Source: Clostridiales bacterium
GTDB lineage: Bacteria; Bacillota; Clostridia; Christensenellales; Borkfalkiaceae
Direction of reading: 5' to 3'
Length of the DNA stretch: 64,000 nt
NCBI GenBank assembly: GCA_015071005.1
Contig: SVIG01000004.1
Span: 62,001 to 126,000, forward strand
The first letter of the stretch is position 1, and each line of letters opens with the position of its first letter. The notes below the pieces were generated by a model, which was not told where the DNA came from, did no database searches, and saw only the letters and a list, made by a program, of their open reading frames with translations. This document shows, in pieces, positions 1 through 64,000 of the stretch. The translations under genes were made by a program, and so were the position numbers.

Positions 1-430
1 CGTTGCGAAGATAGGCATAAAAATCGTTAAGCTCGTCGCCTGTGATTTCTTTTAAGGGAATGCCCAGTTTTTGGAAATACTTTGCAATGCGTGTATCCGC
101 CATTAACTTATAGTTGTTATAGGTTAGGACGGATAAATTGCCTTTGTAGCCGTCCAGCCATTCGGCGACGTACTTATCGACGGTGCATTCGGCGAGTCTG
201 CGCTTTTCCCGTTCGGCGTGCGTCATATTCGCATATAGATACATATCTTCGCTGTTGTACTGTGCAACGACTTCCATCAAACGGTGATTCGCTTCCGTTT
301 TGTTGCCGCGTTTTACGTCCAGATGTAGGTTTTGCCACTTTTCCTTTCTCTTTCCGCTCATATCATAAAGATTGATGACGGCGTACCATTTTCCATTTTT
401 TTCGGTCAAACGACCTGTGATTCTTTTCAT
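1..430 (-). CDS. Tyrosine recombinase/integrase, N-terminal part (cut by window edge)
   Basis: About 143 residues of a tyrosine site-specific recombinase are visible; the protein would integrate and excise the mobile element. The ATG (complement of 428-430) follows an AAGGAGG ribosome site. The first 60 residues (opening MKRITGRLTEKNGKWYAVIN) match the arm-type DNA-binding domain of element integrases. They lead into a SAM-like core-binding domain (for example CTVDKYVAEWLDGYKG near residues 80-95). The catalytic domain with its Arg/His/Arg/Tyr residues is outside the window, so activity cannot be judged. It is the last gene of a minus-strand set mobC-relaxase-excisionase-integrase, 19 nt after the excisionase-like gene. 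Family assignment is good; the exact subfamily is not determined. Confidence 0.85.
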   Translation of the reverse strand, partial: MKRITGRLTEKNGKWYAVINLYDMSGKRKEKWQNLHLDVKRGNKTEANHRLMEVVAQYNSEDMYLYANMTHAEREKRRLAECTVDKYVAEWLDGYKGNLSVLTYNNYKLMADTRIAKYFQKLGIPLKEITGDELNDFYAYLRN

Positions 431-449
431 AATTTGTTTTTCCTCCTTG

Positions 450-770
450 TTAATTTATTTTTTCTAATTTGGTCGTATCGCCATCGGCAATCACACGATA
501 GCACATTTTCGTTTGAAAGTCCAGACTTTTTCGGGACGATTTGGGACATTTGCGGTTATTTTTTTCATAAAGTTTTTCACCCATCAGGAAAGCGACCAAA
601 CGAGTTTTGGGAACGAGAATTTTCCCCGCCAATTGAATGGTTGACAGCTTGCCTGTTTTTGCCAATTCGTAAGCTTTGTTCTTGCCAATGCGAAGCACCT
701 TTGCCGCTTCGGGAACGGTGAGTACCTCGGGATAATCTTTTAACATACTATAACATTTTCTTTCCGTCAA
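450..770 (-). CDS. Excisionase-like helix-turn-helix protein
   Basis: A 106-residue protein whose first 60 residues form a winged-helix excisionase-type (HTH_17) domain. The pattern is EVLTVPEAAKVLRIGKNKAY followed by a polar segment and IQLAGKILVPKTRLVAFL. Such proteins bind element ends and steer the integrase toward excision. The start is TTG (complement of 768-770), chosen because AAGGAGG lies seven bases upstream, in the end of the relaxase gene. The C-terminal 40 residues are basic and look disordered. The position between relaxase and integrase supports the role. A second, distinct excisionase-like gene occurs at 56388-56651. Confidence 0.75.
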   Translation of the reverse strand: MTERKCYSMLKDYPEVLTVPEAAKVLRIGKNKAYELAKTGKLSTIQLAGKILVPKTRLVAFLMGEKLYEKNNRKCPKSSRKSLDFQTKMCYRVIADGDTTKLEKIN

Positions 771-782
771 TTTTTTTCCTCC

Positions 783-2243
783 TTATAATTTGATTTCTTG
801 TTCATTGTCGGATTCGATTTCGTTTTCATTTTCTAAATTTTCTTCTTCCGTGTGTGCCTTTTTGAGTGCGAGTGATATACCGACGGCGGTGAGAGTAAGT
901 GCGGCTGCAAGGTTTCCGCTTGCTTCTCTTGCCCGTTCTTCCGCTTCTCGTTCTTCGGGTGTTTTTCCATCATTACCCATACCCATGGTCGAGATTAACC
1001 CTGCAGAGCCAGCCAGAAGAATACCAGCGCGAGAGGGAACAGAGAGCAGATTAGGCTTGTCCAAAACATTACCTTTTCTCGTTTGTCCGTTCGCTGCACC
1101 AGAGAAGTATATTCCTCGTTCAGCTTCCCAACCTGTTTTGCGTATTCCGCTTGCGTTTGCCGAAAGGCTTTGTCCGTCTGTTCTTGTAGATTCCTGATGT
1201 GTCCGCGCATCTCCAGGTTGAGTCCGCTGACCGATTTCTCTACCTGATTCAACGCCGTTTCCGTCCTCGAAAAGAACTTGCGACTGTGCATTTCCATCTC
1301 GTCCGTCAGCGCTTGCATTTGCCCCAGCGTCGCTATCAGGGAGTTCCATTCTTCTTCCGTCAACAAGACCAGGGGTATCTCGTTTTGCGTTTCTTCCTCG
1401 TTTGGTTTGTACATGTCCGTCATCTCGTCCAGCGAGAATTTCTTGCCTTTGTCTGAACTCATCTTCCATTACCTCCTTTAAATATTTTTCGCCCGAGAGC
1501 TTATCGTCATTGCATTTGCGGTAAGCTCCGTTTTTGTATTTAGGTTCTTTGAAACAAGTGTAGGTTATATTTTTTCTACCGCGCTCCCAGCGAACGCCGT
1601 AGCCCATATTCTTCATTCGTAAAATAAATTCTTCTTGCGAAGCGCAACGCTCCATCGCGTACTTAATGGACGCACGTAAACGGAATTTCCAACTCTCTCG
1701 CTTTACTCCCGAACGGTATTCCCTTGACGAGATAGATTTCGTTTGTCCGTTCTCGTAAGGCGTGAGCACAGAGAGACGATGCTCGGTGCAGACCTCGTCG
1801 TTTATCTTCCGCAGCCGTTCTATGTTTTGTCGGTCTTCGTGTAATTTCTTTCCCGTTTCCGTATGCACCGTGTCGATGACAAAGTGATTGTGAATGTGAT
1901 CTCTGTCGCTGTGCGTTGCAACGAGTACGCCGTAGCCAGGCCACGCGCGTTTGGCAAACTCTAAACCGATTTCGTTCGCTTGGTCGGGCGTTATCTTTTC
2001 ATCGGGATGAAAGGACTGTACGTAATGCCGAAAGCACAAACCTTTTTCTTTATTCCAAACGGCTTTGTTCGTCATGAACTCTTGGTAGGCAAATTTCGGT
2101 GTGCAGTTTTGTCCGCTGACTGCGTGTGCGTTTTCTTCGGGCTTTGTCTTTTCAGGATTAAGACAGTAGTTGATGACAGCTTTCATTCGAGAAGGGAGTT
2201 GGTCGGCTTGGTTTGTGTATTTGATTTTTGTTAGCGTTGCCAA
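783..2243 (-). CDS. MOBP-type relaxase (MobA/VirD2 family)
   Basis: A 486-residue relaxase, expected to nick oriT through a tyrosine and pilot the single strand during conjugative transfer. The likely catalytic Tyr26 sits in KAVINYCLNPEKT. The metal-binding histidine motif (HSDRDHIHNH) is at residues 111-120. The catalytic domain ends near residue 250. The remaining ~230 residues are low-complexity, rich in Gly, Asp, Arg and Ser, with a weakly hydrophobic segment near residues 445-460. The gene overlaps mobC by 13 nt (translational coupling). Much of its C-terminal half also encodes a second protein in another frame (995-1462), which probably explains the odd composition. No coupling protein or secretion genes are seen, so the element would depend on another element's conjugation machine. 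Confidence 0.85.
   Translation of the reverse strand: MATLTKIKYTNQADQLPSRMKAVINYCLNPEKTKPEENAHAVSGQNCTPKFAYQEFMTNKAVWNKEKGLCFRHYVQSFHPDEKITPDQANEIGLEFAKRAWPGYGVLVATHSDRDHIHNHFVIDTVHTETGKKLHEDRQNIERLRKINDEVCTEHRLSVLTPYENGQTKSISSREYRSGVKRESWKFRLRASIKYAMERCASQEEFILRMKNMGYGVRWERGRKNITYTCFKEPKYKNGAYRKCNDDKLSGEKYLKEVMEDEFRQRQEILAGRDDGHVQTKRGRNAKRDTPGLVDGRRMELPDSDAGANASADGRDGNAQSQVLFEDGNGVESGREIGQRTQPGDARTHQESTRTDGQSLSANASGIRKTGWEAERGIYFSGAANGQTRKGNVLDKPNLLSVPSRAGILLAGSAGLISTMGMGNDGKTPEEREAEERAREASGNLAAALTLTAVGISLALKKAHTEEENLENENEIESDNEQEIKL
995..1462 (-). CDS. Nested MobB-like mobilisation protein with C-terminal membrane segment
   Basis: A 155-residue reading frame lies wholly inside the relaxase gene in a different frame. 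Its ATG (complement of 1460-1462) has a near-perfect AAAGGAGGT eight bases upstream, which a chance shadow frame would not be expected to have. The protein is acidic at the N-terminus (residues 1-30). It then shows a long heptad-like helical region (about 35-125; repeated Leu/Met with Glu/Gln/Lys) and ends in one hydrophobic segment (about 131-152; MFWTSLICSLFPLALVFFWL). In ColE1 and RSF1010/R1162, mobB is likewise encoded inside the relaxase gene in another frame, and RSF1010 MobB has a membrane segment. Assignment as a MobB analogue is by architecture and position, not by clear sequence similarity. Confidence 0.7.
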   Translation of the reverse strand: MSSDKGKKFSLDEMTDMYKPNEEETQNEIPLVLLTEEEWNSLIATLGQMQALTDEMEMHSRKFFSRTETALNQVEKSVSGLNLEMRGHIRNLQEQTDKAFRQTQAEYAKQVGKLNEEYTSLVQRTDKREKVMFWTSLICSLFPLALVFFWLALQG

Positions 2244-2557
2244 TCTTTTGCTCCTTTCCGAGCAAGCTGTCGGAGCTCTTCATAGGTCTGTTGTAAAACC
2301 TCATTTGTTTCCGCGAGCGAAATCGCCTCAATTTTGCCCAAATGCGCCAGCCTCGTCAGTTGGTTTAGGTTGTTTCCAATTCGCCGTAATTCGGCGAGCA
2401 ACGGCGTCAAATCGTCGATTACCGTGATGCGTTTACCTATGGCGCACGCCACGAGAAAATCGGTGCGGTTCATGCCTGCTTTTGTTGCCTTGGTATCGAT
2501 TGTCGTTAGTTCTTTTTCGGTTACCCGAATAGGTATGGAAATGCTTCTTTTTCTCAA
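2231..2557 (-). CDS. mobC: MobC relaxosome accessory protein
   Basis: A 108-residue protein of the bacterial mobilisation (MobC) family, which binds near oriT and helps the relaxase open the nick site. The N-terminus has a ribbon-helix-helix-like pattern (RSISIPIRVTEKELTTIDTK). The C-terminal part carries the family signature LRRIGNNLNQLTRLAHLGKI. I place the start at TTG (complement of 2555-2557), because AAGGAG lies just upstream and the family homology begins there. An earlier ATG at 2737 would add 60 unrelated residues read through the palindromic region. The 3' end overlaps the relaxase start by 13 nt. Confidence 0.85.
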   Translation of the reverse strand: MRKRSISIPIRVTEKELTTIDTKATKAGMNRTDFLVACAIGKRITVIDDLTPLLAELRRIGNNLNQLTRLAHLGKIEAISLAETNEVLQQTYEELRQLARKGAKDWQR

Positions 2558-2593
2558 ATAATAATTCTCCTTAAAAATATATTTTTTGTCCAA

Positions 2594-2738
2594 CTTGCGT
2601 CCCTGTGGACGGTAGGGGTGCGGGTTACTCCCGCTTGATGTGCGTTGGCGGATAGCCACGCGCTCTGCTTGCCACAGCAAAGCTGTGAAATGGGTAGCAG
2701 AAAAACTTTGGGGTTGCGCCCTTATGCAGGGACGCAAG
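2594..2738. other. Candidate oriT / mobC control region
   Basis: This non-coding stretch upstream of mobC is dense in palindromes. A perfect 12-bp inverted repeat, CTTGCGTCCCTG (2594-2605) and CAGGGACGCAAG (2727-2738), frames three hairpins. They are CGTCC-ctgt-GGACG (2598-2611), GCGGG-ttact-CCCGC (2620-2634) and CACAGC-aaa-GCTGTG (2673-2687). Mobilisable elements usually carry oriT as inverted repeats just upstream of mobC/relaxase, so this is the best oriT candidate. The nick site is not identified. From 2740 to about 2890 I see no further gene or signal; the right edge of the mobilisation module may lie there. Confidence 0.55.
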
Positions 2739-2889
2739 GGACGGAAAAAACGGAAATTTTGCGGGCACGGTTTTTTGCGTCTTATACGGCACTTTCGTCA
2801 CTTTCGTCGGCAGAAGGAAGGTACCATGTCTTGATGTATCGTTTTCCGTTGCTCCGTCCGCTCGTGAAAAAGACGTTGTTTTCTTCTAG

Positions 2890-3246
2890 TGTGTACCGCC
2901 ATTTGTTCGTCTCTTCCACTCTACGTATACAATAAACTTTAATTTGTTAAAAGGTGACTATTCATTTACTGGTGGTACTTATAATTATTCCGCAACGTGT
3001 ACGGGCGTTACTTCGACCTTATCCGCAGATACTGGTCTTAGCAGAAGCGCAACGGAATTCTACAACGAATTGATAGCGGGCGGTATGATAAAGCCTAGTG
3101 AACAATCTACCTTTAATACGACGGAAAAATTGTCGCTTGGTTGGGTTCAAACCTTCTATAGGAATGATGGAACAACTTCTTTCAGGAACGCTAACTGCGT
3201 TTGCGAAATCAGCGCGTCGCCGTTTGTAAACTGGGGCGTGTTCTAA
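2890..3246 (+). pseudogene. 3' fragment of a repeated gene of unknown function, copy 1
   Basis: The reading frame runs open from a stop at 2887 to TAA at 3244-3246 but has no credible start codon or ribosome site. From about 2906 onward it encodes the same tail as 5896-6241 (RLFHSTYTINFN..., then ...TTEKLSLGWVQ... and the last residues SPFVNWGVF), at roughly 85-90% nucleotide identity by eye. The protein is Thr/Ser-rich with conserved Cys in SATCTG and NCVCEIS; I do not recognise the family. Because the upstream sequence differs between the two copies and starts abruptly, this looks like a gene end left by duplication or recombination. It is followed by a strong terminator and then the GH94-like gene. 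Confidence 0.5.
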
Positions 3247-3390
3247 ATTCAAAACATAACAAAATCCCACCCCTGCAATTTTTTGCAGTGGTGGGGAAAT
3301 TTTGTGCGTATATAAAGAGGATTTTTGCTGGGTAATTATGAAAACTGAGAGAAAAAATAATAGTTTTTACGAATTTGAAGATAAAAACAG
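2906..3390 (+). repeat. Left copy of a long direct repeat flanking the GH94-like gene
   Basis: The order gene tail, GC-rich terminator, then 5' end of the GH94-like gene (GGTAATTATGAAAACTGAG onward) is found here and again at about 5894-6480. The tails are nearly the same length. The terminator stems differ in sequence but occupy the same place. The first ~15 codons of the GH94-like gene recur at 6430. This shows that a unit of about 3 kb was tandemly duplicated and the second unit later truncated. Confidence 0.6.
3265..3303 (+). terminator. Rho-independent terminator after repeat-gene copy 1
   Basis: TCCCACCCCTGCAA and TTGCAGTGGTGGGGA form a long stem around a TTTT loop, followed by AAATTTT. 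It separates the gene fragment from the GH94-like gene. Confidence 0.75.
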
Positions 3391-5713
3391 GGAGATAATC
3401 TTTAAACGCCATGATATGCCATCGCCTTGGATGAATTATCTCACGAACGGTGAAATGTTTACGATGATTTCGCAGGCAGGAGGCAATTTATCGTGGTATA
3501 AATCGCCGCAAATTTGGCGTATTGGTAAATATAATTTTTATAATTTGCCAGTGGATATTAACGGGTTATTTCTTTATATCAAAGATTTGTCGACGGGCAA
3601 GGTTTGGAATCCTACGTTTATTCCCTGTAACGAAACGCTCGATTTTTGGCGTTCGGCACACGGGCTTGGTTACACGCGCTTTGAAGCGGAAAAGGGTGGA
3701 CTAAAAGTAGACCTGACCTGCTTTATCGGGAAAGACAACGTCCTTGTGTATAAAGCAAATATCTTGTCGCAGACAGCGCGGAAAGTGCAGATTTTTGCGT
3801 GTCAAGAAATGGGTTTGATGCAATATTTGCGTGAAGTACAATGGCAATGCTACGTGAAGAACAGCAACAATATTTTGTACAATGCACAAAACGATGCGTT
3901 GGTGTACGAATATTTCCCTGACGGACAGCCCCGTCCCGAAGAAACGCCGTTTGTATATTTTACGGCAGATAAAAAATCAAGTTCGTATAGCGGCAGTCGG
4001 CAAGATTTTATCGGTTATTACCGTGACTTGAAAAATCCTGTTGCGGTTGAAAATGGCTCGTGTGGAAATCAGGAATTAAAAGGCGGAGAAGCGATGTTCT
4101 CACTGTCGTTTGATTTGGATTTGCAACCGACAAAAGCGGAAAGTTTGAACGTTTATCTCGGTACGATTGGACAAACGGACGATTTAACGGAAACATTAAC
4201 GAGATTAAAAACGACTGCTTATTCTGAAAAAGCATTGAATGACTTAAAAGAATATTGGGATAAGCGTCTTTCTCGGTATCAAGTTTCCATACCTGATGCG
4301 GATTGCGCGCGGATGATGAATACGTGGAATCCTTTGCAGGCATTGGTGAACTTTTACGTATGCAGAGAAATTTCGTTTTATGCGACGGGTACAGTGCGCG
4401 GGGTAGGGGTCCGCGACGCTTCGCAGGATATTTTGGGAAATCTCTTGTATGATTTAAAGAAGTCGAAAGAAAAACTCAAATTGATTATATCGCAACAATA
4501 TAATTGCGGAAAAACAGTACATTATTTTTACCCTGAAGAAAAAAATCCGCCACTTTTAAGCGACCGCAGTGATAATCATTTGTGGATGATTTATACGGCG
4601 TATCAAATTGTTATGGAAGAGGGGGATACGGGCTTTTTAGATGAAATTGTACCCTATTTTGATGGCGGTAAAGGGACGATTTGGGGGCATTTAAACCGTT
4701 CCATTGAATTTACTTTGGCGAATTTGGGGGGGAATGGCTTGCCTTTGATGCTTGGCTCGGATTGGAACGATATGCTTTCCAATGTATGCAAGAAAGGAAA
4801 GGGAGAGAGTGTTTTCGTTTCGCAAATGCTAGTATTGGCTTGCAAGCAAATGAAAGAATTGAGCGCTTATTACGATAAAGGGAAAGGGGGGCTTGATTAT
4901 GATAAAGTGATATGCGAGCAAGAAAAAATATTGAATGACCTTTGTTGGGACGGGGAATGGTTTATACGTGCCGTTACGGACGAAGGGCGTAAACTTGGGG
5001 TAAAAGGCGAGGCTTGTGCAGAGCTTTGGATTAACTCCCAAAGCTGGGCCGTTTTGTCAGGAAGTACGACAAAGGATAGGGGCATGTCTGCGATGAATGC
5101 TGCAATGGAACGTTTGGATTGTGGTTATGGCTTAATGAAATTGTATCCACCCTTGCAAAGAAATTATCCATCCAAGGAGAACGAACTGACCTTTGCTCAA
5201 CCTGGGATTGGCGAAAACGGCGGCGTATTTTGTCACGCCAATGCGTGGGCAATTATTGCGCAATGTATGCTTGGAAACAACAATGAAGCTTATAAAATTT
5301 ATAAGGATATGATTCCGCATAATATCGTAAAGAAATTTGGTGTGGATTTATACAATGCAGAACCGTATGTTTATGCATCTAATATTCGTGCACCGATGGC
5401 GCTTTCGGCAGGACAAGCAGGTGTTTCTTGGTTGTCTGGTACTGCGGCTTGGATGACGGTTGCCGTTCAGCAGTACATTTTCGGTTTGAAACCGACGATG
5501 GAGGGATTGGAAATAAGTCCTTGTATTCCCGACGAATGGGAAATGGTAAAAATTAAACGATTGTTTCGCCATTGCGTGTTTGATATAACAATAGACAATC
5601 GAGCAAGAAAAGGAAATATGGTTAAAGATATTTTCGTAAATGGCGAGAAACATTACGGGAACATTGTGCGATCCCAAGGGGAAAAATTACAGATTATCGT
5701 AGTGATGGGCTAA
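3338..5713 (+). CDS. GH94-like glycoside phosphorylase (cellobiose-phosphorylase family)
   Basis: A protein of about 791 residues related to GH94 phosphorylases, which split beta-linked disaccharides with phosphate to give a sugar 1-phosphate. The N-terminal beta-sandwich domain (about 1-270) is followed by an (alpha/alpha)6 barrel. Family landmarks are RGVGVRDASQD (about 365-375), LGSDWNDM (472-479, containing the catalytic aspartate region), INSQSWAVLSG and ENGGVFCHANAWA. There is no signal peptide, so it acts in the cytoplasm. I chose ATG 3338 because homology-like sequence starts there and the same start context is copied at 6430. The ribosome site is weak, and a TTG/GTG near 3302 is an alternative. 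It stands alone between repeats and may feed the large locus downstream. The true disaccharide is unknown. Confidence 0.8.
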   Translation: MKTERKNNSFYEFEDKNREIIFKRHDMPSPWMNYLTNGEMFTMISQAGGNLSWYKSPQIWRIGKYNFYNLPVDINGLFLYIKDLSTGKVWNPTFIPCNETLDFWRSAHGLGYTRFEAEKGGLKVDLTCFIGKDNVLVYKANILSQTARKVQIFACQEMGLMQYLREVQWQCYVKNSNNILYNAQNDALVYEYFPDGQPRPEETPFVYFTADKKSSSYSGSRQDFIGYYRDLKNPVAVENGSCGNQELKGGEAMFSLSFDLDLQPTKAESLNVYLGTIGQTDDLTETLTRLKTTAYSEKALNDLKEYWDKRLSRYQVSIPDADCARMMNTWNPLQALVNFYVCREISFYATGTVRGVGVRDASQDILGNLLYDLKKSKEKLKLIISQQYNCGKTVHYFYPEEKNPPLLSDRSDNHLWMIYTAYQIVMEEGDTGFLDEIVPYFDGGKGTIWGHLNRSIEFTLANLGGNGLPLMLGSDWNDMLSNVCKKGKGESVFVSQMLVLACKQMKELSAYYDKGKGGLDYDKVICEQEKILNDLCWDGEWFIRAVTDEGRKLGVKGEACAELWINSQSWAVLSGSTTKDRGMSAMNAAMERLDCGYGLMKLYPPLQRNYPSKENELTFAQPGIGENGGVFCHANAWAIIAQCMLGNNNEAYKIYKDMIPHNIVKKFGVDLYNAEPYVYASNIRAPMALSAGQAGVSWLSGTAAWMTVAVQQYIFGLKPTMEGLEISPCIPDEWEMVKIKRLFRHCVFDITIDNRARKGNMVKDIFVNGEKHYGNIVRSQGEKLQIIVVMG

Positions 5714-5743
5714 AAATGCAACTGACTTGTTTACAAATCGATA

Positions 5744-6241
5744 TTGCAAAGAATTGTGGCTATATGTAAACCATTCCACAGCAAGTACGTGCGTAGCAAA
5801 ACGTGGTATCAATATTGTGTAACGGCGAAAGGCATGGTAGTTGCAGATTCTGTTTGCGCAAAGAGAATACAGGTAGAATCTTGGTTCCCTGAATATGCTC
5901 TTCGTCTCTTCCACTCTACGTATACGATAAACTTCAATTTAGTTAAAGGCGACTATTCGTTTAGTGGTTTTACTTATAATTATTCTGCAACGTGTACGGG
6001 CGCGACTTCGACATTGTCCGCAGATACAGGTCTTAGCAGAAGCGCAGCGGAATTCTACAATGAATTGATAGCGGGCGGCATGATACGCCCCAGTGAACAA
6101 TCTACCTTTAATACGACGGAAAAATTGTCGCTTGGTTGGGTTCAAGAATTCTATAGGAATGACGGAAAAACGGTTTTCAAAGGTGCTAACTGCATTTGCG
6201 AAATCAGCGCGTCGCCGTTTGTAAACTGGGGCGTGTTCTAA
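5744..6241 (+). pseudogene. Repeated gene of unknown function, copy 2 (probably a 3' fragment)
   Basis: An open frame of up to 165 codons whose last ~115 codons match copy 1 (2906-3246). Its first ~50 codons are unrelated to the sequence upstream of copy 1. The only start available is TTG 5744, with no ribosome site, so the frame is probably the end of a once longer gene rather than a complete one. Shared features are FHSTYTINFNLVKGDYSFSG, a Cys pair (SATCTG / NCICEIS) and the terminal SPFVNWGVF. Function unknown. It immediately follows the GH94-like gene and is closed by a strong terminator. Confidence 0.45.
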
Positions 6242-6260
6242 ATTTAAAACAAAATAAAGT

Positions 6261-6300
6261 CCCGCCCCCGCCTGCAAAGGAGGGGGCGGGAAGCCTTTTA
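6261..6300 (+). terminator. Rho-independent terminator after repeat-gene copy 2
   Basis: CCCGCCCCC (6261-6269) pairs perfectly with GGGGGCGGG (6282-6290), followed by AAGCCTTTT. It occupies the same position as the terminator after copy 1. From 6300 to 6430 I see no gene. Confidence 0.75.
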
Positions 6301-6429
6301 AAAATGACTCACAAGGGAAGGCCCTTTTTTTATCGTACGAATGTGATTTTCTTTCGAGAAAACTTGTTCATAGAAGTAGTAAAAAAGTTATTACGGGCTA
6401 CTTTTGTATGTATATTTTAATAGGTAATT

Positions 6430-6495
6430 ATGAAAACTGAGGAAGAAAATAATAGTCTTTACGAATCTGACGATTTTGAAAAGAATAGTGTATAA
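6430..6495 (+). pseudogene. Truncated 5' end of a second GH94-like gene
   Basis: GGTAATTATGAAAACTGAGG and the following ~45 bases repeat the start of the GH94-like gene at 3338, with a few substitutions (MKTEEENNSLYESD versus MKTERKNNSFYEFED). The frame then runs into TAA at 6493. The rest of the gene is missing and is replaced by a fragment of the helix-turn-helix gene on the other strand. Confidence 0.6.
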
Positions 6496-6588
6496 AATAG
6501 ATTTTCTACCGTGTCTATGTATTCAAATAAATCCTTGATGTCGATGGAATACTGCCGAGTTTTCTTGCCGTTGTTTTTACGTTTTAAT
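6488..6588 (-). pseudogene. Fragment of the helix-turn-helix gene found intact at 55849-56391
   Basis: Read on the minus strand, this stretch encodes KNNGKKTRQYSIDIKDLFEY, nearly identical to the middle of the 180-residue protein at 55849-56391. It has no start, no C-terminal half and only drifted sequence after that. It is a decayed copy. Confidence 0.55.
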
Positions 6589-6650
6589 ATTTTAATGTCA
6601 AAATGGCATATATAATTAAAAATAAATATGGCAAAATGGCAATAAAACGC

Positions 6651-6679
6651 TTGAAAATTGATTGTCAATATGCTATAAT
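6651..6679 (+). promoter_or_regulatory. Sigma-70-type promoter of the toxin-antitoxin pair
   Basis: TTGAAA (6651-6656), a 17-base spacer and a consensus TATAAT (6674-6679) stand just upstream of the AGAGGTGG ribosome site and ATG 6696. The antitoxin carries its own HTH, so this promoter is probably autorepressed. Confidence 0.65.
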
Positions 6680-6695
6680 GCAATAGAGGTGGCGT

Positions 6696-7166
6696 ATGAC
6701 ATTAAAAGAATTGAGAATTAAAAAAGGATTAACGCAACTTGTGTGTGCGCAATTTTTAGGAGTTTCTCTACGCACGTATATCCGCTATGAATCAGATGAC
6801 AATAAAGCAAATACTTTAAAATATCGGTATATGCTTAAAGAGCTGGAAACATACGGCTATATAGACGAGCAACATGGCGTATTAACGGTAGAATCTATTA
6901 AAAATATTTGTGCGGAAGTTTTTGAACGCTATGAAGTAGAATATTGCTATCTGTTTGGTTCTTATGCGAAAGGAAAGGCAACGGAAACTAGTGATGTAGA
7001 CTTATTGATTGCCACGCCTTTAAACGGATTGCAATTCTTTGAATTGGTGGAAACTTTAAGAGAAAAGCTTTGCAAAAAGATAGATGCGCTTCACCAAACG
7101 CAGCTCAACAATAACTTGGAACTCACACAAGAAATCTTAAAGGATGGGATAAAGATTTATGGATAA
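6696..7166 (+). CDS. mntA: MntA-type antitoxin: XRE helix-turn-helix fused to minimal nucleotidyltransferase
   Basis: A 156-residue antitoxin of a HEPN/MNT pair. Residues 1-55 form an XRE-type HTH (LKELRIKKGLTQLVCAQFLG). Residues about 68-150 form a minimal nucleotidyltransferase with the signature GSx10DxD: Gly88-Ser89 and Asp100/Asp102 (GSYAKGKATETSDVD). In characterised HepT/MntA systems this enzyme neutralises the toxin by AMPylating a tyrosine in the toxin. The ATG follows AGAGGTGG and the gene overlaps hepT by 8 nt, ensuring coupled synthesis. The fused HTH suggests direct autoregulation. Confidence 0.85.
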   Translation: MTLKELRIKKGLTQLVCAQFLGVSLRTYIRYESDDNKANTLKYRYMLKELETYGYIDEQHGVLTVESIKNICAEVFERYEVEYCYLFGSYAKGKATETSDVDLLIATPLNGLQFFELVETLREKLCKKIDALHQTQLNNNLELTQEILKDGIKIYG

Positions 7167-7497
7167 TACGAAAAACAATCAATATTATATTGATAAAATT
7201 CTTACTGATTTAAAGTTTGTTATTGACCATACACAGGGCAAAACGCAACAACAAATCGAAGGCGATGACTTATTGGTAGACTCCATCATGTTTCGTGTAA
7301 TCCAAATTGCAGAAAATAGCATGAAGTTGGATGAAGAGTTCCAAAAGAAGAATAGCCATATTCCTTGGCGTGCAATTCGTGGTATGAGAAATATGATTGT
7401 CCACAACTATGGAGCTGTGGATTTAGCGATTGTATATGATACGGTTGCTAATAGTATTCCCGAGCTCTATCGGATGTTGAGCAGTGTAACGTTTTAA
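7159..7497 (+). CDS. hepT: HepT-like HEPN ribonuclease toxin
   Basis: A 112-residue all-helical HEPN-domain (DUF86) protein. It has the complete RX4HXY motif, Arg77, His82 and Tyr84, in RNMIVHNY. Members cut RNA, and the tyrosine is the site AMPylated by MntA in studied pairs. It overlaps the antitoxin by 8 nt and is followed by a terminator at 7545. Intact key residues suggest a working system, which may stabilise the surrounding island; that role is an inference. Confidence 0.85.
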   Translation: MDNTKNNQYYIDKILTDLKFVIDHTQGKTQQQIEGDDLLVDSIMFRVIQIAENSMKLDEEFQKKNSHIPWRAIRGMRNMIVHNYGAVDLAIVYDTVANSIPELYRMLSSVTF

Positions 7498-7544
7498 TAA
7501 AATCTATTTTTCATCAAGGACATGGTATAGGGATTTTAGCAAAA

Positions 7545-7582
7545 AACACCTGTAAAGCGCAAGGCTTTGCAGGTGTTTTTGT
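7545..7582. terminator. Terminator between hepT and the HTH pseudogene
   Basis: AACACCTG (7545-7552) and CAGGTGTT (7570-7577) flank a second inner stem (AGC/GCT) and are followed by TTTGTTTT. A similar hairpin with the same preceding sequence (CATGGTATAGGGATTTTA) occurs at 55809-55842, so this block is duplicated together with the HTH gene. Confidence 0.7.
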
Positions 7583-7583
7583 T

Positions 7584-7975
7584 TTATTGTTGATTGTAAA
7601 ACTTTTGCAGTAGGCGCAGGTGGACGTTGGACTTGCGGATAATGCAGTGTCCGTGGCTGACGAAAAACTTGATAAGCCATTCTTTGGTGGTGAGAACCTT
7701 TGCTTGCGCCCATAGACATTGTAGCTTCTTTTTGTAAGTCCATTTTTGTACGCTCGATAAGGCGTAGCCCGTTATCACGGCGACTTCGTCTAGGCGTAGT
7801 AAGTTGTTGACAGAAAGCCATTCGTTTTCCAACCATTGCGCAAAATCTTCGGGCGTGGTAAGTGAAATGCAGGCTCCACGGCTTGTCGGCTGGAAAAGAT
7901 ACCGCAGGGCAGACATAAGGTTTCTGCCGTTTCTATGTATTCAAATAAATCTTTGAAGTCAATGGAATAGTTAGC
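7584..7975 (-). pseudogene. Frameshifted copy of the helix-turn-helix gene at 55849-56391
   Basis: The C-terminal ~130 codons of the intact gene at 55849-56391 are recognisable, but in two frames. NYSIDFKDLFEYIETAETLC lies in one frame, and from about 7865 the match continues in another (EDFAQWLENEW, then LLRLDEVAVITGYALSSVQK). No N-terminal third and no start are present. The shift near 7865 and the missing 5' end make it non-functional. Confidence 0.7.
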
Positions 7976-8151
7976 CTCTTTTTTATAAGGGGTAGAGATT
8001 AGGAAATGGAACACATTTGGCTTCAAAATATGCAGGCACGAAAAAGATAAAACAAATAAATTTAGGTGCTTAAAAATTTAAAGGATGTTGTATATAGAAC
8101 ACATTGGCTCTGATGTGATTCGTGCGATACCCTATCATTTAAGGTTGAAAA

Positions 8152-8934
8152 TTATTTATTTGTATATGAGGTGGGATAGATTTTATTGTCGTCTAATAGC
8201 TGTAATTGGAACTCATTCGGGGTAAGGCCCGTCTCTTTTTTAAATACTCTACAAAAGTAGGCGTGATCGTCAAAACCACAGGTTTCCGCAATTTCATTGA
8301 TACGAAGGAAACCGTCTTCTTTTCTTGATAAAAGCTGTTTGGCGAGCGTCAATCGTTTTTGCAATAAAAATTTGGACGGGGATATTCCGTGTTCTTTAAT
8401 AAACAACTTGCGTATATGTTCTTTGGAGAAATGGACCAAGTTATAGGCATGCTCTAAATCAAACGTAGAATCCGTGTAGTTGTTGATAATCTCATCGATG
8501 ATAATCTGTGTGAGGTTTGCTGAATTTGTTTTTTGGGAAAGCGTATTTAAGAAAACCTCAATCATATTCGTATAAGCCAAGTTGATTGGATGATTTGCGG
8601 GAAGTTGGTGAAAATATCGGTAAGCTAATTTTAAAATGGAACAAAAATCCTTGCTTGAATTGGATACTGGAATCAAAAAGGCTTTTTGCGTAGGCGGAGT
8701 CCAATCTTCAATCGTTAGATGAATATTCTTAAAACCAACGGAGGAGTTGTTGATATGTTGAAGGTGGGGCGGAATACAAATCGTTTCTCCTTTTTTATAT
8801 TCAATAATTTGTTTGTCCTCCGTTTCGATTGTTCCGTTGCCGTCGGTTACATAAATGACTTCCCAATAATTATGCTTGTGCGCTTTTACGGTAAAGGTTT
8901 TTAAGTGTTTTTCAAGGTAGTTGATAATTGCCAT
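8152..8934 (-). CDS. AraC-family transcriptional regulator of the glycan locus
   Basis: A 260-residue regulator with an N-terminal cupin-like sensing domain (about 1-90; WEVIYVTDGNGTIETEDK, IPPHLQHINNS). Its C-terminal double HTH of the AraC/XylS type spans about 160-255 (FDDHAYFCRVFKKETGLTPN). I choose the ATG at the complement of 8932-8934, because AAGGAGC lies directly upstream and homology starts there; the longer frame from 8979 lacks a site. It is transcribed away from the kduI-led gene array, the usual arrangement for a local activator that senses a sugar intermediate. The inducer is unknown. Confidence 0.85.
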   Translation of the reverse strand: MAIINYLEKHLKTFTVKAHKHNYWEVIYVTDGNGTIETEDKQIIEYKKGETICIPPHLQHINNSSVGFKNIHLTIEDWTPPTQKAFLIPVSNSSKDFCSILKLAYRYFHQLPANHPINLAYTNMIEVFLNTLSQKTNSANLTQIIIDEIINNYTDSTFDLEHAYNLVHFSKEHIRKLFIKEHGISPSKFLLQKRLTLAKQLLSRKEDGFLRINEIAETCGFDDHAYFCRVFKKETGLTPNEFQLQLLDDNKIYPTSYTNK

Positions 8935-8969
8935 AGCATGCTCCTTTATTGAAATATGCTTTTTTTGTA

Positions 8970-8998
8970 AGTATAGCAAGAAATGGAAAAATTGGCAA
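8970..8998 (-). promoter_or_regulatory. Promoter of the AraC-family gene
   Basis: On the minus strand, TTGCCA (8998-8993), a 17-base spacer and TATACT (8975-8970) lie about 36 bases before the start codon. Confidence 0.5.
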
Positions 8999-9049
8999 TT
9001 ATTTTTTAGCCATTATCTAAAAAGTCCAAAAAAAACACTATTTTTTGCA

Positions 9050-9078
9050 TTGAAAACAAAAAGACAATATTCTATAAT
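9050..9078 (+). promoter_or_regulatory. Promoter of the glycan-utilisation gene array
   Basis: TTGAAA (9050-9055), a 17-base spacer and TATAAT (9073-9078) lie about 50 bases before the kduI-fusion start. The regulator's promoter sits back to back, with an AT-rich gap of about 50 bases (8999-9049) in which an AraC-type operator would fit. No clear repeat operator is visible to me. Confidence 0.55.
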
Positions 9079-9126
9079 TATGATACGATAAAAAAAGTAA
9101 AATGGTAAAGGTGTCAAAAAATAAAT

Positions 9127-10803
9127 ATGCTTTTTTTGAAAATCGTAGATAAAAACAAGCAATTAAAGTTTCAAAAGCAAGGACGGATTATCCAAACGGA
9201 ATATTTCGGTGAGCTTGTAGAAGGTGATAAAATTTGTGTTTTTGCGGACGGAACGAATATAATTTCCGTGCAGTTAGACGAAAGCTTGCAAGAAAGTTTT
9301 TTGTATCTCCCCAATAGAAGTTTCACCTTCACAATCCCGACGACGCGAGAATTGCAAATGGGGTATGCCCCGACTGCGTTTCAAGGCGATCGGCATAAAA
9401 TTTTCGTCCGCGAAGTGGAAGACGAAGAGTTTTATAACACAAGAAATATTGCGCTTAATGCGCACGATTTGAGATATAAGACGAGCGCTTACCCACACGC
9501 GAGGGCGAATTTCGTAACGAGAGAAGAGCCTTGCTTTTATGAACGCAACGCAATAGACGGCGAAAAGAATAATCAAGGACACGGACCGTACCCGTACCAT
9601 TCGTGGGCGGGAGGTGCAAGAAATGATTTAGAATATACGATTGATTTTGGATCGGATGTGGAAGTAGATAAATTAGTGTTTTATTTACGCGCTGATTTTA
9701 AGCATGATTATAACGGTGTTCCGCACGATAGTTATTGGAAAAATATCGACGTTCAATTCGACGATGGGGAAATTGTAAAAGGGGAGTTTGTTTTAGACAA
9801 CACAGACCTAAACACTGAAAACGAAAAAGGACAAGAAATTGTTTTAGAAAAAACGAAAAAAACACAAAGGATAAAATTATTAAATTTCAAACAGGTCACG
9901 GAAAAACTCGGCTTCGCGGCGTTGACGCAAATCGAAGTTTACGGACGATATATTAAGGAGGATTTTAGTAAAATGGAAGTAAGACAAGCAAGCAACGCAA
10001 AAGACGTAAAGTACTACACAACAGAAAGATTGAGAGAAGAATTCCATATCGCAAATCTTTTCACGAAAGACAATGTGCGTATGGTATATAGTCATATAGA
10101 TAGAATCATCACAGCAGGCTTAATGCCCGTTCGCCAAGTATTAAAATTAGAAGCAGGTAAAGAACTTGCGGCGGACTATTTCTTGCAAAGAAGAGAAATG
10201 GGCTGTATCAATATCGGAGGTAAAGGGATTATTACCATTGACGGTGCGGAATATGAAATGAACCCTCGCGACGGTATTTATATCGGTATGGGCAACAAGG
10301 AAATCACATTTAAGAGCTGCGACGAAAATGCGCCTGCAAAATTCTACGTGAGCTCCTGCCCTGCACACACTAGTTATCCTATTGTAAAAATCGATATCAC
10401 GAAAGCGAAGAAAGTGCCTTGCGGTAGCGTGGAAGAATGTAATAAGCGCGTTATCAATCAATACATACACCCTGAAGTTATCAAAAGCTGTCAACTTGCT
10501 ATGGGCTTGACGCAATTAGAAGTCGGTTCAAATTGGAATACGATGCCTTGCCATACGCACGATAGAAGAATGGAAGTGTATATGTATTTGGATATGGGCG
10601 AAAATGACGTGGTATTCCACATGATGGGCGAACCCACGCAAACTCGCCATATTATTATGCACAATGAAGAAGCGGTGATTTCGCCGTCGTGGTCTATCCA
10701 TTCGGGCGTAGGTACGAAGAATTATTCCTTCATTTGGGCAATGTGCGGAGAAAATCAGGAATTTACCGATATGGATCATATCGAAACCAAGGACTTGTTG
10801 TAA
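9127..10803 (+). CDS. kduI: 5-dehydro-4-deoxy-D-glucuronate isomerase (KduI) with an extra N-terminal domain
   Basis: A 558-residue protein. Residues about 283-558 are a full-length KduI, the cupin isomerase that turns the unsaturated-uronate product DKI (5-keto-4-deoxyuronate) into 3-deoxy-D-glycero-2,5-hexodiulosonate. The metal site is visible as CHTHDRRMEVYMYL with a later IHSGVG. Residues 1-282 are an extension rich in beta-strand. From about 105 it resembles a galactose-binding or F5/8-C-like fold (HSWAGGARNDLEYTIDFGSD, ending AALTQIEVYGRY). There is no signal peptide, so the extension works in the cytoplasm. ATG 9127 follows AAAGGTG with a long 13-base gap. A strong ribosome site and in-frame ATG at 9973 could also produce KduI alone (276 residues, the normal family size). 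First gene of the array; kduD follows. Confidence 0.85.
   Translation: MLFLKIVDKNKQLKFQKQGRIIQTEYFGELVEGDKICVFADGTNIISVQLDESLQESFLYLPNRSFTFTIPTTRELQMGYAPTAFQGDRHKIFVREVEDEEFYNTRNIALNAHDLRYKTSAYPHARANFVTREEPCFYERNAIDGEKNNQGHGPYPYHSWAGGARNDLEYTIDFGSDVEVDKLVFYLRADFKHDYNGVPHDSYWKNIDVQFDDGEIVKGEFVLDNTDLNTENEKGQEIVLEKTKKTQRIKLLNFKQVTEKLGFAALTQIEVYGRYIKEDFSKMEVRQASNAKDVKYYTTERLREEFHIANLFTKDNVRMVYSHIDRIITAGLMPVRQVLKLEAGKELAADYFLQRREMGCINIGGKGIITIDGAEYEMNPRDGIYIGMGNKEITFKSCDENAPAKFYVSSCPAHTSYPIVKIDITKAKKVPCGSVEECNKRVINQYIHPEVIKSCQLAMGLTQLEVGSNWNTMPCHTHDRRMEVYMYLDMGENDVVFHMMGEPTQTRHIIMHNEEAVISPSWSIHSGVGTKNYSFIWAMCGENQEFTDMDHIETKDLL
9955..9975 (+). promoter_or_regulatory. Internal ribosome-binding site and in-frame ATG within kduI
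   Basis: AAGGAGG (9955-9961) stands 11 bases before ATG 9973, which is in frame with the long gene and exactly at the first residue of the KduI domain (MEVRQASNAKDV). It is stronger than the site in front of ATG 9127, so separate KduI may be made from the same message. Confidence 0.6.
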
Positions 10804-10907
10804 TAGATTACGGTTTAACGGGATTAAGAAAAAATTAAAAGCGGATATCCGCTTTATACCATTTGAAAACGATATAAAAAAATTTTAATAGAGACGAGGA
10901 ACAAAAA

Positions 10908-11705
10908 ATGGAAAATATGTTTAACTTAAAAGGAAAAGTTGCACTTATTACGGGCGCAAGCTACGGCATCGGTTTTGCAATCGCAAAGGCGTTTGCACAA
11001 GCGGGCGCGACCATCGTTTTTAACGATATTAAGCAGGAATTTGTAGATAAGGGGTTGGCTTCCTACGAAGCGGAAGGTATTAAAGCACATGGCTACGTTT
11101 GCGACGTAACTGATGAAGATGCTGTAAACGCTTTGGTTGCTACTGTCGAAAAAGAAGTTGGTGTAATTGATATTCTCGTTAATAACGCGGGCATTATCAA
11201 GCGTATTCCTATGCACGAAATGACTGCCGCGGAGTTTAGACAAGTTATCGATGTCGATTTGAACGCACCTTTTATTTGCGCGAAAGCGGTTATCCCTTCT
11301 ATGATTAAAAAGGGCGGCGGAAAAATTATCAACATTTGCTCTATGATGAGCGAGCTTGGCAGAGAAACTGTTTCCGCTTATGCGGCGGCAAAGGGCGGGC
11401 TTAAAATGCTTACGAGAAATATCGCTAGCGAATATGGCGAATACAATATCCAATGCAACGGCATCGGACCTGGCTATATTGCAACCCCTCAAACTGCACC
11501 TTTGCGTGAAAGACAAGCAGACGGTAGCCGTCACCCCTTCGATAGCTTTATTATTGCAAAAACGCCTGCGGCAAGATGGGGCAACCCCGAAGATTTGGCT
11601 GGGCCTGCGGTATTCCTTGCAAGCGAAGCATCCAACTTTGTAAACGGACACGTTTTATACGTGGATGGCGGTATTTTGGCGTATATCGGCAAGCAACCTA
11701 AATAA
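10908..11705 (+). CDS. kduD: 2-dehydro-3-deoxy-D-gluconate 5-dehydrogenase (KduD)
   Basis: A 265-residue short-chain dehydrogenase that reduces the KduI product to 2-keto-3-deoxygluconate (KDG). Visible SDR elements are the nucleotide-binding GASYGIG near residue 17, NNAG near 95, a catalytic Ser in the ICSMMSE region and YxxxK in SAYAAAKGG (about 160-167). The C-terminus has the usual FVNGHVLYVDGG. It is about 100 bases downstream of kduI with a GAGG site and sits beside uronate genes, which supports the KduD call over other SDRs. Confidence 0.88.
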   Translation: MENMFNLKGKVALITGASYGIGFAIAKAFAQAGATIVFNDIKQEFVDKGLASYEAEGIKAHGYVCDVTDEDAVNALVATVEKEVGVIDILVNNAGIIKRIPMHEMTAAEFRQVIDVDLNAPFICAKAVIPSMIKKGGGKIINICSMMSELGRETVSAYAAAKGGLKMLTRNIASEYGEYNIQCNGIGPGYIATPQTAPLRERQADGSRHPFDSFIIAKTPAARWGNPEDLAGPAVFLASEASNFVNGHVLYVDGGILAYIGKQPK

Positions 11706-11739
11706 TCCAAATTATTCAGGAAAGGTTCATTAGTTTATT

Positions 11740-12675
11740 ATGTGGAAATATTACGGTTTATTAGTTATTGCTGTCGTTTTATTTTCCGTACAATTTGTTT
11801 TTACGAAATTGTATCAAAAGCAAAGGGGAAACGGCTTTGCCGTAGCGATGATATCCAACATTATCGTTTGTATTGGGACGATCCCTTTCTTCTTATTTCT
11901 CAACGGCGGAAAGGTGGAGTTTAAGGGTTTTTCTTTGCTATTAAGCAGCGCTTTTGCGCTTTGTGGAATTTTGTGTAGCTTTGCAGGCTTAAAGGTGCTG
12001 GCCGCAGCGAATTTATCCGTATATTCTATGTTTTTAATGCTTGGCGGAATGTTAATTCCGCTCGTTTACGGCATGTTTGTGGGGGAAAAGCTAACGCTGT
12101 TAAAGGCAGGGGCAATTTTATTGGTAATCGCTGCACTTGCGTTGACGTTAAAAAAAGAAAAAAAAGCAAAACGAATTTCCGTTTATGTAATCATTGGCTA
12201 TCTTGTTATTTTCTTAACAAACGGGTTGGTTAGCGTTTGGACGTTTGTGCATCAAAAATCACAATTTGATACGGTAAGTGCTCCTGGCTTTTTGTTGTTG
12301 GCGGAGATGGTTCGATTGTCGGTTTCCTCGATAATGCTCGGCGGTTACGCGATTTATAGATACATTAATAACAAAAGTTCTAAAACGGATCCAGCGGCCG
12401 TTGCGACGATAACAGTTGATAAAAAAACCTTGTTGATAAGTTGGTTACTGTCTATTGTTGTAATGCTTGGGTATGCTATGGTGAATGGAACGGCACAGCT
12501 CTTAACTACATATACCGCGGCGCATTTAGAAGCGGGCGTTCAATCGACAATCGTGACGGGCGGATGTATCTTTTTATCGGCGGTTATGGGGTTATTCTTC
12601 CGTGAGAAGATCACCCAAAAGACAATTTTTAGCTTGTTGTTGGCATTATCGGGAGCGGTGTTGATAATGTTTTGA
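11740..12675 (+). CDS. EamA/DMT-type membrane transporter
   Basis: A 311-residue integral membrane protein with about ten hydrophobic helices in two halves, split by a polar loop near residues 210-230. This is the layout of the drug/metabolite transporter superfamily (EamA or GRP-like sugar permeases). It begins WKYYGLLVIAVVLFSVQFVF with no cleavable signal. It lies between kduD and a lyase gene, so it may move a uronate or a breakdown product. Direction and cargo are unknown. AGGAAAGG lies 13-14 bases before the ATG. Confidence 0.75.
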   Translation: MWKYYGLLVIAVVLFSVQFVFTKLYQKQRGNGFAVAMISNIIVCIGTIPFFLFLNGGKVEFKGFSLLLSSAFALCGILCSFAGLKVLAAANLSVYSMFLMLGGMLIPLVYGMFVGEKLTLLKAGAILLVIAALALTLKKEKKAKRISVYVIIGYLVIFLTNGLVSVWTFVHQKSQFDTVSAPGFLLLAEMVRLSVSSIMLGGYAIYRYINNKSSKTDPAAVATITVDKKTLLISWLLSIVVMLGYAMVNGTAQLLTTYTAAHLEAGVQSTIVTGGCIFLSAVMGLFFREKITQKTIFSLLLALSGAVLIMF

Positions 12676-12704
12676 AACAACAAAAATCATAGGGGGGCAA
12701 CAAA

Positions 12705-14369
12705 ATGTTTTCGTATAGCTATGATAACTTAAAAAGAATAGTGGAAACAGAGCGAGGCAAAGCCTTTGTCACAGACGTGGAAAAAGCGTATAAAGAAAAT
12801 TATGCGGATAAGCCTATTTTCGCTTTGGACTATTCTCAATTCAAGCGTTTTTATATTGACGGGGACAGAAGCGGATTTCAATCACAATATTTTGATAGAA
12901 GAAAGCGTTTAATGCTTTTGCAGGTTTTGGCGTTATCCGATGAGAAATATCTTGTGGATTTGGAAAATATCCTTTCTGCCATTTGTGAAGAATTTATTTG
13001 GGTTTTACCCGCGCATGCGTTTGAAGATGAGGTCGTTGCGAAATACGATCAAATTGACTTGTTTTCCGCGGAAACAGCGTTTTATTTAAGCGAAACGGTA
13101 TATGTATTTGGGGATAAATTAAGTAAGGATATCCGCAATAGAATTTCTGTGTCCGTCAAGTTGAAGGTTGTAGACGTTTTTGAAAACGGACGTTTCAATT
13201 TTGAAGAAACGCATAGCAACTGGGCGGCGGTCTGTGGTTGTGGCGTCGGGCTTGCCTATTTGTATCTTTTTCCCGAACGCTTTCCCGATATCAAGGAAAG
13301 AATTTTTATATGCATGGAGCATTACCTTTTGGGTATCAGTGAAGACGGCTATTGTGAAGAAGGCATGAATTACTGGCAATACGGCTTTGGATTCTTTGCT
13401 CTTTTCTTCGATGTATATACGCAGTTGACGGGTGAACGCCCCGAAATTTTAAGTCGCGACAAGGTGCTTAATTTGTTGAAATATCCCACGAACGCCAATA
13501 TGGGAGGCGGAGTATATTTACCTTTTTCGGACGGCGGCGCTTCCAAGTTTTCGTGTTGTCCCGATTACGTTTACGTCTTCAAAAATTTATTCGGCGAGGC
13601 GTTTGATTTAATTTCGATGGCTTTTGATTTAAATCACGTAAGGGCTTTAATGTTCCGTACGTTAAACGGACTTGATAAATTTGGCGACTATCAAGAAAAA
13701 ACGGCAAACGGCGGTACGGTTTATTATCGAGAACGGGAAGTTTTTATCCGCAAAGAAAAAAATTATGCGTTCACCGTAAAATGCGGAACGAATTATGAAA
13801 TGCACAATCACAACGATGTTGGGGCATTTCAAATCGTAAAGGATGGCAAGCGTTTAATTGCCGATCTTGGTGCAGGGGAATACACCAAGGAGTATTTCCG
13901 CGATAGAGAAGTCCGCTTTGGTGAACAGATCTTCGTTTGCGGCTCTATGTCGCACAGCGTTCCAATTATCAACGGGCAATATCAAAAGCCATGGAAACCT
14001 TATCGCGGTCAAGTGCTTTCGCAAAGCGAAAGAGAGATTGAAATGGATATAGCGGGCGCATATGAAGAAAATGCGCAAGGTATGCTTGTAAAATATATTA
14101 CGGAAGAAGATAAAGTCCGCGTATGCTATCGAAATCTGCAAAATCAACCCGTGCGTTATCGTTTTGTTTCTGATTATATGCCGAAGATAACGGACGAAGG
14201 CGTTGTGATTGAAGACATGAAAATCCTTTCCAAAAACGGCTTGACGGTAACGATATCGGAAAAAGAGTATAAAAACGTTTCGAAAAAATTAGTAAAAGCG
14301 TATTTAGTTGATTACGAAGTTGGTGTAACGAACGAAGATATCGAGTTTGTTTTCTCGTTTAAAAAGTAA
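12705..14369 (+). CDS. Heparinase II/III-like polysaccharide lyase, paralogue 1
   Basis: A 554-residue protein of the heparinase II/III superfamily, lyases that cleave uronic-acid glycans by beta-elimination and leave an unsaturated uronyl end. The N-terminal half is an alpha-barrel (aromatic and Glu-rich; HSNWAAVCGCGVGLAYLYLF near 168-190, EEGMNYWQYGFGFFALFF near 215-235). The C-terminal half is a beta-sandwich with the conserved MHNHNDVGAFQIVKDGKRLI (about 366-387), which holds the histidine/asparagine cluster of the family. No signal peptide, hence cytoplasmic and probably acting on imported oligosaccharides. It has a close paralogue at 15626-17299. GH88, KduI and KduD nearby consume the expected products. 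Confidence 0.8.
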   Translation: MFSYSYDNLKRIVETERGKAFVTDVEKAYKENYADKPIFALDYSQFKRFYIDGDRSGFQSQYFDRRKRLMLLQVLALSDEKYLVDLENILSAICEEFIWVLPAHAFEDEVVAKYDQIDLFSAETAFYLSETVYVFGDKLSKDIRNRISVSVKLKVVDVFENGRFNFEETHSNWAAVCGCGVGLAYLYLFPERFPDIKERIFICMEHYLLGISEDGYCEEGMNYWQYGFGFFALFFDVYTQLTGERPEILSRDKVLNLLKYPTNANMGGGVYLPFSDGGASKFSCCPDYVYVFKNLFGEAFDLISMAFDLNHVRALMFRTLNGLDKFGDYQEKTANGGTVYYREREVFIRKEKNYAFTVKCGTNYEMHNHNDVGAFQIVKDGKRLIADLGAGEYTKEYFRDREVRFGEQIFVCGSMSHSVPIINGQYQKPWKPYRGQVLSQSEREIEMDIAGAYEENAQGMLVKYITEEDKVRVCYRNLQNQPVRYRFVSDYMPKITDEGVVIEDMKILSKNGLTVTISEKEYKNVSKKLVKAYLVDYEVGVTNEDIEFVFSFKK

Positions 14370-14378
14370 AAGGTAAGC

Positions 14379-15560
14379 ATGATGTCGGAAATTATTTCTG
14401 TGATAGATTTTGGCGCGCATGGCGATGGCTTTCATGATGATTACCATGCCATACAGGCCGCTTTACATTCGGGGGCTAGGGAAGTGCATATTCCTATCGG
14501 CACGTACAATATTTCTAATACGTTGACCGTACCGTCTAACGTTAAGGTTGTTGCCGATAGATGCGCGCATCTTTTGCTTCGTGGCGATAAACGCAAACAG
14601 CGCGGTGACTTTTTACTATCTAACGACAATACCGTTGACGGCAATGAGAATATCGAGATCGTTGGTGGAATCTGGAACGGTTGCTGTATGGATATTGAAA
14701 ACGATAAGCCCGATTTATTTGATCGAAATGGCTATTCGGGTGCCGTTCTTAATTTCTGTGGGGTAAAGGGCCTTAAAATCGTTGACGTGTCGGTTAAAAA
14801 TTCCACCACGTTTTTCATCAGGATTTCTCGGGTGCAAGATTTTTACATTAAAAATGTTGACTTTTCAAGCGACGAATTTGCTTACAACCAAGACGGAATT
14901 CATTTCGGCGGAAACGTAAAGCGCGGTGTGGTTAGAAATATCCGTGCACTTACGTGCGGGCAAACGAATGATGATATGATTGCGCTTAACGCCGATGATT
15001 GTATTGAAAGGGTGGAAAATTTTGATCTTTCACGAGAGGCAATCGAAGATATTACTTTTGAAAATATTTACGCAGAAAGCTGTTATACGGTTGTTCGCGT
15101 TCTTAGTGTTACTGCGCCGATTAGGAATATCGTATTTAAAAACGTATATGCAGGTTATCGTAATTACGTAATCAATGCGGATGGGGCAAGGTATTGCCGA
15201 ACTCCGCTGTTTCACGAAAAAGATTATCCTGTTGGCGTTGGTTGCATCTCTAACATTCTTATGGAAAATGTTGTAGTACATCCTATTTTGGAAAATGTAC
15301 CCAATAAAAACGTAGCGGCACTTTCTAATCCTACGTATGCGATTCGGATAGAATCCTTGTGTGAAAATTTTGCAATCAAGAATTTCCGATTTACGAATTC
15401 TAATGCAGAGGTATATGCACTTTTGGCTACAAATATAACAAATACGGATATTGTCGCGGATGAACATAAATATTGTCTAAAAAAGAAGGAAGACAAGATT
15501 TTATTAAAAGATTTTAGTTACGTAACAATTAATTCCGCTCACCTGAATTTAAAAGATTAA
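14379..15560 (+). CDS. GH28-like right-handed beta-helix protein (polygalacturonase family)
   Basis: A 393-residue parallel beta-helix protein. It starts with the usual VIDFGAHGDGFHDDYHAIQA cap of pectate-lyase/GH28 proteins. The GH28-type catalytic segments appear as NQDGIHFGG (Asp172) and TNDDMIALNADD (Asp198/Asp199), followed by repeated ITFENIYAE/IVFKNVYAG turns. The GH28 His motif (GHG) is not obvious, so specificity may differ from standard polygalacturonases. No signal peptide: a cytoplasmic enzyme on imported fragments. It sits 9 bases after paralogue 1 of the lyase. Two ATGs in tandem (14379, 14382) are possible starts. Confidence 0.7.
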   Translation: MMSEIISVIDFGAHGDGFHDDYHAIQAALHSGAREVHIPIGTYNISNTLTVPSNVKVVADRCAHLLLRGDKRKQRGDFLLSNDNTVDGNENIEIVGGIWNGCCMDIENDKPDLFDRNGYSGAVLNFCGVKGLKIVDVSVKNSTTFFIRISRVQDFYIKNVDFSSDEFAYNQDGIHFGGNVKRGVVRNIRALTCGQTNDDMIALNADDCIERVENFDLSREAIEDITFENIYAESCYTVVRVLSVTAPIRNIVFKNVYAGYRNYVINADGARYCRTPLFHEKDYPVGVGCISNILMENVVVHPILENVPNKNVAALSNPTYAIRIESLCENFAIKNFRFTNSNAEVYALLATNITNTDIVADEHKYCLKKKEDKILLKDFSYVTINSAHLNLKD

Positions 15561-15625
15561 CGCAGGCGGTCAGCGCGTTAATAAGGGCAACGGATAAAGC
15601 TTATTTGAAAAACAGCGGAGAATTT

Positions 15626-17299
15626 ATGTTTACATACAATTATGAGGATTTAAGCCGTATCGCGCGTAGCGAAATAGGACAAAAATATATACAACAACTG
15701 AAAGCCGAATACGAAAGAGATTATCAAGGCAAACCTATCTATGTGTTGGATTATTCGTTGTTCAAACGTTTTTATATCGATGGAAATAGGGGTGCGTTTC
15801 AAAGACAGTATTTTGAGCGCAGACGTCGATTGGTGTTGTTGCAGGCATTGGCTTTAACCGACGATAGTTATTTAGAAGATTTTGAAAATATTTTGTCGGC
15901 GATTTGCGATGAGTTTATATGGATAATTCCCGCGCACGCTTTTGAAGACGACGTGGTGGCAAAATACCACTATATCGACCTTTTTTCCGCAGAAACAGCG
16001 TTTTATTTGTCGGAGACGGTCTATGTGTTCGGTGATAAATTAAGCAAGGATATTCGCAACAAAATTAAAATTTCCGTCAAAATGAAAATCGTCGATATCT
16101 TTGAAACGGGTACGTACTTTTTTGAAGAAATACATAATAATTGGGCGGCGGTTTGCTCTTGCGGTGTAGGGCTTTCTTATTTGTATTTATTCCCCGAGAG
16201 GTTCCCCGCTGTTAAAGATAAAATTTTCAGCTGTATGGAACATTATTTGCAGGGAATTGGTGAAGAAGGCTATTGCGAAGAAGGGATTTCCTATTGGGAA
16301 TACGGCTTCGGGTTCTTTTCCATTTTCTTTGACGTTTACACACAATTGACGGGAGATAGACCTGACATTTTGTCTTCCCCTACGGTTTTGAACGCCTTGA
16401 AATATCCCGCCCGTGCGTATATGTCAGACGGCGTATATTTGCCGTATGCCGATGGTGGAAGAACGGAGTTTGCAGCTTCTCCCGAAATAACGTACTCTGT
16501 TAAAAATTTATTTGGCGATGCATTTGATTTAATTCCGATGCGCTTAGGCTCAAATCACGGTAAGGCTTTGATATTCCGTGCGTTACACGGCAACAATAAA
16601 TTTGGTGACTATCAAGAAAAAGAAGCAGTTGCAGGTACGGTTTATTATAAAGATCACGAAGTGTTCCTTCGACGTGAAAAAAACTACTCGTTTACGACAA
16701 AATGCGGACACAATGATGAAATGCACAATCATAACGACGTAGGGGTTTTCCAGATTGTTAAAAACGGCAAACGCTTGATTGTCGATATCGGTGCAGGTGA
16801 ATATACAAAAGGGTATTTCTCTGACCTTGAAGAACGTTATGGGGATGAAATTTTCGTATGCGGCTCTAAATCGCATAGCGTTCCCTTGATGAATGGAAAA
16901 TGCCAAAACTACGGAGCAGCATATCGCGGTAAAGTGCTTTCGCAGAGCGAAAGAGAAATCGAAATGGATATTGCAGGCGCGTATGAAGAAAATGGGCAGG
17001 GTATGCTGGTAAAATACGTGACGGAAGAAAACAAAGTTTTCGTATGCTACCGCAATTTACAAAACCAACCTGTATGCTATCGTTTTGTTTCGGAATATAA
17101 GCCCAAAATTACGGACGATGGCGTTGTAATTGAAGATATGAAAATTCTTTCAAGTAATGGCTTGACGGCAACGCTGTCCGAAAGGGAATATAGAACGCAC
17201 GGCAATGCAGCTACGCCTACGGCAAATGTGTATGTGATTGATTACGCAGTAGAAGCAACAAGTGAGGAAATTGAGTTTGTTTTTTCTTTTGAAGAATAA
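15626..17299 (+). CDS. Heparinase II/III-like polysaccharide lyase, paralogue 2
   Basis: A 557-residue paralogue of the protein at 12705-14369, collinear over its full length and well over half identical by eye. The same landmarks are present: HNNWAAVCSCGVGLSYLYLF, EEGISYWEYGFGFF, MHNHNDVGVFQIVKNGKRLI. I place the start at ATG 15626, in line with the paralogue's MFSYSYDN and preceded by CGGAG; a TTG at 15605 would add seven residues. No signal peptide. Keeping two diverged copies around the GH28-like gene suggests two related linkages or chain ends rather than a recent amplification. Confidence 0.8.
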   Translation: MFTYNYEDLSRIARSEIGQKYIQQLKAEYERDYQGKPIYVLDYSLFKRFYIDGNRGAFQRQYFERRRRLVLLQALALTDDSYLEDFENILSAICDEFIWIIPAHAFEDDVVAKYHYIDLFSAETAFYLSETVYVFGDKLSKDIRNKIKISVKMKIVDIFETGTYFFEEIHNNWAAVCSCGVGLSYLYLFPERFPAVKDKIFSCMEHYLQGIGEEGYCEEGISYWEYGFGFFSIFFDVYTQLTGDRPDILSSPTVLNALKYPARAYMSDGVYLPYADGGRTEFAASPEITYSVKNLFGDAFDLIPMRLGSNHGKALIFRALHGNNKFGDYQEKEAVAGTVYYKDHEVFLRREKNYSFTTKCGHNDEMHNHNDVGVFQIVKNGKRLIVDIGAGEYTKGYFSDLEERYGDEIFVCGSKSHSVPLMNGKCQNYGAAYRGKVLSQSEREIEMDIAGAYEENGQGMLVKYVTEENKVFVCYRNLQNQPVCYRFVSEYKPKITDDGVVIEDMKILSSNGLTATLSEREYRTHGNAATPTANVYVIDYAVEATSEEIEFVFSFEE

Positions 17300-17312
17300 A
17301 AAGGATTAGGAA

Positions 17313-18617
17313 ATGAAAAAGATTAAAGTTGGCGTTTTGGGCGCGTACCGCGGAACGAGTATGATAAATTATTGTAAAGTTGCGGATAACGCAGAAGTCG
17401 TTGCTATTTGCGATAATTGGTCTGAAGCGTTGGAAAGACAAAAATGGGCATGCGAAGGCTTAAATATAACCTTTTATGATAACTTTGACGATTTTATCAA
17501 GCATGATATGGATGCCGTTGTATTGGCAAATTTCGCGACGGAACACGCTCCGTTTGCGATTCGTTGTATGAAAGAGGGAAAACACGTATTTTCCGAGGTT
17601 TTGCCCTGCCAAACGATGAAAGAAGCGGTGGAACTTGTGGAAGCGGTGGAAGAAACGGGTATGGTGTATGCCTATGGCGAAAATTATTGCTATATGCCCG
17701 CACCGTTGGAAATGAAACGCCTTTATCAACAGGATAAAATCGGTGAGTTGGAATATGCCGAATGTGAATATTTACACAACTGTGATCCGATATGGCCTAG
17801 CATTGCTTATGGCGATCCCAATCATTGGCGAAACAATATGTATTCGACCTTCTATTGCACACATTCATTAGGGCCTATTTTGCATATTTGTGGGCTTCGT
17901 CCAGTTTCGGTGGTTGGTTTTGAAGGTGGCGGTGACGCGAATTCGTTACGCACGGGCCGTAGATCAAAAAATTTTGGCATTGAAATGGTAACATTGGAAA
18001 ACGGCGCAATTGTAAAAAGTATTCACGGCGCCACGTATAAGGACGGGAATTGGTACCGTGTGGAAGGTACGAAGGGCAGAATGGAATCCGCCCGTGCGGA
18101 TGCAGAAGCTGGTGATATACACCGTATTTACGTCAACACAGACGAATATCCCAGCGGCTACGATACGGAAAAATTGGACACGTATTTAGTGGATGAAAAT
18201 GCGGATCCGATCATTCGTAAATTCGGACACGGTGGCTCCGATTTCTATTCAATGTATAATTTTATTAACAAATTACAGGGTAATGAGGAGGCCGATATTA
18301 TAGATGTATATGAAGCGTTAGATATGTTTTTACCTGGTTTGTTTGCCTTCCGTTCAATTTTAAACGGCGGGGTAAGCGTAAATATCCCTAATCTTCGTGA
18401 TAAAGCGGAGCGTGAGAATTGGCGTAACGACATTGCTTGTACCGATCCGAAGGTGGCAGGTGAACAAGTCTTGCCGTGTAGAAAGGGCGGCAATTTAAGC
18501 ATCGGTATAGACGTATATGAAGAACAAAAGAGGCTCTTTTTAGAAGACCTTAAATCGGATTCAGGATATTCAACTATGGCGTTCACGCAAAGCAGCGTGA
18601 AGAAGGAAAATAAGTAA
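17313..18617 (+). CDS. Gfo/Idh/MocA-family oxidoreductase
   Basis: A 434-residue NAD(P)-dependent sugar oxidoreductase. The Rossmann start is KIKVGVLGAYRGTSM (residues 3-17), followed by AEVVAICDN. A family EVLPCQTMKEA segment (the usual EKP-like loop, here SEVLPC) appears near 90. The C-terminal alpha/beta substrate domain includes YCTHSLGPILHICG. Members oxidise or epimerise sugars, inositols or glycosides, some by transient C3 oxidation. It is 13 bases after the lyase gene and probably processes a product of the lyase/GH set. The substrate is unknown. Confidence 0.8.
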   Translation: MKKIKVGVLGAYRGTSMINYCKVADNAEVVAICDNWSEALERQKWACEGLNITFYDNFDDFIKHDMDAVVLANFATEHAPFAIRCMKEGKHVFSEVLPCQTMKEAVELVEAVEETGMVYAYGENYCYMPAPLEMKRLYQQDKIGELEYAECEYLHNCDPIWPSIAYGDPNHWRNNMYSTFYCTHSLGPILHICGLRPVSVVGFEGGGDANSLRTGRRSKNFGIEMVTLENGAIVKSIHGATYKDGNWYRVEGTKGRMESARADAEAGDIHRIYVNTDEYPSGYDTEKLDTYLVDENADPIIRKFGHGGSDFYSMYNFINKLQGNEEADIIDVYEALDMFLPGLFAFRSILNGGVSVNIPNLRDKAERENWRNDIACTDPKVAGEQVLPCRKGGNLSIGIDVYEEQKRLFLEDLKSDSGYSTMAFTQSSVKKENK

Positions 18618-18687
18618 TATAACGTATAGCATTTCAATGGACGTTGTGCCGTTTTAAGTGTTCGTTTTAAGAGTAAACAGGTGAATT

Positions 18688-19842
18688 ATGAAATATCAAG
18701 ATATTGTCTTAAAAAACAAAGAATGGATTGACGAAGTATGGGAAAGGCTTGATAAAAAGCTTTCTCATACCAGCGTAAAAAGTCGTGATAAAATTCCTTA
18801 TTCCACGAAAGACGGCGTGCATGATTCTTGCACGGAAGGGATTAAAATCACCAATTGGACTAACGGCTTTTGGGGCGGCTTGATGTGGCTGATGTATGCA
18901 GGCACGGGGAAGGATTGCTACAAGTTAACCGCGGAGCGTTCGGAAGAACTGATGGACGTTTGTTTCACCGATTACGTAGACGAATTGCATCACGATGTCG
19001 GTTTTATGTGGCATATTTTAAGCGGCGCAAATTATCGTTTGACGGGCAATAAACGTTCTCGCAATAGAAACTTATTGGCGGCAATGACTTTGATGAGCCG
19101 TTACAATGTCGAAGGGAATTATATTCGCTCTTGGAACGTTACTTGGGAAAAAATTGATAATTCCGGTTGGACGATTATCGATTGTATGATGAATATTCCG
19201 CAGCTTTATTGGGCAAGCAAGGAACTTTGCGACGACCGATTTAAGAAAATTGCCGTGCGTTATGCGGATATGGCTATGCGTGATCACGTGCGTGAAGACG
19301 GTTCGGTAAATCATATTGTCGTGCACGATACAGAAAAACCGGATGTCGTTTTGGGGACGCTTGGTGGGCAAGGCTATGGCGAAGGTTCAAGCTGGTCGCG
19401 TGGTGTTTCCTGGGCATTGTACGGTTTTGCGCTTTCCTATATCCATACGAGCCACGAAAGATATTTGCAAACAGCAAAGAAAGTGGCAAAGCACTTTATC
19501 GAAAACACGCAAAAAACGGACTGGTTACCGTTGCTTGACTTCAAAGCACCCGAACAACCCGTCTTATACGATTCAACGGCTGGTGCGATTGCAGCTTGCG
19601 GTTTGATTGAAATTGCAAGAAACGCAGAAGAAAGCGAGCAAGAATATTATCTTTCCGCGGCACTGAATATTTTACAAGCTATGGAAAAACATTGGTGTGA
19701 TTGGACGGAAACGGAAGATAGCATTTTACAAATGGGCAGCGAGCGGTATGCACGCGGACATCATAAACCGATTATTTACGGGGATTTCTTCTTTACAGAA
19801 GCAATTTTGAAACTTAAAGGCTTAGATTTTTTGCCTTGGTAA
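18688..19842 (+). CDS. GH88 unsaturated uronyl hydrolase
   Basis: A 384-residue (alpha/alpha)6-barrel enzyme of GH88 (GH105 is a relative). It removes the 4,5-unsaturated uronic acid that lyases leave at the non-reducing end, releasing a product that becomes DKI, the substrate of KduI. Family landmarks are NWTNGFWGGLMWLMYAGTG (about 52-71), HDVGFMWH (about 93-100, the first catalytic Asp), TIIDCMMNIPQLYWAS (about 163-178, the second Asp) and GSSWSRGVSWALYGF. There is no signal peptide. Position after the lyases and before the importer fits a cytoplasmic role. Confidence 0.88.
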   Translation: MKYQDIVLKNKEWIDEVWERLDKKLSHTSVKSRDKIPYSTKDGVHDSCTEGIKITNWTNGFWGGLMWLMYAGTGKDCYKLTAERSEELMDVCFTDYVDELHHDVGFMWHILSGANYRLTGNKRSRNRNLLAAMTLMSRYNVEGNYIRSWNVTWEKIDNSGWTIIDCMMNIPQLYWASKELCDDRFKKIAVRYADMAMRDHVREDGSVNHIVVHDTEKPDVVLGTLGGQGYGEGSSWSRGVSWALYGFALSYIHTSHERYLQTAKKVAKHFIENTQKTDWLPLLDFKAPEQPVLYDSTAGAIAACGLIEIARNAEESEQEYYLSAALNILQAMEKHWCDWTETEDSILQMGSERYARGHHKPIIYGDFFFTEAILKLKGLDFLPW

Positions 19843-19885
19843 AATAAAAAGGTATCGTAAAATAACGAATTGAGGAGGATTTTGT

Positions 19886-22800
19886 ATGAAAAGTAGAAAC
19901 AAATGGTTGCTTGCGTTGGCATGTGCTTGCATGGCATTGGGCGTAGCAACTGGCTGTAAAGGAAGCAGCGGGTCTTCAACGGGCGGCGATCAAACGTCGA
20001 TTGAGTTGAATATTGTGTCTGAAAGCGTAGAGTTGGAGTTGTTTGAAGAATACGATTTGCAGTATACCTATACAGGAGAGAAAGCACTTTCTTGGAGAGT
20101 GGAGGATTCTTCCGTCGTAACGGTAGAGAACGGTAAGCTCGTTGCATTAAAGGAAGGGGAAACAACCGTCACCGTACAGGTAGGGAAATTGAGCGACATT
20201 TGCACCGTTAAGGTAAACGGCATAAAATCGGAGCTTTTAAAAATTTCCGTTGATAACTCGCAAATATCTTTATATGCCGAGGAGACCTGCGCAATAGTGC
20301 CGACGGTAGTTTACGATACAAAGCTCTTGTCCGACGTAACGTTTTCTTATGAAAGTTCGGATTCGTCTGTCGTAACAGTTTCAGAATCGGGTGTATTGAC
20401 GGCAAAATCCGTGGGCAACGCAAGCATTATCATAACGGGCAATGCATTAGGCAGTACGGTGGGTTGTATGGTCAATGTAACGGTCGGCCCGAGTGGGGCA
20501 ATCGCCTTAAATACGGCACAGGCAGAGTTGTATGCTTTGCCTGAATATGAAGGCAATACTTATAAAAACGAAACACAAATTCAAGCAACGGTAACGGAAA
20601 AAGGCGTACAGAAACATGACGTGGAAATCGTTTGGACTTCATCGAATAACGATGTTGCAACCGTTGAAAACGGTAAGGTGGTAGCGCTTTCCGTAGGTAG
20701 CGCAATTATTACGGCAACCTACATAGGCGAAGATGGTTATACGGTAGAAGAAACTTCGTTTATTAACGTTGTGCCTGTTCAGCATACCGTGCAAACGATG
20801 TCAGACGTCATAAAAACGAGAGTGTTCACCGTGGACGGAGTGCAGACGGAAAATGCGACGGCTTACGTTACGGATGGAACATTAAAGGTTACCGTACCAA
20901 ATGTAGCAGGCGGATTAGATTTCTCAGGGATTGCGCTTGTAGGGGAAACGAGATTGGTTTTAGAGGCAGGCAATGTTTTAATCAATATACCTATCTATCT
21001 TTGGACGGATGGAATTTCTAGCGTAGAAGGCTTGGAGGCGCTTCGCACGGCTACGGATGGACACTATCGTTTAGATACAGATTTGGATTTAACAGACGTT
21101 GCGTGGCAATACGCTGCATTGGAAGAAGGCGAAAATCCTATCACATTCAAAGGGGTGTTTGACGGTGGTAATCATACGCTAACAAATTTTGCGCCTATTA
21201 ACGGCGGCTTATTCTATGAGCTGGGCAACGGTGCAAAAGTACAAAATTTGAAATTAGAGAACGCAGTTCTCGCTTCGGTGAATACGGCGGTGGGCTGTAT
21301 TGCGGCGAGCGTGGCGGAGGGTGCATTCGTTACGTTAGATAATATTTCGGGAACGATTATCCATAACGGTAACGTTTGCGGCGGCTTGCTTGGTCGAATT
21401 GAAAAAAATGCGAACGTGACCATCAAAAACGGTACACTTCATATTTACGCGGCAAATACGGCAATGAAGGGTGGCGCGTTGGTAGGGTGTGCGGATAGCT
21501 CAATCGTTATGCCGAATGATGCAATTCCTGTAATTTATGCAAGCATTAACCTTTGCGGCGACGGTACTTACGGAGGCGTTTCGAATTTTTCTGCGGATGC
21601 AATCAATCAATTGCCTGCTGTAAAGCCCACGTATTATCAAAGAACGTTGGACATTTATGATATTTTAGAGGGTGGGCAAACGATTAGCTTATCCGAGAAA
21701 AACGTTAAAAAATCAACGTTGTTTGCAAATGCAATGTCGGAAGTGGAGTATAGCGGTAGCAGTTTAACTATCCCCGAAACTTTATTACAAAATTTCGTGG
21801 GCAATTCTTTGGAAGTTATATTCGAAAAGGAAGACAACACGATTGCATATTACGCGATTAGTGTAGAATACGGCGAGTTGAACTTGACCAATGCAAACAA
21901 AGAATTATTAAAGTATGCGCAGGGCGGCTTTATTCTTTTAGAAGAAGACATCGACTTGGGCGGCGAGGTTTGGACGACGTCAGCAAGTTTTTCGGGTGTA
22001 TTGGACGGTAACGGTTATGCACTTAAAAACCTTGTCACTTCGGGCAATGATAGCAATAACTACGGTTTATTCTTAAATATTGCTGGCGAAGTAAAAAATA
22101 TCGCGTTTATCAACGTAACGCTTGGCAATAATTCGGGGGTACTTGCAGGTAGAGCGACGGCACACCTTAACTTGAATAATGTATTTATTCAAGTTGCGAA
22201 AACGAGTGGCGGTCGCGCGAGTGCAACGGTTGAAAGATCGAGAATTGAAGGCGTAGTAATTAATTTGACGGACGTGATAATCGTGATGCCGAAAACCAAT
22301 CCGAAGGAGTATATTTACGGCTATCAAGTGCGTGGTATTAGTACGTTAACAAATGTGCATTGCATCGGCTTAAATGAAGGCGCATATTCGGAAACGGGAT
22401 CGAACTATGTTGCTCTAGATAAATCTTCAACCGTTTTCCATACGGACAAAATTTCTTTTAACCTCGAATTAAGCGAAGAAAATACGGAAATCTCATTAAG
22501 CGAATTTAACCAACAATGCGTAGAAAAATATTATAAGTTACAAATTGTAAAAGTAGGGCAATCCAATATTTCCGATATGTTGACGTTGAACGGTGATGAG
22601 TATGTGTACCTTACAGAAGACGTTGACCTTGCAGGGATAGAGTGGAACAGCGATGTAACCTTTACGGGTACATTGGAAGGCAATAATCATGCAATCAAGA
22701 ATTTGACGACGGTTAGCGGTTCGGGTTTCTTCAAATATTTGGGGGGAACCGTGAAGAACGTAGCGTTTACAAACGTAACGCTTGTAGCAGGTACGGCTGT

Positions 22801-23830
22801 CCTTTGCTACCAAGGTGGAACAACCACTTCTACGGTGGAAAATGTATTTATTCAAGTAGCTAAAACGAATTCGAGCGGTTCAAATCGTTTTGGGGTAATT
22901 TGCGAAAGACAAAATAATGTCGCGGCGATGAATTTGACAAACGTAGTTATCAAAATGCCTGGTACGGCAACCAACGAAGCTATTTACGGTTATACGTTGA
23001 AGGGTATGTCGTCTTTGACGAACGTGCATTGTATCGGTCTTCCTAATGAAGCAGCTTCCATTCAAAATGCTGGTACGATGTTCAAAGGTACGTATACTCT
23101 TTCCCCCACATTAGGGATGTTTGCTTCGGCAGAAAAAGAATTGACGACCTTCTTGAAGGATTGCGTCGATACGTATTTATATGTGGATTTGGTAATGATT
23201 TCCCAAGAAAACGTAGAAAGCTTACTTACGCTGAAAGGGGACGAAGAAGTAATATTAATTAGTGATATTGATCTTAAAGATATCGAATGGAACAGCGAAG
23301 TCACCTTTACGGGAAGCTTTGACGGCGTTAATCATACTATCAAGAATTTGACAACCTTGCAAGGCAATGGTTTCTTTAAGAACGTAAATGGCGCAACCAT
23401 TAAAAATGTAGCGTTTACAAACGTAACGCTAGCGGGCGGTTCGGGTGCAATCACTTATCAACCCACGGGCGGTATGCTTGTAGAAAACACGTTTATTCAA
23501 GTAATAGCTACGGGCGGTGCTCGCGTTGGTGCAATTTGCGAAAGATCTAACAATCAAGTTGCGTTGAACTTGACGAACGTGGTAATCGTAATGCCGAAAA
23601 CAAATGCAAATGAAGCGATTTACGGTTATGCAATAAAGGGAACGTCAAAGTTGACTAACGTGCACTGTATAGGTCTTGCCAATGCAATCACGTCCGTTGC
23701 GAATACAAATCAAAATATTGCAAGCGATTCTACGTATACTTTGCACATCGATTTGAATTCCTTCAATTCGGCGGAAAAGACTTTGACGGATTTCTTGACG
23801 GGTTGTGTTGCAGAATATTTAAATAAGTAA
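19886..23830 (+). CDS. Large surface lipoprotein with Big2 Ig-like domains and GLUG-like solenoid repeats
   Basis: A 1314-residue lipoprotein: signal peptide with lipobox VATGC (Cys24), then a Gly/Ser linker. About three Big2-type Ig-like domains follow (about 38-295; typical SSDSSVVTVSESGVLTA and SSNNDVATVENGKVVA). From about 370 come four related units of about 215 residues whose cores read like YLTEDVDLAGIEW, FTGTLEGNNHAIKNLTT and KNVAFTNVTL. These match the GLUG-type or right-handed beta-helix repeat style. Anchored to the membrane and reaching through the wall, it probably binds or displays something on glycan; no catalytic motif is seen. It lies just upstream of the ABC importer. AGGAGG precedes the ATG. 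Similar units occur in three other proteins of the window. Confidence 0.75.
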   Translation: MKSRNKWLLALACACMALGVATGCKGSSGSSTGGDQTSIELNIVSESVELELFEEYDLQYTYTGEKALSWRVEDSSVVTVENGKLVALKEGETTVTVQVGKLSDICTVKVNGIKSELLKISVDNSQISLYAEETCAIVPTVVYDTKLLSDVTFSYESSDSSVVTVSESGVLTAKSVGNASIIITGNALGSTVGCMVNVTVGPSGAIALNTAQAELYALPEYEGNTYKNETQIQATVTEKGVQKHDVEIVWTSSNNDVATVENGKVVALSVGSAIITATYIGEDGYTVEETSFINVVPVQHTVQTMSDVIKTRVFTVDGVQTENATAYVTDGTLKVTVPNVAGGLDFSGIALVGETRLVLEAGNVLINIPIYLWTDGISSVEGLEALRTATDGHYRLDTDLDLTDVAWQYAALEEGENPITFKGVFDGGNHTLTNFAPINGGLFYELGNGAKVQNLKLENAVLASVNTAVGCIAASVAEGAFVTLDNISGTIIHNGNVCGGLLGRIEKNANVTIKNGTLHIYAANTAMKGGALVGCADSSIVMPNDAIPVIYASINLCGDGTYGGVSNFSADAINQLPAVKPTYYQRTLDIYDILEGGQTISLSEKNVKKSTLFANAMSEVEYSGSSLTIPETLLQNFVGNSLEVIFEKEDNTIAYYAISVEYGELNLTNANKELLKYAQGGFILLEEDIDLGGEVWTTSASFSGVLDGNGYALKNLVTSGNDSNNYGLFLNIAGEVKNIAFINVTLGNNSGVLAGRATAHLNLNNVFIQVAKTSGGRASATVERSRIEGVVINLTDVIIVMPKTNPKEYIYGYQVRGISTLTNVHCIGLNEGAYSETGSNYVALDKSSTVFHTDKISFNLELSEENTEISLSEFNQQCVEKYYKLQIVKVGQSNISDMLTLNGDEYVYLTEDVDLAGIEWNSDVTFTGTLEGNNHAIKNLTTVSGSGFFKYLGGTVKNVAFTNVTLVAGTAVLCYQGGTTTSTVENVFIQVAKTNSSGSNRFGVICERQNNVAAMNLTNVVIKMPGTATNEAIYGYTLKGMSSLTNVHCIGLPNEAASIQNAGTMFKGTYTLSPTLGMFASAEKELTTFLKDCVDTYLYVDLVMISQENVESLLTLKGDEEVILISDIDLKDIEWNSEVTFTGSFDGVNHTIKNLTTLQGNGFFKNVNGATIKNVAFTNVTLAGGSGAITYQPTGGMLVENTFIQVIATGGARVGAICERSNNQVALNLTNVVIVMPKTNANEAIYGYAIKGTSKLTNVHCIGLANAITSVANTNQNIASDSTYTLHIDLNSFNSAEKTLTDFLTGCVAEYLNK

Positions 23831-23853
23831 AATATAAAAGGAGATATACCAAT

Positions 23854-25539
23854 ATGAAAAAAACTTTATCTTTATTATTAGCCGTTATTGCTGCAAGCGT
23901 TTCTTTTGCGGGCTGTTCAACTATCAACAAGGGGCCCAAAATTGATAAAAACAAAACACAGCTTTATGTAGGGAACTATAACGGCGGTGTGGGCGATAAA
24001 TGGCTGGACGAAGTCATTACAAGATTTGAAGCAGAATATGCAGATTATCAGCTCAACAATAAAACGGGTGTGCAAATTATAAAGGATTCTACTAAGAATT
24101 ATACGGGTAAAAGCTTAGGGAATACGATTAGCGCGAGCCCTAACGAAGTATTCTTCGTGCCGCAAATCAACTATAATGAGTTTGTTTCGCAAAAGCTTAT
24201 TCGCGATATTACTACTCTTGTAAGCACGCCCAATCCCGATGACGGCAATAAAACAATTGTTGGGAAATATTACGATGTGGACAAGGAAAATCTTGCCGTT
24301 AATGGGAAATATTATGGGATTCCGCACTACGAAGTATATAACGGTCTGACGTACGACGCATATATGTTTGAGAGCGAAAAATTGTATTTTGCAGACGATA
24401 TTGATACGGACGGGACAAGAAAGTTTATCATCAACAAAAACACGAAAAAATCTTGCGGTCCTAACGGTGAATACGGAGACTATGATGACGGCTTGCCTTC
24501 CAGCTATCAAGAATTTTATAAAATGATTGACAAAGCGAAAAAAGCAGGGTATGTAATGATATTCTCGGGCGAACAGACTCACTATTCGCAAATGCTGCCT
24601 ACGGCGTTTTATGCAAATTACGTTGGGGTAGATGGGTTAAATGTGAACTTGAATTTGAATAGTAATGGCAAGGAAGTGGAAGTAATTAAGAGCTTTACGG
24701 GGGATACGCCAAATATCACGAAAGAAGTCATCAGCGAAGAAAATGAAAATCAATACCTTGTATATAATATGGCAGGGATATATTACGGATTAGAAGTTGG
24801 CGAAAAAATATTTGGGAGTTCTAGCAACTATTATCCTGATTCATCGAGTGGCTCCTTCTCTTATATTGCGGCGCAAGAAACATTCTTAAAGAGCGGTCTC
24901 TCTGGTGGTAAGAAAATTGCAATGTTGATTGAAGGTAGCTATTGGTACAATGAAGCGATAAGCTATGGCATTGTTGACCGCGTAGCGGATAATTACCCGT
25001 TGTTTGAGACGCAAAAAGATCCTCGTTTTATGCCCCTTCCTCAACAGTATGAGGGAACGGTAACAGAAGGAAATGGTGGTACGCCCGTATTGGTTGACAG
25101 CGCCTCCTCGTATGCGGTCATCAATGCAGCGATAAAATCTGAAAAGGTGGATTTAGCGGAAAAATTCTTGGCGTTCTGCTATACGGATGAAGAACTTGTT
25201 GAATTTACGAGAAATACGAGCGGAACCATTAGAGGGTTGAATTACGATTACACGCCCGTAATCAGCGAATTGTCGGGCTTTGGTAAGAGCGTTCTTGAAA
25301 TGCGCGCGGCGTCAAAAGAAGGCAACACGTTTGTGAAAGAATCTTCTCAAAATCCCATTTACATTAGTAATAGGGGGGCTTTGACATTGGATACGGCATA
25401 CGAATGGTTGAGTTCTCCTAACTGCGGCAGCGGTTATAAGCATTTATGGATGGCTGTATATCAAGGCAAATGTTCCGCGAAAGACTACTTTAAGGGTATG
25501 TGGATTACGAAATCATATTGGGATAAGAATTTTAATTAA
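23854..25539 (+). CDS. Sugar ABC transporter substrate-binding lipoprotein (CUT1 type)
   Basis: A 561-residue extracellular solute-binding protein of family 1. It has a signal peptide with lipobox SFAGC (Cys21) and a two-lobed binding fold (TQLYVGNYNGGVGDKWLDEV at the start of the mature part; later IEGSYWYNEAISYG and GGTPVLVDSASSYAVINAAI). It is longer than common maltose-type proteins (about 400-450), which fits larger oligosaccharides. AAGGAG precedes the ATG, and two permease genes follow at 14 and 13 bases. Expected to deliver the oligosaccharides produced or captured at the surface. Confidence 0.88.
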   Translation: MKKTLSLLLAVIAASVSFAGCSTINKGPKIDKNKTQLYVGNYNGGVGDKWLDEVITRFEAEYADYQLNNKTGVQIIKDSTKNYTGKSLGNTISASPNEVFFVPQINYNEFVSQKLIRDITTLVSTPNPDDGNKTIVGKYYDVDKENLAVNGKYYGIPHYEVYNGLTYDAYMFESEKLYFADDIDTDGTRKFIINKNTKKSCGPNGEYGDYDDGLPSSYQEFYKMIDKAKKAGYVMIFSGEQTHYSQMLPTAFYANYVGVDGLNVNLNLNSNGKEVEVIKSFTGDTPNITKEVISEENENQYLVYNMAGIYYGLEVGEKIFGSSSNYYPDSSSGSFSYIAAQETFLKSGLSGGKKIAMLIEGSYWYNEAISYGIVDRVADNYPLFETQKDPRFMPLPQQYEGTVTEGNGGTPVLVDSASSYAVINAAIKSEKVDLAEKFLAFCYTDEELVEFTRNTSGTIRGLNYDYTPVISELSGFGKSVLEMRAASKEGNTFVKESSQNPIYISNRGALTLDTAYEWLSSPNCGSGYKHLWMAVYQGKCSAKDYFKGMWITKSYWDKNFN

Positions 25540-25553
25540 GAAAAGGATTAAAT

Positions 25554-26468
25554 ATGATGTTAAAAAATAAAAGCGCTTTTAGCACAAAAAAACGCAAACA
25601 ACTAATGTTTTATATTGGGATTTTAGCTTTGCCCATTTTACAAGTCCTGGTTTTCTATTTTTATGTAAACATAAATACCTTTTCGCTTGCATTTCAAGAA
25701 TTTGATGGAATGGGTTATAAATTTGCAGGGTTGGATACTTTCAAAAAAGTTTTCAAATTGGAGCACACCATTTTTAGAAACTTCGATTTCAAACTTGTAA
25801 TGAAGAATTCGCTGCTAGTATGGCTGATAGGTTTATTGATATCTTTTTTCCCCTCGTTGCTGTTTTCTTATTATATCTATAAGAATCATATAGGGAGCGG
25901 TTTATTCAAGATCATGCTGTATTTACCGCATATCATTCCGCACCTTGTATTCATTACGTTATACAAGTTTTATATGGATACCATTCCAGTAAACCTGGGT
26001 CTCATTACAAGCGGTGGTTTTTGGATTTCAACGGTAGAATGGGAAAGATTTTATTACATATTCTGCGGTTGGATGTTAGGCTTTGGTACGTCGGTACTTG
26101 TGTATACAGGTTCAATGTCTGGTATATCCGATTCGATTATTGAATCGGGGCAACTGGACGGAATAACCCCTCTAAAAGAATTTATTTTCATTGTTCTTCC
26201 TATGATATGGGGCACGTTTGTAACAATGGTAGTAGCATCGTTGGTGAGTATATTTACAAGCGATATGAACGGTTATGCGTTTAAGGCGGCAAACTTTAAC
26301 TCGCAAATTCAAACCATCGGGTATTTCCTTCAAAATAAAACAATAAATGGTGGTATGGAAAGCTATCCGCTCTTGTCTGCTCTTGGTCTTATTATGACGG
26401 CGATTGCAGTACCACTTGCTCTTTTAGTAAGACATTTATTGACTAAGTACGGGCCCAAAACGGAATAA
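25554..26468 (+). CDS. Sugar ABC transporter permease (CUT1, MalF/LplB-like)
   Basis: A 304-residue permease with six hydrophobic helices and an EAA-type cytoplasmic loop (ESGQLDGITPLKEFIFIVLP, about 198-217). It would form the membrane channel with the next gene. Start ATG 25554 (an alternative ATG lies one codon on), preceded by AAAGGA. No ATP-binding subunit gene is found in the locus; CUT1 importers of Bacillota often share a distant multitask ATPase such as MsmK. Confidence 0.88.
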   Translation: MMLKNKSAFSTKKRKQLMFYIGILALPILQVLVFYFYVNINTFSLAFQEFDGMGYKFAGLDTFKKVFKLEHTIFRNFDFKLVMKNSLLVWLIGLLISFFPSLLFSYYIYKNHIGSGLFKIMLYLPHIIPHLVFITLYKFYMDTIPVNLGLITSGGFWISTVEWERFYYIFCGWMLGFGTSVLVYTGSMSGISDSIIESGQLDGITPLKEFIFIVLPMIWGTFVTMVVASLVSIFTSDMNGYAFKAANFNSQIQTIGYFLQNKTINGGMESYPLLSALGLIMTAIAVPLALLVRHLLTKYGPKTE

Positions 26469-26481
26469 GGAGGGGAAAGCA

Positions 26482-27393
26482 ATGACTAAAACAAAGAAAA
26501 AGAAATTTTTTAAGATGGGGCTTGTCAATTGGATAATTCTCATTGTGCTTAGCCTCTACGTGATTTTGTTGTGTTCCTATTTATTGTTTGGGTTATTTAC
26601 GTCCGTTAACACGATTCCTGTTTATGATGAAAAGATTTACTTTCCAGGTGCCAAGGAATGGAAGTGGGGATTTAAGAACTATGTAAATGTTTTCAAGTCT
26701 TTTAGCGTTACCGAAACACTTTCCAATCAAACAACGATTCAAGCCGATTTTTTTGCCATGACGTTTAACTCTATTCTCTTTGCGGGACTTGCGGCTTTTG
26801 CGAAATGCGCGGCTATATATCTTGTGGCGTACGCGACTTCAAGATATGCGTATGTGTTTAGTAAATTGATTTACACTTTCGTTATCGTGGCAATGGTTAT
26901 TCCTATCATTGGCAGTACGCCTTCACAAATCGTTATTATAAAGGCGTTGGGGTTGTATGAAAAGATGACGGGTGTTGCCTTGGTAGCGTTCAGTTTCCTC
27001 GGCATGTACTTCTTGGTGGTACACGCCGTATTGCAAGCACTCCCTAAGGATTATGCGGAAGCGGCATATCTTGACGGAGCAAGCGAATGGACGGTTATGA
27101 TAAAAATTATGCTTCCGTTGGTCTGGCCCACGATTGCTACCATTTTTTTGATCGTCTTTATTGAGAATTGGAATAGTTACGGCTATATTTTGATTTACTT
27201 GCGCTCTTATCCCACACTCTCTTATGGTGTGTTTAAGCAACTTCAGACGTCAGGGGATTATTCAAACCTTATGTACCACCCGACGATGAAAATTGCAGGG
27301 GCTTACTTGGTGGCACTCCCCGTAATAACGCTTTTCATTGTGTTCCGAAATAAGCTTATGAAGAACGTAACAATGGGCGGCGTAAAAGAATAA
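26482..27393 (+). CDS. Sugar ABC transporter permease (CUT1, MalG/YtcP-like)
   Basis: A 303-residue permease with six hydrophobic helices. Its EAA loop, EAAYLDGASEWTVMIKIMLP (about 193-212), contacts the ATPase. It starts after a strong AAGGAGGGG site, 13 bases beyond the partner permease. Together the two form a heterodimeric channel for the binding lipoprotein at 23854-25539. Confidence 0.9.
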   Translation: MTKTKKKKFFKMGLVNWIILIVLSLYVILLCSYLLFGLFTSVNTIPVYDEKIYFPGAKEWKWGFKNYVNVFKSFSVTETLSNQTTIQADFFAMTFNSILFAGLAAFAKCAAIYLVAYATSRYAYVFSKLIYTFVIVAMVIPIIGSTPSQIVIIKALGLYEKMTGVALVAFSFLGMYFLVVHAVLQALPKDYAEAAYLDGASEWTVMIKIMLPLVWPTIATIFLIVFIENWNSYGYILIYLRSYPTLSYGVFKQLQTSGDYSNLMYHPTMKIAGAYLVALPVITLFIVFRNKLMKNVTMGGVKE

Positions 27394-27452
27394 AAAAGAA
27401 TGACGGTTTGCAATCCGATTAAAAATTGCGAAATAAATGAAAAGGAGTATAG

Positions 27453-27605
27453 ATGATGAAAGATTACGTAACTCCAGAACTGCGTTTTGTATTATTAGAC
27501 GCACAAGACGTCATTACAGCGTCCAACGACGTGGAATTTGACGTAGGCACGTGGTTGGGCGATACACAATCGAACAATTGGACGGGTGGAGGTTTTGTCT
27601 CATGA
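27453..27605 (+). CDS. Small 50-residue protein coupled to the following exported protein
   Basis: A short gene with AAGGAG seven bases before ATG 27453. Its product begins MMKDYVTPELRFVLLDAQDV, continues ITASNDVEFDVGTW and ends in a Gly/Asn/Thr-rich tail. Its stop overlaps the next start as ATGA (27602-27605), the classic coupling arrangement, and the next gene's GGAGG lies inside it. The pattern 'TPEL...LLDAQDVITAS' is, from memory, seen in many unnamed short Clostridia proteins with variable polar tails; the family has no function I know of. No signal peptide and no modification enzyme beside it. The coding reality is well supported by the two ribosome sites; the role is unknown. Confidence 0.7.
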   Translation: MMKDYVTPELRFVLLDAQDVITASNDVEFDVGTWLGDTQSNNWTGGGFVS

Positions 27606-30364
27606 AAACGACAGTAAAGAAAACTTTAATTTCTATGTTTGCGATGATTGCGATTGCGGCAGTTCCCGTAGGCTTGGTTGCTATGGATAATATGCAGGCA
27701 AGCGCGGAAACGATCACGGCTCCCGAATCTGTTTTTTATATGGAAGAGGGTGCGGCGGTAAGAACGGACACCGATAAGCTCGGGATTCGTTTTAGTGCCA
27801 CTATTACGAAAGCGTATTGGGAAGATTTGCAAACGACGTACGGCGTAGACGCAACGTATAAGTTCTATTCCGTAGTAACGGACGGCGTGATGCCCGTTAC
27901 TAAAGATTACGGTACGCTCACTCCCGATTTTACCGATACCGACGAGTATACCTTTTATTCCACCATCGTTTACGACACGGCGGAATTGAAAGAAGCAGGG
28001 CTTTTGGAGGAATCGTGCGAGCTTGAGCTGTCCGCACAAACCTACGTTGATATAACGAAGGTAGGAGAGGAAACGCCTACGACCCTTGCGGCTTACGGCG
28101 AAACGGGTGTGCGTTCTATGAAAGCGGTTGCAAACGCGGCTGTGCTTGCGGGTGAAGAGGATGAAGACTTGCTCAATTATTTTGCGGTAGGCAACCGTTC
28201 GGAACTCCAAGAGGGCTATGTGTTTGACGATAACGGCGGCTTTATCACAATGGCAAACTTGCCCGATTTGACGGACGCAACGGATATGGGAGTATATTAC
28301 GGCGCGCAAAAAGTAGAGGCGACCTACGAAAACGGTACGATTTCTTTTAACGGCGTAGAGCTTGAAGCTGGGCAAACGAGCGCATATATATCCGTATTCA
28401 CAGGCGGTAAAGTATATAGCTCCAAGATTAGCAAAGCAAAGAAAATCACGCAAGCAAATGTGACTGATTTGCTTTCGGTAGCGAATGAAACGATTTACCT
28501 TGCGGAAGATATTGACCTTGCGGGTATTGAGTGGAATTCGACCGCATCGTTTAGCGGTGTATTTGACGGTGGCAACCACGCAATCAAGAATTTAACGACC
28601 GTCACAGACAACGGTTTCTTTGCAAACGTGCAAGGCACGATTAAAAACGTAGCGTTTGTAGACGCATACACGGGCGGAAATTCCGCGGTAATTGCAAATA
28701 AACCTACGGGCACGCTTTCCCTTGAAAACGTATTTATCGACCTTAGTGGTCGGGGCGGTTGGAGTGGCGCAACTTTATACACGTCTGCTTCTGCAGAATT
28801 TGCGGCAAATATGACGAACGTAGTGGTTAATTTCCCTGCTGCGCAAACCAATTATAACTTATTTGGTTATATTTTGAAAGGCACAAGTACGCTTACAAAC
28901 GTACACGTAATCAGCGGTAGCGGTGTATACGCACGTATGAACGATGCATCGAAAGTGTATGTAAAAGCAGGTTCTACCGTTTCTTTCCATACCGATTTGT
29001 CTGCTTTTGCAACGGCAGAAATGACGTTGACGCCTTTCCTTAATGAATGTGTAGAGGATTATTTGAATATCGTGAAGATTTCGCAAGCAAACGCTGCTGA
29101 CTTGCTCACCCTTAAAGGCAACGAAACGGTAATTTTGACGGAAGACGTTGACCTTGCGGGTATTGAGTGGAATTCGACCGCATCGTTTAGCGGTGTATTC
29201 GACGGTAATAATCACGCAATCAAGAATTTAACGACGGTAGCAGGCAACGGTTTCTTTAAGGATATCAATGGCGCAACGATTAGAAACGTAGCGTTTGTAG
29301 ATGTAACATTGCCTTCTAACAGTGGTGTTATTACTTATCGTCCTACGGGTGCTTTAGTAATGGAAAATACGTTTATTGAAGTAATCTGGACGGGCTCTGG
29401 CGGTCGTTTGGGTGCAATTTGTGAAAGATCGAATAATGCAGTTGCGTTGAACTTGACGAACGTTGTAATTTCTATGCCTGGTACAAATGCGAATGAAGCC
29501 ATTTATGGTTATTCACTCAAAGGATCGTCGAAATTGACGAATGTACATTGTATTGGGCTTGCTAATAAGACGGCTTCCGTTGCAAATGCATCGCCCGTGA
29601 TTGCAAGCGGTTCAACGTATACTTTCCATACAGATTTGTCTGCTTTTGCAACGGCAAATACGAGCTTGACGCCTTTCCTTAATGAATGTGTAGAGGAATA
29701 TTTGAACATTGTGAAGATTTCGCAATCGAACGCAAACAAATTGTTAAGCTTAAAGGGTAACGCAATGGTAATCTTGACGGAAGACGTTGACCTTGCGGGT
29801 ATTGAGTGGAATTCGACCACATCGTTTAGCGGTGTATTCGACGGTAATAATCACGCAATCAAGAATTTAACGACGGTAGCAGGCAACGGTTTCTTTAAGG
29901 ATATCAATGGCGCAACGATTAGAAACGTAGCGTTTGTAGATGTAACATTGCCTTCTAACAGTGGTGTTATTACTTATCGTCCTACGGGTGCTTTAGTAAT
30001 GGAAAATACGTTTATTGAAGTAATCTGGACGGGCTCTGGCGGTCGTTTGGGTGCAATTTGTGAAAGATCGAATAATGCAGTTGCGTTGAACTTGACGAAC
30101 GTTGTAATTTCTATGCCTGGTACAAATGCGAATGAAGCCATTTATGGTTATTCACTCAAAGGATCGTCGAAATTGACGAACGTACATTGTATTGGGCTTG
30201 CTAATAAGACGGCTTCCGTTGCAAATGCATCGCCCGTGATTGCAAGCGGTTCAACGTATACTTTCCATACAGATTTGTCTGCTTTCAATTCGGCAAATCC
30301 GACCTTGACGGAGTTCTTGACGAGTTGTGTTACAACCTATTTGAACGCTAACGCTAACGCATAA
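27602..30364 (+). CDS. Exported protein with three GLUG-like solenoid units
   Basis: A protein of about 920 residues with a cleavable signal peptide (hydrophobic 10-28, cut near MQASA-ET). Residues about 40-200 form a domain (TDKLGIRFSATITKAYWEDL) found at the start of several Clostridia surface proteins; I cannot name it with certainty. From about 280 there are three units of about 213 residues with the cores LAEDIDLAGIEW, FSGVFDGNNHAIKNLTTV and RNVAFVDVTL. The last two units are almost identical in DNA. No LPXTG or transmembrane anchor is seen at the C-terminus. The start is ATG 27602 after GGAGG. It resembles the lipoprotein at 19886 and may share its ligand. Confidence 0.75.
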   Translation: MKTTVKKTLISMFAMIAIAAVPVGLVAMDNMQASAETITAPESVFYMEEGAAVRTDTDKLGIRFSATITKAYWEDLQTTYGVDATYKFYSVVTDGVMPVTKDYGTLTPDFTDTDEYTFYSTIVYDTAELKEAGLLEESCELELSAQTYVDITKVGEETPTTLAAYGETGVRSMKAVANAAVLAGEEDEDLLNYFAVGNRSELQEGYVFDDNGGFITMANLPDLTDATDMGVYYGAQKVEATYENGTISFNGVELEAGQTSAYISVFTGGKVYSSKISKAKKITQANVTDLLSVANETIYLAEDIDLAGIEWNSTASFSGVFDGGNHAIKNLTTVTDNGFFANVQGTIKNVAFVDAYTGGNSAVIANKPTGTLSLENVFIDLSGRGGWSGATLYTSASAEFAANMTNVVVNFPAAQTNYNLFGYILKGTSTLTNVHVISGSGVYARMNDASKVYVKAGSTVSFHTDLSAFATAEMTLTPFLNECVEDYLNIVKISQANAADLLTLKGNETVILTEDVDLAGIEWNSTASFSGVFDGNNHAIKNLTTVAGNGFFKDINGATIRNVAFVDVTLPSNSGVITYRPTGALVMENTFIEVIWTGSGGRLGAICERSNNAVALNLTNVVISMPGTNANEAIYGYSLKGSSKLTNVHCIGLANKTASVANASPVIASGSTYTFHTDLSAFATANTSLTPFLNECVEEYLNIVKISQSNANKLLSLKGNAMVILTEDVDLAGIEWNSTTSFSGVFDGNNHAIKNLTTVAGNGFFKDINGATIRNVAFVDVTLPSNSGVITYRPTGALVMENTFIEVIWTGSGGRLGAICERSNNAVALNLTNVVISMPGTNANEAIYGYSLKGSSKLTNVHCIGLANKTASVANASPVIASGSTYTFHTDLSAFNSANPTLTEFLTSCVTTYLNANANA
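29135..30285 (+). repeat. Near-perfect tandem duplication, period 639 bp
   Basis: Bases 29135-29646 recur at 29774-30285. By eye I find only two differences in about 512 bases (GCATCG/ACATCG and AATGT/AACGT). The third unit of the same gene, starting near 28470, is clearly more diverged. The 213-codon period keeps the frame, so repeat number can change by recombination without breaking the protein. Confidence 0.85.
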
Positions 30365-30401
30365 TAAAACAGGCTTTGGCGAAAGCATAATCTAACAAAA
30401 A

Positions 30402-30452
30402 AAAGAGTTTCTGCGCCCTTGCGATATAGGGCGCGGAAAGCACTCTTTTGAA
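30402..30452 (+). terminator. Hairpin between the two exported-protein genes
   Basis: AGAGT...TGCGCCCT pairs with AGGGCGCG...ACTCTTTT, giving a long stem followed by TTTT, 45-85 bases after the upstream stop. It probably ends or attenuates the upstream message, so that 30473 onward may be expressed at a different level. Confidence 0.65.
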
Positions 30453-30472
30453 TCTCTTTTTAAGGAAAAATT

Positions 30473-32557
30473 ATGAAAAAGAAAAAGAAAATTATTGTTG
30501 CGGCTATGATAGCGGCAATTTCTTCGCTTGCTTTTGGGGCGGTTGGCGTGTTTGCAAACGCTGCAAGCAAGGAAACGGAGAAAACAAAAATAAATTATGA
30601 AATCGCACCGGAAATTATGGTGGATTTTCCTAATGGTTTTGATAACGAGCTTCCAAATGCAGCTTTAGACAAAAGTTATGCAATTCCGTCCGCAACGGCA
30701 ATCGACGTTTACGGCGATGAATTGATGGTGCACACGGCTGTGTACGCACATTATTATTCGGAAACCCGTTCGTTAATTCAAATTGAAAATAATGCCTTTC
30801 TTCCTGCTTTTTACGGAATATATACCATTTGCTACACAGCGACCGACGATTTTGGTAATGCTGCTATGCAAACGTTTGATATTACCTGCGAAGAAAAGCA
30901 ACCCTTAACAGCAATAGTTGAAGAGGTAAGTGAAGAATATTTTGTGGGACGGGAAGTAAAGGTTGCAAATATATCGGTAGAAAACCAAATTGGGGAAGTG
31001 GAAGTACAAATTATAGCTTCTTGCGCTTACGCTTCCTATGCCGTAGAAAACGGCGTTTTCTTCCCAGAATATGCGGGAGAATACACGATTGAATACGTGT
31101 ATTCCGATTATAATGAAACGAATAAAGTGAGCTATACGATTAACGTTCAGGAAAACGAAACGCCCGTATTCACTTCGGAAGTTACTTTGCCCGAATATTT
31201 TATTCTCGGCGCAAGCTACAGCTTGCCTCAAGCAGAATGTATGGCCTATAGCGGAAACGGGATTTATTCGATTTCTCCGTCCATTTCCGTGCGTTATCTT
31301 GATAAAAATTACACATTAGCAATTACCAACGGAGAATTTACGCCCCAAATTGCTGGTGAGGTAAAAATCGTGTACGAAGCAAACGCACTTGGCAAGGTGG
31401 AAAGGAGAGAGTATTCAGCAACAGTTGTAGACGTCAATTTCAACGGCGCTATGACTATGCAAAATTATTTTTATGGCGAGGACATTGGTTTGAATGCACA
31501 GTCTTACGGCGTAGAAATCAGTACGCTTACGGATGGAGCGTCGGCGTCGTTTATCAATTCCGTGCTTTCCAGAACGCTTACGATGACCTTAGGCATTGAC
31601 GCAGACAAAAATGCGTTCAATAGTTTGGATATTTACTTAACTGACGTGCAGGATAAGTCGAAAGAGGTAAAGATCTCTTTCCAAAAGACGGGCACGGACG
31701 CAAAGGTGGTCGTGAACGACGATGATTATGCTTACGGAAACGTTGCATTTGACGAAGCTTCCACGTTTATGTTTGAATATTCCAACGCTACGCGCACGGT
31801 TTCGATGGCGGGTTCGGATAAAATTGCCGTGAAAAAGACTCTTTCAGGCGAAGCGTTTGATGGTTTCGGTGAATTTATCACAGTGAAATACGTGTTTAGC
31901 GGCGTTACGGGCTATTCGACTTTTTTCGTGTATTCTATAGATAATCAAACATTCTCCGACGAAAAAGGGGACGGCATGCGTCCGCATATTATTTTCTCTG
32001 CTTATGCAGGAGGGGAAAAAGAGGTCGGGGATTTAATTGAGATTGAGCGTATTTACGTCGCGGATATCCTTGACCCGAATTGCACTGTAAATTACTATGT
32101 GTTTGCACCCAGTGGAAAATACGTTGTTAGCACAGACGGGGAGCTGTTGAATAGAGACACCGACTACACCAAGAGTTACTCATTCTTAGCAACGGAAAAT
32201 GGCAAATATGTTGTGTATATGGAAATAGAGGACAGCGTTGGAAATGGCGAAATTTATGCTTATTCTATCAACGTTATCGATACGCAAGCGCCCGCTATTA
32301 CGTTGTCGGGTGTAAAAACAGAGGTTAAGGCAGGCTCTAGCATTACCTTAGCTACGGCTGCGGTTTCGGATAACCGTACTCCCACAGGGGAAATGAAAGT
32401 TTTTGTTGTGTTGATTTGCCCGGATTGGACGACGGTTATGGCGGAAAACGGTAAGGCGTACAAGCCAGACCAGTATGGCACGTACACCGTTTGGTATTAT
32501 GTTACCGATGGTGATGGGAATATTGCTATGGAAAGCTATCAATTTACGGTAAAATAA
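30473..32557 (+). CDS. Exported multidomain Ig-like protein
   Basis: A 694-residue protein with a signal peptide (KKKKKIIVAAMIAAISSLAF, cut near FANAAS). About four Ig-like segments follow (for example AFLPAFYGIYTICYTATDDF, FFPEYAGEYTIEYVYSD and, at the end, PDQYGTYTVWYYVTDGDG). Between them lies a jelly-roll region of about 200 residues (about 320-530), where LamG-like sugar-binding folds would fit. No catalytic motif and no sorting signal are visible. The repeated 'YTIxYxYxD' strands are typical of bacterial cadherin/Ig-type adhesion or spacer modules. Likely a surface glycan-binding or structural protein; exact role unknown. Confidence 0.65.
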   Translation: MKKKKKIIVAAMIAAISSLAFGAVGVFANAASKETEKTKINYEIAPEIMVDFPNGFDNELPNAALDKSYAIPSATAIDVYGDELMVHTAVYAHYYSETRSLIQIENNAFLPAFYGIYTICYTATDDFGNAAMQTFDITCEEKQPLTAIVEEVSEEYFVGREVKVANISVENQIGEVEVQIIASCAYASYAVENGVFFPEYAGEYTIEYVYSDYNETNKVSYTINVQENETPVFTSEVTLPEYFILGASYSLPQAECMAYSGNGIYSISPSISVRYLDKNYTLAITNGEFTPQIAGEVKIVYEANALGKVERREYSATVVDVNFNGAMTMQNYFYGEDIGLNAQSYGVEISTLTDGASASFINSVLSRTLTMTLGIDADKNAFNSLDIYLTDVQDKSKEVKISFQKTGTDAKVVVNDDDYAYGNVAFDEASTFMFEYSNATRTVSMAGSDKIAVKKTLSGEAFDGFGEFITVKYVFSGVTGYSTFFVYSIDNQTFSDEKGDGMRPHIIFSAYAGGEKEVGDLIEIERIYVADILDPNCTVNYYVFAPSGKYVVSTDGELLNRDTDYTKSYSFLATENGKYVVYMEIEDSVGNGEIYAYSINVIDTQAPAITLSGVKTEVKAGSSITLATAAVSDNRTPTGEMKVFVVLICPDWTTVMAENGKAYKPDQYGTYTVWYYVTDGDGNIAMESYQFTVK

Positions 32558-32568
32558 GGAGGGGAAAG

Positions 32569-34572
32569 ATGAAAAAAATGATCAATAAAATTTGTTCGGC
32601 ATTGCTTTGTTTTACCGTCCTTTGTTCGGCGGTGGCTTGCGGCGGTTCTAGCGGCTCAAACGACGATAACACAAGCTCGAACAGCGGCAATAGCACTGTC
32701 ACGTTGAAAGACCCTATTTATACGGACGGCGTACACGTTTACGATTATACTGAAACGGATAAATACGTAGTGAAAAACGGGCAGAGCGATTATAAAATCG
32801 TTCTTTCCGCAAATCCTTCGTCCTTGGAAAAATTAGCGGCGGACGAGCTTGTTCTTTTCTTTGAAGAAGCAACGGGGGTAACTCTTCCCATCGTTTCCGA
32901 TGGTTCGATTACATACAGTCAAGACAGCAAAGTGATTTGCTTGGGAAAAAATGAGTATTATCGTACGGCATATTCTTTGAACGATAATCTTTCCACCGAC
33001 GGAAAAAATCTTGAACACGACGGCTTTATGATTGAAACGGTCGGCAATGGGATTTTCATCTTCGGGGATTTTGCAGAAGGTGCACTTTTCGGGGTGTACC
33101 GCTATTTGGCTATCGAGTTTAATTACGATTGTTACAGCAATACGGCTTATTATTTGAATACAGGCGTAAAGGATGTTAGCTTAAAGGATTTTTCGGTAAT
33201 AGATGTGCCCGATTATATGTTTAGGCAGGTGAGATATTCCCATATTCACAGCAATCATCCTACGCAATACCGTATGGGATTTGATTATGGCGAATCGTAT
33301 GCAATCGGCAACAATTCCGCGCATACTAGTTTTATTTATCTTCCCAAAGATAAATATCAAACGGAACATGATAAGTGGTATTCTTTGGACAATACCCAGC
33401 TTTGCTATTATGCTCGCGGAGATGCACAAGAATATGAAGCTATGATCAACAAAATGTTTGAGATCATGAAGGAGTATTTTAAGACGGACGATGGTTATTT
33501 TTTCCGTCTTGGACATGCGGACAGCGTATCTTGGTGCAATTGCAAAGCTTGTTTGGATGGTAAAGAAAAATATGGTGCAGATTCGGCTTCCGTTATCATT
33601 TTTGCCAACAAGCTTGCGGAAAAAATGGATGCTTGGCTTGCAACCGAAGAGGGAAAGCCGTATGCGAGAGATTATAAAATTAGCGTTTTGGCGTATGGCA
33701 CGAGCTCTACTCTTCGCCCCCCTGCAGTGTATGATGAAAACAAGAAGGAGTGGAAGCCTACTTCTCCCGACGTGATTTGCCACGAGAGAGTAATGCCTTG
33801 GTTTGCTCCGTTGGAAGTGGATTATAACTACACTATTTTTGAAGATGTTAATAAGGAATTTTTAAACTACTATTATGGTTGGTGTGCTCTTTCTGATGAT
33901 ATGAGTTGTTATTTCTACTCAACCAATTTCAAGAAGTTTCTTATTCCAGCGGCGTTTTTTGATCCGATTCAAGGTATGTATCAGCTTGGTGCGAAGGCGG
34001 GGGGATATTACGTTCTTGACGACGGGCAGTCGTCGCAGGCGAACGCAGTTACTGGTTGGCACATTTTAAGGACGTACATCCTTTCCAAAATATCTTGGAA
34101 CGTAAATTATGACCTTAATCAACTCATTGAAAATTTCTTCAAGGGTTACTTTGGTGTAAGCGCAGATACAATGAGAAGCTTTTATGAAAGTTATCGCGTA
34201 CATGCAGAATACACCGTTAATCACGTATACAACGCAGGTATATCCATATATATGCCTTTGTTGGACGTAAGATATTGGCCGAAAAATGTTTTAGATCAAT
34301 GGAACGGCTACGTAGAAACGGCACTTTCGCAAATTGAGGTGTTAAAACGTGTCGATCAAAATGCTTATCAACGTTATTACGACCGTATTACGTTGGAACG
34401 TATCTCGTTGTATTATATGATGATTGAATTGCATAAGGATTCCTACAGCGAATCGTTTGTTCAAAAAATGAAGCTTGCCTTTAAGGAAGATTGCGCTCGT
34501 TTAGGCGTTACCGACACGGGAAGCGCGAGCAATGACTCGATTGATGAGCTCTTAAAGAGCTGGGGCATGTAA
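32569..34572 (+). CDS. DUF4838 lipoprotein (alpha-glucuronidase-like fold)
   Basis: A 667-residue lipoprotein with lipobox SAVAC (Cys24) and a Ser/Asn-rich linker. Residues about 65-190 resemble the N-terminal domain of GH67/GH20 enzymes (LSANPSSLEKLAADELVLFF, VICLGKNEYY). The DUF4838 TIM-barrel-like domain follows (about 205-560; CNCKACLDGKEKYGADSASV, YYGWCALSDDMSCYFYSTNF). DUF4838 proteins are uncharacterised relatives of alpha-glucuronidases and occur in glycan loci. As the only enzyme-like protein here that is clearly exported, it may trim the polymer at the surface. AAGGAGGGG precedes the ATG. Confidence 0.75.
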   Translation: MKKMINKICSALLCFTVLCSAVACGGSSGSNDDNTSSNSGNSTVTLKDPIYTDGVHVYDYTETDKYVVKNGQSDYKIVLSANPSSLEKLAADELVLFFEEATGVTLPIVSDGSITYSQDSKVICLGKNEYYRTAYSLNDNLSTDGKNLEHDGFMIETVGNGIFIFGDFAEGALFGVYRYLAIEFNYDCYSNTAYYLNTGVKDVSLKDFSVIDVPDYMFRQVRYSHIHSNHPTQYRMGFDYGESYAIGNNSAHTSFIYLPKDKYQTEHDKWYSLDNTQLCYYARGDAQEYEAMINKMFEIMKEYFKTDDGYFFRLGHADSVSWCNCKACLDGKEKYGADSASVIIFANKLAEKMDAWLATEEGKPYARDYKISVLAYGTSSTLRPPAVYDENKKEWKPTSPDVICHERVMPWFAPLEVDYNYTIFEDVNKEFLNYYYGWCALSDDMSCYFYSTNFKKFLIPAAFFDPIQGMYQLGAKAGGYYVLDDGQSSQANAVTGWHILRTYILSKISWNVNYDLNQLIENFFKGYFGVSADTMRSFYESYRVHAEYTVNHVYNAGISIYMPLLDVRYWPKNVLDQWNGYVETALSQIEVLKRVDQNAYQRYYDRITLERISLYYMMIELHKDSYSESFVQKMKLAFKEDCARLGVTDTGSASNDSIDELLKSWGM

Positions 34573-34582
34573 GGAGTTTATA

Positions 34583-36190
34583 ATGAAAAGAAAAACGTTA
34601 TTATCGGTATTTTTTGCTGTCTTGTTCGCGGTTTGCGGGCTGTTTGGCGCTTGTGGTACAAACGATAATGAAAATTCCTCCGATTCTACTAATCAGAGCG
34701 AGATTGTATATACCATTTCGGCAGATGACATTTCTCTGCTTATCGGGGCGGAATACAAGCCCGATTGTTCTGTAAAAGCGAATGGGGAAACGGTAGAGAA
34801 TGCAACCTTTGCCTACCGTAGTTTCAACACAGAAGTTGTTTCCGTTTCGGGCGAAAAATTAAAGGCGGAAAAGGCTGGTATTGCGAATATTGCGGTCAGC
34901 GCAAGCGTTGACGGGAAACAAGTCGCGGAAGCTACCTTTTCCTGTAAAGTAAACGAAAATAAAGGGATTCACCCTGTAAAAACCTCTTATCTTTTGTACG
35001 TTTCCAATAACGTAAAAGGGGTAAGCTTTGACACTTCTACAAGCTTGTCAGCCTTTGTATATGATAAGGGAGAAATCGTAACCGATGCGGAAATTGTTTG
35101 GACGGTTGGCGATGAAAGTATTGCAAGCGTTGACGCGGACGGCCATTTGCAAGCCGTGCAAGTGGGGGAGACCTATCTTGTCGGCACGTATACGGATGCA
35201 AACAACGAAGAATTAAAAACGTTGCCGCTCCCCGTTAAGGTGGAAATTCCCGTGTTAATTACCCGCGATGACGTTATTGTAGATAAAGCAAAAGAAATCC
35301 AAATGTTGGACGCGCAAGCAATTTTGGGCGAAGATACGATAGGTTTTATGTTCAGTGCTTCTGCGAATAAAACGTATACTATCAACAATAATCAAATGGA
35401 AACCGCTTCCTTTAAGGCGGGCGAGCATACTTGCATATTTTACAATAAGGAGCAAAGCTTAGGCGTGCAAGTCAACGTTGTTGCAGCAGATTTCGTTATC
35501 TACAGCAAGGAAGATTTGTTGACGTTGCCTACCTATTCTTCAGGGTATATCGTGCTCGCAAATGACATTTCAGATGTGGAGTATGTAAGCGGTGGAAGCA
35601 TGAAAACCTTTACGGGAACTTTCAACGGACTTGGACATACCATTTCCAACATAACCTACAAATATACGAAAAACAAAGATAACCAAACGAGCTGGGGATT
35701 GTTTTATAGGGTTAATGCCGCAACGATTAAAAATATTTCTATCGTGGGAGCAACGCTTTGCGCAGGATCAAGCGGCGCGTTCTTTTATCAAACGGCAGGC
35801 GGCGAAACGGTTATTGATAACACTTACGTGGAGATTCAATTTGCAAGCACGTCTTTCCAATCGGGCGGTGCATTCGGTTACGCTTGGCGCGGGACGGTGT
35901 CTTATTCAAATTCTATTTTAATTGTAAATACTCCAGCTACTGGTTCCAACGGATTGATTGCAGGTAGAAATAACTCGCAAGTAACGGTGAAGAACAGCTA
36001 TGTATTAGGGACGGGACTTCTTTGTGGTAATCATGCCAAAGAAAATAGTAATTATGCCGTGTTAAATAGAACTGCAGGGGTTGCGTATGCAACGCAAGTG
36101 GAATTTTTGATGGCAGTCAGCAAGGATAAAACGGATTTTTCCAATTTTAATAAGTACTGGGATTTATCGCAGGATATTCCTTGTATGTAA
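34583..36190 (+). CDS. Lipoprotein with Big2-like domains and one GLUG-like unit
   Basis: A 535-residue lipoprotein (lipobox LFGAC, Cys24). It has two Big2-type Ig-like domains (about 45-125 and 140-215; WTVGDESIASVDADGHLQAV), a short beta domain, then one solenoid unit from about 310. The unit contains LLTLPTYSSGYIVLANDISD, FTGTFNGLGHTISNITYKY and IKNISIVGATL. Same architecture as 19886-23830 but with a single unit. No catalytic motif. It closes the surface-protein block before the cytoplasmic hydrolases start; the stop-to-next-start gap is 62 bases. Confidence 0.7.
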   Translation: MKRKTLLSVFFAVLFAVCGLFGACGTNDNENSSDSTNQSEIVYTISADDISLLIGAEYKPDCSVKANGETVENATFAYRSFNTEVVSVSGEKLKAEKAGIANIAVSASVDGKQVAEATFSCKVNENKGIHPVKTSYLLYVSNNVKGVSFDTSTSLSAFVYDKGEIVTDAEIVWTVGDESIASVDADGHLQAVQVGETYLVGTYTDANNEELKTLPLPVKVEIPVLITRDDVIVDKAKEIQMLDAQAILGEDTIGFMFSASANKTYTINNNQMETASFKAGEHTCIFYNKEQSLGVQVNVVAADFVIYSKEDLLTLPTYSSGYIVLANDISDVEYVSGGSMKTFTGTFNGLGHTISNITYKYTKNKDNQTSWGLFYRVNAATIKNISIVGATLCAGSSGAFFYQTAGGETVIDNTYVEIQFASTSFQSGGAFGYAWRGTVSYSNSILIVNTPATGSNGLIAGRNNSQVTVKNSYVLGTGLLCGNHAKENSNYAVLNRTAGVAYATQVEFLMAVSKDKTDFSNFNKYWDLSQDIPCM

Positions 36191-36252
36191 ATAGCAATTT
36201 AAGGGAAACGGGGTGATCTCGCACCCGTTTTGTTCCAAAGGGAAGTGTTGAT

Positions 36253-38475
36253 ATGCAATTTCCAAAAAAATTTATTTGCGCGTCGGAAGAAAAGAATAGG
36301 TATGAAAACCATATTTGCGCGCCGTATTTTAGGAAAATATTCACTTTAAGCGAAAAAAAGAATGCCAAATTGCTTGTTTGTGGCTTGGGCTTTTACCGAG
36401 CCTTCTTAAACGATAAAGAAATTACAAAAGGACGTCTTGCTCCCTATATTTCTAACACGGGTGAAGAGGTGTATTATGACGTTTATCAGGTGGATAAGTT
36501 TGTAAAAAAAGGCAAAAATACCCTTACCATATTATTGGGCAATGGCTTGCAAAATGGTATTGGCGGTGAGCTTTGGGGTTTTGATAAAGAGCCGTGGACT
36601 TCTTCCCCGAAGCTTGCTGTGGCATTTTCATTGCGCGAAAAGTTGATATTCGAAACGGATGAAACTTTTGAATGGTGTCCTTCGCCTATTACGTTTGACG
36701 ATTTATGGGCGGGTGAACATTACGACGCAAGATTAGAAGGGGAAAGTAAGTGGCAACGCCCCCTTTTAACGGAAACTCCAAAAGGGGAAAGGAGAGACGC
36801 GTCCGCCTATCAGGTGAGAGTGAAAAAAGAGCTTTCGCCAAAGACGATTTTTCCTTATCAAAATGGGTATATCTACGACTTTGGGTTGAATACGGCAGGG
36901 GTATGTCGTTTGCGTTTTAACGGAAAGGCGGGACAAAAAGTTTCTCTCTACCATTTTGAAATTTTTGACAATGGAGAAATTTGCAAGGACAATATTTCCT
37001 TTGGAAAGCGGACGAGAGATGGGTACTGGCAAATGGACGAATATACTGCAAAAGATGGGAAAAACGTCTACGAGCCGTCCTTTACCTATCACGGCTTTCG
37101 TTACGTTTACGTGGAAGGGTTGACGAAAAAGCAAGCTAAAAAATCTGCATTGACAATGTTGGTAATGACGGCTGCCACAAAACCTACCTTACAGTTTTCC
37201 TGCTCGGATAAACGTTTGGAACAGCTGTTTGCGATGGTTGTTAATTCCAATCAATCTAACTTTTTCTATTATCCTACCGATTGTCCACACCGCGAAAAAA
37301 ATGGATGGACGGGTGATGCAAGGCTTTCTGCGGAGCAAATGCTATTGTCGGCAGATTACGGAGAATATTTAAAAGAATGGCTGTTTTGTATGCGCAAAGC
37401 ACAACGGGAAAATGGCGATTTACCTCGTATTATTCCAACCTGTGAGTGGGGATATGCAGGTGGACACAGTGGGCCTTGTTGGGATGGCGCGTTGGTTGAA
37501 ATTGCCTATCGGCTTTATAAAAAGCATAACGATAAGGAAATTCTAAAGGAAAACTTGCCCGCAATAAAGAAATATTTAACCTATTTAACAACAAGGTGCG
37601 ACGAAAAAGGTTTACTGGCTTTCGGTTTGGGCGATCGTGAAGAAACTTTTACAAACGAGAGCAGTGCTCATAAGACACCTAATGTGGTTACGGACACTTT
37701 AACTGCCATTGGGCTTTGCCAACAAACGGAAGAAATGGCAAACGAAATTGCTGATACGGAAATAGTTGCATTAGCAAAAACCTTAAAGGAACGATTGATA
37801 ATTGCGGTTAAAGAGCATTTGGTTGACGATGCACAAAGAGTAATGCCTTTCACACAAACGGGACAATGCTTACTTGTTTCCGCTGAGATTTTCGAGGGTG
37901 AAAAACAAGAGCGTGCATTCCAAAATTTTGTGGCGCTTTTGAAAAAAGACGGCGTTGTGAAAATGGGGGTTTTGGGGTATCGAAAGCTGTTTGAGGTTTT
38001 GGCGGAAAGAGGGGAAACGGAGCTTGCTTCTCGTCTACTTTTGACGGAAAATTATTCGGGATATTATTACTATGTCAACAAAGGAATGACGTCAATGCCC
38101 GAAAGTTTTTTGGATTATGAAACGGATTCCTTCGTAAGAAAAGATGGGGGTAAAATGTTAGGACTTAACCACCATTGGTATGGGCACATTTTGGCAAGTG
38201 TTATAAAATATGTTGTTGGCCTTCGCATGATAGACGGACAAAAAAAGCGTATCGAAATAGCGCCACATTTCTTAAAAGGGATAAATAATATATCTGCATT
38301 CTTAGATTATGCTGGGGAGAAAATCAAGCTATCTTGGCAAAAGAAAAGGGGTAGGTACGTGTTGGATGTAAAAACCGCTTATGCAGTCGTTTTACATACG
38401 GATGTAGATGACTACCGCTTGAGCAAAGAAAAGAATACGTCTCGGGGCAATCGCTATGTGTACGAGGGAAAATAA
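36253..38475 (+). CDS. GH78 alpha-L-rhamnosidase, first copy
   Basis: A 740-residue GH78 family enzyme that would remove terminal alpha-L-rhamnose by inversion. N-terminal beta-sandwich domains (GLGFYRAFLNDKEITKGRLA; IYDFGLNTAGVCRLRF) precede the (alpha/alpha)6 barrel. The catalytic stretch is DCPHREKNGWTGDARLSAEQ, with the conserved acids at Asp355 and Glu361. A C-terminal beta-sandwich ends the protein (GLRMIDGQKKRIEIAPHF). No signal peptide, so it acts on imported fragments. It differs strongly from the second GH78 at 45316, so the two probably remove rhamnose in different settings. Confidence 0.85.
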   Translation: MQFPKKFICASEEKNRYENHICAPYFRKIFTLSEKKNAKLLVCGLGFYRAFLNDKEITKGRLAPYISNTGEEVYYDVYQVDKFVKKGKNTLTILLGNGLQNGIGGELWGFDKEPWTSSPKLAVAFSLREKLIFETDETFEWCPSPITFDDLWAGEHYDARLEGESKWQRPLLTETPKGERRDASAYQVRVKKELSPKTIFPYQNGYIYDFGLNTAGVCRLRFNGKAGQKVSLYHFEIFDNGEICKDNISFGKRTRDGYWQMDEYTAKDGKNVYEPSFTYHGFRYVYVEGLTKKQAKKSALTMLVMTAATKPTLQFSCSDKRLEQLFAMVVNSNQSNFFYYPTDCPHREKNGWTGDARLSAEQMLLSADYGEYLKEWLFCMRKAQRENGDLPRIIPTCEWGYAGGHSGPCWDGALVEIAYRLYKKHNDKEILKENLPAIKKYLTYLTTRCDEKGLLAFGLGDREETFTNESSAHKTPNVVTDTLTAIGLCQQTEEMANEIADTEIVALAKTLKERLIIAVKEHLVDDAQRVMPFTQTGQCLLVSAEIFEGEKQERAFQNFVALLKKDGVVKMGVLGYRKLFEVLAERGETELASRLLLTENYSGYYYYVNKGMTSMPESFLDYETDSFVRKDGGKMLGLNHHWYGHILASVIKYVVGLRMIDGQKKRIEIAPHFLKGINNISAFLDYAGEKIKLSWQKKRGRYVLDVKTAYAVVLHTDVDDYRLSKEKNTSRGNRYVYEGK

Positions 38476-38487
38476 AGGAAAGAAAAA

Positions 38488-39318
38488 ATGAAAGTTTGTG
38501 CGATAGATTTGAAAGAAAATTACCCCTTCTTGCAAGGTGGTAAATTAGAGTGTCTTTTTATGGACCGTCCGTTTCATGTGGAAAGAGAATGGAAACGGCC
38601 AGCAGTCATCGTCGTTCCAGGCGGAGGATACTGGCATGTCAGCCCGAGCGAGGGCGACCCGATTGCGTCTGCTTTTATAGCGCTAGGATTTCATACCTTT
38701 GTATTAAAATATCTTTGCGCGCCCGAGGGTGTCCACTATCCCGAACAACTGTTGGAGATTGCCGCGGCTGCGGATTATATTAGAAAACACGCCGAGGAAT
38801 ACAACGTCAACGGGAAAGAAATTTTTGTTGTTGGGTTTTCCGCCGGCGGTCATTTGGCGGCGAATCTTTCCGTTTCGTACGATTTGGCGTCGAAATTAGC
38901 AGGAGTTTCTTTAGATTGTAAACCTACGGCGGTAGGGCTTTCCTATCCCGTGATTGCGTATAATTACGGGCATACGGATTCTTTTAATAATTTATTGCAA
39001 GGGTATTCCGAAGAAGAGAGAAAAGAGTTGTTGCCGCAGGTTAATTTGGACACGTTGGTAACGGCAGATACGCCGCCTACGTTTATTTGGTGTACGGCGG
39101 AGGATATCATTGTTCCTCCTGAAAACACCATCCGTCATACGCTGGCGTTGATGAAGGCGGGCGTGCAGTATGAGTCGCATATTTATCCAAAGGGACCTCA
39201 CGGGCTTTCGACGTCAAGCGTGGAAATTTGGCCGTTTGCGGAAGATATACCCAAGGTGGCGAGTTGGATAAAGGACTGCGCTGATTTCTTTCGTATGTAT
39301 GCGGAAGAGAAGGTGTAA
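38488..39318 (+). CDS. Alpha/beta-hydrolase, probable carbohydrate esterase
   Basis: A 276-residue alpha/beta-hydrolase of the BD-FAE/acetyl-xylan-esterase-like group. The oxyanion segment is VPGGGYWHVSPSEGDP (about 37-52), the nucleophile elbow GFSAGG (about 118-123), and the acid and histidine are likely in ADTPPTFIWCTAEDIIVPP and GPHGLSTS. No signal peptide. It starts 12 bases after GH78 with AAGGAAAG before the ATG. Expected to remove acetyl or aromatic ester groups from imported oligosaccharides so that the rhamnosidases and lyases can work. Confidence 0.8.
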   Translation: MKVCAIDLKENYPFLQGGKLECLFMDRPFHVEREWKRPAVIVVPGGGYWHVSPSEGDPIASAFIALGFHTFVLKYLCAPEGVHYPEQLLEIAAAADYIRKHAEEYNVNGKEIFVVGFSAGGHLAANLSVSYDLASKLAGVSLDCKPTAVGLSYPVIAYNYGHTDSFNNLLQGYSEEERKELLPQVNLDTLVTADTPPTFIWCTAEDIIVPPENTIRHTLALMKAGVQYESHIYPKGPHGLSTSSVEIWPFAEDIPKVASWIKDCADFFRMYAEEKV

Positions 39319-39351
39319 TAGAAATAAAGCAAGCTAAAAAGTGGTATTTTT

Positions 39352-41388
39352 ATGAAAAAGAGAAGTATAGACTGTATCAACATTTTTCAAGGAACGCGCG
39401 GCAGTACAATTCCCAAAGAAGGATCGTTGTATTCTCAATGGAACTTGTTAAAAGGGAAGGCAGGGAATACTTCGCCTGCTGCTTGTTTGCCGTTTGGGAG
39501 CGTGGCATGCTCGCCGTATAGCGGTGGCTATTCTTCTGGGTATGGCAATTTTATGAGAAACGGTGGGGAGATACCTGAAAGTTTTTTCGAGGGAAATAAA
39601 CTGATCGGCTTTTCCCATTTTACGCATAGTGGAAGCGGCGCATTTGGCTTCTATTATAATTATCTGGTAACCGTGCCATTTAAGGGCGAACTTGTTGATA
39701 TCCATAACTTAAAAGAGGTGGATAGCGAAAAGGCAAGCGTAGGATATTATAGCTGCCGCTTGATGAAAGATAATATAAAAGCTGAGATGACCGTTGCGGA
39801 CAAAGTGGCAATACATCGATACACTTCTTTGGACGGAAAGCCTTTCAAAATTGGCATAGATATATCTAATGATGGATTAAAGCAGTCGTATGATGAAAAG
39901 GTGTTTTCTTATGCACAGGAAAGTGAAGTGAGAATAGAGGAAAACCAAGTTGTCGGTTATATCGTAGTGCAAGGCATAAAATTATATTACTGCATAGCAG
40001 GTACGAGTTCAAGTGCTCTGTGGTTCGATAAAAAAGTCATTAGCGAGCGGGAAATACATATAGCAAAAACGGAAAAGGCATTCGGCTGTTTGTTTGAAAC
40101 GGATAGTGATTGCGCGATTGTGAAGGTTGGCTATTCACTTGTCAGTGTGGAAAAGGCGAGGGCTGCAGTATCGTCTGTTTTTGATTTTGACATCGTGAGA
40201 GAGCAAGCGGAAAATGCCTGGTTTAAACGCTTGTCCACTATTGAATTAGAAGGGGTTTCCGATGAGGATAGAGAGATTTTCTATTCCAACTACTATCATA
40301 CCCTAATTAAACCTTGTGGCTGGAAGAATGAAAGTTTCTTGTGGGATGAAAAGGAAACGTTTTATTTAGATTTTGCGACATTGTGGGACGTGTATAAAAC
40401 GCAAATTCCGCTTATATTTACATTACACGCTGATATTGGCAAAGGTATTGTAAAAACTCTATTGCGTTATGGAAAAACGAAAGGAAAGCTTTTTAACGCT
40501 TTAATGCTTTCCGCAAATATGAATATCGAATCCACACAGGCTTGTTGTTTGGGTTGCTACGTATTGTACGACGCTTATATTCGCGGCTTGGTAGAAGAGC
40601 AAGACGTTGATGATATGTTTGCGGTTGTCAAGTCTGAAATTGAGCAATATGCTCAGTCGATCAAAGACGGTTCGTATGAAAAAACAACGAAGTTGTTAGA
40701 TTGTACACTCATCGCGGAATCGTTTGCAGGGGTAGCGAAAGAATTGAATAGGATGCAGGATTACGAATATTTGTCGGATATTGCAAAGTATTGGATATGC
40801 GCCTTTGGAAAAGACGGTTTATTAAAAACGGATTATCCGTACTATGAGGGTAACCATTGGAATTATTCTTTTCGCTTTGTCAATGACGTTGAAAAACGTA
40901 TTGAATTGAGCGGTGGTAAAGAAAATTTAATTAAGCAGTTGGACGCTTTTTTTGCATTTAGTGACGGAACGGAGCGATGCAACCGTTTTGAAGGATTTAA
41001 CAACGAAACGGATATGGGAACACCCTATTTTTATCATTATGTCGATAGATACGATAGACTTGCGGAAATTATGCAAGAATGCACGAAAAATTGTTTTAGA
41101 GCGGGCAGGGACGGCTTGCCAGGGAATAACGACAGCGGCGGTTTATCTGCTTGTTATATGTGGAATTTCTTGGGGCTTTTCCCCATAAGTGGACAGGATA
41201 TTATGTTTTTGGGGGTTCCCAAAGCAAAAAAAGCGGTATTACATCTGTCAAATGGAAAAATATTGACGATTATTTCTAATCTTGTTGAAAAACACGTTAA
41301 AGAAGTTGTGTTTAACGAAAAGCGGATAGATAATTATAAACTATCTATCCAAGAAATATTAAACGGCGGAGAAATAATTTTTTCTTGA
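39352..41388 (+). CDS. GH92-like alpha-mannosidase family protein
   Basis: A 678-residue protein of family GH92, calcium-dependent exo-alpha-mannosidases. The N-terminal beta-sandwich contains GKAGNTSPAACLPFGSVACS and GFSHFTHSGSGAFGF. The barrel has FATLWDVYKTQIPLIFTLHAD. The C-terminal catalytic signature reads GLPGNNDSGGLSACYMWNFL, with Asn593 and Asp594 where the family has its acid pair. There is no signal peptide, whereas many GH92 enzymes are exported. The linkage is probably alpha-mannose or a related sugar, but several GH92 branches are uncharacterised. The ribosome site is weak. Confidence 0.75.
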   Translation: MKKRSIDCINIFQGTRGSTIPKEGSLYSQWNLLKGKAGNTSPAACLPFGSVACSPYSGGYSSGYGNFMRNGGEIPESFFEGNKLIGFSHFTHSGSGAFGFYYNYLVTVPFKGELVDIHNLKEVDSEKASVGYYSCRLMKDNIKAEMTVADKVAIHRYTSLDGKPFKIGIDISNDGLKQSYDEKVFSYAQESEVRIEENQVVGYIVVQGIKLYYCIAGTSSSALWFDKKVISEREIHIAKTEKAFGCLFETDSDCAIVKVGYSLVSVEKARAAVSSVFDFDIVREQAENAWFKRLSTIELEGVSDEDREIFYSNYYHTLIKPCGWKNESFLWDEKETFYLDFATLWDVYKTQIPLIFTLHADIGKGIVKTLLRYGKTKGKLFNALMLSANMNIESTQACCLGCYVLYDAYIRGLVEEQDVDDMFAVVKSEIEQYAQSIKDGSYEKTTKLLDCTLIAESFAGVAKELNRMQDYEYLSDIAKYWICAFGKDGLLKTDYPYYEGNHWNYSFRFVNDVEKRIELSGGKENLIKQLDAFFAFSDGTERCNRFEGFNNETDMGTPYFYHYVDRYDRLAEIMQECTKNCFRAGRDGLPGNNDSGGLSACYMWNFLGLFPISGQDIMFLGVPKAKKAVLHLSNGKILTIISNLVEKHVKEVVFNEKRIDNYKLSIQEILNGGEIIFS

Positions 41389-41430
41389 TTGCAAAACGAT
41401 AACACAAAATCAAAAAGGGGTAAATAAATT

Positions 41431-42009
41431 ATGAAAACGGTAAAAGACAAGTATTTGGTGGTAGGTGCAGACTTTGCAGGTTTCCCATTGAAAGAAGTGG
41501 TGGTAGAACACCTCGAAAAGAAGGGTTGGAAAATCTTTGATTTAGGTGTTAAAAAAGATAGTGATCCGAATGATACCGATTTGATGTTCCACCGCGTAGG
41601 CTTACGCGTTGGCGCGGAAATTTCCGAGGGAAATTACGAAAGAGCATTGTTGTTCTGCGGTACGGGTATGGGTATTCATATCGCGGCGAGCAAGTGTCCG
41701 CACGTTCACGCCGGCGTTGTGGAAAGCCTGCCTGCAGCAACGAGAGCAATTACTGGCAACGGCGTAAATGTTTTGGCGATGGGCGCATTCTACGTAGCAC
41801 CACAAACGGCTTGTGACATCGCAGACGCATACCTTTCCAACGAGCTTGGTTCGGGCTGGGAATGGTGGCATAACTTCTACGAATTCCACAAGCTTGCCAT
41901 TGATGAGTTGGAAGCGTTTAATTATGAGAAATATAAGAAAAACGGCTTTAAGGTAAACAAGCTTGGCGATTATGATTTGACTTTGGATTTTGATAAAAAA
42001 CCTGAATAA
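41431..42009 (+). CDS. RpiB/LacA/LacB-family sugar-phosphate isomerase
   Basis: A 192-residue aldose-ketose isomerase of the RpiB family. Landmarks are VVGADFAGFPLKEVVVEHL (about 10-28, substrate phosphate/Asp region) and FCGTGMGIHIAASKCPHVHA (about 77-96, with the general-base Cys in CGTG). It is longer than typical RpiB (about 145-150) because of a C-terminal extension (about 150-192). Such longer members act on unusual sugar phosphates such as tetruloses or galactose 6-phosphate. It directly precedes the glycyl-radical enzyme and may make its substrate; this link is inferred from position. Confidence 0.8.
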   Translation: MKTVKDKYLVVGADFAGFPLKEVVVEHLEKKGWKIFDLGVKKDSDPNDTDLMFHRVGLRVGAEISEGNYERALLFCGTGMGIHIAASKCPHVHAGVVESLPAATRAITGNGVNVLAMGAFYVAPQTACDIADAYLSNELGSGWEWWHNFYEFHKLAIDELEAFNYEKYKKNGFKVNKLGDYDLTLDFDKKPE

Positions 42010-42065
42010 ATACTTGTGAGTTGAAAGCAAGAAGTACTTGAATTATAAAAAGGAGGCAAAGCTTT

Positions 42066-44348
42066 ATGTATCAATTAACAGATCGTTGTAAGTTTTTGAG
42101 AGAAACAAAAGTTTCGCATACGGACGGCATGCAAAAATATTATTTGCAACGCTCGGTATATTTTGCGATCGGAGGCGATGAAGCCGCAAAGAAGAGTCTT
42201 TCCCCGTATGAAATTTTTGCTGACGCTACGGCAAATGTATTAAACGAGTTTACGCCGTATATTCAACCGCAAGAATTGATCGTAGGTTTTAATTTTGGCG
42301 ACGGCGTTTACGAGCATGCGCTTCCTATGGATACCCAAGAAGATCGTATAAAAATGATTGAAAACGGTATATCAGAAGAAAACATAAAAAGATATTTTGA
42401 TGCGGATGCAAATTATAAGAGCGAAGCTTTTCGCTTTGGCCTTAATCTTCTTGCGGACACAGAAATACCTTTTACGCAAGAGGAAAGGCAGATGCGCCGC
42501 GAATGGGCTGCGATTGGTCGGTGTATTTGCAGCAATCACTCTGTTATCGGATACGAAAAGGTATTAAGATTAGGCTTTGAGGGATTATTAAAAGAGACAG
42601 AAGAATATGAAAAGAAGAATGGGGAGAACCCCTTATATGAAGGAGTAAAAAGCCTTTGTAAAGCAGCGTTGTATATAGGTGAAAAATATGCAAATGAAGC
42701 GGAAAGGCTTATGTCCGATTTGTCGTATAACAATGAGGACTTAAAAAAAATTGTGCAGACTTGCAGACAAGTGCCGAGATACCCTGCGCGAACATTTATG
42801 GAAGCGGTGCAATCCCTTTGGTTTGCACATCTTATCAATACATGGGAAGATATTATCAATGCAAATTCTTTAGGGCGTCTCGACCAAATATTGTATCCGT
42901 ATTATAAGGCAGATATCGAAAGCGGTAGAATTACAAAAGAGGAAGCTTTTGAGTTGATTTGTTTGCTTTGGGTGAAGTTATACCGCGATTATGACGTACA
43001 ACAATCTTGTGTAGGTGGAACGAACTCCGATGGCAGTAGCGCGGTCAACGATCTTTCTTATATGATGTTGGATGCGACGGAACAATTAAATTTTATCCGC
43101 TGTTTGTCTGTAAGATATTCATCCGTGACGGAAAAAGAATTTTTAAAACGTGCGCTTGAAGTTGTTGGACGCGTGCAAAAGGGAGTGCCTTTCTTCTTTA
43201 ACGACGACGTGATGATTCCTTCGCTATTATCCAGGGGAATCGAGAAAGAAGACGCCTACAACTATACGCAGCTCGGTTGCGTGGAAACGTTAATCCCTGG
43301 GAAAAGCAATCCTCACGCGGTGACAGGTGAAGCGAATTTTTTAAAAGCGATTGAATATACGTTGGGTAATGGAAACAGTTTATGGTGTCCCAGTTATAAT
43401 CCTGGGATAAAAACTGGGGAATTGAAAACGTTAGATACTTACGAAAAATTTTATGCCGCTGTACTTGCGCAGATAGGTCATATCCTTGATGTGACTTGTT
43501 CTAGCGTGAAAAAGGCGTGCGATAACTGTATTTCGCCCAAGGCATACAAATCTTTGCTGACGGAAGGCTGTTTATCGAGTATGCGCGATTTTAACGAGCG
43601 TGGTGCGATTTACGATTATTATCAAATTATGTTTTGCGGCGTTCCTAATTTAGCGGATTCGTTGATGGTCATAAAGAAATTTGTTTATGAACAAAAGAAA
43701 TATACGCTGGAAGAACTGAAGAATATATTACTAAAAGATTATCCTGATGAAAGTGTTCGTAGGGCATTTATCAATAAAGCACCTAAGTTTGGCAATGACG
43801 TTGACGAAGTGGATTGCATTGCAGTGGATATCGTAAATTATGCGTGCGATGTTTTGGAAAAATTGGAACCGAAGTATGATCGTTCTTTCCACGCACAACC
43901 GTTTACTTTCTTATGGATGATTGAACACGGAAGAACGAGCGCGGCCTCTCCTGACGGACGCCGTCAAGGTGAACCGATAGCCTACAGCGTTTCTCCCATG
44001 CAAGGTAGAGATTTTAACGGGTTGACGGCAGTCCTTAATTCCATTGCAAAATTTCCTACGAAGAGAACGCCAGGCACGACATCCGCAATTGTAGAGGTTG
44101 ATCCCAAACTTTTTACGGATGAAAATATCGATAGATTAACGGATATTTTAATCGCAGCGAGCAGTCAAGGGCTTAGCAATGTTCAATTTAATACGATTGA
44201 CGCTCAGACGTTGTTAGCGGCAAAAAAGCACCCCGAAAAATATAATAATCTTGCCGTAAGAGTGTCTGGTTTTAGCCAGAAGTTCAATCTGTTAGACCCT
44301 GCATTGCAAGAACATATTATAGGAAGGACGAAACACACATGTCTTTAA
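42066..44348 (+). CDS. Glycyl-radical enzyme, dehydratase/eliminase type, substrate unknown
   Basis: A 760-residue glycyl-radical enzyme of the pyruvate formate-lyase superfamily. The thiyl-radical cysteine and adjacent glutamate are Cys405 and Glu407 in LGCVETLIPGK. The GCVE pattern is that of diol dehydratases, hydroxyproline dehydratase and choline lyase, not of pyruvate formate-lyase (which has CC). The radical glycine is Gly735 in AVRVSGFSQKF. AAGGAGG precedes the ATG. The gene overlaps its activase by 10 nt. No microcompartment shell genes are nearby. Within a rhamnose/uronate locus, a sugar-derived diol is the likely substrate class, but no known member can be named. Confidence 0.85.
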   Translation: MYQLTDRCKFLRETKVSHTDGMQKYYLQRSVYFAIGGDEAAKKSLSPYEIFADATANVLNEFTPYIQPQELIVGFNFGDGVYEHALPMDTQEDRIKMIENGISEENIKRYFDADANYKSEAFRFGLNLLADTEIPFTQEERQMRREWAAIGRCICSNHSVIGYEKVLRLGFEGLLKETEEYEKKNGENPLYEGVKSLCKAALYIGEKYANEAERLMSDLSYNNEDLKKIVQTCRQVPRYPARTFMEAVQSLWFAHLINTWEDIINANSLGRLDQILYPYYKADIESGRITKEEAFELICLLWVKLYRDYDVQQSCVGGTNSDGSSAVNDLSYMMLDATEQLNFIRCLSVRYSSVTEKEFLKRALEVVGRVQKGVPFFFNDDVMIPSLLSRGIEKEDAYNYTQLGCVETLIPGKSNPHAVTGEANFLKAIEYTLGNGNSLWCPSYNPGIKTGELKTLDTYEKFYAAVLAQIGHILDVTCSSVKKACDNCISPKAYKSLLTEGCLSSMRDFNERGAIYDYYQIMFCGVPNLADSLMVIKKFVYEQKKYTLEELKNILLKDYPDESVRRAFINKAPKFGNDVDEVDCIAVDIVNYACDVLEKLEPKYDRSFHAQPFTFLWMIEHGRTSAASPDGRRQGEPIAYSVSPMQGRDFNGLTAVLNSIAKFPTKRTPGTTSAIVEVDPKLFTDENIDRLTDILIAASSQGLSNVQFNTIDAQTLLAAKKHPEKYNNLAVRVSGFSQKFNLLDPALQEHIIGRTKHTCL

Positions 44349-45256
44349 CTGCGGTGATTTCCAATATTGCTAGAGGCTCTTTACATGATGGCGTAGGGGT
44401 GCGAACTGTGGTTTATTTTAAAGGTTGCGGCTTGCGCTGTCAGTGGTGTCATAATCCCGAAACATTTGAAAAAAAACGCGAAATCGTTTATTCTCCCGTG
44501 AAATGCATTTATTGCGGAAAATGTACGGATGCTTATCCTAGTTGTCATATTATTGAAAATGGTCAAATGCGCATTGTGAGAGAAAGGTGTACAGGGTGCG
44601 GACAGTGCGCGGAGTTTTGTCCAACGGGAGCAATTACGCTTTGTGGAGAAGAAAAAACAGTCGAAGAAGTGTTTCAAACGATTCTAAAGGATATGCATTA
44701 TTATCAATCAAGTAATGGTGGGGTAACTCTTTCGGGAGGCGAATGTTTATTACAAGCAGATTTTTGCACGGAACTGTTGAAAAAATGTAAAGATGCTGGA
44801 ATACATACCGCGATAGAGAGCGCATTATTCGTTGACTATTCCAAGGTGGAGAAGGTTATTCCCTATGTAGACTTTTTCTATGTGGATTTAAAGGTGGCAA
44901 ATACGCTAAAACATCAAAAATATACGGGGCAAGGGAACGGCTTGATATTGGATAATATCCGTCGTTTATCTCAAATGGGAAAACCGATTGTAATTCGTAT
45001 TCCCTTGATCCCTGGAGTAAATGATAGCTCGGAGGATATGCGTGCATTCGGGGAAATTATCCGTGGTTTTTCAAACGGAATAAAAGGCATTGAATTGTTG
45101 AAATACAATCCTTTGGCGTCCTCTAAATACAGTAGTATAGGGAAAGAATATTATAGCTTTGGTTTTGAACCACAAAAAAATGAAACAATGCTTTATTTGA
45201 AGGATATTTTGCAAAAGGAAATTGGCAAACAATGCCCCGTATATTTCCGCAAGTAA
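44339..45256 (+). CDS. Glycyl-radical-enzyme activating protein (radical SAM)
   Basis: A 305-residue radical-SAM activase that would install the glycine radical on the preceding enzyme. The SAM cluster motif CxxxCxxC is CGLRCQWC (about 30-37). A ferredoxin-like insert carries two further iron-sulphur sites, CIYCGKCTDAYPSC and CTGCGQCAEFCP, as in activases of dehydratase-type enzymes. GGVTLSGGECLLQ is the usual GGE segment. The start overlaps the end of the glycyl-radical gene by 10 nt, so the two are translationally coupled. Confidence 0.92.
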   Translation: MSLTAVISNIARGSLHDGVGVRTVVYFKGCGLRCQWCHNPETFEKKREIVYSPVKCIYCGKCTDAYPSCHIIENGQMRIVRERCTGCGQCAEFCPTGAITLCGEEKTVEEVFQTILKDMHYYQSSNGGVTLSGGECLLQADFCTELLKKCKDAGIHTAIESALFVDYSKVEKVIPYVDFFYVDLKVANTLKHQKYTGQGNGLILDNIRRLSQMGKPIVIRIPLIPGVNDSSEDMRAFGEIIRGFSNGIKGIELLKYNPLASSKYSSIGKEYYSFGFEPQKNETMLYLKDILQKEIGKQCPVYFRK

Positions 45257-45315
45257 GAAGAATTTTGACTGTAAATGATTAAAAGAAATTTCCGTTGGAT
45301 AAAGGGAGTAATGAG

Positions 45316-47553
45316 ATGGGAGCAAAATGGATAACGATATCTAAAAAGCCAAATTCGGAGTCGGGAACTCTGTATGTTTTTAAAAAGAAAATTTTAATTG
45401 ACAAACCTATTTTGAGTTTTCTCGTTCGAGTGAGCGCAGATACGCGCTACCAACTTTTTATCAATGGGCGCGAGTGTTCGCACGGACCTTGCCAAGGTAG
45501 CAGCTTTGTCAAATATTATGAAGAAGTGGAGTGTGGCGAGGCATTAAGACAAGGGGAAAATGAAATTTTTGTAAAAGTCTTCCATATTATTGATGACGAA
45601 CAGTATTTGACGGTTTTTCGCGGAAATAAGCCAGCATTATATTTCTATGGTGTCCTTTCTACGTCAAGCGGACAAACGCAAATTGGCTCGGATGAAAGTT
45701 TTGAAGTCTATCAAGTAAAAAATATTGCGTTCCAACGTCGCGATGTCATTATAAATTCCGTGCCGCCCTTCGAAGAAGTATACGGGGAAATATCGTGGGA
45801 GAAGTTAGAATGTAGCGAGCTCTATATCCCCGAAGAGAAGAACCATTATCATAGTTTTTGGGGCGTAAAAGAAAAATATATGCTTGAAAAACGCCCGATT
45901 CCCATGCTTAAAGCGAAAGAAAAGCAACCGCTTGTATTAGTAAAAGAATATATGGGCGAAGACGGAAAATATAATATAATTTTTGACGCCGGCAGGTTTA
46001 CCACAGCCATGCTTGCGTATAACTATTGTGCGGATGAAGGTACGGAGATCAAAATTATATATACCGAGTGTGCGATGACCTATAATAAAAATGGGGAGCT
46101 TTATAAAGGGATACGGGATAATTTGGACGGTGTTATTGATTCTACGGTATACGATTTACTAATTGCGGCGGGAACGGCGCAACATTTTGAGCCGTTTTTT
46201 TATCGCGCGTTCCGATTTATCCGTGTGGAATGTTCTAAAAAACCGAAAATATTTCAAGCATTTGCCGCGAGATACGTTTATGATTTCCTTGGTAATGCAG
46301 TGAACGGCGGGGCAGGTAGTTTTGAATGTTCCAATGAAAAATACAACCATATGTGGGAAATCAGTCAAAATACAATGGAGTGTACGGCGCACGAAATGTT
46401 TATTGACTGCGCTTTTTACGAGCAACAGCAATACATAGGTGACGGAAGGTTTGAGGCTATATTCGCGTGGAGATATTCCAACGATAGCGCGCTTACAAAG
46501 AAAATGCTTGTCGATACGGCACACTCGCAACAAGCAGACGGGCAGTTTGCGGGAAACTATCCCAATATTACCATTCAGATTCTTCACCATACTTCCCTTA
46601 TGTTTGTGCCGTTGCTGCGGGAATATCTTCGTTTTACGGGGGATACGCACTTTGTTCGTACAATGACGGGGGTAGTTGATAGAATGTTGGAATTTTTCCA
46701 TGATAATATCAACGAGCAAGGGCTTACCAATCCCATAGGCGGTTGTCGATTTATCGACTGGGTGGAATCTTGGAGTTGGGGCGTTCCCAATGTAGATGAG
46801 AATACGCCAATGACCGTGATGAACCTTATGTATGCTAAGGCTTTAAAGGACGCTGCAGAATTGTGTGAGGCGTGTGGGCGAAAAGGGCTTGCTGCGGATT
46901 ATAATGAGCGCGCTGTGAGAATGATAGAGGCAATCAATCAATATTGTTATGATGAATCGGTTGGATTGTATATGGATGCACCGAATGTTAAAGAGTATTG
47001 TGAGCACTCTACGATATGGGCAATCTTTGCGGGCGCAGTTATAGGTGATGAAGCACGTGCTTTGGTGGAAAGAACAATGACTTCCAATATTGTGGCAAAA
47101 TGCAGCTTCTCTAAAAATTACGATTTGTTGCGTGTTCTCGATATGGTTGGCTGTTATGAAGAGTATGCAGAAAATATACTCGCACAATGGGAAGTTATGA
47201 TGAATAAGCATTGCACGACTTGGTGTGAGTCGATTTCTTTTGAAAGGAGCGAGTGTCACGGCTGGTCTAGCGCGCCCGCTTATGAAATGTCGGCGATGGT
47301 GCTTGGGGTTAATCCTTTAGAAAATGGTTTTAAAAAGGTTCAAATCCGTCCTGTTCCGTTAAGCCTTACATATGCCAAAGGGCGTGTTCCCACACCGTTT
47401 GGATATATTGATGTTTCTTGGCGCAAAGAGAATGGAACTTTCTATCTTGATGTGCAAGCAAGTCAGCCAATTGATATGGAGATAATATGTCCCAACGGAA
47501 AACGAGAATCTATACTTGCGACAAATGTTAGTATTTGTGAAGAAGGAAAATAA
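45316..47553 (+). CDS. GH78 alpha-L-rhamnosidase, second copy
   Basis: A 745-residue GH78-family protein. It has an N-terminal lectin-like domain (about 20-110; FLVRVSADTRYQLFINGREC), beta-sandwich (YNIIFDAGRFTTAMLAYNYC), then the barrel with DCAFYEQQQYIGDGRFEAIF, placing the conserved acids at Asp376 and Glu380. The C-terminal beta-sandwich ends the protein. I take ATG 45316, preceded by AAAGGGAG, over the TTG at 45295. No signal peptide. The catalytic segment differs from the first GH78, and the group has members described only as bacterial alpha-L-rhamnosidase-like, so exact specificity is open. Confidence 0.8.
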   Translation: MGAKWITISKKPNSESGTLYVFKKKILIDKPILSFLVRVSADTRYQLFINGRECSHGPCQGSSFVKYYEEVECGEALRQGENEIFVKVFHIIDDEQYLTVFRGNKPALYFYGVLSTSSGQTQIGSDESFEVYQVKNIAFQRRDVIINSVPPFEEVYGEISWEKLECSELYIPEEKNHYHSFWGVKEKYMLEKRPIPMLKAKEKQPLVLVKEYMGEDGKYNIIFDAGRFTTAMLAYNYCADEGTEIKIIYTECAMTYNKNGELYKGIRDNLDGVIDSTVYDLLIAAGTAQHFEPFFYRAFRFIRVECSKKPKIFQAFAARYVYDFLGNAVNGGAGSFECSNEKYNHMWEISQNTMECTAHEMFIDCAFYEQQQYIGDGRFEAIFAWRYSNDSALTKKMLVDTAHSQQADGQFAGNYPNITIQILHHTSLMFVPLLREYLRFTGDTHFVRTMTGVVDRMLEFFHDNINEQGLTNPIGGCRFIDWVESWSWGVPNVDENTPMTVMNLMYAKALKDAAELCEACGRKGLAADYNERAVRMIEAINQYCYDESVGLYMDAPNVKEYCEHSTIWAIFAGAVIGDEARALVERTMTSNIVAKCSFSKNYDLLRVLDMVGCYEEYAENILAQWEVMMNKHCTTWCESISFERSECHGWSSAPAYEMSAMVLGVNPLENGFKKVQIRPVPLSLTYAKGRVPTPFGYIDVSWRKENGTFYLDVQASQPIDMEIICPNGKRESILATNVSICEEGK

Positions 47554-47555
47554 TT

Positions 47556-48665
47556 ATGAATTATTCGGCACTCGAAGAGCATATTGAAAATATTAGAAAG
47601 GAAGTAGGCGTTCCTTATCTTGATGTGGTGTGTTATAAGGAACATAAAGAGATATTCCGTTATCTCTCGGGGGAAAGCACCACAGGGAAAGAACAACTGT
47701 ATATGTATTCTTGCGGAAAGCCTATTACAGTCGCTTCTGCATTAAGATTGGTGGAAATTGGGAAATTATCACTGGAAGACAAAGTTTGTTTCTATCTCCC
47801 AGAGATAAAAAACGCATTTATTATTAACAACAATGGCGAAAAAGAGTATGTCGGGGAAACAATGACGGTACGTCATCTTTTTACTATGACGGCAGGGTTT
47901 ACCCATGATATTTATAAACCGCCCGTTTTGCAACTTATAAAAGAGAGTCAAGGTAAGGCAACCCTTCGGGATTTTATCCCGAAATTTATAGAAACGCCTC
48001 TTGCGTTTGCGCCAGGTGAAAAATATATGTATGGTATCAACCATGACATTTTGGCGGCTGTTATTGAAGTGGTTACGGGAAAGAAATTCTCCGAGTATGT
48101 TAAGGAGGAGATTTTTGACCCCTTGCGAATGAAATTCTCCCGTTTTGATAATGGGGAAGAAAATATGGCAGATGTTTATTGGGCGGATGAAAATGGCGGT
48201 GTACGTCGTATTGTGGAAGATAAATTTTTAATTCTTACGCCCGCCTATGAAAGCGGCGGGGCAGGATTGGCTTCTACGGTGGAAGATTATATTCGTTTTG
48301 CCGATGCTTTGGCGTGTGGCGGTATTGCCGCAAACGGCTATCAAGTCTTAAGTAAAGAAATGCTGCAACAACTTACATCCGAGCAGTTAAAAGATATTTC
48401 CATTAGCAATAATTTTGCTTGCGTACAAGGCGGAGATTACGGTTATGGTTTGGGTGTTCGCATAAGACAAAAGCCAACCGATTGGGGCTTAAATAGAGGC
48501 GAATTTGGTTGGGATGGTGCAGCTGGCTCGTACGTTATGATGGATCCAGAAAACAAGGTGTCTATTTTTATCGGTTTGCATTTGCGAAATTGGCCCGTCG
48601 CTTTTATGGGGAAACATTTGCAAATCGTTGAAAAAATGTACAAAGTATTGAGACTATCCCAGTAA
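47556..48665 (+). CDS. Serine hydrolase of the beta-lactamase/esterase (family S12) fold
   Basis: A 369-residue protein with the S12 fold. The SxxK nucleophile motif is Ser-Cys-Gly-Lys (YMYSCGKPITVASAL, about 50-64). A YxxN-like segment follows (KYMYGINHDILAAVIEVVTG, about 152-171). LASTVEDYIRFADALACGG and the terminal region GEFGWDGAAGSYVMMDPENK are typical of the class C / EstB-like group. No signal peptide, which argues against a penicillin-binding role and for a cytoplasmic esterase removing acyl groups from sugars. It begins 2 bases after the GH78 stop. Confidence 0.75.
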   Translation: MNYSALEEHIENIRKEVGVPYLDVVCYKEHKEIFRYLSGESTTGKEQLYMYSCGKPITVASALRLVEIGKLSLEDKVCFYLPEIKNAFIINNNGEKEYVGETMTVRHLFTMTAGFTHDIYKPPVLQLIKESQGKATLRDFIPKFIETPLAFAPGEKYMYGINHDILAAVIEVVTGKKFSEYVKEEIFDPLRMKFSRFDNGEENMADVYWADENGGVRRIVEDKFLILTPAYESGGAGLASTVEDYIRFADALACGGIAANGYQVLSKEMLQQLTSEQLKDISISNNFACVQGGDYGYGLGVRIRQKPTDWGLNRGEFGWDGAAGSYVMMDPENKVSIFIGLHLRNWPVAFMGKHLQIVEKMYKVLRLSQ

Positions 48666-48680
48666 AAATAGGAGCTGATA

Positions 48681-49400
48681 ATGAAAATTATTAAAAAAAT
48701 AAAAGAAAAGTCGTGGGATATTTATGGAGCGAAGCCTGTAACAATCGCTTTTATTGGGGATAGCGTTACGCAAGGCTGTTTTGAGTGTTATTTTGACGAA
48801 AAAGCCGTACAAACGGTTTTTGATGTGAAAAGTAGTTATCCTACGAGAGTAAAAGAAATCCTTAATCTGCTTTACCCATCAGCACAAATCAATATTGTTA
48901 ATAGCGGTATTAGCGGCGATAATGCAGTTAATGGAAATTTGCGCTTTGAACGAGATATCACGCCGTTTAACCCAGATTTAGTCGTGGTTAGTTTTGGGTT
49001 AAACGATTCTTGCGGTGGCCGAGAAAACATTTCTAAATATACGCAATCCTTAAAATCGATATTTGAAAAAGTAAAGGCGTTAAACGCAGAATGTATTTTT
49101 GTTTTTCAAAATATGTTGAATACAAAGGTAAGTTGTCATTTGCACGATATACGTGAGCAAGATTTGGGGAGAACATTTGCGGAAATACAAAATCGAGGCG
49201 ACGTGGAGTTTTTTTGCGAAAAGGCTAAAGGAGTAACCCAAGATAGCGGCGTTGCTTTTGTGGATATGTATGCAGTATGGAAAAGAATGCACGAAAACGG
49301 AGTCGATACGACGGAGCTTTTGTCTAATAGATATAATCATCCAATTAGAGAATTTCATTATTATATCGCAATAAAAATTATTGAAAAAATGTTTGAGTAG
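48681..49400 (+). CDS. SGNH/GDSL hydrolase, probable carbohydrate acetylesterase
   Basis: A 239-residue SGNH hydrolase. Block I is AFIGDSVTQGCF (Ser near residue 32), block II SGISGDN, block III FGLNDS, and block V is probably YNHPIREFHYYIA with the catalytic Asp/His replaced or shifted (Asn-His). Rhamnogalacturonan acetylesterases and related enzymes share this layout. No signal peptide. AGGAGC lies before the ATG. It is the third putative esterase of the locus, implying a heavily acylated glycan. Confidence 0.78.
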   Translation: MKIIKKIKEKSWDIYGAKPVTIAFIGDSVTQGCFECYFDEKAVQTVFDVKSSYPTRVKEILNLLYPSAQINIVNSGISGDNAVNGNLRFERDITPFNPDLVVVSFGLNDSCGGRENISKYTQSLKSIFEKVKALNAECIFVFQNMLNTKVSCHLHDIREQDLGRTFAEIQNRGDVEFFCEKAKGVTQDSGVAFVDMYAVWKRMHENGVDTTELLSNRYNHPIREFHYYIAIKIIEKMFE

Positions 49401-49611
49401 GAATGCCCAAGAAGAATAGATGTGGTAGCGAACATGCATACTTTAATGGTATTTGTAAGGATATTCATGTATGGAATTGCAAAGTAAAAACCGTTGTAAC
49501 GCAGTTAAACTCGTTGCGAAAACAAACGGTGGATTTGAGGTTGGCCAGTGGGGTAAAAACATGCAATGCGGATGTGACTGAAAAGACGCAGGCTTAGCAA
49601 GGAGTAAAAAT
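49401..49611 (+). other. Intergenic stretch with no convincing gene
   Basis: This 211-base gap contains an open frame of 64 codons from ATG 49403 but no ribosome site and no recognisable sequence. It may be the remnant of a lost gene. The AAGGAG before uxuA lies at its end. Confidence 0.4.
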
Positions 49612-50697
49612 ATGCAAATGACGTTTAGATGGTACGGCGAGGGAAACGACCGTATCAAATTGTCCGACATTAAGCAAATTCCAGGTGTAAAGGGCATCGT
49701 TTGGGCTTTGCATGATAAAATGCCTGGCGAAATCTGGGCAGAAAGCGAAATCGCGGAAGTAAAAAGACAGTGCGACGAATACGGCTTTAATATCGACGTG
49801 GTAGAATCGGTGAACGTGCATGACGATATCAAAATCGGTTTGCCTACAAGAGATAAATATATCGAAAATTATAAGCAAACCATTCGCAATTTATCCAAGT
49901 ATGGCGTAAAGGTGATTTGTTATAATTTCATGCCCATTTTCGACTGGACAAGAAGCAATCTTTTCCACGAAGTAGGGGACGGTTCAACGGCGCTTTTCTA
50001 TGAAAAGAATATGATTCAAGACGATTATAACGCCATGGCGAAGTATATCTTGGATTTCACGGAAAAGTATAATATGACGTTCCCTGGGTGGGAACCTGAA
50101 CGCATGGCGAAGCTGGACGAATTGTTCAAGGCATACGCGCCCGTGACAAAAGAAAAGCTTTGGGAAAATCTCAAATATTTCTTAGAAGCGATTATGCCTA
50201 CTTGTAGAGAGTGCGATATCAAAATGGCAATCCACATGGACGATCCGCCTTGGGATATTTTCGGTTTGCCCCGACTTCTCGTGGATGAGCCGAGTATTGA
50301 TAGATTCTTAAAAATGGTAGACGATGAATATAATTGTTTGACGCTTTGTTCAGGGAGCTTGAATGCTAACCCTAACAATAACGTGGCGGAAATCGTAAGA
50401 AAGCATTGTGATAGAATAGCGTTTGCGCATATTCGTAACGTAAAGCATTTCCCTAACGGAGATTTTTCCGAAGTAAGCCATCGCGACTGTGATGGGGATA
50501 CGGGGATTCTTGATATACTCAAGGCATACCACGATTGTGGGTTTGAGGGATACATTCGTCCCGACCATGGTAGGCACTTATGGGATGAAGGCCCTGGGAA
50601 AGTGCGTCCTGGATACGGGCTTTACGACCGTGCTTTGGGTATAATGTATATGCTTGGTGTATGGGATATGCTGGATAAATTAAAAGCGGAAAAGTAA
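49612..50697 (+). CDS. uxuA: Mannonate dehydratase
   Basis: A 361-residue UxuA that dehydrates D-mannonate to KDG, the same intermediate made by KduI/KduD. The family start MTFRWYGEGNDRIKLSDIKQ and the segment IPGVKGIVWALHDKMPGEIW are clear. Metal-ligand regions include MAIHMDDPPWDIFGLPR, LCSGSLNANP, RIAFAHIRNV and YIRPDHGRHLWDE. Length is typical of Gram-positive members. AAGGAG precedes the ATG, and the oxidoreductase for the preceding step follows 12 bases later. Together they channel glucuronate-derived fructuronate to KDG. Confidence 0.93.
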   Translation: MQMTFRWYGEGNDRIKLSDIKQIPGVKGIVWALHDKMPGEIWAESEIAEVKRQCDEYGFNIDVVESVNVHDDIKIGLPTRDKYIENYKQTIRNLSKYGVKVICYNFMPIFDWTRSNLFHEVGDGSTALFYEKNMIQDDYNAMAKYILDFTEKYNMTFPGWEPERMAKLDELFKAYAPVTKEKLWENLKYFLEAIMPTCRECDIKMAIHMDDPPWDIFGLPRLLVDEPSIDRFLKMVDDEYNCLTLCSGSLNANPNNNVAEIVRKHCDRIAFAHIRNVKHFPNGDFSEVSHRDCDGDTGILDILKAYHDCGFEGYIRPDHGRHLWDEGPGKVRPGYGLYDRALGIMYMLGVWDMLDKLKAEK

Positions 50698-50709
50698 GGA
50701 GTGAAATAA

Positions 50710-51561
50710 ATGGAACAAAACGTATTGAATACCGATTTGAGCGGGAAAGTAGTGGTTGTTACGGGCGCAGGCGGTGTGCTTTGCAGTTATTTTGCAAAGG
50801 TGGTTGCGCGTGCAGGCGCAAAGGTGGCGTTGCTCGACTTAAACGAAGAAGCGGCGCAAAAGTACGCAGAAGAAATCGTGGTGGAAGGCGGCGTTGCAAA
50901 AGCGTATAAGTGCAACGTTTTAGAAAAGGAAACCTGCTACGCAGTTGCAGACGCGGTTGCGGCAGATTTTGGTCCTTGCGATATTCTCATCAACGGCGCA
51001 GGCGGCAATAATCCTAGGGCTACGACGGATAAAGAATATTTTGAAATCGGTGACATCGACGCGGATACGAAATCCTTCTTTGATTTGGATGCGAACGGCG
51101 TGGGCTTTGTATTCAATTTGAACTTCCTCGGCACACTCATTCCTACACAAGCGTTTGCACGCCAAATGGTGGGAAGAAAAGGGTGTAATATTTTGAATAT
51201 TTCCTCAATGAACGCGTACACGCCCCTTACAAAAATCCCTGCATACAGCGGGGCAAAGGCGGCAATTTCCAACTTTACGCAATGGCTTGCAGTGCATTTC
51301 TCGAAGGTGGGTATTCGTGTAAATGCCATTGCTCCTGGGTTCTTCTCAACTCAGCAGAACGCTAAATTGTTGTGGAATGACGATGGTACGCCTACGGCAA
51401 GAACGGGCAAAATCTTGGCGGCTACTCCCATGGGTAGATTCGGCGAAACGGAAGAACTCGAAGGCGGTTTGTTGTTCCTTATCAACAACGAAGCGGCTGG
51501 CTTTGTTACGGGCGTGGTGCTTCCCATTGACGGCGGATTCTCGGCGTATAGAGGCGTTTAA
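50710..51561 (+). CDS. SDR-type D-mannonate/fructuronate oxidoreductase
   Basis: A 283-residue short-chain dehydrogenase. The nucleotide site is VVVTGAGGVLCSYFAKVVAR (Gly-rich, 15-34), NGAGG near 97, catalytic Ser in NISSMNAY and YSGAK (about 180-184). Its place right after uxuA and the inserted loop DKEYFEIGDIDADTKSFFDL identify the SDR family that replaces UxuB in Gram-positive bacteria, reducing fructuronate to mannonate. No UxaC (uronate isomerase) is seen in the window. Confidence 0.85.
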   Translation: MEQNVLNTDLSGKVVVVTGAGGVLCSYFAKVVARAGAKVALLDLNEEAAQKYAEEIVVEGGVAKAYKCNVLEKETCYAVADAVAADFGPCDILINGAGGNNPRATTDKEYFEIGDIDADTKSFFDLDANGVGFVFNLNFLGTLIPTQAFARQMVGRKGCNILNISSMNAYTPLTKIPAYSGAKAAISNFTQWLAVHFSKVGIRVNAIAPGFFSTQQNAKLLWNDDGTPTARTGKILAATPMGRFGETEELEGGLLFLINNEAAGFVTGVVLPIDGGFSAYRGV

Positions 51562-51608
51562 TATTTAAGAAACAAAAGCAATACTTGTTGATAAGGAGAA
51601 AAATATAT

Positions 51609-51656
51609 TTGCGGTGGAAGAAAGACCGCGTAGAGCTGCTTGTAAAAAGCAGCAAT
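51609..51656 (+). repeat. 48-bp double-hairpin repeat, copy A
   Basis: Forty-eight bases identical to 55439-55486. Two hairpins lie side by side: GCGGT-ggaagaaag-ACCGC and GCTGCTT-gtaaa-AAGCAGC. No T-run follows, so it is not a standard terminator. An orphan AAGGAG stands about 14 bases upstream. In this copy the repeat abuts the remains of a GH28-like gene. Confidence 0.8.
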
Positions 51657-51918
51657 AATTGCGGTTTGACGGAAAGTCTTTTGGGAAATATCACGCTTAG
51701 AAATGTGCATTTAAAGCTTGACGGCGGCGTAAGGGAATATAAACGTGAAGTGCCTGAAGAGGCACAGGACTATCCTGAAGTTTTTGTGTATGGACGAATA
51801 TTGCATGCGAATATATTTTAGACATATTAATGGATTGACTCTTGATAATGTAACGGTACAAACATGCCGCGGTGATGTAAGAGAAGATTGTGTCTTTGAT
51901 GAGGTTATTCAAAAATAA
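51657..51918 (+). pseudogene. C-terminal remnant of a GH28-like beta-helix gene
   Basis: From just after the repeat, one frame reads GLTESLLGNITLRNVHLKLD and continues to FVYGRILHA. After a frameshift near 51818 the match resumes as YFRHINGLTLDNVTVQTCRG up to TAA 51916-51918. This is the usual end of GH28 proteins (a variant of 'YGxYxRHxxGLTLxNV'). The N-terminal ~80% is missing. The remnant shows that the locus once held a further GH28 gene here. Confidence 0.65.
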
Positions 51919-51936
51919 ACAGACGAGGAAAAACAT

Positions 51937-52641
51937 ATGAGAGTATTAGCAATCGGCGCGCATCCCGATGATATTGAAATTGCGTGCAGCGGAACACTCG
52001 CAAAATGCGTAAAACGCGGGGACACAGTAATTGTGTGCCATGTTTCGAGTGGTAATTTGGGACACGTAGTCATTCCACCTGATGAACTTCGCGTGATTCG
52101 CGCAAATGAAGCGAAAAAGGCGGGCGCAATGGCAGGGATAGAAGTTATTTGCGCAGGCTTTGACGATTTGGAAATCTATGATAATAACAAAGATGCGAGG
52201 GATAAACTCGTGGATATTATCAAGTATGCGAATCCCGATTTTATCATCACGCACAACCCCGACGATTATATGCCCGACCATACGGCGGTGGCGCGTTTGG
52301 TGTTTGATGCGAGCTTTACGGCGACCTTACCCAACTATGAAAGCAAGTACAAAGAACCTGCAAAGCTTGTTCCGATTTACTATATGGACACGCTTGCAGG
52401 CGTGAACTTTAACCCTACGGAATACGTAGACATTTCCGACGAAATTGATTTGAAATTACAAATGTTGGAATGCCACGAAAGCCAAGTGGTATGGATGCGA
52501 GATCATGATGGAATTGATTTCCCCGATATGGTGAAAACCTGTTCAAGATATAGAGGTTATCAATGCGGCGCGGAATACGCCGAAGGCTTTAGACAATGCC
52601 AAGTCTATTTAAAAGGCACAACAAAAAGATTATTACCATAA
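51937..52641 (+). CDS. PIG-L (LmbE-like) deacetylase
   Basis: A 234-residue zinc-dependent deacetylase. The [12 protein letters not shown] motif (8-19) gives the first zinc ligands, and [16 protein letters not shown] (about 105-120) the histidine. Family members remove N-acetyl groups from amino sugars or their derivatives. It starts a four-gene set with a NagB-like protein, a PfkB kinase and a class II aldolase, which together resemble a hexosamine breakdown route. No signal peptide; GAGGAAAA precedes the ATG. Confidence 0.88.
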
Positions 52642-52654
52642 AGGAGAAAGAAAA

Positions 52655-53602
52655 ATGAATTTTAATTCGACGGTAAAAGGCAGTGCATTAGAAGGTTTTT
52701 ATCCCGCAGGTTGGGATTTCGATAAAATTGACGCGTGTGTTGACGCGCCTGAAAAAATTACGGAAAGCCAAGCGCATTGGAATGCAGGTTTCACGCCCGT
52801 GCAATGTGAAAGTCTTGGCGAATTTGAAACGTACATGGGACATGAAATTGCCATGCAAATCAAGCTTGCAAAAGACAGAAAGGAAAAGATTGCGTTTATT
52901 CTTCCCGTAGGTCCTATGGGTATGTATAAATGGGTGGTATATTTCCTTAAAGAATGGAAAGTTTCCTGTGAACACGTTTATACATTTAATATGGACGAAT
53001 GGGCGGACAGTGAGGGGAACACGCTTGCTCCCGATAATTCGGGCGCGTTCCAATACGCAATGGAACAAGCGCTTTTCACCCCCCTTGGCGAATTGACTGT
53101 ACCTAAAACGCAACGAAATTTTGCAACTAAAGAAAACCTGCCTACTTATCCCGAAAAGATTGCCGCTTTAAAGGCGGAAGGCGCAAAGCTTGTGCTTGTT
53201 TACGGTATCGGCAGAATGTGTCATATCGCATTTTGGGAACCCACGTTTGCGGCGGATTATGCTACGGCAGAAGAATGGGAAAAAGCTCCTTATAGAATTG
53301 CGGCGAAAATTCATCCCTTGACGGTGGAACAAAACGCATTGACGAGCTTTAAATCAAGAACGACGCTTGTGCCTTGTAGAGCAAACACGATAGGACCTGG
53401 CTTATTCTTGCAGGCAGATTATGCCATCGGCGGTGCAGACGGTACGCTTGGGCGCGGTATGCAATGGCAAGGTATGTCTTTGTGGATGACTTTGCGCTAT
53501 GGCAAAACGCCTTGGATTACTTCGTCCTACATTCCTACCCTTGCAGGTAGATTGTTCTTCTTGAAAGAGCTTGCAGGTCCACTTGTTGCGGAATGTAACT
53601 AA
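52655..53602 (+). CDS. NagB-like (glucosamine-6-phosphate deaminase-related) protein with altered active site
   Basis: A 315-residue protein of the NagB/RpiA-like sugar isomerase fold, longer than NagB (266). The substrate loop is FNMDEWAD (Asp114, equivalent to NagB Asp72). The motif that reads GxDGHIAFNEP in NagB is here [13 protein letters not shown] (184-196). The histidine (190) and glutamate (195) are kept, but the aspartate equivalent to Asp141 is Met188. So ring-opening/deamination by the NagB mechanism is doubtful, and a different isomerisation or deamination is likely. AAAGGAG precedes the ATG. It follows a deacetylase by 13 bases and precedes a kinase by one base. Confidence 0.8.
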
Positions 53603-53603
53603 T

Positions 53604-54560
53604 ATGAAGAGTGGTATTGCAGTAGCTGGAACGATACTCGTTGACGAAATCAACGAAATTTCCGCATACCCCAATGCAGGGGAGTTGACGAAAATTAAGA
53701 GCATACAAAAATCAGTAGGCGGTTGTGTGCCGAACGTAGCGATTGACCTCAAGCGACTTTGCTCTAATTTGATTGTAAAAGCGGTAGGAAAAGTCGGCAC
53801 GGACGAAAATGGCGAATATGTCAAGGAAGTACTTTCTAAGAATGGTGTAGACATTGACAATATTGCGGTCGGCGTAGACAAGACGAGTTTTACCCAAGTA
53901 ATGAGTGTTACAGGCGGTCAGCGTACTTTCTTTACATATGCAGGTGCAAGTGCGGATTTCGGTGAAAAAGATGTAGATATATCCTCATTGAATATAAAAA
54001 TGCTCCATTTGGGCTATTTCTTATTGCTTGATAAAATCGACAGCAGTGATGGAAAAAAACTCCTTAAAAAGGCTCAGGAAGAAGGAGTGAAAACTTCCAT
54101 CGACCTTGTTAGCGAAAACTCGGATAGATATTCGTTGGTTGTGCCTTGCTTGAAATACGTAGATAATTTAATTATTAACGAAGTAGAAGCTGGGAAAATT
54201 TGTGGAATTGAACCGCGTTTGCAAAATCTACCTGAAATCGCAAAAACATTGAAATATATGGGTGTAAGTGAACGTGTTATCATTCATACCCCCGATTTAG
54301 GGCTTTGCTGTGGCGAGAACGGTATGAGTATGGTACATTCGTACAAGCTTCCCGACGGCTATATTAAAGGTACAACGGGGGCGGGCGATGCCTTTTGTGC
54401 TGGCGCGCTTTTAGGTATTCACGAAGAGTTATCCGATGTGGATATTTTGAATATGGCAACGGTTGCGGCAACGGGCGCATTGAGTACTGCTGACGCAACA
54501 AGTGGGTTGAAACCCTATGAGAAATTGAAAGAAATTTGTAAAGATTTCAAAAGGAAATAA
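53604..54560 (+). CDS. PfkB-family sugar kinase
   Basis: A 318-residue ribokinase/PfkB-type kinase. The N-terminal GIAVAGTILVDEI and SVGGCVPNVAIDLKRL segments bind the sugar. The C-terminal signature GTTGAGDAFCAGALLGI (about 255-271) holds the anion hole and catalytic Asp. ATG 53604 lies one base after the previous stop; the longer frame from 53571 would overlap that gene and is not needed. By context it phosphorylates a ketose for the next enzyme, as tagatose-6-phosphate or fructose-6-phosphate kinases do. KDG kinase is an alternative. Confidence 0.85.
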   Translation: MKSGIAVAGTILVDEINEISAYPNAGELTKIKSIQKSVGGCVPNVAIDLKRLCSNLIVKAVGKVGTDENGEYVKEVLSKNGVDIDNIAVGVDKTSFTQVMSVTGGQRTFFTYAGASADFGEKDVDISSLNIKMLHLGYFLLLDKIDSSDGKKLLKKAQEEGVKTSIDLVSENSDRYSLVVPCLKYVDNLIINEVEAGKICGIEPRLQNLPEIAKTLKYMGVSERVIIHTPDLGLCCGENGMSMVHSYKLPDGYIKGTTGAGDAFCAGALLGIHEELSDVDILNMATVAATGALSTADATSGLKPYEKLKEICKDFKRK

Positions 54561-54563
54561 GAT

Positions 54564-55415
54564 ATGTTAGTAAATTTGAAAGAGATTTTGAAGATTGCGG
54601 AAGAAGATAAGAGTGCTATCGGTATGTTCAACGCCACGGGGTTTGACAGTTTACAGGCGGTAATCGCTGCGGCAGAAGAACTCAATAAACCCGTAATTAT
54701 TGCACATGCAGAAGTACATAACGTGTATAATGACATCTCGATGGTAGGTCCTGCGATGGTGGCGGTAGCGCAAAATGCGAAAGTGCCCGTATGCGTTCAT
54801 CTCGACCATGGTACATCCCTTGATATGGTTTACAAGGCTTTGCGCCTTGGTTTTACGTCTGTTATGATGGATGCTTCGGCTCTCCCTTATGAGGAGAATT
54901 TACGTTTGACGAAGATGATTACAGAGGCTGCGCATTCCATGAACGTGAGTGTGGAAGCAGAGCTTGGCAGACTTGTAACGGGCGAGGCTGGAAGCGGTGA
55001 AGAAATGGTTGGTGCGAAAGCGGAAGATTTCTACACTCGTCCTGACGAAGCGGAAGCATTCTGCAAGGCTACGGGAATTGATGCTTTGGCGATTGCATTC
55101 GGTACGGCACACGGTTTTTATTCAGCTCAACCGAAGCTTGACTTCGACGTTGTAAAGAATTGTGCGAAAGCGACGGGTTTGCCCCTTGTAATGCACGGCG
55201 GTAGCGGTGTAAGCGAAGAAGGGTTCAAAAAGGCAATCGTAAATGGTATCCGTAAGATTAACTACTATTCGTATATGTCGAAAGCAGGCTATATGGCGGC
55301 AAAATCTGCAATTGAGAGCGGCAAGACGAGCTACTTGCACGACGTAGAATACGCAGCGATGCAAGCGATGAAAGAAGACGTTAAAAAGACCATTTCTATA
55401 TTTAGCAATAAATAA
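54564..55415 (+). CDS. Class II ketose-bisphosphate aldolase (KbaY/FbaA type)
   Basis: A 283-residue zinc aldolase that would split a ketose 1,6-bisphosphate into dihydroxyacetone phosphate and an aldehyde. Zinc and substrate residues are visible in VHLDHGTSL (about 78-86), SVEAELGRL, FGTAHGFY and VMHGGSGVS. It begins 3 bases after the PfkB kinase. With the deacetylase, NagB-like protein and kinase it completes a route like that of galactosamine/tagatose breakdown. This is the last gene of the 46-kb array. Confidence 0.88.
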   Translation: MLVNLKEILKIAEEDKSAIGMFNATGFDSLQAVIAAAEELNKPVIIAHAEVHNVYNDISMVGPAMVAVAQNAKVPVCVHLDHGTSLDMVYKALRLGFTSVMMDASALPYEENLRLTKMITEAAHSMNVSVEAELGRLVTGEAGSGEEMVGAKAEDFYTRPDEAEAFCKATGIDALAIAFGTAHGFYSAQPKLDFDVVKNCAKATGLPLVMHGGSGVSEEGFKKAIVNGIRKINYYSYMSKAGYMAAKSAIESGKTSYLHDVEYAAMQAMKEDVKKTISIFSNK

Positions 55416-55438
55416 AGGAGAAAAGGAGATATTAAAAA

Positions 55439-55486
55439 TTGCGGTGGAAGAAAGACCGCGTAGAGCTGCTTGTAAAAAGCAGCAAT
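55439..55486 (+). repeat. 48-bp double-hairpin repeat, copy B
   Basis: Identical to 51609-51656; see that entry for the structure. It lies 24 bases after the aldolase stop, again behind AAGGAG. The sequences before and after the 48 bases are unrelated between copies. From 55487 to 55551 nothing else is seen. Confidence 0.8.
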
Positions 55487-55551
55487 CATCGGCTGATGGG
55501 AATGCAACGAAGTGAATAAAAGAAACACCTATGGAGTAATGTTGAATAAAT

Positions 55552-55734
55552 ATGGATGAAGGGAAATGGCTGTATTGTCCTAAGTGCAATAAAAAGACAA
55601 GAGTAAAAGTATATGAACAGACAAAAATGGAAAATTTCCCTTTGTTTTGTCCGTGGTGTAAAACAGAAACTGTTGTTAATGTTAAAAATTATACGCTTGT
55701 AGTTGTTTTTAATAACCAAAAAGAACAAACGTAA
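55552..55734 (+). CDS. Cysteine-rich KTR-type small zinc-ribbon protein
   Basis: A 60-residue protein with two CxxC pairs, WLYCPKCNKKTRVKVYEQTK and LFCPWCKTETVVNV. This is the layout of the 'cysteine-rich KTR' family, often carried by conjugative elements of Bacillota. It should bind one zinc. Function unknown. The ribosome site (GGAG) is far from the ATG. It sits among accessory genes next to the probable integration junction. Confidence 0.7.
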   Translation: MDEGKWLYCPKCNKKTRVKVYEQTKMENFPLFCPWCKTETVVNVKNYTLVVVFNNQKEQT

Positions 55735-55808
55735 AGGCTAAAAATTATTATAGAATCGTGCTATATATAGCCGTTCATCACGTACATGGTATAGGGATTT
55801 TAATAAAA

Positions 55809-55842
55809 AGCATCTGCGAAGCGAGAGCTTTGCAGATGCTTT
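55809..55842. terminator. Bidirectional-type hairpin before the HTH gene
   Basis: AGCATCTGCGAAGC and GCTTTGCAGATGCT form a long stem around GAGA, followed by TTGCTTT. It stands between two convergent genes (KTR and the HTH protein) and matches the block at 7545-7582. Confidence 0.7.
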
Positions 55843-55848
55843 GCTTTA

Positions 55849-56391
55849 TTATTTAGAATAATATTTTTGCAGCAGGCGTAGATGGACGTCGGATTTACGG
55901 ATAATACGATGTCCGTGACTGACAAAAAATTTGATGAGCCATTCTTTGGTGCTGAGAACCTTTGCTTGCGCCCATAGACATTGTAGCTTCTTTTTGTAAG
56001 TCCATTTTTGAACGGCGGATAAGGCGTAGCCCGTTATCACGGCGACTTCGTCTAAGCGTAGTAGGTCGTTCACGGAATGCCATTCGTTTGCCAACCATTG
56101 CACAAAATCTGCAGGTGGTGGCAAGTGAAATGCAGGCTCAACAGCATGTCGGCTTGAAAAGATACCGCAGGGCAGACATAAGGTTTCTGCCGTTTCTATG
56201 TATTCAAATAAATCTTTGATGTCGATGGAATACTGCCGAGTTTTCTTCCCGTTATTTTTGCACTTGATATAGCCGTTTGCGAGTAGCCAAGACGCTTTTC
56301 GTTTGCTGATATGCAGAATGCAACGGACGTTGTCAAGGGTGAGCTTTTTGGAATATTGCGCTCGCAGGGCTTTCTTTTCTTGCGTTGTCAT
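55849..56391 (-). CDS. Helix-turn-helix protein of unknown function (intact member of a repeated family)
   Basis: A 180-residue protein with an N-terminal HTH-like segment (LTLDNVRCILHISKRKASWL, 17-36), a middle part (YSIDIKDLFEYIETAETLC) and a second predicted HTH (LLRLDEVAVITGYALSAVQK, about 107-126). I do not recognise a named family; two DNA-binding helices suggest an accessory regulator or recombination directionality protein. Its start overlaps the end of the excisionase-like gene (ATGA, 56388-56391). Decayed copies lie at 6488-6588 and 7584-7975, showing that the left and right ends of the accessory region share ancestry. Confidence 0.65.
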   Translation of the reverse strand: MTTQEKKALRAQYSKKLTLDNVRCILHISKRKASWLLANGYIKCKNNGKKTRQYSIDIKDLFEYIETAETLCLPCGIFSSRHAVEPAFHLPPPADFVQWLANEWHSVNDLLRLDEVAVITGYALSAVQKWTYKKKLQCLWAQAKVLSTKEWLIKFFVSHGHRIIRKSDVHLRLLQKYYSK

Positions 56392-56651
56392 TTTGATTGC
56401 CTGCCTTTCCCGATGGAGAAATGTTTGGGGCTTTCGTCGTCGCTGTGGTCGGCAAGATATTCGATAAGGTCAGCCTTGGCAATCAGGTACGAACCGCGGT
56501 AGTTGAACGCACGAAGTTCTTGTTTCTTGATAAGCTCGTAGATGCCGTTTTTACCGATGGGAGCGAAACGGCTTGCTTTTATGGGAGTTAAAATTTCGGG
56601 GCAGTTTTTGAACATGCGTTCAAGCTCTTGAATCTTTTCTTCTTTGGTCAT
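56388..56651 (-). CDS. Excisionase-like (HTH_17) protein near the integration junction
   Basis: An 87-residue DNA-binding protein with an excisionase-type winged helix (EILTPIKASRFAPIGKNGIY, then ELIKKQELRAFNYRGSYLIA, about 19-60) and a basic tail. I choose ATG (complement of 56649-56651), preceded by AAGGAAG; a TTG at 56672 would add seven residues. It overlaps the next gene by 4 nt. It faces away from a tRNA-half/attachment site about 300 bases away, where such genes are usually found. No integrase gene is adjacent, so it may be the leftover of an element or may serve the integrase at the far left. Confidence 0.7.
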   Translation of the reverse strand: MTKEEKIQELERMFKNCPEILTPIKASRFAPIGKNGIYELIKKQELRAFNYRGSYLIAKADLIEYLADHSDDESPKHFSIGKGRQSK

Positions 56652-56746
56652 TTTTTTATCTTCCTTATTCAAAATTTGCCGATGACGATACGGAAGAATT
56701 GAGAAAATTTATTGTTTTTTAAAAGTGGTTTTTTCTTTCTTATTTC

Positions 56747-56776
56747 TTGACAAGTAAATAGGCTATGTGATATAAT
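56747..56776 (+). promoter_or_regulatory. Consensus sigma-70 promoter next to the junction
   Basis: A perfect TTGACA (56747-56752) and perfect TATAAT (56771-56776) with an 18-base spacer read rightward toward the tRNA half and metK. A GAGGAG follows, with only a few-codon frame (ATGAGGAGTAAATAA). The region 56652-57076 holds no other gene. Confidence 0.7.
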
Positions 56777-56821
56777 GAAAAAAAAATAATGAGGAGTAAA
56801 TAAGGATAGAGGAAAGGCTCC

Positions 56822-56854
56822 TTTTTCTCGCATTTTTCTCGCATTTTTCTCGCA
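56822..56854 (+). repeat. Three tandem 11-bp direct repeats (TTTTTCTCGCA)
   Basis: Three exact head-to-tail copies at 56822-56832, 56833-56843 and 56844-56854. Two further related inverted-type copies (TGCAAAAAA) follow at about 56859-56879. Short tandem repeats 70-130 bases from a tRNA-type core are typical integrase arm-binding or excisionase-binding sites. Confidence 0.75.
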
Positions 56855-56949
56855 AAAATGCAAAAAACGTGCAAAAAAGGGCGATTTTTGGGGTAAAAAC
56901 CCACACGATTAGTGAGTGTTAGGGACGAAACGGGAAATGCTGTCAATTT

Positions 56950-57005
56950 CTTGAAAACCGTTTGGGTGAAAGCCCACGGGGGTTCGAATCCCTCTTCCTG
57001 CGCCA
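56950..57005 (+). other. 3' half of tRNA-Ser(UGA): probable attachment-site core
   Basis: The sequence contains an anticodon loop CTTGAAA (UGA anticodon), a long variable arm (TGGG...CCCA), a T-arm GGGGG-TTCGAAT-CCCTC, an acceptor 3' strand TTCCTGC, discriminator G and encoded CCA. The matching 5' half (acceptor GCAGGAA, D-arm, anticodon 5' stem) is absent upstream. The break falls in the anticodon loop, where many tyrosine integrases cross over. It therefore marks the edge of an element integrated into a serine tRNA gene, with metK as the chromosomal neighbour. Confidence 0.75.
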
Positions 57006-57076
57006 ATGGGGGAAGTGGAAATTTTGCGATTTTCACTTCCCCAAAACAAGTATTCCTTAAAAGAGGATTTTTTTAC

Positions 57077-58240
57077 ATGAAAAAGTTTTTTACAAGCGAA
57101 AGCGTCACGGAAGGGCATCCCGATAAGGTGTGTGATAACATTTCCGACGGTATCCTTGACGCGATTTTAGCGCAAGACCCGATGGCTCGTGCGGCGATCG
57201 AGTGTGCCGCGGCGTTCGATACGCTCTTGATTATGGGCGAAGTCACGACGACGGCAGAAGTGGACTATGAAGCAAAAGCAAGAGAAATTATCAAAGAAAT
57301 CGGCTACGTCGAAGGTACGTTCTCTTACGATAAATGCAAGATTATTACGGCGATTCATCAGCAGTCGCCCGATATCGCGATGGGCGTAAACGCGTCCTTG
57401 GAAAAGAAAACGTCGGGCGGCGACGAAGCCGATCAGCTCGGCGCAGGCGACCAAGGTATGATGTTCGGCTATGCGTGCAGAGAAACGAAAGAATTGATGC
57501 CGCTCACCCTTTCTTTATCCCACCGCTTGGCAAAGCGTTTGACGGACGTGAGAAAGAGCGGACTTTTGCCCTATCTTCGTCCCGACGGTAAAACGCAGGT
57601 GACCGTGGAATACGTGGACGGCGTGGCGAAACGCGTGGATACGGTGGTTGTTTCCACTCAACACGACGCGGTGGTTTCCCAAGAACAGATCCGCGCGGAT
57701 ATGAAGAAATACGTCATTGACGAAATCGTACCTGCGGAGCTTATGGACGAAAATACGAAGATTTACGTCAATCCGACGGGTAGATTTGAAATCGGCGGTC
57801 CGGAAGGGGACAGCGGTTTGACGGGCAGAAAGATTATCGTCGATACGTACGGCGGTAGATGCGCACACGGCGGCGGCGCATTCTCGGGTAAAGACCCTAC
57901 GAAAGTGGATAGAAGCGCGGCGTATTACAGCCGTTATATCGCGAAAAACTTGGTCGCGGCAGGCTTGGCGGATGAAGTGGAAATCCAAGTCGCTTATGCA
58001 ATCGGCGTAGCAAAACCCGTTTCTGTATTCGTAAATTCTCACGGTACGGGCAAGGTGGACGATGAAACGCTCGTGGAAATCGTGAAGAAGGAATTTGACC
58101 TTCGTCCCTATGCGATTATCCGTGAATTGAAGCTCCGCAACCCCGTTTTCAAAAAGACGGCGGCGTACGGACACTTCGGTTATAAAGGGTTCTCTTGGGA
58201 ACAAACGGACAAAGTGGAAGCACTCAAAAAATATTTATAA
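57077..58240 (+). CDS. metK: S-adenosylmethionine synthetase
   Basis: A 387-residue MetK that makes S-adenosylmethionine from ATP and methionine. Landmarks are [20 protein letters not shown] at the N-terminus, [12 protein letters not shown] (about 113-124) and [20 protein letters not shown] (about 240-259). ATG 57077, with AAGAGGA upstream, gives the normal start; a longer in-frame extension reads through the tRNA remnant and is spurious. Ordinary core gene; codon use is more GC-rich than in the accessory region. Confidence 0.97.
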
Positions 58241-58245
58241 AATGA

Positions 58246-58280
58246 AAGGGCGAGCCGTTTTTGCGGCTCGCCCTTAAAAA
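58246..58280. terminator. Hairpin after metK
   Basis: AAGGGCGAGCCG (58246-58257) pairs perfectly with CGGCTCGCCCTT (58264-58275) around TTTTTG. It lacks a T-run on the plus strand but is placed six bases after the metK stop, so it probably ends the transcript. Confidence 0.6.
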
Positions 58281-58314
58281 ACGGAAAATGCAATAGATTT
58301 ATGGAATTTTGCTA

Positions 58315-58343
58315 TTGCAATTGATAGGTATGTATGATATAAT
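58315..58343 (+). promoter_or_regulatory. Promoter of the phosphatase lipoprotein gene
   Basis: TTGCAA (58315-58320), a 17-base spacer and TATAAT (58338-58343) lie about 48 bases before ATG 58391. Confidence 0.55.
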
Positions 58344-58390
58344 CTAATCAAGAATCGAAAAATGGTTCGAGTTAATATAGGGGCTAAATT

Positions 58391-60319
58391 ATGAAAAAGA
58401 AATTGCTCGCGTTGTGTTGTTTGCTGTTGACGTTTAGTTGTGCGGCGGCGTGCGGCGGAAAGTCAAATACGGACGTGTCTAATAGCGGCGCTGTTAGCGA
58501 AGAGGGAACGGAAGAATTGGGTTCGCTTACGATTACAAGCGGAAAAGGGGAAGTATTCCCATATATCGATAAAGCGAAAGAATATTTGCAAGCTGGAGCA
58601 GGTGTAAACGTTGCTGATTATGCAATTTCCAATGACAATCAAGCGCAAGCAATTTTGCTTGCTTGGACTTGTGATGCGGAGAACGTGGAGAGCTATACCC
58701 TGCGCTACGGCGTAAAAGGTGCGCCTGAATTGGAAAAAACGGAAATCAACGTCGGTAAATCCAGACGGTATAAATTATACAATCTTTATAAAGGCACGGA
58801 ATACGAATGGACGGTGACGGCGAATTTGTCGAGCGGAAAGAAAATTTCCGCGAGCGAGAGCTTTACGACGACGTCGCTCGGTCCGCGCGTAATGGATATC
58901 GACGGAATTTATAATACGCGCGATTTGGGTGGTTATCAAACGTCTTCGGGCAAGATTACCAAGCAAGGCTTGCTCTATCGGGGCGGTGCGCTTACGCCTT
59001 ATATTTCGAATGGTAGGGTGATTTACCCGTCCGAGCTGACGGAAGAAGGCAAAATTTATATGTCGGAAACGTTGGGGATTAAAACGGACTTGGATTTGCG
59101 CGGTTATGGTGAAGAATCGGGGAATTTACAAGAGAGCCCGATTCCGAATGCAGAGCTTGTTTATATTATGACGGGCGGTTATGGCGGCGCGTTTGATTTG
59201 AAAGAGAATTTTCGTAAGGTCTTTTCTTTGATGGCGGATAAGAGCAATTATCCTATGTATTTCCATTGCACGGGCGGTGCGGATAGAACGGGTACGGTGG
59301 CGTTTTTGGTGAATGCTTTGCTCGGTGTGAGCGAAGTGGATTTGATTCACGATTATGAATTTACTACCTTCTCGATTTACGGGCAGCGCAATACCCAACA
59401 AGGGGAATATTCGGGATATTTCCAAGATTTTATCACGAGATTGAAGAGCTTTGACGGGGACACGCTTGCCGAAAAAACGGAAAATTATATGCTTTCTATC
59501 GGCGTGACGGAAACGGAAATTTATAATATTCGTGCAATTATGTTAGGGGAAGAAACTCGATTTAACGTAGCGGTTTCGGATACCTACAATGCTTATGAGA
59601 ACGGGGATTTGGTGCTCACGCTATCCAATTTAGAGAAAGACGTGGCGGTAAAAGAAATTCTATTTGGTGAGGACTACAAGCCTGCGTTTTCGGTGCAGGA
59701 AAATGTTGTTTCCATTTCTTCGGAATTATTGAAAACGCTTCCAAACGGCGAAATAAGCGGTAAAATTATTTTGCAGGACGGTCGCGAGAAAATCTTTTCC
59801 TTTGTTTGTAATAACGTGGAAATTTTGAACGTGAACGCATACCTTCCCCTTGCAAATGGCGAATTAACGTTGACAGCGTCAAATGCTAACGTGGTGGGAG
59901 ATACGCCGGTTGGGTATGGAAAAACAGTTAAAATGCAAATTAAAACGGACGTTCCGTCTGGTGCAAACGGCGGTTGGTGGATAGCGATCGGGAGCTATGC
60001 AATACATTTAAGAGCAGGTAGCGCGCGAATGTGGACGACTGTGAATGGGGAAACGTTCACCGAACTTTCCCCTCGCGCAGAGATTATGATGGATATTTCC
60101 GTGTTCCAAACAGGAGCGACGGTATATTATAGCGTGGAGATTATTGACGGTGCGACGGCGCGTGCAACGTTGACGGTAGTGGACGCGTTGGGTGCAAAGC
60201 AAACGATTTCTTATAATTTTGATAGAATAGCGGCGGAAATCGCAAGTGAAAACGCCTCTCTTGCGTTGGCGGTACGTTCGGATGGACAAATCACGAGTTT
60301 GATTGTAAAAAATTCGTAA
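58391..60319 (+). CDS. Tyrosine-phosphatase-domain lipoprotein
   Basis: A 642-residue lipoprotein (lipobox CAAAC, Cys21). Residues about 75-160 look like a fibronectin-III-type domain (LLAWTCDAENVESYTLRYGV; ending SESFTTTSLG). Residues about 170-395 form a Y_phosphatase3-type domain starting GIYNTRDLGGYQTSSGK. Its catalytic P-loop is HCTGGADRTG, giving Cys293 and Arg299 of the CX5R motif. The C-terminal ~230 residues are beta-rich with a jelly-roll look. Exported tyrosine-phosphatase-like proteins of this type are widespread in Bacillota, and some hydrolyse inositol phosphates or phospholipids. The substrate here is unknown. Own promoter and terminator. Confidence 0.82.
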   Translation: MKKKLLALCCLLLTFSCAAACGGKSNTDVSNSGAVSEEGTEELGSLTITSGKGEVFPYIDKAKEYLQAGAGVNVADYAISNDNQAQAILLAWTCDAENVESYTLRYGVKGAPELEKTEINVGKSRRYKLYNLYKGTEYEWTVTANLSSGKKISASESFTTTSLGPRVMDIDGIYNTRDLGGYQTSSGKITKQGLLYRGGALTPYISNGRVIYPSELTEEGKIYMSETLGIKTDLDLRGYGEESGNLQESPIPNAELVYIMTGGYGGAFDLKENFRKVFSLMADKSNYPMYFHCTGGADRTGTVAFLVNALLGVSEVDLIHDYEFTTFSIYGQRNTQQGEYSGYFQDFITRLKSFDGDTLAEKTENYMLSIGVTETEIYNIRAIMLGEETRFNVAVSDTYNAYENGDLVLTLSNLEKDVAVKEILFGEDYKPAFSVQENVVSISSELLKTLPNGEISGKIILQDGREKIFSFVCNNVEILNVNAYLPLANGELTLTASNANVVGDTPVGYGKTVKMQIKTDVPSGANGGWWIAIGSYAIHLRAGSARMWTTVNGETFTELSPRAEIMMDISVFQTGATVYYSVEIIDGATARATLTVVDALGAKQTISYNFDRIAAEIASENASLALAVRSDGQITSLIVKNS

Positions 60320-60361
60320 AACTACAAAATGCAGTAGGCAGGTACGCGTTGAAATAAAAAA

Positions 60362-60398
60362 TAAGCGGCGAAGCAACTTCTTGCTTCGCCGCTTTTCT
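60362..60398. terminator. Bidirectional terminator between convergent genes
   Basis: AAGCGGCGAAGCAA (60363-60376) and TTGCTTCGCCGCTT (60381-60394) form a perfect 14-bp stem. T-runs on both strands (TTTTC to the right, TTATTTTTTATT to the left) serve the phosphatase gene and asnA. Confidence 0.85.
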
Positions 60399-60415
60399 AT
60401 GCGAAAATATGCGTT

Positions 60416-61423
60416 TTAGAGTAAAATAATGCCGTTTTCCTTGCAGACGCGTTTGGTTTCGTCGTCCCAAAGGGAAACCTGTACTTCCCCGATATGCGCT
60501 TTGCCCAAAAGGAGCATGGAAAGTCGGGATTGACCGATACCGCCGCCCATTGTCAAGGGAAGCTCGCCGTTTAAGAGGGATTTGTGGAAGGGGAGCTCGC
60601 GGCGCTCGTTTGCGTTCGCTTTCGTGAGCTGTTCGTCCAAAGATTTTTCGTCGACGCGGATACCCATAGACGAGATTTCCATCGCGCAGCCTAAAACGTC
60701 GTCCCAGAAAAGGATATCGCCGTTGAGCGACCAATCGTCGTAGTCGGGAGCACGGGAATCGTGCGGTTTGCCCGAACGGAGCTTGTCGCCGATTTGCATA
60801 ATAAACGCCGTTTTGTGTTCTTTCAAGTAGGCGTTTTCCCGTTCTTTGGACGAGAGGGTGGGGTAGAGATCTTCTAATTCTTGCGCTGTGATAAAGCTTA
60901 CCGTGCGGCAAAGCTCTACGTCGATTTGGGGATAGCGGCATTTCAAGAAATCGAGCGTGTCGCAAATCGCGCCCACAATCCCTTGCACGACCTTTTTCAA
61001 ATAGTCGAGATTGCGCGTGTCGCGCGTGATGATTTTTTCCCAATCCCATTGATCGGTATAGACGGAGTGGAGATTATCCATTTCTTCGTCGCGGCGGATT
61101 GCGTTCATGTCCGTATACAAGCCTTCGCCTGCGGAAAAACCGTAGACGGCAAGCGCCATACGTTTCCACTTTGCGAGCGAGTGCACGACCACGGCGTCCT
61201 TGCCCGTTTCTTTCAAGTCAAACTTCACCGCGCGTTCCACACCGCTTAAATCGTCGTTCAAGCCCGTAGTGGGATCGACGAACAAAGGAGCGGAAACACG
61301 TTTCAAATTGAGCGCCAAGCAGAGTCTTTCTTCGAAAGTCCGTTTCAAAAGCCCGATCGCCGTTTGGGTATCGTATAAATTCAAAGCCGTTTTATAATCT
61401 TTGGGAATGATTACTTTGCTCAT
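60416..61423 (-). CDS. asnA: Aspartate-ammonia ligase (asparagine synthetase A)
   Basis: A 335-residue AsnA that forms asparagine from aspartate, ammonia and ATP; the fold is related to class II tRNA synthetases. Landmarks are LKRVSAPLFVDPTTGLNDDL (about 33-52), GLYTDMNAIRRDEEMDNLHS and the C-terminal GGGIGQSRLSMLLLGKAHIG. ATG (complement of 61421-61423) has GAGGAGC upstream; a longer frame from 61513 is not supported. Ordinary core gene. Confidence 0.96.
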   Translation of the reverse strand: MSKVIIPKDYKTALNLYDTQTAIGLLKRTFEERLCLALNLKRVSAPLFVDPTTGLNDDLSGVERAVKFDLKETGKDAVVVHSLAKWKRMALAVYGFSAGEGLYTDMNAIRRDEEMDNLHSVYTDQWDWEKIITRDTRNLDYLKKVVQGIVGAICDTLDFLKCRYPQIDVELCRTVSFITAQELEDLYPTLSSKERENAYLKEHKTAFIMQIGDKLRSGKPHDSRAPDYDDWSLNGDILFWDDVLGCAMEISSMGIRVDEKSLDEQLTKANANERRELPFHKSLLNGELPLTMGGGIGQSRLSMLLLGKAHIGEVQVSLWDDETKRVCKENGIILL

Positions 61424-61453
61424 AACGCTTTGCTCCTCGTAGGTATTTTGGAT

Positions 61454-61483
61454 AGTATAACACATTGCAATTAAATTTGTCAA
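61454..61483 (-). promoter_or_regulatory. Promoter of asnA
   Basis: On the minus strand, a perfect TTGACA (61483-61478), an 18-base spacer and TATACT (61459-61454) lie about 30 bases before the asnA start. Confidence 0.65.
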
Positions 61484-61503
61484 CGATATTTTCAAAGGAA
61501 AAA

Positions 61504-61536
61504 GAAAACCCAACGCCTTTCACGGTGTTGGGTTTT
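61504..61536 (-). terminator. Terminator of the small XRE gene
   Basis: Read on the minus strand, AACCCAACACC and GGCGTTGGGTT form a stem around GTGAAA followed by TTCTTTTTCC, directly at the end of the XRE gene. Confidence 0.7.
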
Positions 61537-61777
61537 AATCAAGCTCTAAATCGGTGGATTGGAATAACGGGCTATCCATAAATTCCGCAACGGTGATATT
61601 CAATCCAGCGCAAATTTTACATATCACCGTTAAAGTGGGGCTTTTCGTCATTCCGCGATATAAATTTTGCAAAGTAGCAACGGGCAGAAAGGAGTCTTTC
61701 GCCAATTTATACAGCGTAATGCTGCGCTTATGCAAATATTCATCTATTCGTTTAGAAACAGCCGTCGTTATCGTCAT
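61535..61777 (-). CDS. Small XRE-type transcriptional regulator
   Basis: An 80-residue protein that is almost entirely one XRE/Cro helix-turn-helix (RIDEYLHKRSITLYKLAKDS, VATLQNLYRGMTKSPTLTVI), with a short acidic tail. ATG (complement of 61775-61777) follows AAGGGGGG; the longer frame from 61843 lacks a site. It stands alone between asnA and a divergent XRE gene. Targets unknown. Confidence 0.8.
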   Translation of the reverse strand: MTITTAVSKRIDEYLHKRSITLYKLAKDSFLPVATLQNLYRGMTKSPTLTVICKICAGLNITVAEFMDSPLFQSTDLELD

Positions 61778-62011
61778 AATTCCCCCCCTTAAAAATATTA
61801 TATCATCTAACGGTTGAGAAAATATGTGTAAAAATACACACAATCAGTTGCGAAAGGCGGAAAATGTGTGTTATAATAGAAAAAAGGGGCGAAAATCGTT
61901 GCTTTTCAATGAAAAGTAAAGAGATTTCAACGAACAGTTGAGCGAAAAAGCTTTTCGGTTTTCAAAGTTTGTTGTATAATAAAGGCACAAGAAATTTTTG
62001 GAGGCGTTATG

Positions 62012-62854
62012 ATGGAGACAACATCCATAGGAGCAAAGATTGTAGCATTAAGAAAAAAGAAGGGTTGCACGCAGGCGGACTTAGGCGCGTACTTGAATAT
62101 ATCGTATCAAGCCGTTTCGAAGTGGGAACGTGGAGAATCCTTCCCCGACTTTATCACCATGTCGCGAATTGCACAGTTTTTCAACGTGCCGATCACTTAT
62201 TTTGAAGAGGGCGGTGAAGCGGAAACGGCGGTGGCAGAGAAACCCGCTGTGGTTGCGAATGCGGATAATGATATTTTAGGCGTTTGCAAGAGCTGTGGAA
62301 AATTGATTCGCACGGGCGAAGAGTGGCGTAAAACCCCGTTTATTCAATGCAAGGTTTGCCATGAAAGAGTAGAACAAAAACTTAAGAAAGAAGCGGACGA
62401 TATGAAAAAGAAGCGCGAATACGAAGAAGCGCTGCAGCGTGACTGGATGGAGTATAAGAAAAAGAAAGGCTATTGGATAGGCGGTATCGTAGGCGTAGCC
62501 CTGTTTGTCCTTTTTCTGATTGGAAGCACGAATTTTTGGGTTAAATTGGCGTATGGCGTAGTTTTTGGCGGTTTGGGATTTTTATTCTGCACGCAGTTCG
62601 TATGGGGCGGTATCGTCCGTAAATGCGCGGCATGCGGCGGCGCGATTATCGGTACGCCTGGCGTTATTTTCTCTCTGGATTTGGACGGCTTGATTTTCTT
62701 GGCGGCGGTAAAAATAGGTTTTGCAATTTTGAGACTTATTATTTTTGCAATCACGTCGCTTTTCATGATATTTATTGCGATATGTATATCGCCGTTTTCG
62801 TTCGTGCCTACGCTTTTGCGCGTACATAAGGGTGTGGACGTGGATGACGATTGA
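62012..62854 (+). CDS. XRE-type regulator with zinc ribbons and membrane helices
   Basis: A 280-residue membrane-linked regulator. Residues about 1-65 are an XRE HTH (KIVALRKKKGCTQADLGAYL, SYQAVSKWERGESFPDF). Residues about 90-120 are a zinc ribbon (CKSCGKLIRTGEEWRKTPF, then CKVCHE), followed by a charged helix. About four hydrophobic segments lie between 155 and 265, interrupted by a second CxxC (CAACGG). Of two adjacent ATGs, 62012 has the better distance (7 bases) from GGAGG, while 62009 is possible. The layout suggests a DNA-binding protein tethered to the membrane that senses envelope state; target unknown. Confidence 0.72.
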   Translation: METTSIGAKIVALRKKKGCTQADLGAYLNISYQAVSKWERGESFPDFITMSRIAQFFNVPITYFEEGGEAETAVAEKPAVVANADNDILGVCKSCGKLIRTGEEWRKTPFIQCKVCHERVEQKLKKEADDMKKKREYEEALQRDWMEYKKKKGYWIGGIVGVALFVLFLIGSTNFWVKLAYGVVFGGLGFLFCTQFVWGGIVRKCAACGGAIIGTPGVIFSLDLDGLIFLAAVKIGFAILRLIIFAITSLFMIFIAICISPFSFVPTLLRVHKGVDVDDD

Positions 62855-62882
62855 TATAAATTAAAATATAAGGAGTGTTGTT

Positions 62883-64000
62883 ATGAAAAAGTTTTTGCTA
62901 CTTTTATTTTCAATGTTTGCCACATTATGTTTTTTTTCGTGTGATGACGCTTCCAAGATTGAAAAATATTATTTAGATCCCAATGGGATTCTAGTTGTAC
63001 AATATGACGATGGGGAAACGGAAAGTCTAGGAAGGCTTACCGATACTATCGCCAACGGCGTAGAAAATATTGAAATCAATGCTGACGGATACTACGTTAT
63101 CAATAATATTGTTACGGACATTAAAGCCAAATGTCCCCAATCTTATTCCATCGATACGGATGGCAATTTGATTGTTAGGTATACGGACACAACCACCGAA
63201 AATTTAGGAAAATTCGGCAGTGATTCAATCAATACAATTGATAAGATTTCCATTTCCGATGATGGATTTTATGTTTTGAACGGAATAAAAACGGATATTG
63301 TTGCCGTTGAAGTATTTGACGTAACGTTTGAAACAGGTTACAACGAAAAAGTATCAAAACAAACCATTAAAGACGGCTATAAAGTTGAACGCCCTAAAAT
63401 TGAAAGAGCGGGCTACACGTTAAATGGTTGGTACTGCAACGGCGAAGAATGGCGTTTTAATTCCGATGTCGTAAAAAATGACATGACTTTAACGGTGGAG
63501 TGGTCGGCTAATGAATATATTGTTTCTTTTGTTACGGGTATTGATGGTACTGAAAGTCCTATTACCGTGACATACGATAGTGAATATACTTTACCCGAAT
63601 TAGAACAAACTGGTTATACTTTTGACGGCTGGCTTTATAACGGTAAACTTGTAACTGCGGATAAATGGGATATTGACGAAGATTGCACCTTAACGGCTAA
63701 ATGGACGGTAAATAAATACACTGTATCCTTAAATGCAAACGGTGGCAACGTGTCCGTTGCAAGCAAAAAAATAGAATATGGTAAGCCATTTACTTTACCA
63801 GTTGCTACAAATTCTTACGGCGCATTTATTGGCTGGTTTTATAATGGCGAACAAATAACGGATAGTAATGGCAATTCTTTATCTAATTGGACGTATACAA
63901 CTGATATTGAAGTAACCACGTCTTGGACTATTGAGCTTTCGTCAGTTGAAGATTTGCAACAATTATATAACTACCCTAACGGGCATTTTGAATTAACAAA
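62883..64000 (+). CDS. Lipoprotein with InlB-type repeats, cut by window edge
   Basis: At least 372 residues of an exported lipoprotein (lipobox CFFSC, Cys20). After two short related segments (about 30-75 and 80-140), it has three or more InlB B-type (Listeria-Bacteroides) repeats of about 65 residues: GYTLNGWYCNGEEW, GYTFDGWLYNGKL and AFIGWFYNGEQ. The last visible residues, SVEDLQQLYNYPNGHFELTN, match the start of the GLUG-like units in the surface proteins of the glycan locus, so such a unit probably follows beyond the edge. AAGGAG precedes the ATG. Likely an adhesion or surface-display protein. Confidence 0.78.
   Translation, partial: MKKFLLLLFSMFATLCFFSCDDASKIEKYYLDPNGILVVQYDDGETESLGRLTDTIANGVENIEINADGYYVINNIVTDIKAKCPQSYSIDTDGNLIVRYTDTTTENLGKFGSDSINTIDKISISDDGFYVLNGIKTDIVAVEVFDVTFETGYNEKVSKQTIKDGYKVERPKIERAGYTLNGWYCNGEEWRFNSDVVKNDMTLTVEWSANEYIVSFVTGIDGTESPITVTYDSEYTLPELEQTGYTFDGWLYNGKLVTADKWDIDEDCTLTAKWTVNKYTVSLNANGGNVSVASKKIEYGKPFTLPVATNSYGAFIGWFYNGEQITDSNGNSLSNWTYTTDIEVTTSWTIELSSVEDLQQLYNYPNGHFELT

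Follow-up and report, generated by a model that had tools for sequence, protein, structure and literature searches.

The window, the whole stretch of 64,000 nucleotides of Clostridiales DNA that was analysed, together with its left flank (L005), very probably contains an integrative mobilisable island that splits the host tRNA-Ser(UGA) gene and supplies a whole replacement, leaving the host gene unmended. In the mechanism that we propose, a tyrosine integrase would recombine at TCTTGAAA, an 8-bp core within the anticodon loop, and so leave the host gene as two dead halves. In place of the tRNA 3' end needed to mend the host gene, the island would bring a whole tRNA-Ser(UGA), which would be expressed, become the working tRNA-Ser(UGA) of the cell and be essential to it. 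The host promoter before the dead 5' half would most likely drive transcription across the arm region and on into the replacement, RNases would then trim the replacement out of the transcript, and a helper conjugation system would move the island.

The split tRNA gene and its replacement

The anticodon loop is where the host tRNA-Ser(UGA) gene is interrupted. The 5' half is found roughly 1 kb beyond the left edge of the window (L005:16933-16972) and continues past the core into non-tRNA sequence, and the 3' half (56949..57005, +) stands directly before metK. The halves have in common the putative 8-bp crossover core, with the left copy at L005:16965-16972 and the right copy at 56949..56956 (+), and the two copies bound an island of 57,984 bp as counted over the window and L005. 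When joined, the halves form an 89-nt tRNA with paired stems, which agrees letter for letter with intact genes of four congeners (L155, L156, L158 and L159). The preliminary description, made from the letters of the window, had proposed that both ends belong to one mobilisable island inserted in tRNA-Ser(UGA), with the left attachment site outside the window. Because the halves join exactly at the core and are identical to the congener genes, and because an arm motif is found at both ends, this proposal is now well supported by the sequence.

In the 57-genome genus set, the match to the joined site stops at the core in 13 genomes, and a match that starts at the core and reaches the tRNA 3' end is found in 7, the present genome being included in both counts. 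ARAGORN found no tRNA at either island junction and detected the island copy alone, which is also the sole tRNA match of Rfam over L005 and the window. The attB thus lies inside the host tRNA, with a short core and no rebuilding at attL or attR. On the plus strand, the core also occurs at 25293 and 53559, and these copies were considered as ends of a smaller nested unit inside the cargo. Such a unit has no support from tRNA remnants: the internal copies have no tRNA-like context and are, by our estimate, near chance for an 8-mer in 58 kb.

A complete but divergent tRNA-Ser(UGA) is found inside the left end of the island, between the left core and the integrase and 128 bp from the host 5' half, so that the replaced and the replacing tRNA are of the same isotype. 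It differs from the host tRNA in the anticodon stem, which has a U-U mismatch, the variable arm and the acceptor stem. The preliminary description had expected a full tRNA-Ser(UGA) beyond the integrase with its last 56 bases matching 56950-57005; the tRNA exists, but the match to the 3' half covers just the last 29 bases, at 93%. The restoration of the target that this implied did not hold either, as the host tRNA is destroyed and a whole replacement is carried instead. Similarly, an intact tRNA-Ser-metK junction in relatives was not recovered: the junction of ABC-F gene, tRNA and metK was sought in congeners and not found, and there metK lies elsewhere and in another order with the ABC-F gene, apparently through a local inversion.

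The island copy is the one intact tRNA-Ser(UGA) among 41 tRNA matches in the draft genome (12 contigs, 93.86% completeness), whose tRNA list lacks tRNA-Asn and tRNA-Ile; genes are therefore missing from the draft, and a second tRNA-Ser(UGA) could be among them. The remaining serine tRNAs are CGA, GCT and GGA. The promoter scan of this stretch gave one promoter-like site, against 0.7 expected at the threshold used; this site matches 12/12 positions and precedes the host 5' half. A terminator lies directly 3' of the replacement tRNA. Since no promoter was found between the host 5' half and the replacement, the latter probably uses the captured host promoter. In a scan without shuffle control, a promoter-like site lies between half and full tRNA in 7/39 loci with this arrangement, and none was found in 32/39.

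Mobilisation genes and related integrase loci

An integrase-excisionase-relaxase-mobC module with the integrase reading outward had been described at the left edge, and Pfam and the whole integrase in L005 confirm it. The tyrosine integrase (398 aa; L005:17234-18430, i.e., window -766 to 430, -; Phage_integrase 4.1e-24) is represented in the window by its N-terminal part alone (1..430, -), and the gene reads outward toward the replacement tRNA. Next to it are an excisionase-like HTH_17 protein of 106 aa (450..770, -; HTH_17 2.8e-10), with homologues in many related integrase loci, a MobA/VirD2-like relaxase (783..2243, -; Relaxase 1.1e-35) and a NikA/MobC-like mobilisation protein (2231..2737, -; NikA-like 8.5e-22, MobC 5e-10). 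Homologues of the last two are found in the same nine related loci. The 40 Pfam-scanned proteins (ORFs 53571-55415 and small ORFs lying outside the scan) include no type IV secretion domain of a conjugation apparatus and no phage structural domain. The combination of integrase and relaxase without such an apparatus is that of an integrative and mobilizable element (IME), and the presence of relaxase and MobC speaks against a temperate phage.

At the right end, three perfect copies of the 11-bp repeat TTTTTCTCGCA (56822..56854, +) are putative integrase arm sites, which bears out the earlier observation of tandem repeats and of a tRNA-Ser 3' half that stops at 57005, right before metK. The arm motif TTTTCTCGCA is also present left of the island integrase (window -931, with a one-mismatch copy at -942), and at both island ends some 85-130 bp separate the motif from the core. 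The right end further encodes an HTH protein of 180 aa (55849..56391, -), with homologues at L067, L088 and an Oscillibacter far end (L154/L176), and an HTH_17 protein of 94 aa (56388..56672, -; Pfam HTH_17), whose best homologue outside its own genome lies near the attR-like end of L088. A toxin-antitoxin pair and related HTH-gene copies had been reported near both ends. This is correct for the HTH-gene segment, of which a truncated copy (7510..7969, -) is 87% identical over 461 bp to 55774-56232, while the toxin-antitoxin-like pair of MntA/HepT type (6696..7497, +; Polbeta/NTP_transf_2 and HepT-like), in which we take one gene to be MntA, is found at the left end only.

The arrangement recurs beside related integrases in Clostridia. 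A truncated 5' half lies just upstream of a full tRNA in 39/71 integrase loci, a count that is not blind, because the D-arm patterns were chosen after reading the same loci, and that includes partly non-independent loci (L069 and L070 are near copies, as are the tRNA-Arg group L104-L109). In these loci the parts always follow in one order, from the half through the arm region and the full tRNA to the integrase, and the full tRNA begins 33 to 252 bp after the nearest half. Cultured relatives with this layout include Caproiciproducens galactitolivorans YR-4 (L072) and Oscillibacter valericigenes Sjm18-20 (L053). The same patterns gave 0 halves in a control sequence of 323,854 bp. All 46 halves in the 39 loci carry the anticodon of the adjoining full tRNA (Ser UGA/CGA, Arg ACG or Leu UAA/CAA); as the search patterns see five anticodons only, this agreement is chiefly a test of isotype and of UGA against CGA. 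Most target tRNAs across the scanned loci are serine tRNAs.

A full tRNA without an adjoining half is present in 10 of 48 evaluable loci, and in 16/71 loci no full tRNA stands near the integrase. Among the 10, the half is broken by an insert at L051 and L073 (read by eye) and resembles another tRNA at L071; at L075, L077, L081 and L091 the tRNA is intact and a promoter-like sequence of its own accompanies it, and at L116 and L121 the integrase faces other tRNAs. L102 is seemingly the same place as L077. An Enterococcus record (L188) has a tRNA-Lys half. The integrase tree, built from 52/71 sequences of at least 240 aa, groups target tRNAs, but long branches meet and the number of target switches is not settled by it.

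Halves are stacked at L053, L054, L056, L059, L078 and L118, and the replacement tRNAs are themselves split at L052, L067, L085 and L088 (read by eye). As read from these sequences, the stacked halves show replacements that were split in turn; in the Oscillibacter stack, the search recovered one of the four 3' partners. Another complete element, some 42.1 kb long, is present in a congener, and its tRNA halves likewise join exactly. G157 has lost most of the element and retains just a piece of the integrase, but the replacement tRNA is still there, which is consistent with a need for the element tRNA after integration. The anticodon-loop core of the spare differs from that of the split gene in 6/29 serine loci, including the present island.

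Cargo and alternative explanations

Most of the island is cargo, about 46 kb of genes that are largely related to glycan and carbohydrate use (8152..55415; Pfam, with ORFs 53571-55415 outside the scan). It includes an AraC regulator, KduI/IolB, SDRs, pectate-lyase-like and GH67N/DUF4838 proteins, two alpha-L-rhamnosidases, an esterase-like protein, GH92, RpiB, UxuA, PIG-L, a transporter permease, and a glycyl-radical enzyme with its radical-SAM partner; several ORFs have no Pfam match. A GH94 phosphorylase-like gene (3338..5713, +; GH94 1.3e-106) is also carried, and in a self-comparison direct repeats of 369 bp (2906-3273 and 5901-6268) stand on either side of it.

The 46-kb cargo may be a later addition. 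The repeated end-gene pieces around it (7510-7969 and 55774-56232) point to accretion rather than a one-step 46-kb move, and copies of a 48-bp repeat at 51609-51656 and 55439-55486 also bracket part of it. However, it is doubtful, if a serious possibility, that the glycan locus accreted later, or is resident DNA that a rearrangement brought between the tRNA halves, and is not integrase-borne cargo. The cargo interrupts a gene that congeners have in one piece, and its GC content (41.6%) is below that of both flanks (48.9% and 45.8%). Moreover, the single cargo protein tested has no homologue above 43% identity in the other genomes of the genus set (E 1e-40), whereas the metK stretch has 77-88% DNA identity among genus genomes.

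The tRNA arrangement itself could be read in two other ways. In a canonical tRNA-site island, the tRNA 3' end arrives on attP, and integration would have rebuilt the gene as the full tRNA and displaced the old 3' end, now the right fragment. The position of the full tRNA-Ser(UGA) beside the integrase, the 3' fragment at the far end and the 29 bp common to both agree with this, but it is highly improbable and was rejected at the present locus because of the separate 5' half, which lies 128 bp beyond the full tRNA, joins the right fragment exactly and runs into non-tRNA sequence. In addition, congeners keep the joined gene intact, and the full island tRNA diverges from the host gene in stems and variable arm. 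Alternatively, an older canonical element might own the full tRNA and a different element might have split the neighbouring gene, the replacement being a coincidence of tandem insertion. Tandem or nested insertion is common in the scanned loci and the right-end HTH segment is duplicated; still, a constant order in 39/71 loci, with close spacing and the same anticodon, makes such a coincidence very unlikely.

We therefore favour one island that splits the gene and carries its replacement. Whether this extends to a large Clostridia island family that takes over essential tRNA genes is, in our judgement, evenly balanced. Such islands would break the anticodon loop, supply a spare that in most members has no recognisable promoter, capture the host promoter and offer a new target; they would stack because each spare offers a fresh target, and a spare may be protected from a second hit when its anticodon-loop core differs from that of the split gene. 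The arrangement described here extends an integration strategy known from temperate phages to a mobilisable island with metabolic genes and, more widely, to many related Clostridia integrases. This might explain why tRNA halves without a partner and additional tRNA copies are found near integrases, and tools that assume a rebuilt target tRNA may misplace the ends of such islands. A serine tRNA in such bacteria can thus belong to a mobile element, and it becomes testable how so short a core in the anticodon loop, together with a captured promoter, is enough for a needed gene to be entered safely.

Comparison with known systems

In Islander-type tRNA genomic islands, a target fragment in attP restores the gene, as stated in part of the source (PMC4383910). 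The present island resembles these in its tyrosine integrase, tRNA target and far-end fragment, and the same part of the source describes an anticodon-centred crossover for some Islander islands; in contrast, attP does not restore the target tRNA here. For IMEs with tyrosine integrases, the relevant section of PMC5704250 states that the target gene is mostly left undisrupted. The island is similar in having integrase, relaxase, MobC and adaptive cargo, with no conjugation apparatus among the scanned proteins, but differs in that it disrupts and replaces a tRNA gene. A Vibrio cholerae island reportedly enters recA and carries a divergent recA (PMC4405046). Both islands bring their own version of the important gene that they enter, although this is a protein gene in Vibrio cholerae and tRNA genes across the integrase family here.

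In tRNA-dependent lysogeny of actinobacteriophages, as presented in part of the report, attB lies in a host tRNA, commonly in the anticodon loop, a tyrosine integrase acts at cores of 8, 10 or 11 bp, the tRNA is not rebuilt, and the phage carries a tRNA of the same isotype (Guerrero-Bustamante and Hatfull, 2024, mBio, PMC10865867). The island agrees in its tyrosine integrase, anticodon-loop attB, 8-bp core, unrebuilt tRNA and element tRNA of the same isotype. The systems differ in that those elements are temperate phages and ours is a relaxase-bearing island, with its tRNA, unlike that of the phages, placed between core and integrase and downstream of the host tRNA promoter. Furthermore, the targets in the Clostridia loci are mostly serine tRNAs, and the term tRNA-Ser is absent from the main text of PMC10865867. 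Its authors speculate, in the same part of the report, that a plasmid tRNA can serve as a further attB, and the natural stacks described here fit that speculation.

A tRNA-Ser(UGA) gene split by the island

The window covers bases 62,001-126,000 of contig 1 in a draft genome of 1.69 Mb (12 contigs, 93.86% complete), and we added flanks of 18 kb on the left (L005; subtracting 18000 from an L005 position gives the window position) and 10 kb on the right (L006). The 398-aa integrase (Pfam Phage_integrase, 4.1e-24) lies directly left of the window and reads toward an adjoining complete tRNA-Ser(UGA) at L005:17101-17190, hereafter the replacement. On the far side of this tRNA from the integrase, after a gap of 128 bp, a tRNA 5' half (L005:16933-16972) stops in the anticodon loop with the 8-bp core TCTTGAAA, beyond which non-tRNA DNA follows. 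The 3' half in the window carries the same eight bases at 56949-56956, and joining the halves at TCTTGAAA gives an 89-nt tRNA-Ser(UGA) with paired stems. These 89 letters are those of the uninterrupted gene in four congeneric genomes (L155, L156, L158 and L159); in L158, from genome G114, element traces lie downstream of the intact gene. Among 57 genus genomes searched with the joined site, matches end at the core in 13 (query positions 340-342) and start at the core and reach the tRNA 3' end in 7 (332-334), our genome being included in both counts, and some of the remaining matches span the whole tRNA. The halves therefore represent both sides of a single gene, and on this sequence evidence the insertion comprises the 57,984 bp between the cores.

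Independent evidence that both ends serve one integrase comes from the arm motif TTTTCTCGCA, which is present in three exact copies at the right end and as one exact copy plus one copy with one mismatch at the left end, with no further exact copy on either strand of the 92 kb examined. The suggestion of the preliminary description that both ends belong to one island is thus borne out by the joining halves and the shared motif. Its expectation of a full tRNA-Ser(UGA) beyond the integrase was right as to presence, but only the last 29 bases match the 3' fragment in the window, at 93%. A separate 5' half 128 bp beyond the full tRNA is a third piece, and the attachment model proposed earlier gives way to one in which the island splits the gene and supplies a replacement. 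We consider this latter explanation highly probable, a confidence lowered slightly by the incomplete tRNA list of the draft. As sequence anatomy the split-and-replace arrangement is strongly supported, while its function would follow from established tRNA biology and a published phage case.

The ABC-F gene (L005:13842-16827) and metK (window 57077-58240) differ in order and orientation from their congeneric counterparts, a difference suggestive of a local inversion at the tRNA locus of this lineage.

The replacement tRNA and its expression

A tRNA was found at neither junction. The genome has 41 tRNA matches, among which the island copy is the only tRNA-Ser(UGA), the other serine tRNAs being CGA, GCT and GGA. 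As tRNA-Asn and tRNA-Ile are absent from the same list, the draft lacks some tRNA genes, a sign of missing contigs, and the island copy as the only copy stays unproved. The replacement and the host gene have different anticodon stems, variable arms and acceptor stems, and the core of the replacement reads ATTTGAAA versus TCTTGAAA in the split gene. A perfect TTGACA-17-TATAAT promoter lies upstream of the dead 5' half, no promoter was found between this half and the island tRNA, and a terminator directly follows the latter. The transcription unit would thus run from the promoter through the dead half, the arm region and the replacement tRNA to the terminator, and the replacement is likely produced in this way.

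A stretch of 258 bp in the congener G242 matches the 5' half, arm region and replacement seen here at 95%. This copy (L177, G242:C115:1-20000) adjoins phage-like genes, namely methyltransferases and a terminase-like gene, and the island integrase has no match at E 1e-5 in the 37.8-kb contig.

Recurrence beside related integrases

Named-record relatives of the integrase are mostly Clostridia, many from gut or rumen assemblies. An integrase scan of a species-genome collection gave 42 loci, from which L092 (24% identity) was dropped before counting, and a search of 301 family genomes gave 30 places in 24 genomes, one being the window's own. Together these make 71 loci (the window's, 41 and 29), although two of the 29, L096 and L102, apparently duplicate L076 and L077. 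A full tRNA lies near the integrase end in 55 of the 71, and 48 of these were scored as evaluable, with at least 200 bp upstream. A truncated 5' half occurs within 450 bp upstream in 39 loci, i.e., 38 of the 48 and L104, which has only 171 bp upstream. All 46 halves share the anticodon of the neighboring full tRNA (serine UGA/CGA, arginine ACG, leucine UAA/CAA), an agreement that mainly tests UGA against CGA and isotype, as the half patterns cover five anticodons only. The same patterns gave no hits on the opposite side of the integrases (323,854 bp, both strands).

Ten evaluable loci lack a counted half. In L051 and L073, halves read by eye are each interrupted by a D-loop insert; at L075, L077, L102, L081 and L091 the tRNA is intact, has a promoter-like sequence of its own and is not accompanied by a half; L116 faces a tRNA-Tyr and L121 a tRNA-Trp. 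The tenth is L071 (Caproicibacter fermentans EA1), where the replacement is a tRNA-Ser(CGA) and the half-like sequence, CCTTCAAAATC, is perhaps another tRNA with anticodon UCA. The element tRNA of L077 is reduced to about its last 20 bases, and G114 retains, downstream of its intact tRNA, the terminator of the element and a 41-aa remnant of the integrase. Such loci may have arisen when the two tRNA copies recombined and the element collapsed. No full tRNA was found at 16 of the 71 loci: in L055 a half adjoins an N-masked tRNA, L114 lies at a contig end, and no tRNA is near the integrase in the sequence examined, which is short for some, at L065, L066, L087, L089, L090, L098, L100, L110, L120 and L122. 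In the other four (L052, L067, L085 and L088), the integrase-adjacent tRNA is by eye only a 3' half, as expected if a later element had split an earlier replacement.

Repeated insertion is also seen in L053 (Oscillibacter valericigenes Sjm18-20), where four 5' halves precede the full tRNA and the last has its 3' partner 66 kb away with a matching acceptor stem; L054, L056, L059, L078 and L118 have two halves each. A second complete element, about 42.1 kb long and with a different arm sequence, is present in the congener G120, and its halves also join exactly. In G157, a stretch of about 1.3 kb contains two 5' halves, a single replacement tRNA and a 3' half, and only a C-terminal piece of the integrase remains. 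The replacement can thus outlast its element, which fits a needed gene.

A scan without shuffle control placed a sigma-70-like promoter upstream of the outermost half in 19 of the 39 loci; in 7 of the 39 such a site sits in the interval that separates the half from the full tRNA, some being very good (11 of 12 in L111). Many members, the window's among them, may thus rely on promoter capture, but not all of them. The replacement keeps the core of the half in 23 of 29 serine loci compared and departs from it in 6, the window's among them; of these 6, L069 and L070 are near copies and L082 has a half that itself departs. All five serine loci with more than one half belong to the 23; this is compatible with, but no proof of, protection of the spare tRNA by a changed core. 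At position 33, where U is almost invariant, the replacement tRNA-Ser of L069 and L070 apparently has C (TCCTGAAA loop).

Cargo and comparison with known systems

The island encodes a relaxase and NikA/MobC, both with homologues in 9 related loci. Pfam matches in the cargo include GH94, GH92, two alpha-L-rhamnosidases, GH67N/DUF4838, pectate-lyase-like and esterase-like proteins, UxuA, KduI/IolB, a glycyl-radical enzyme with its radical-SAM partner, a transporter permease and an AraC regulator; several cargo ORFs have no Pfam match. A DUF4838 cargo protein, the one gene tested, has homologues (E 1e-40) in 34 of the 57 genus genomes, this genome included, and its closest match in the others reaches just 43% identity, whereas DNA identity in the metK stretch is 77-88%. 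The GC content of the cargo is 41.6% versus 48.9% and 45.8% in the flanks, and on the gene tested the cargo is thus unlike the shared core genome. The right-end HTH gene has a truncated copy at the left edge of the cargo (7510-7969 versus 55774-56232, 461 bp, 87%), so that a direct repeat flanks the main glycan cargo, and a 76-bp piece at 6503-6578; a perfect 48-bp direct repeat (51609-51656 and 55439-55486) encloses about 3.8 kb at the cargo's right edge. These repeats suggest stepwise assembly, so that travel of the 58 kb as one unit stays putative.

Further repeats of 369 bp (89%; 2906-3273 and 5901-6268) flank the GH94 gene, and a 937-aa protein with a Peptidase_M26_N-like match contains internal 0.7-kb repeats (94.5%; 28965-30310). 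A beta-lactamase-family domain protein (PF00144; 47556-48665) lies within the sugar-breakdown run, a setting in which an esterase-type serine hydrolase is more likely than a resistance gene.

Outside the counted loci, a 43%-identical integrase in a human faecal record (L186, MT836101) adjoins a full tRNA-Ser(CGA) that is preceded by two tRNA-Ser 5' halves, so the layout is present in human gut DNA too. In an Enterococcus record (L188, OR846594, 11748-17680), a related integrase lies near a 5' half resembling tRNA-Lys(CTT), with a full tRNA-Lys on its other side, possibly the same strategy.

No report for mobilisable elements or Clostridia was found among the titles and abstract beginnings listed by searches of open-access literature, with subscription papers mostly outside this scope. 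As the available excerpts describe it, tRNA-dependent lysogeny of actinobacteriophages uses a short core, the tRNA is not rebuilt and a phage tRNA of the same isotype is required; one earlier Lactobacillus prophage is mentioned there (PMC10865867). Sinorhizobium phage-related sequences have also been viewed in this light (excerpts of PMC11476347), while corresponding portions of another Sinorhizobium study state that the features are absent from its prophages (PMC12429752). The opposite rule appears in excerpts of Islander for islands (PMC4383910) and of a review for most IMEs (PMC5704250). The island works like tRNA-dependent lysogeny but falls outside it as defined, since no phage genes are among the proteins scanned. 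A conceptual precedent for an island that enters a gene and supplies a divergent version is a Vibrio island reported to insert into recA together with a divergent recA of its own (PMC4405046).
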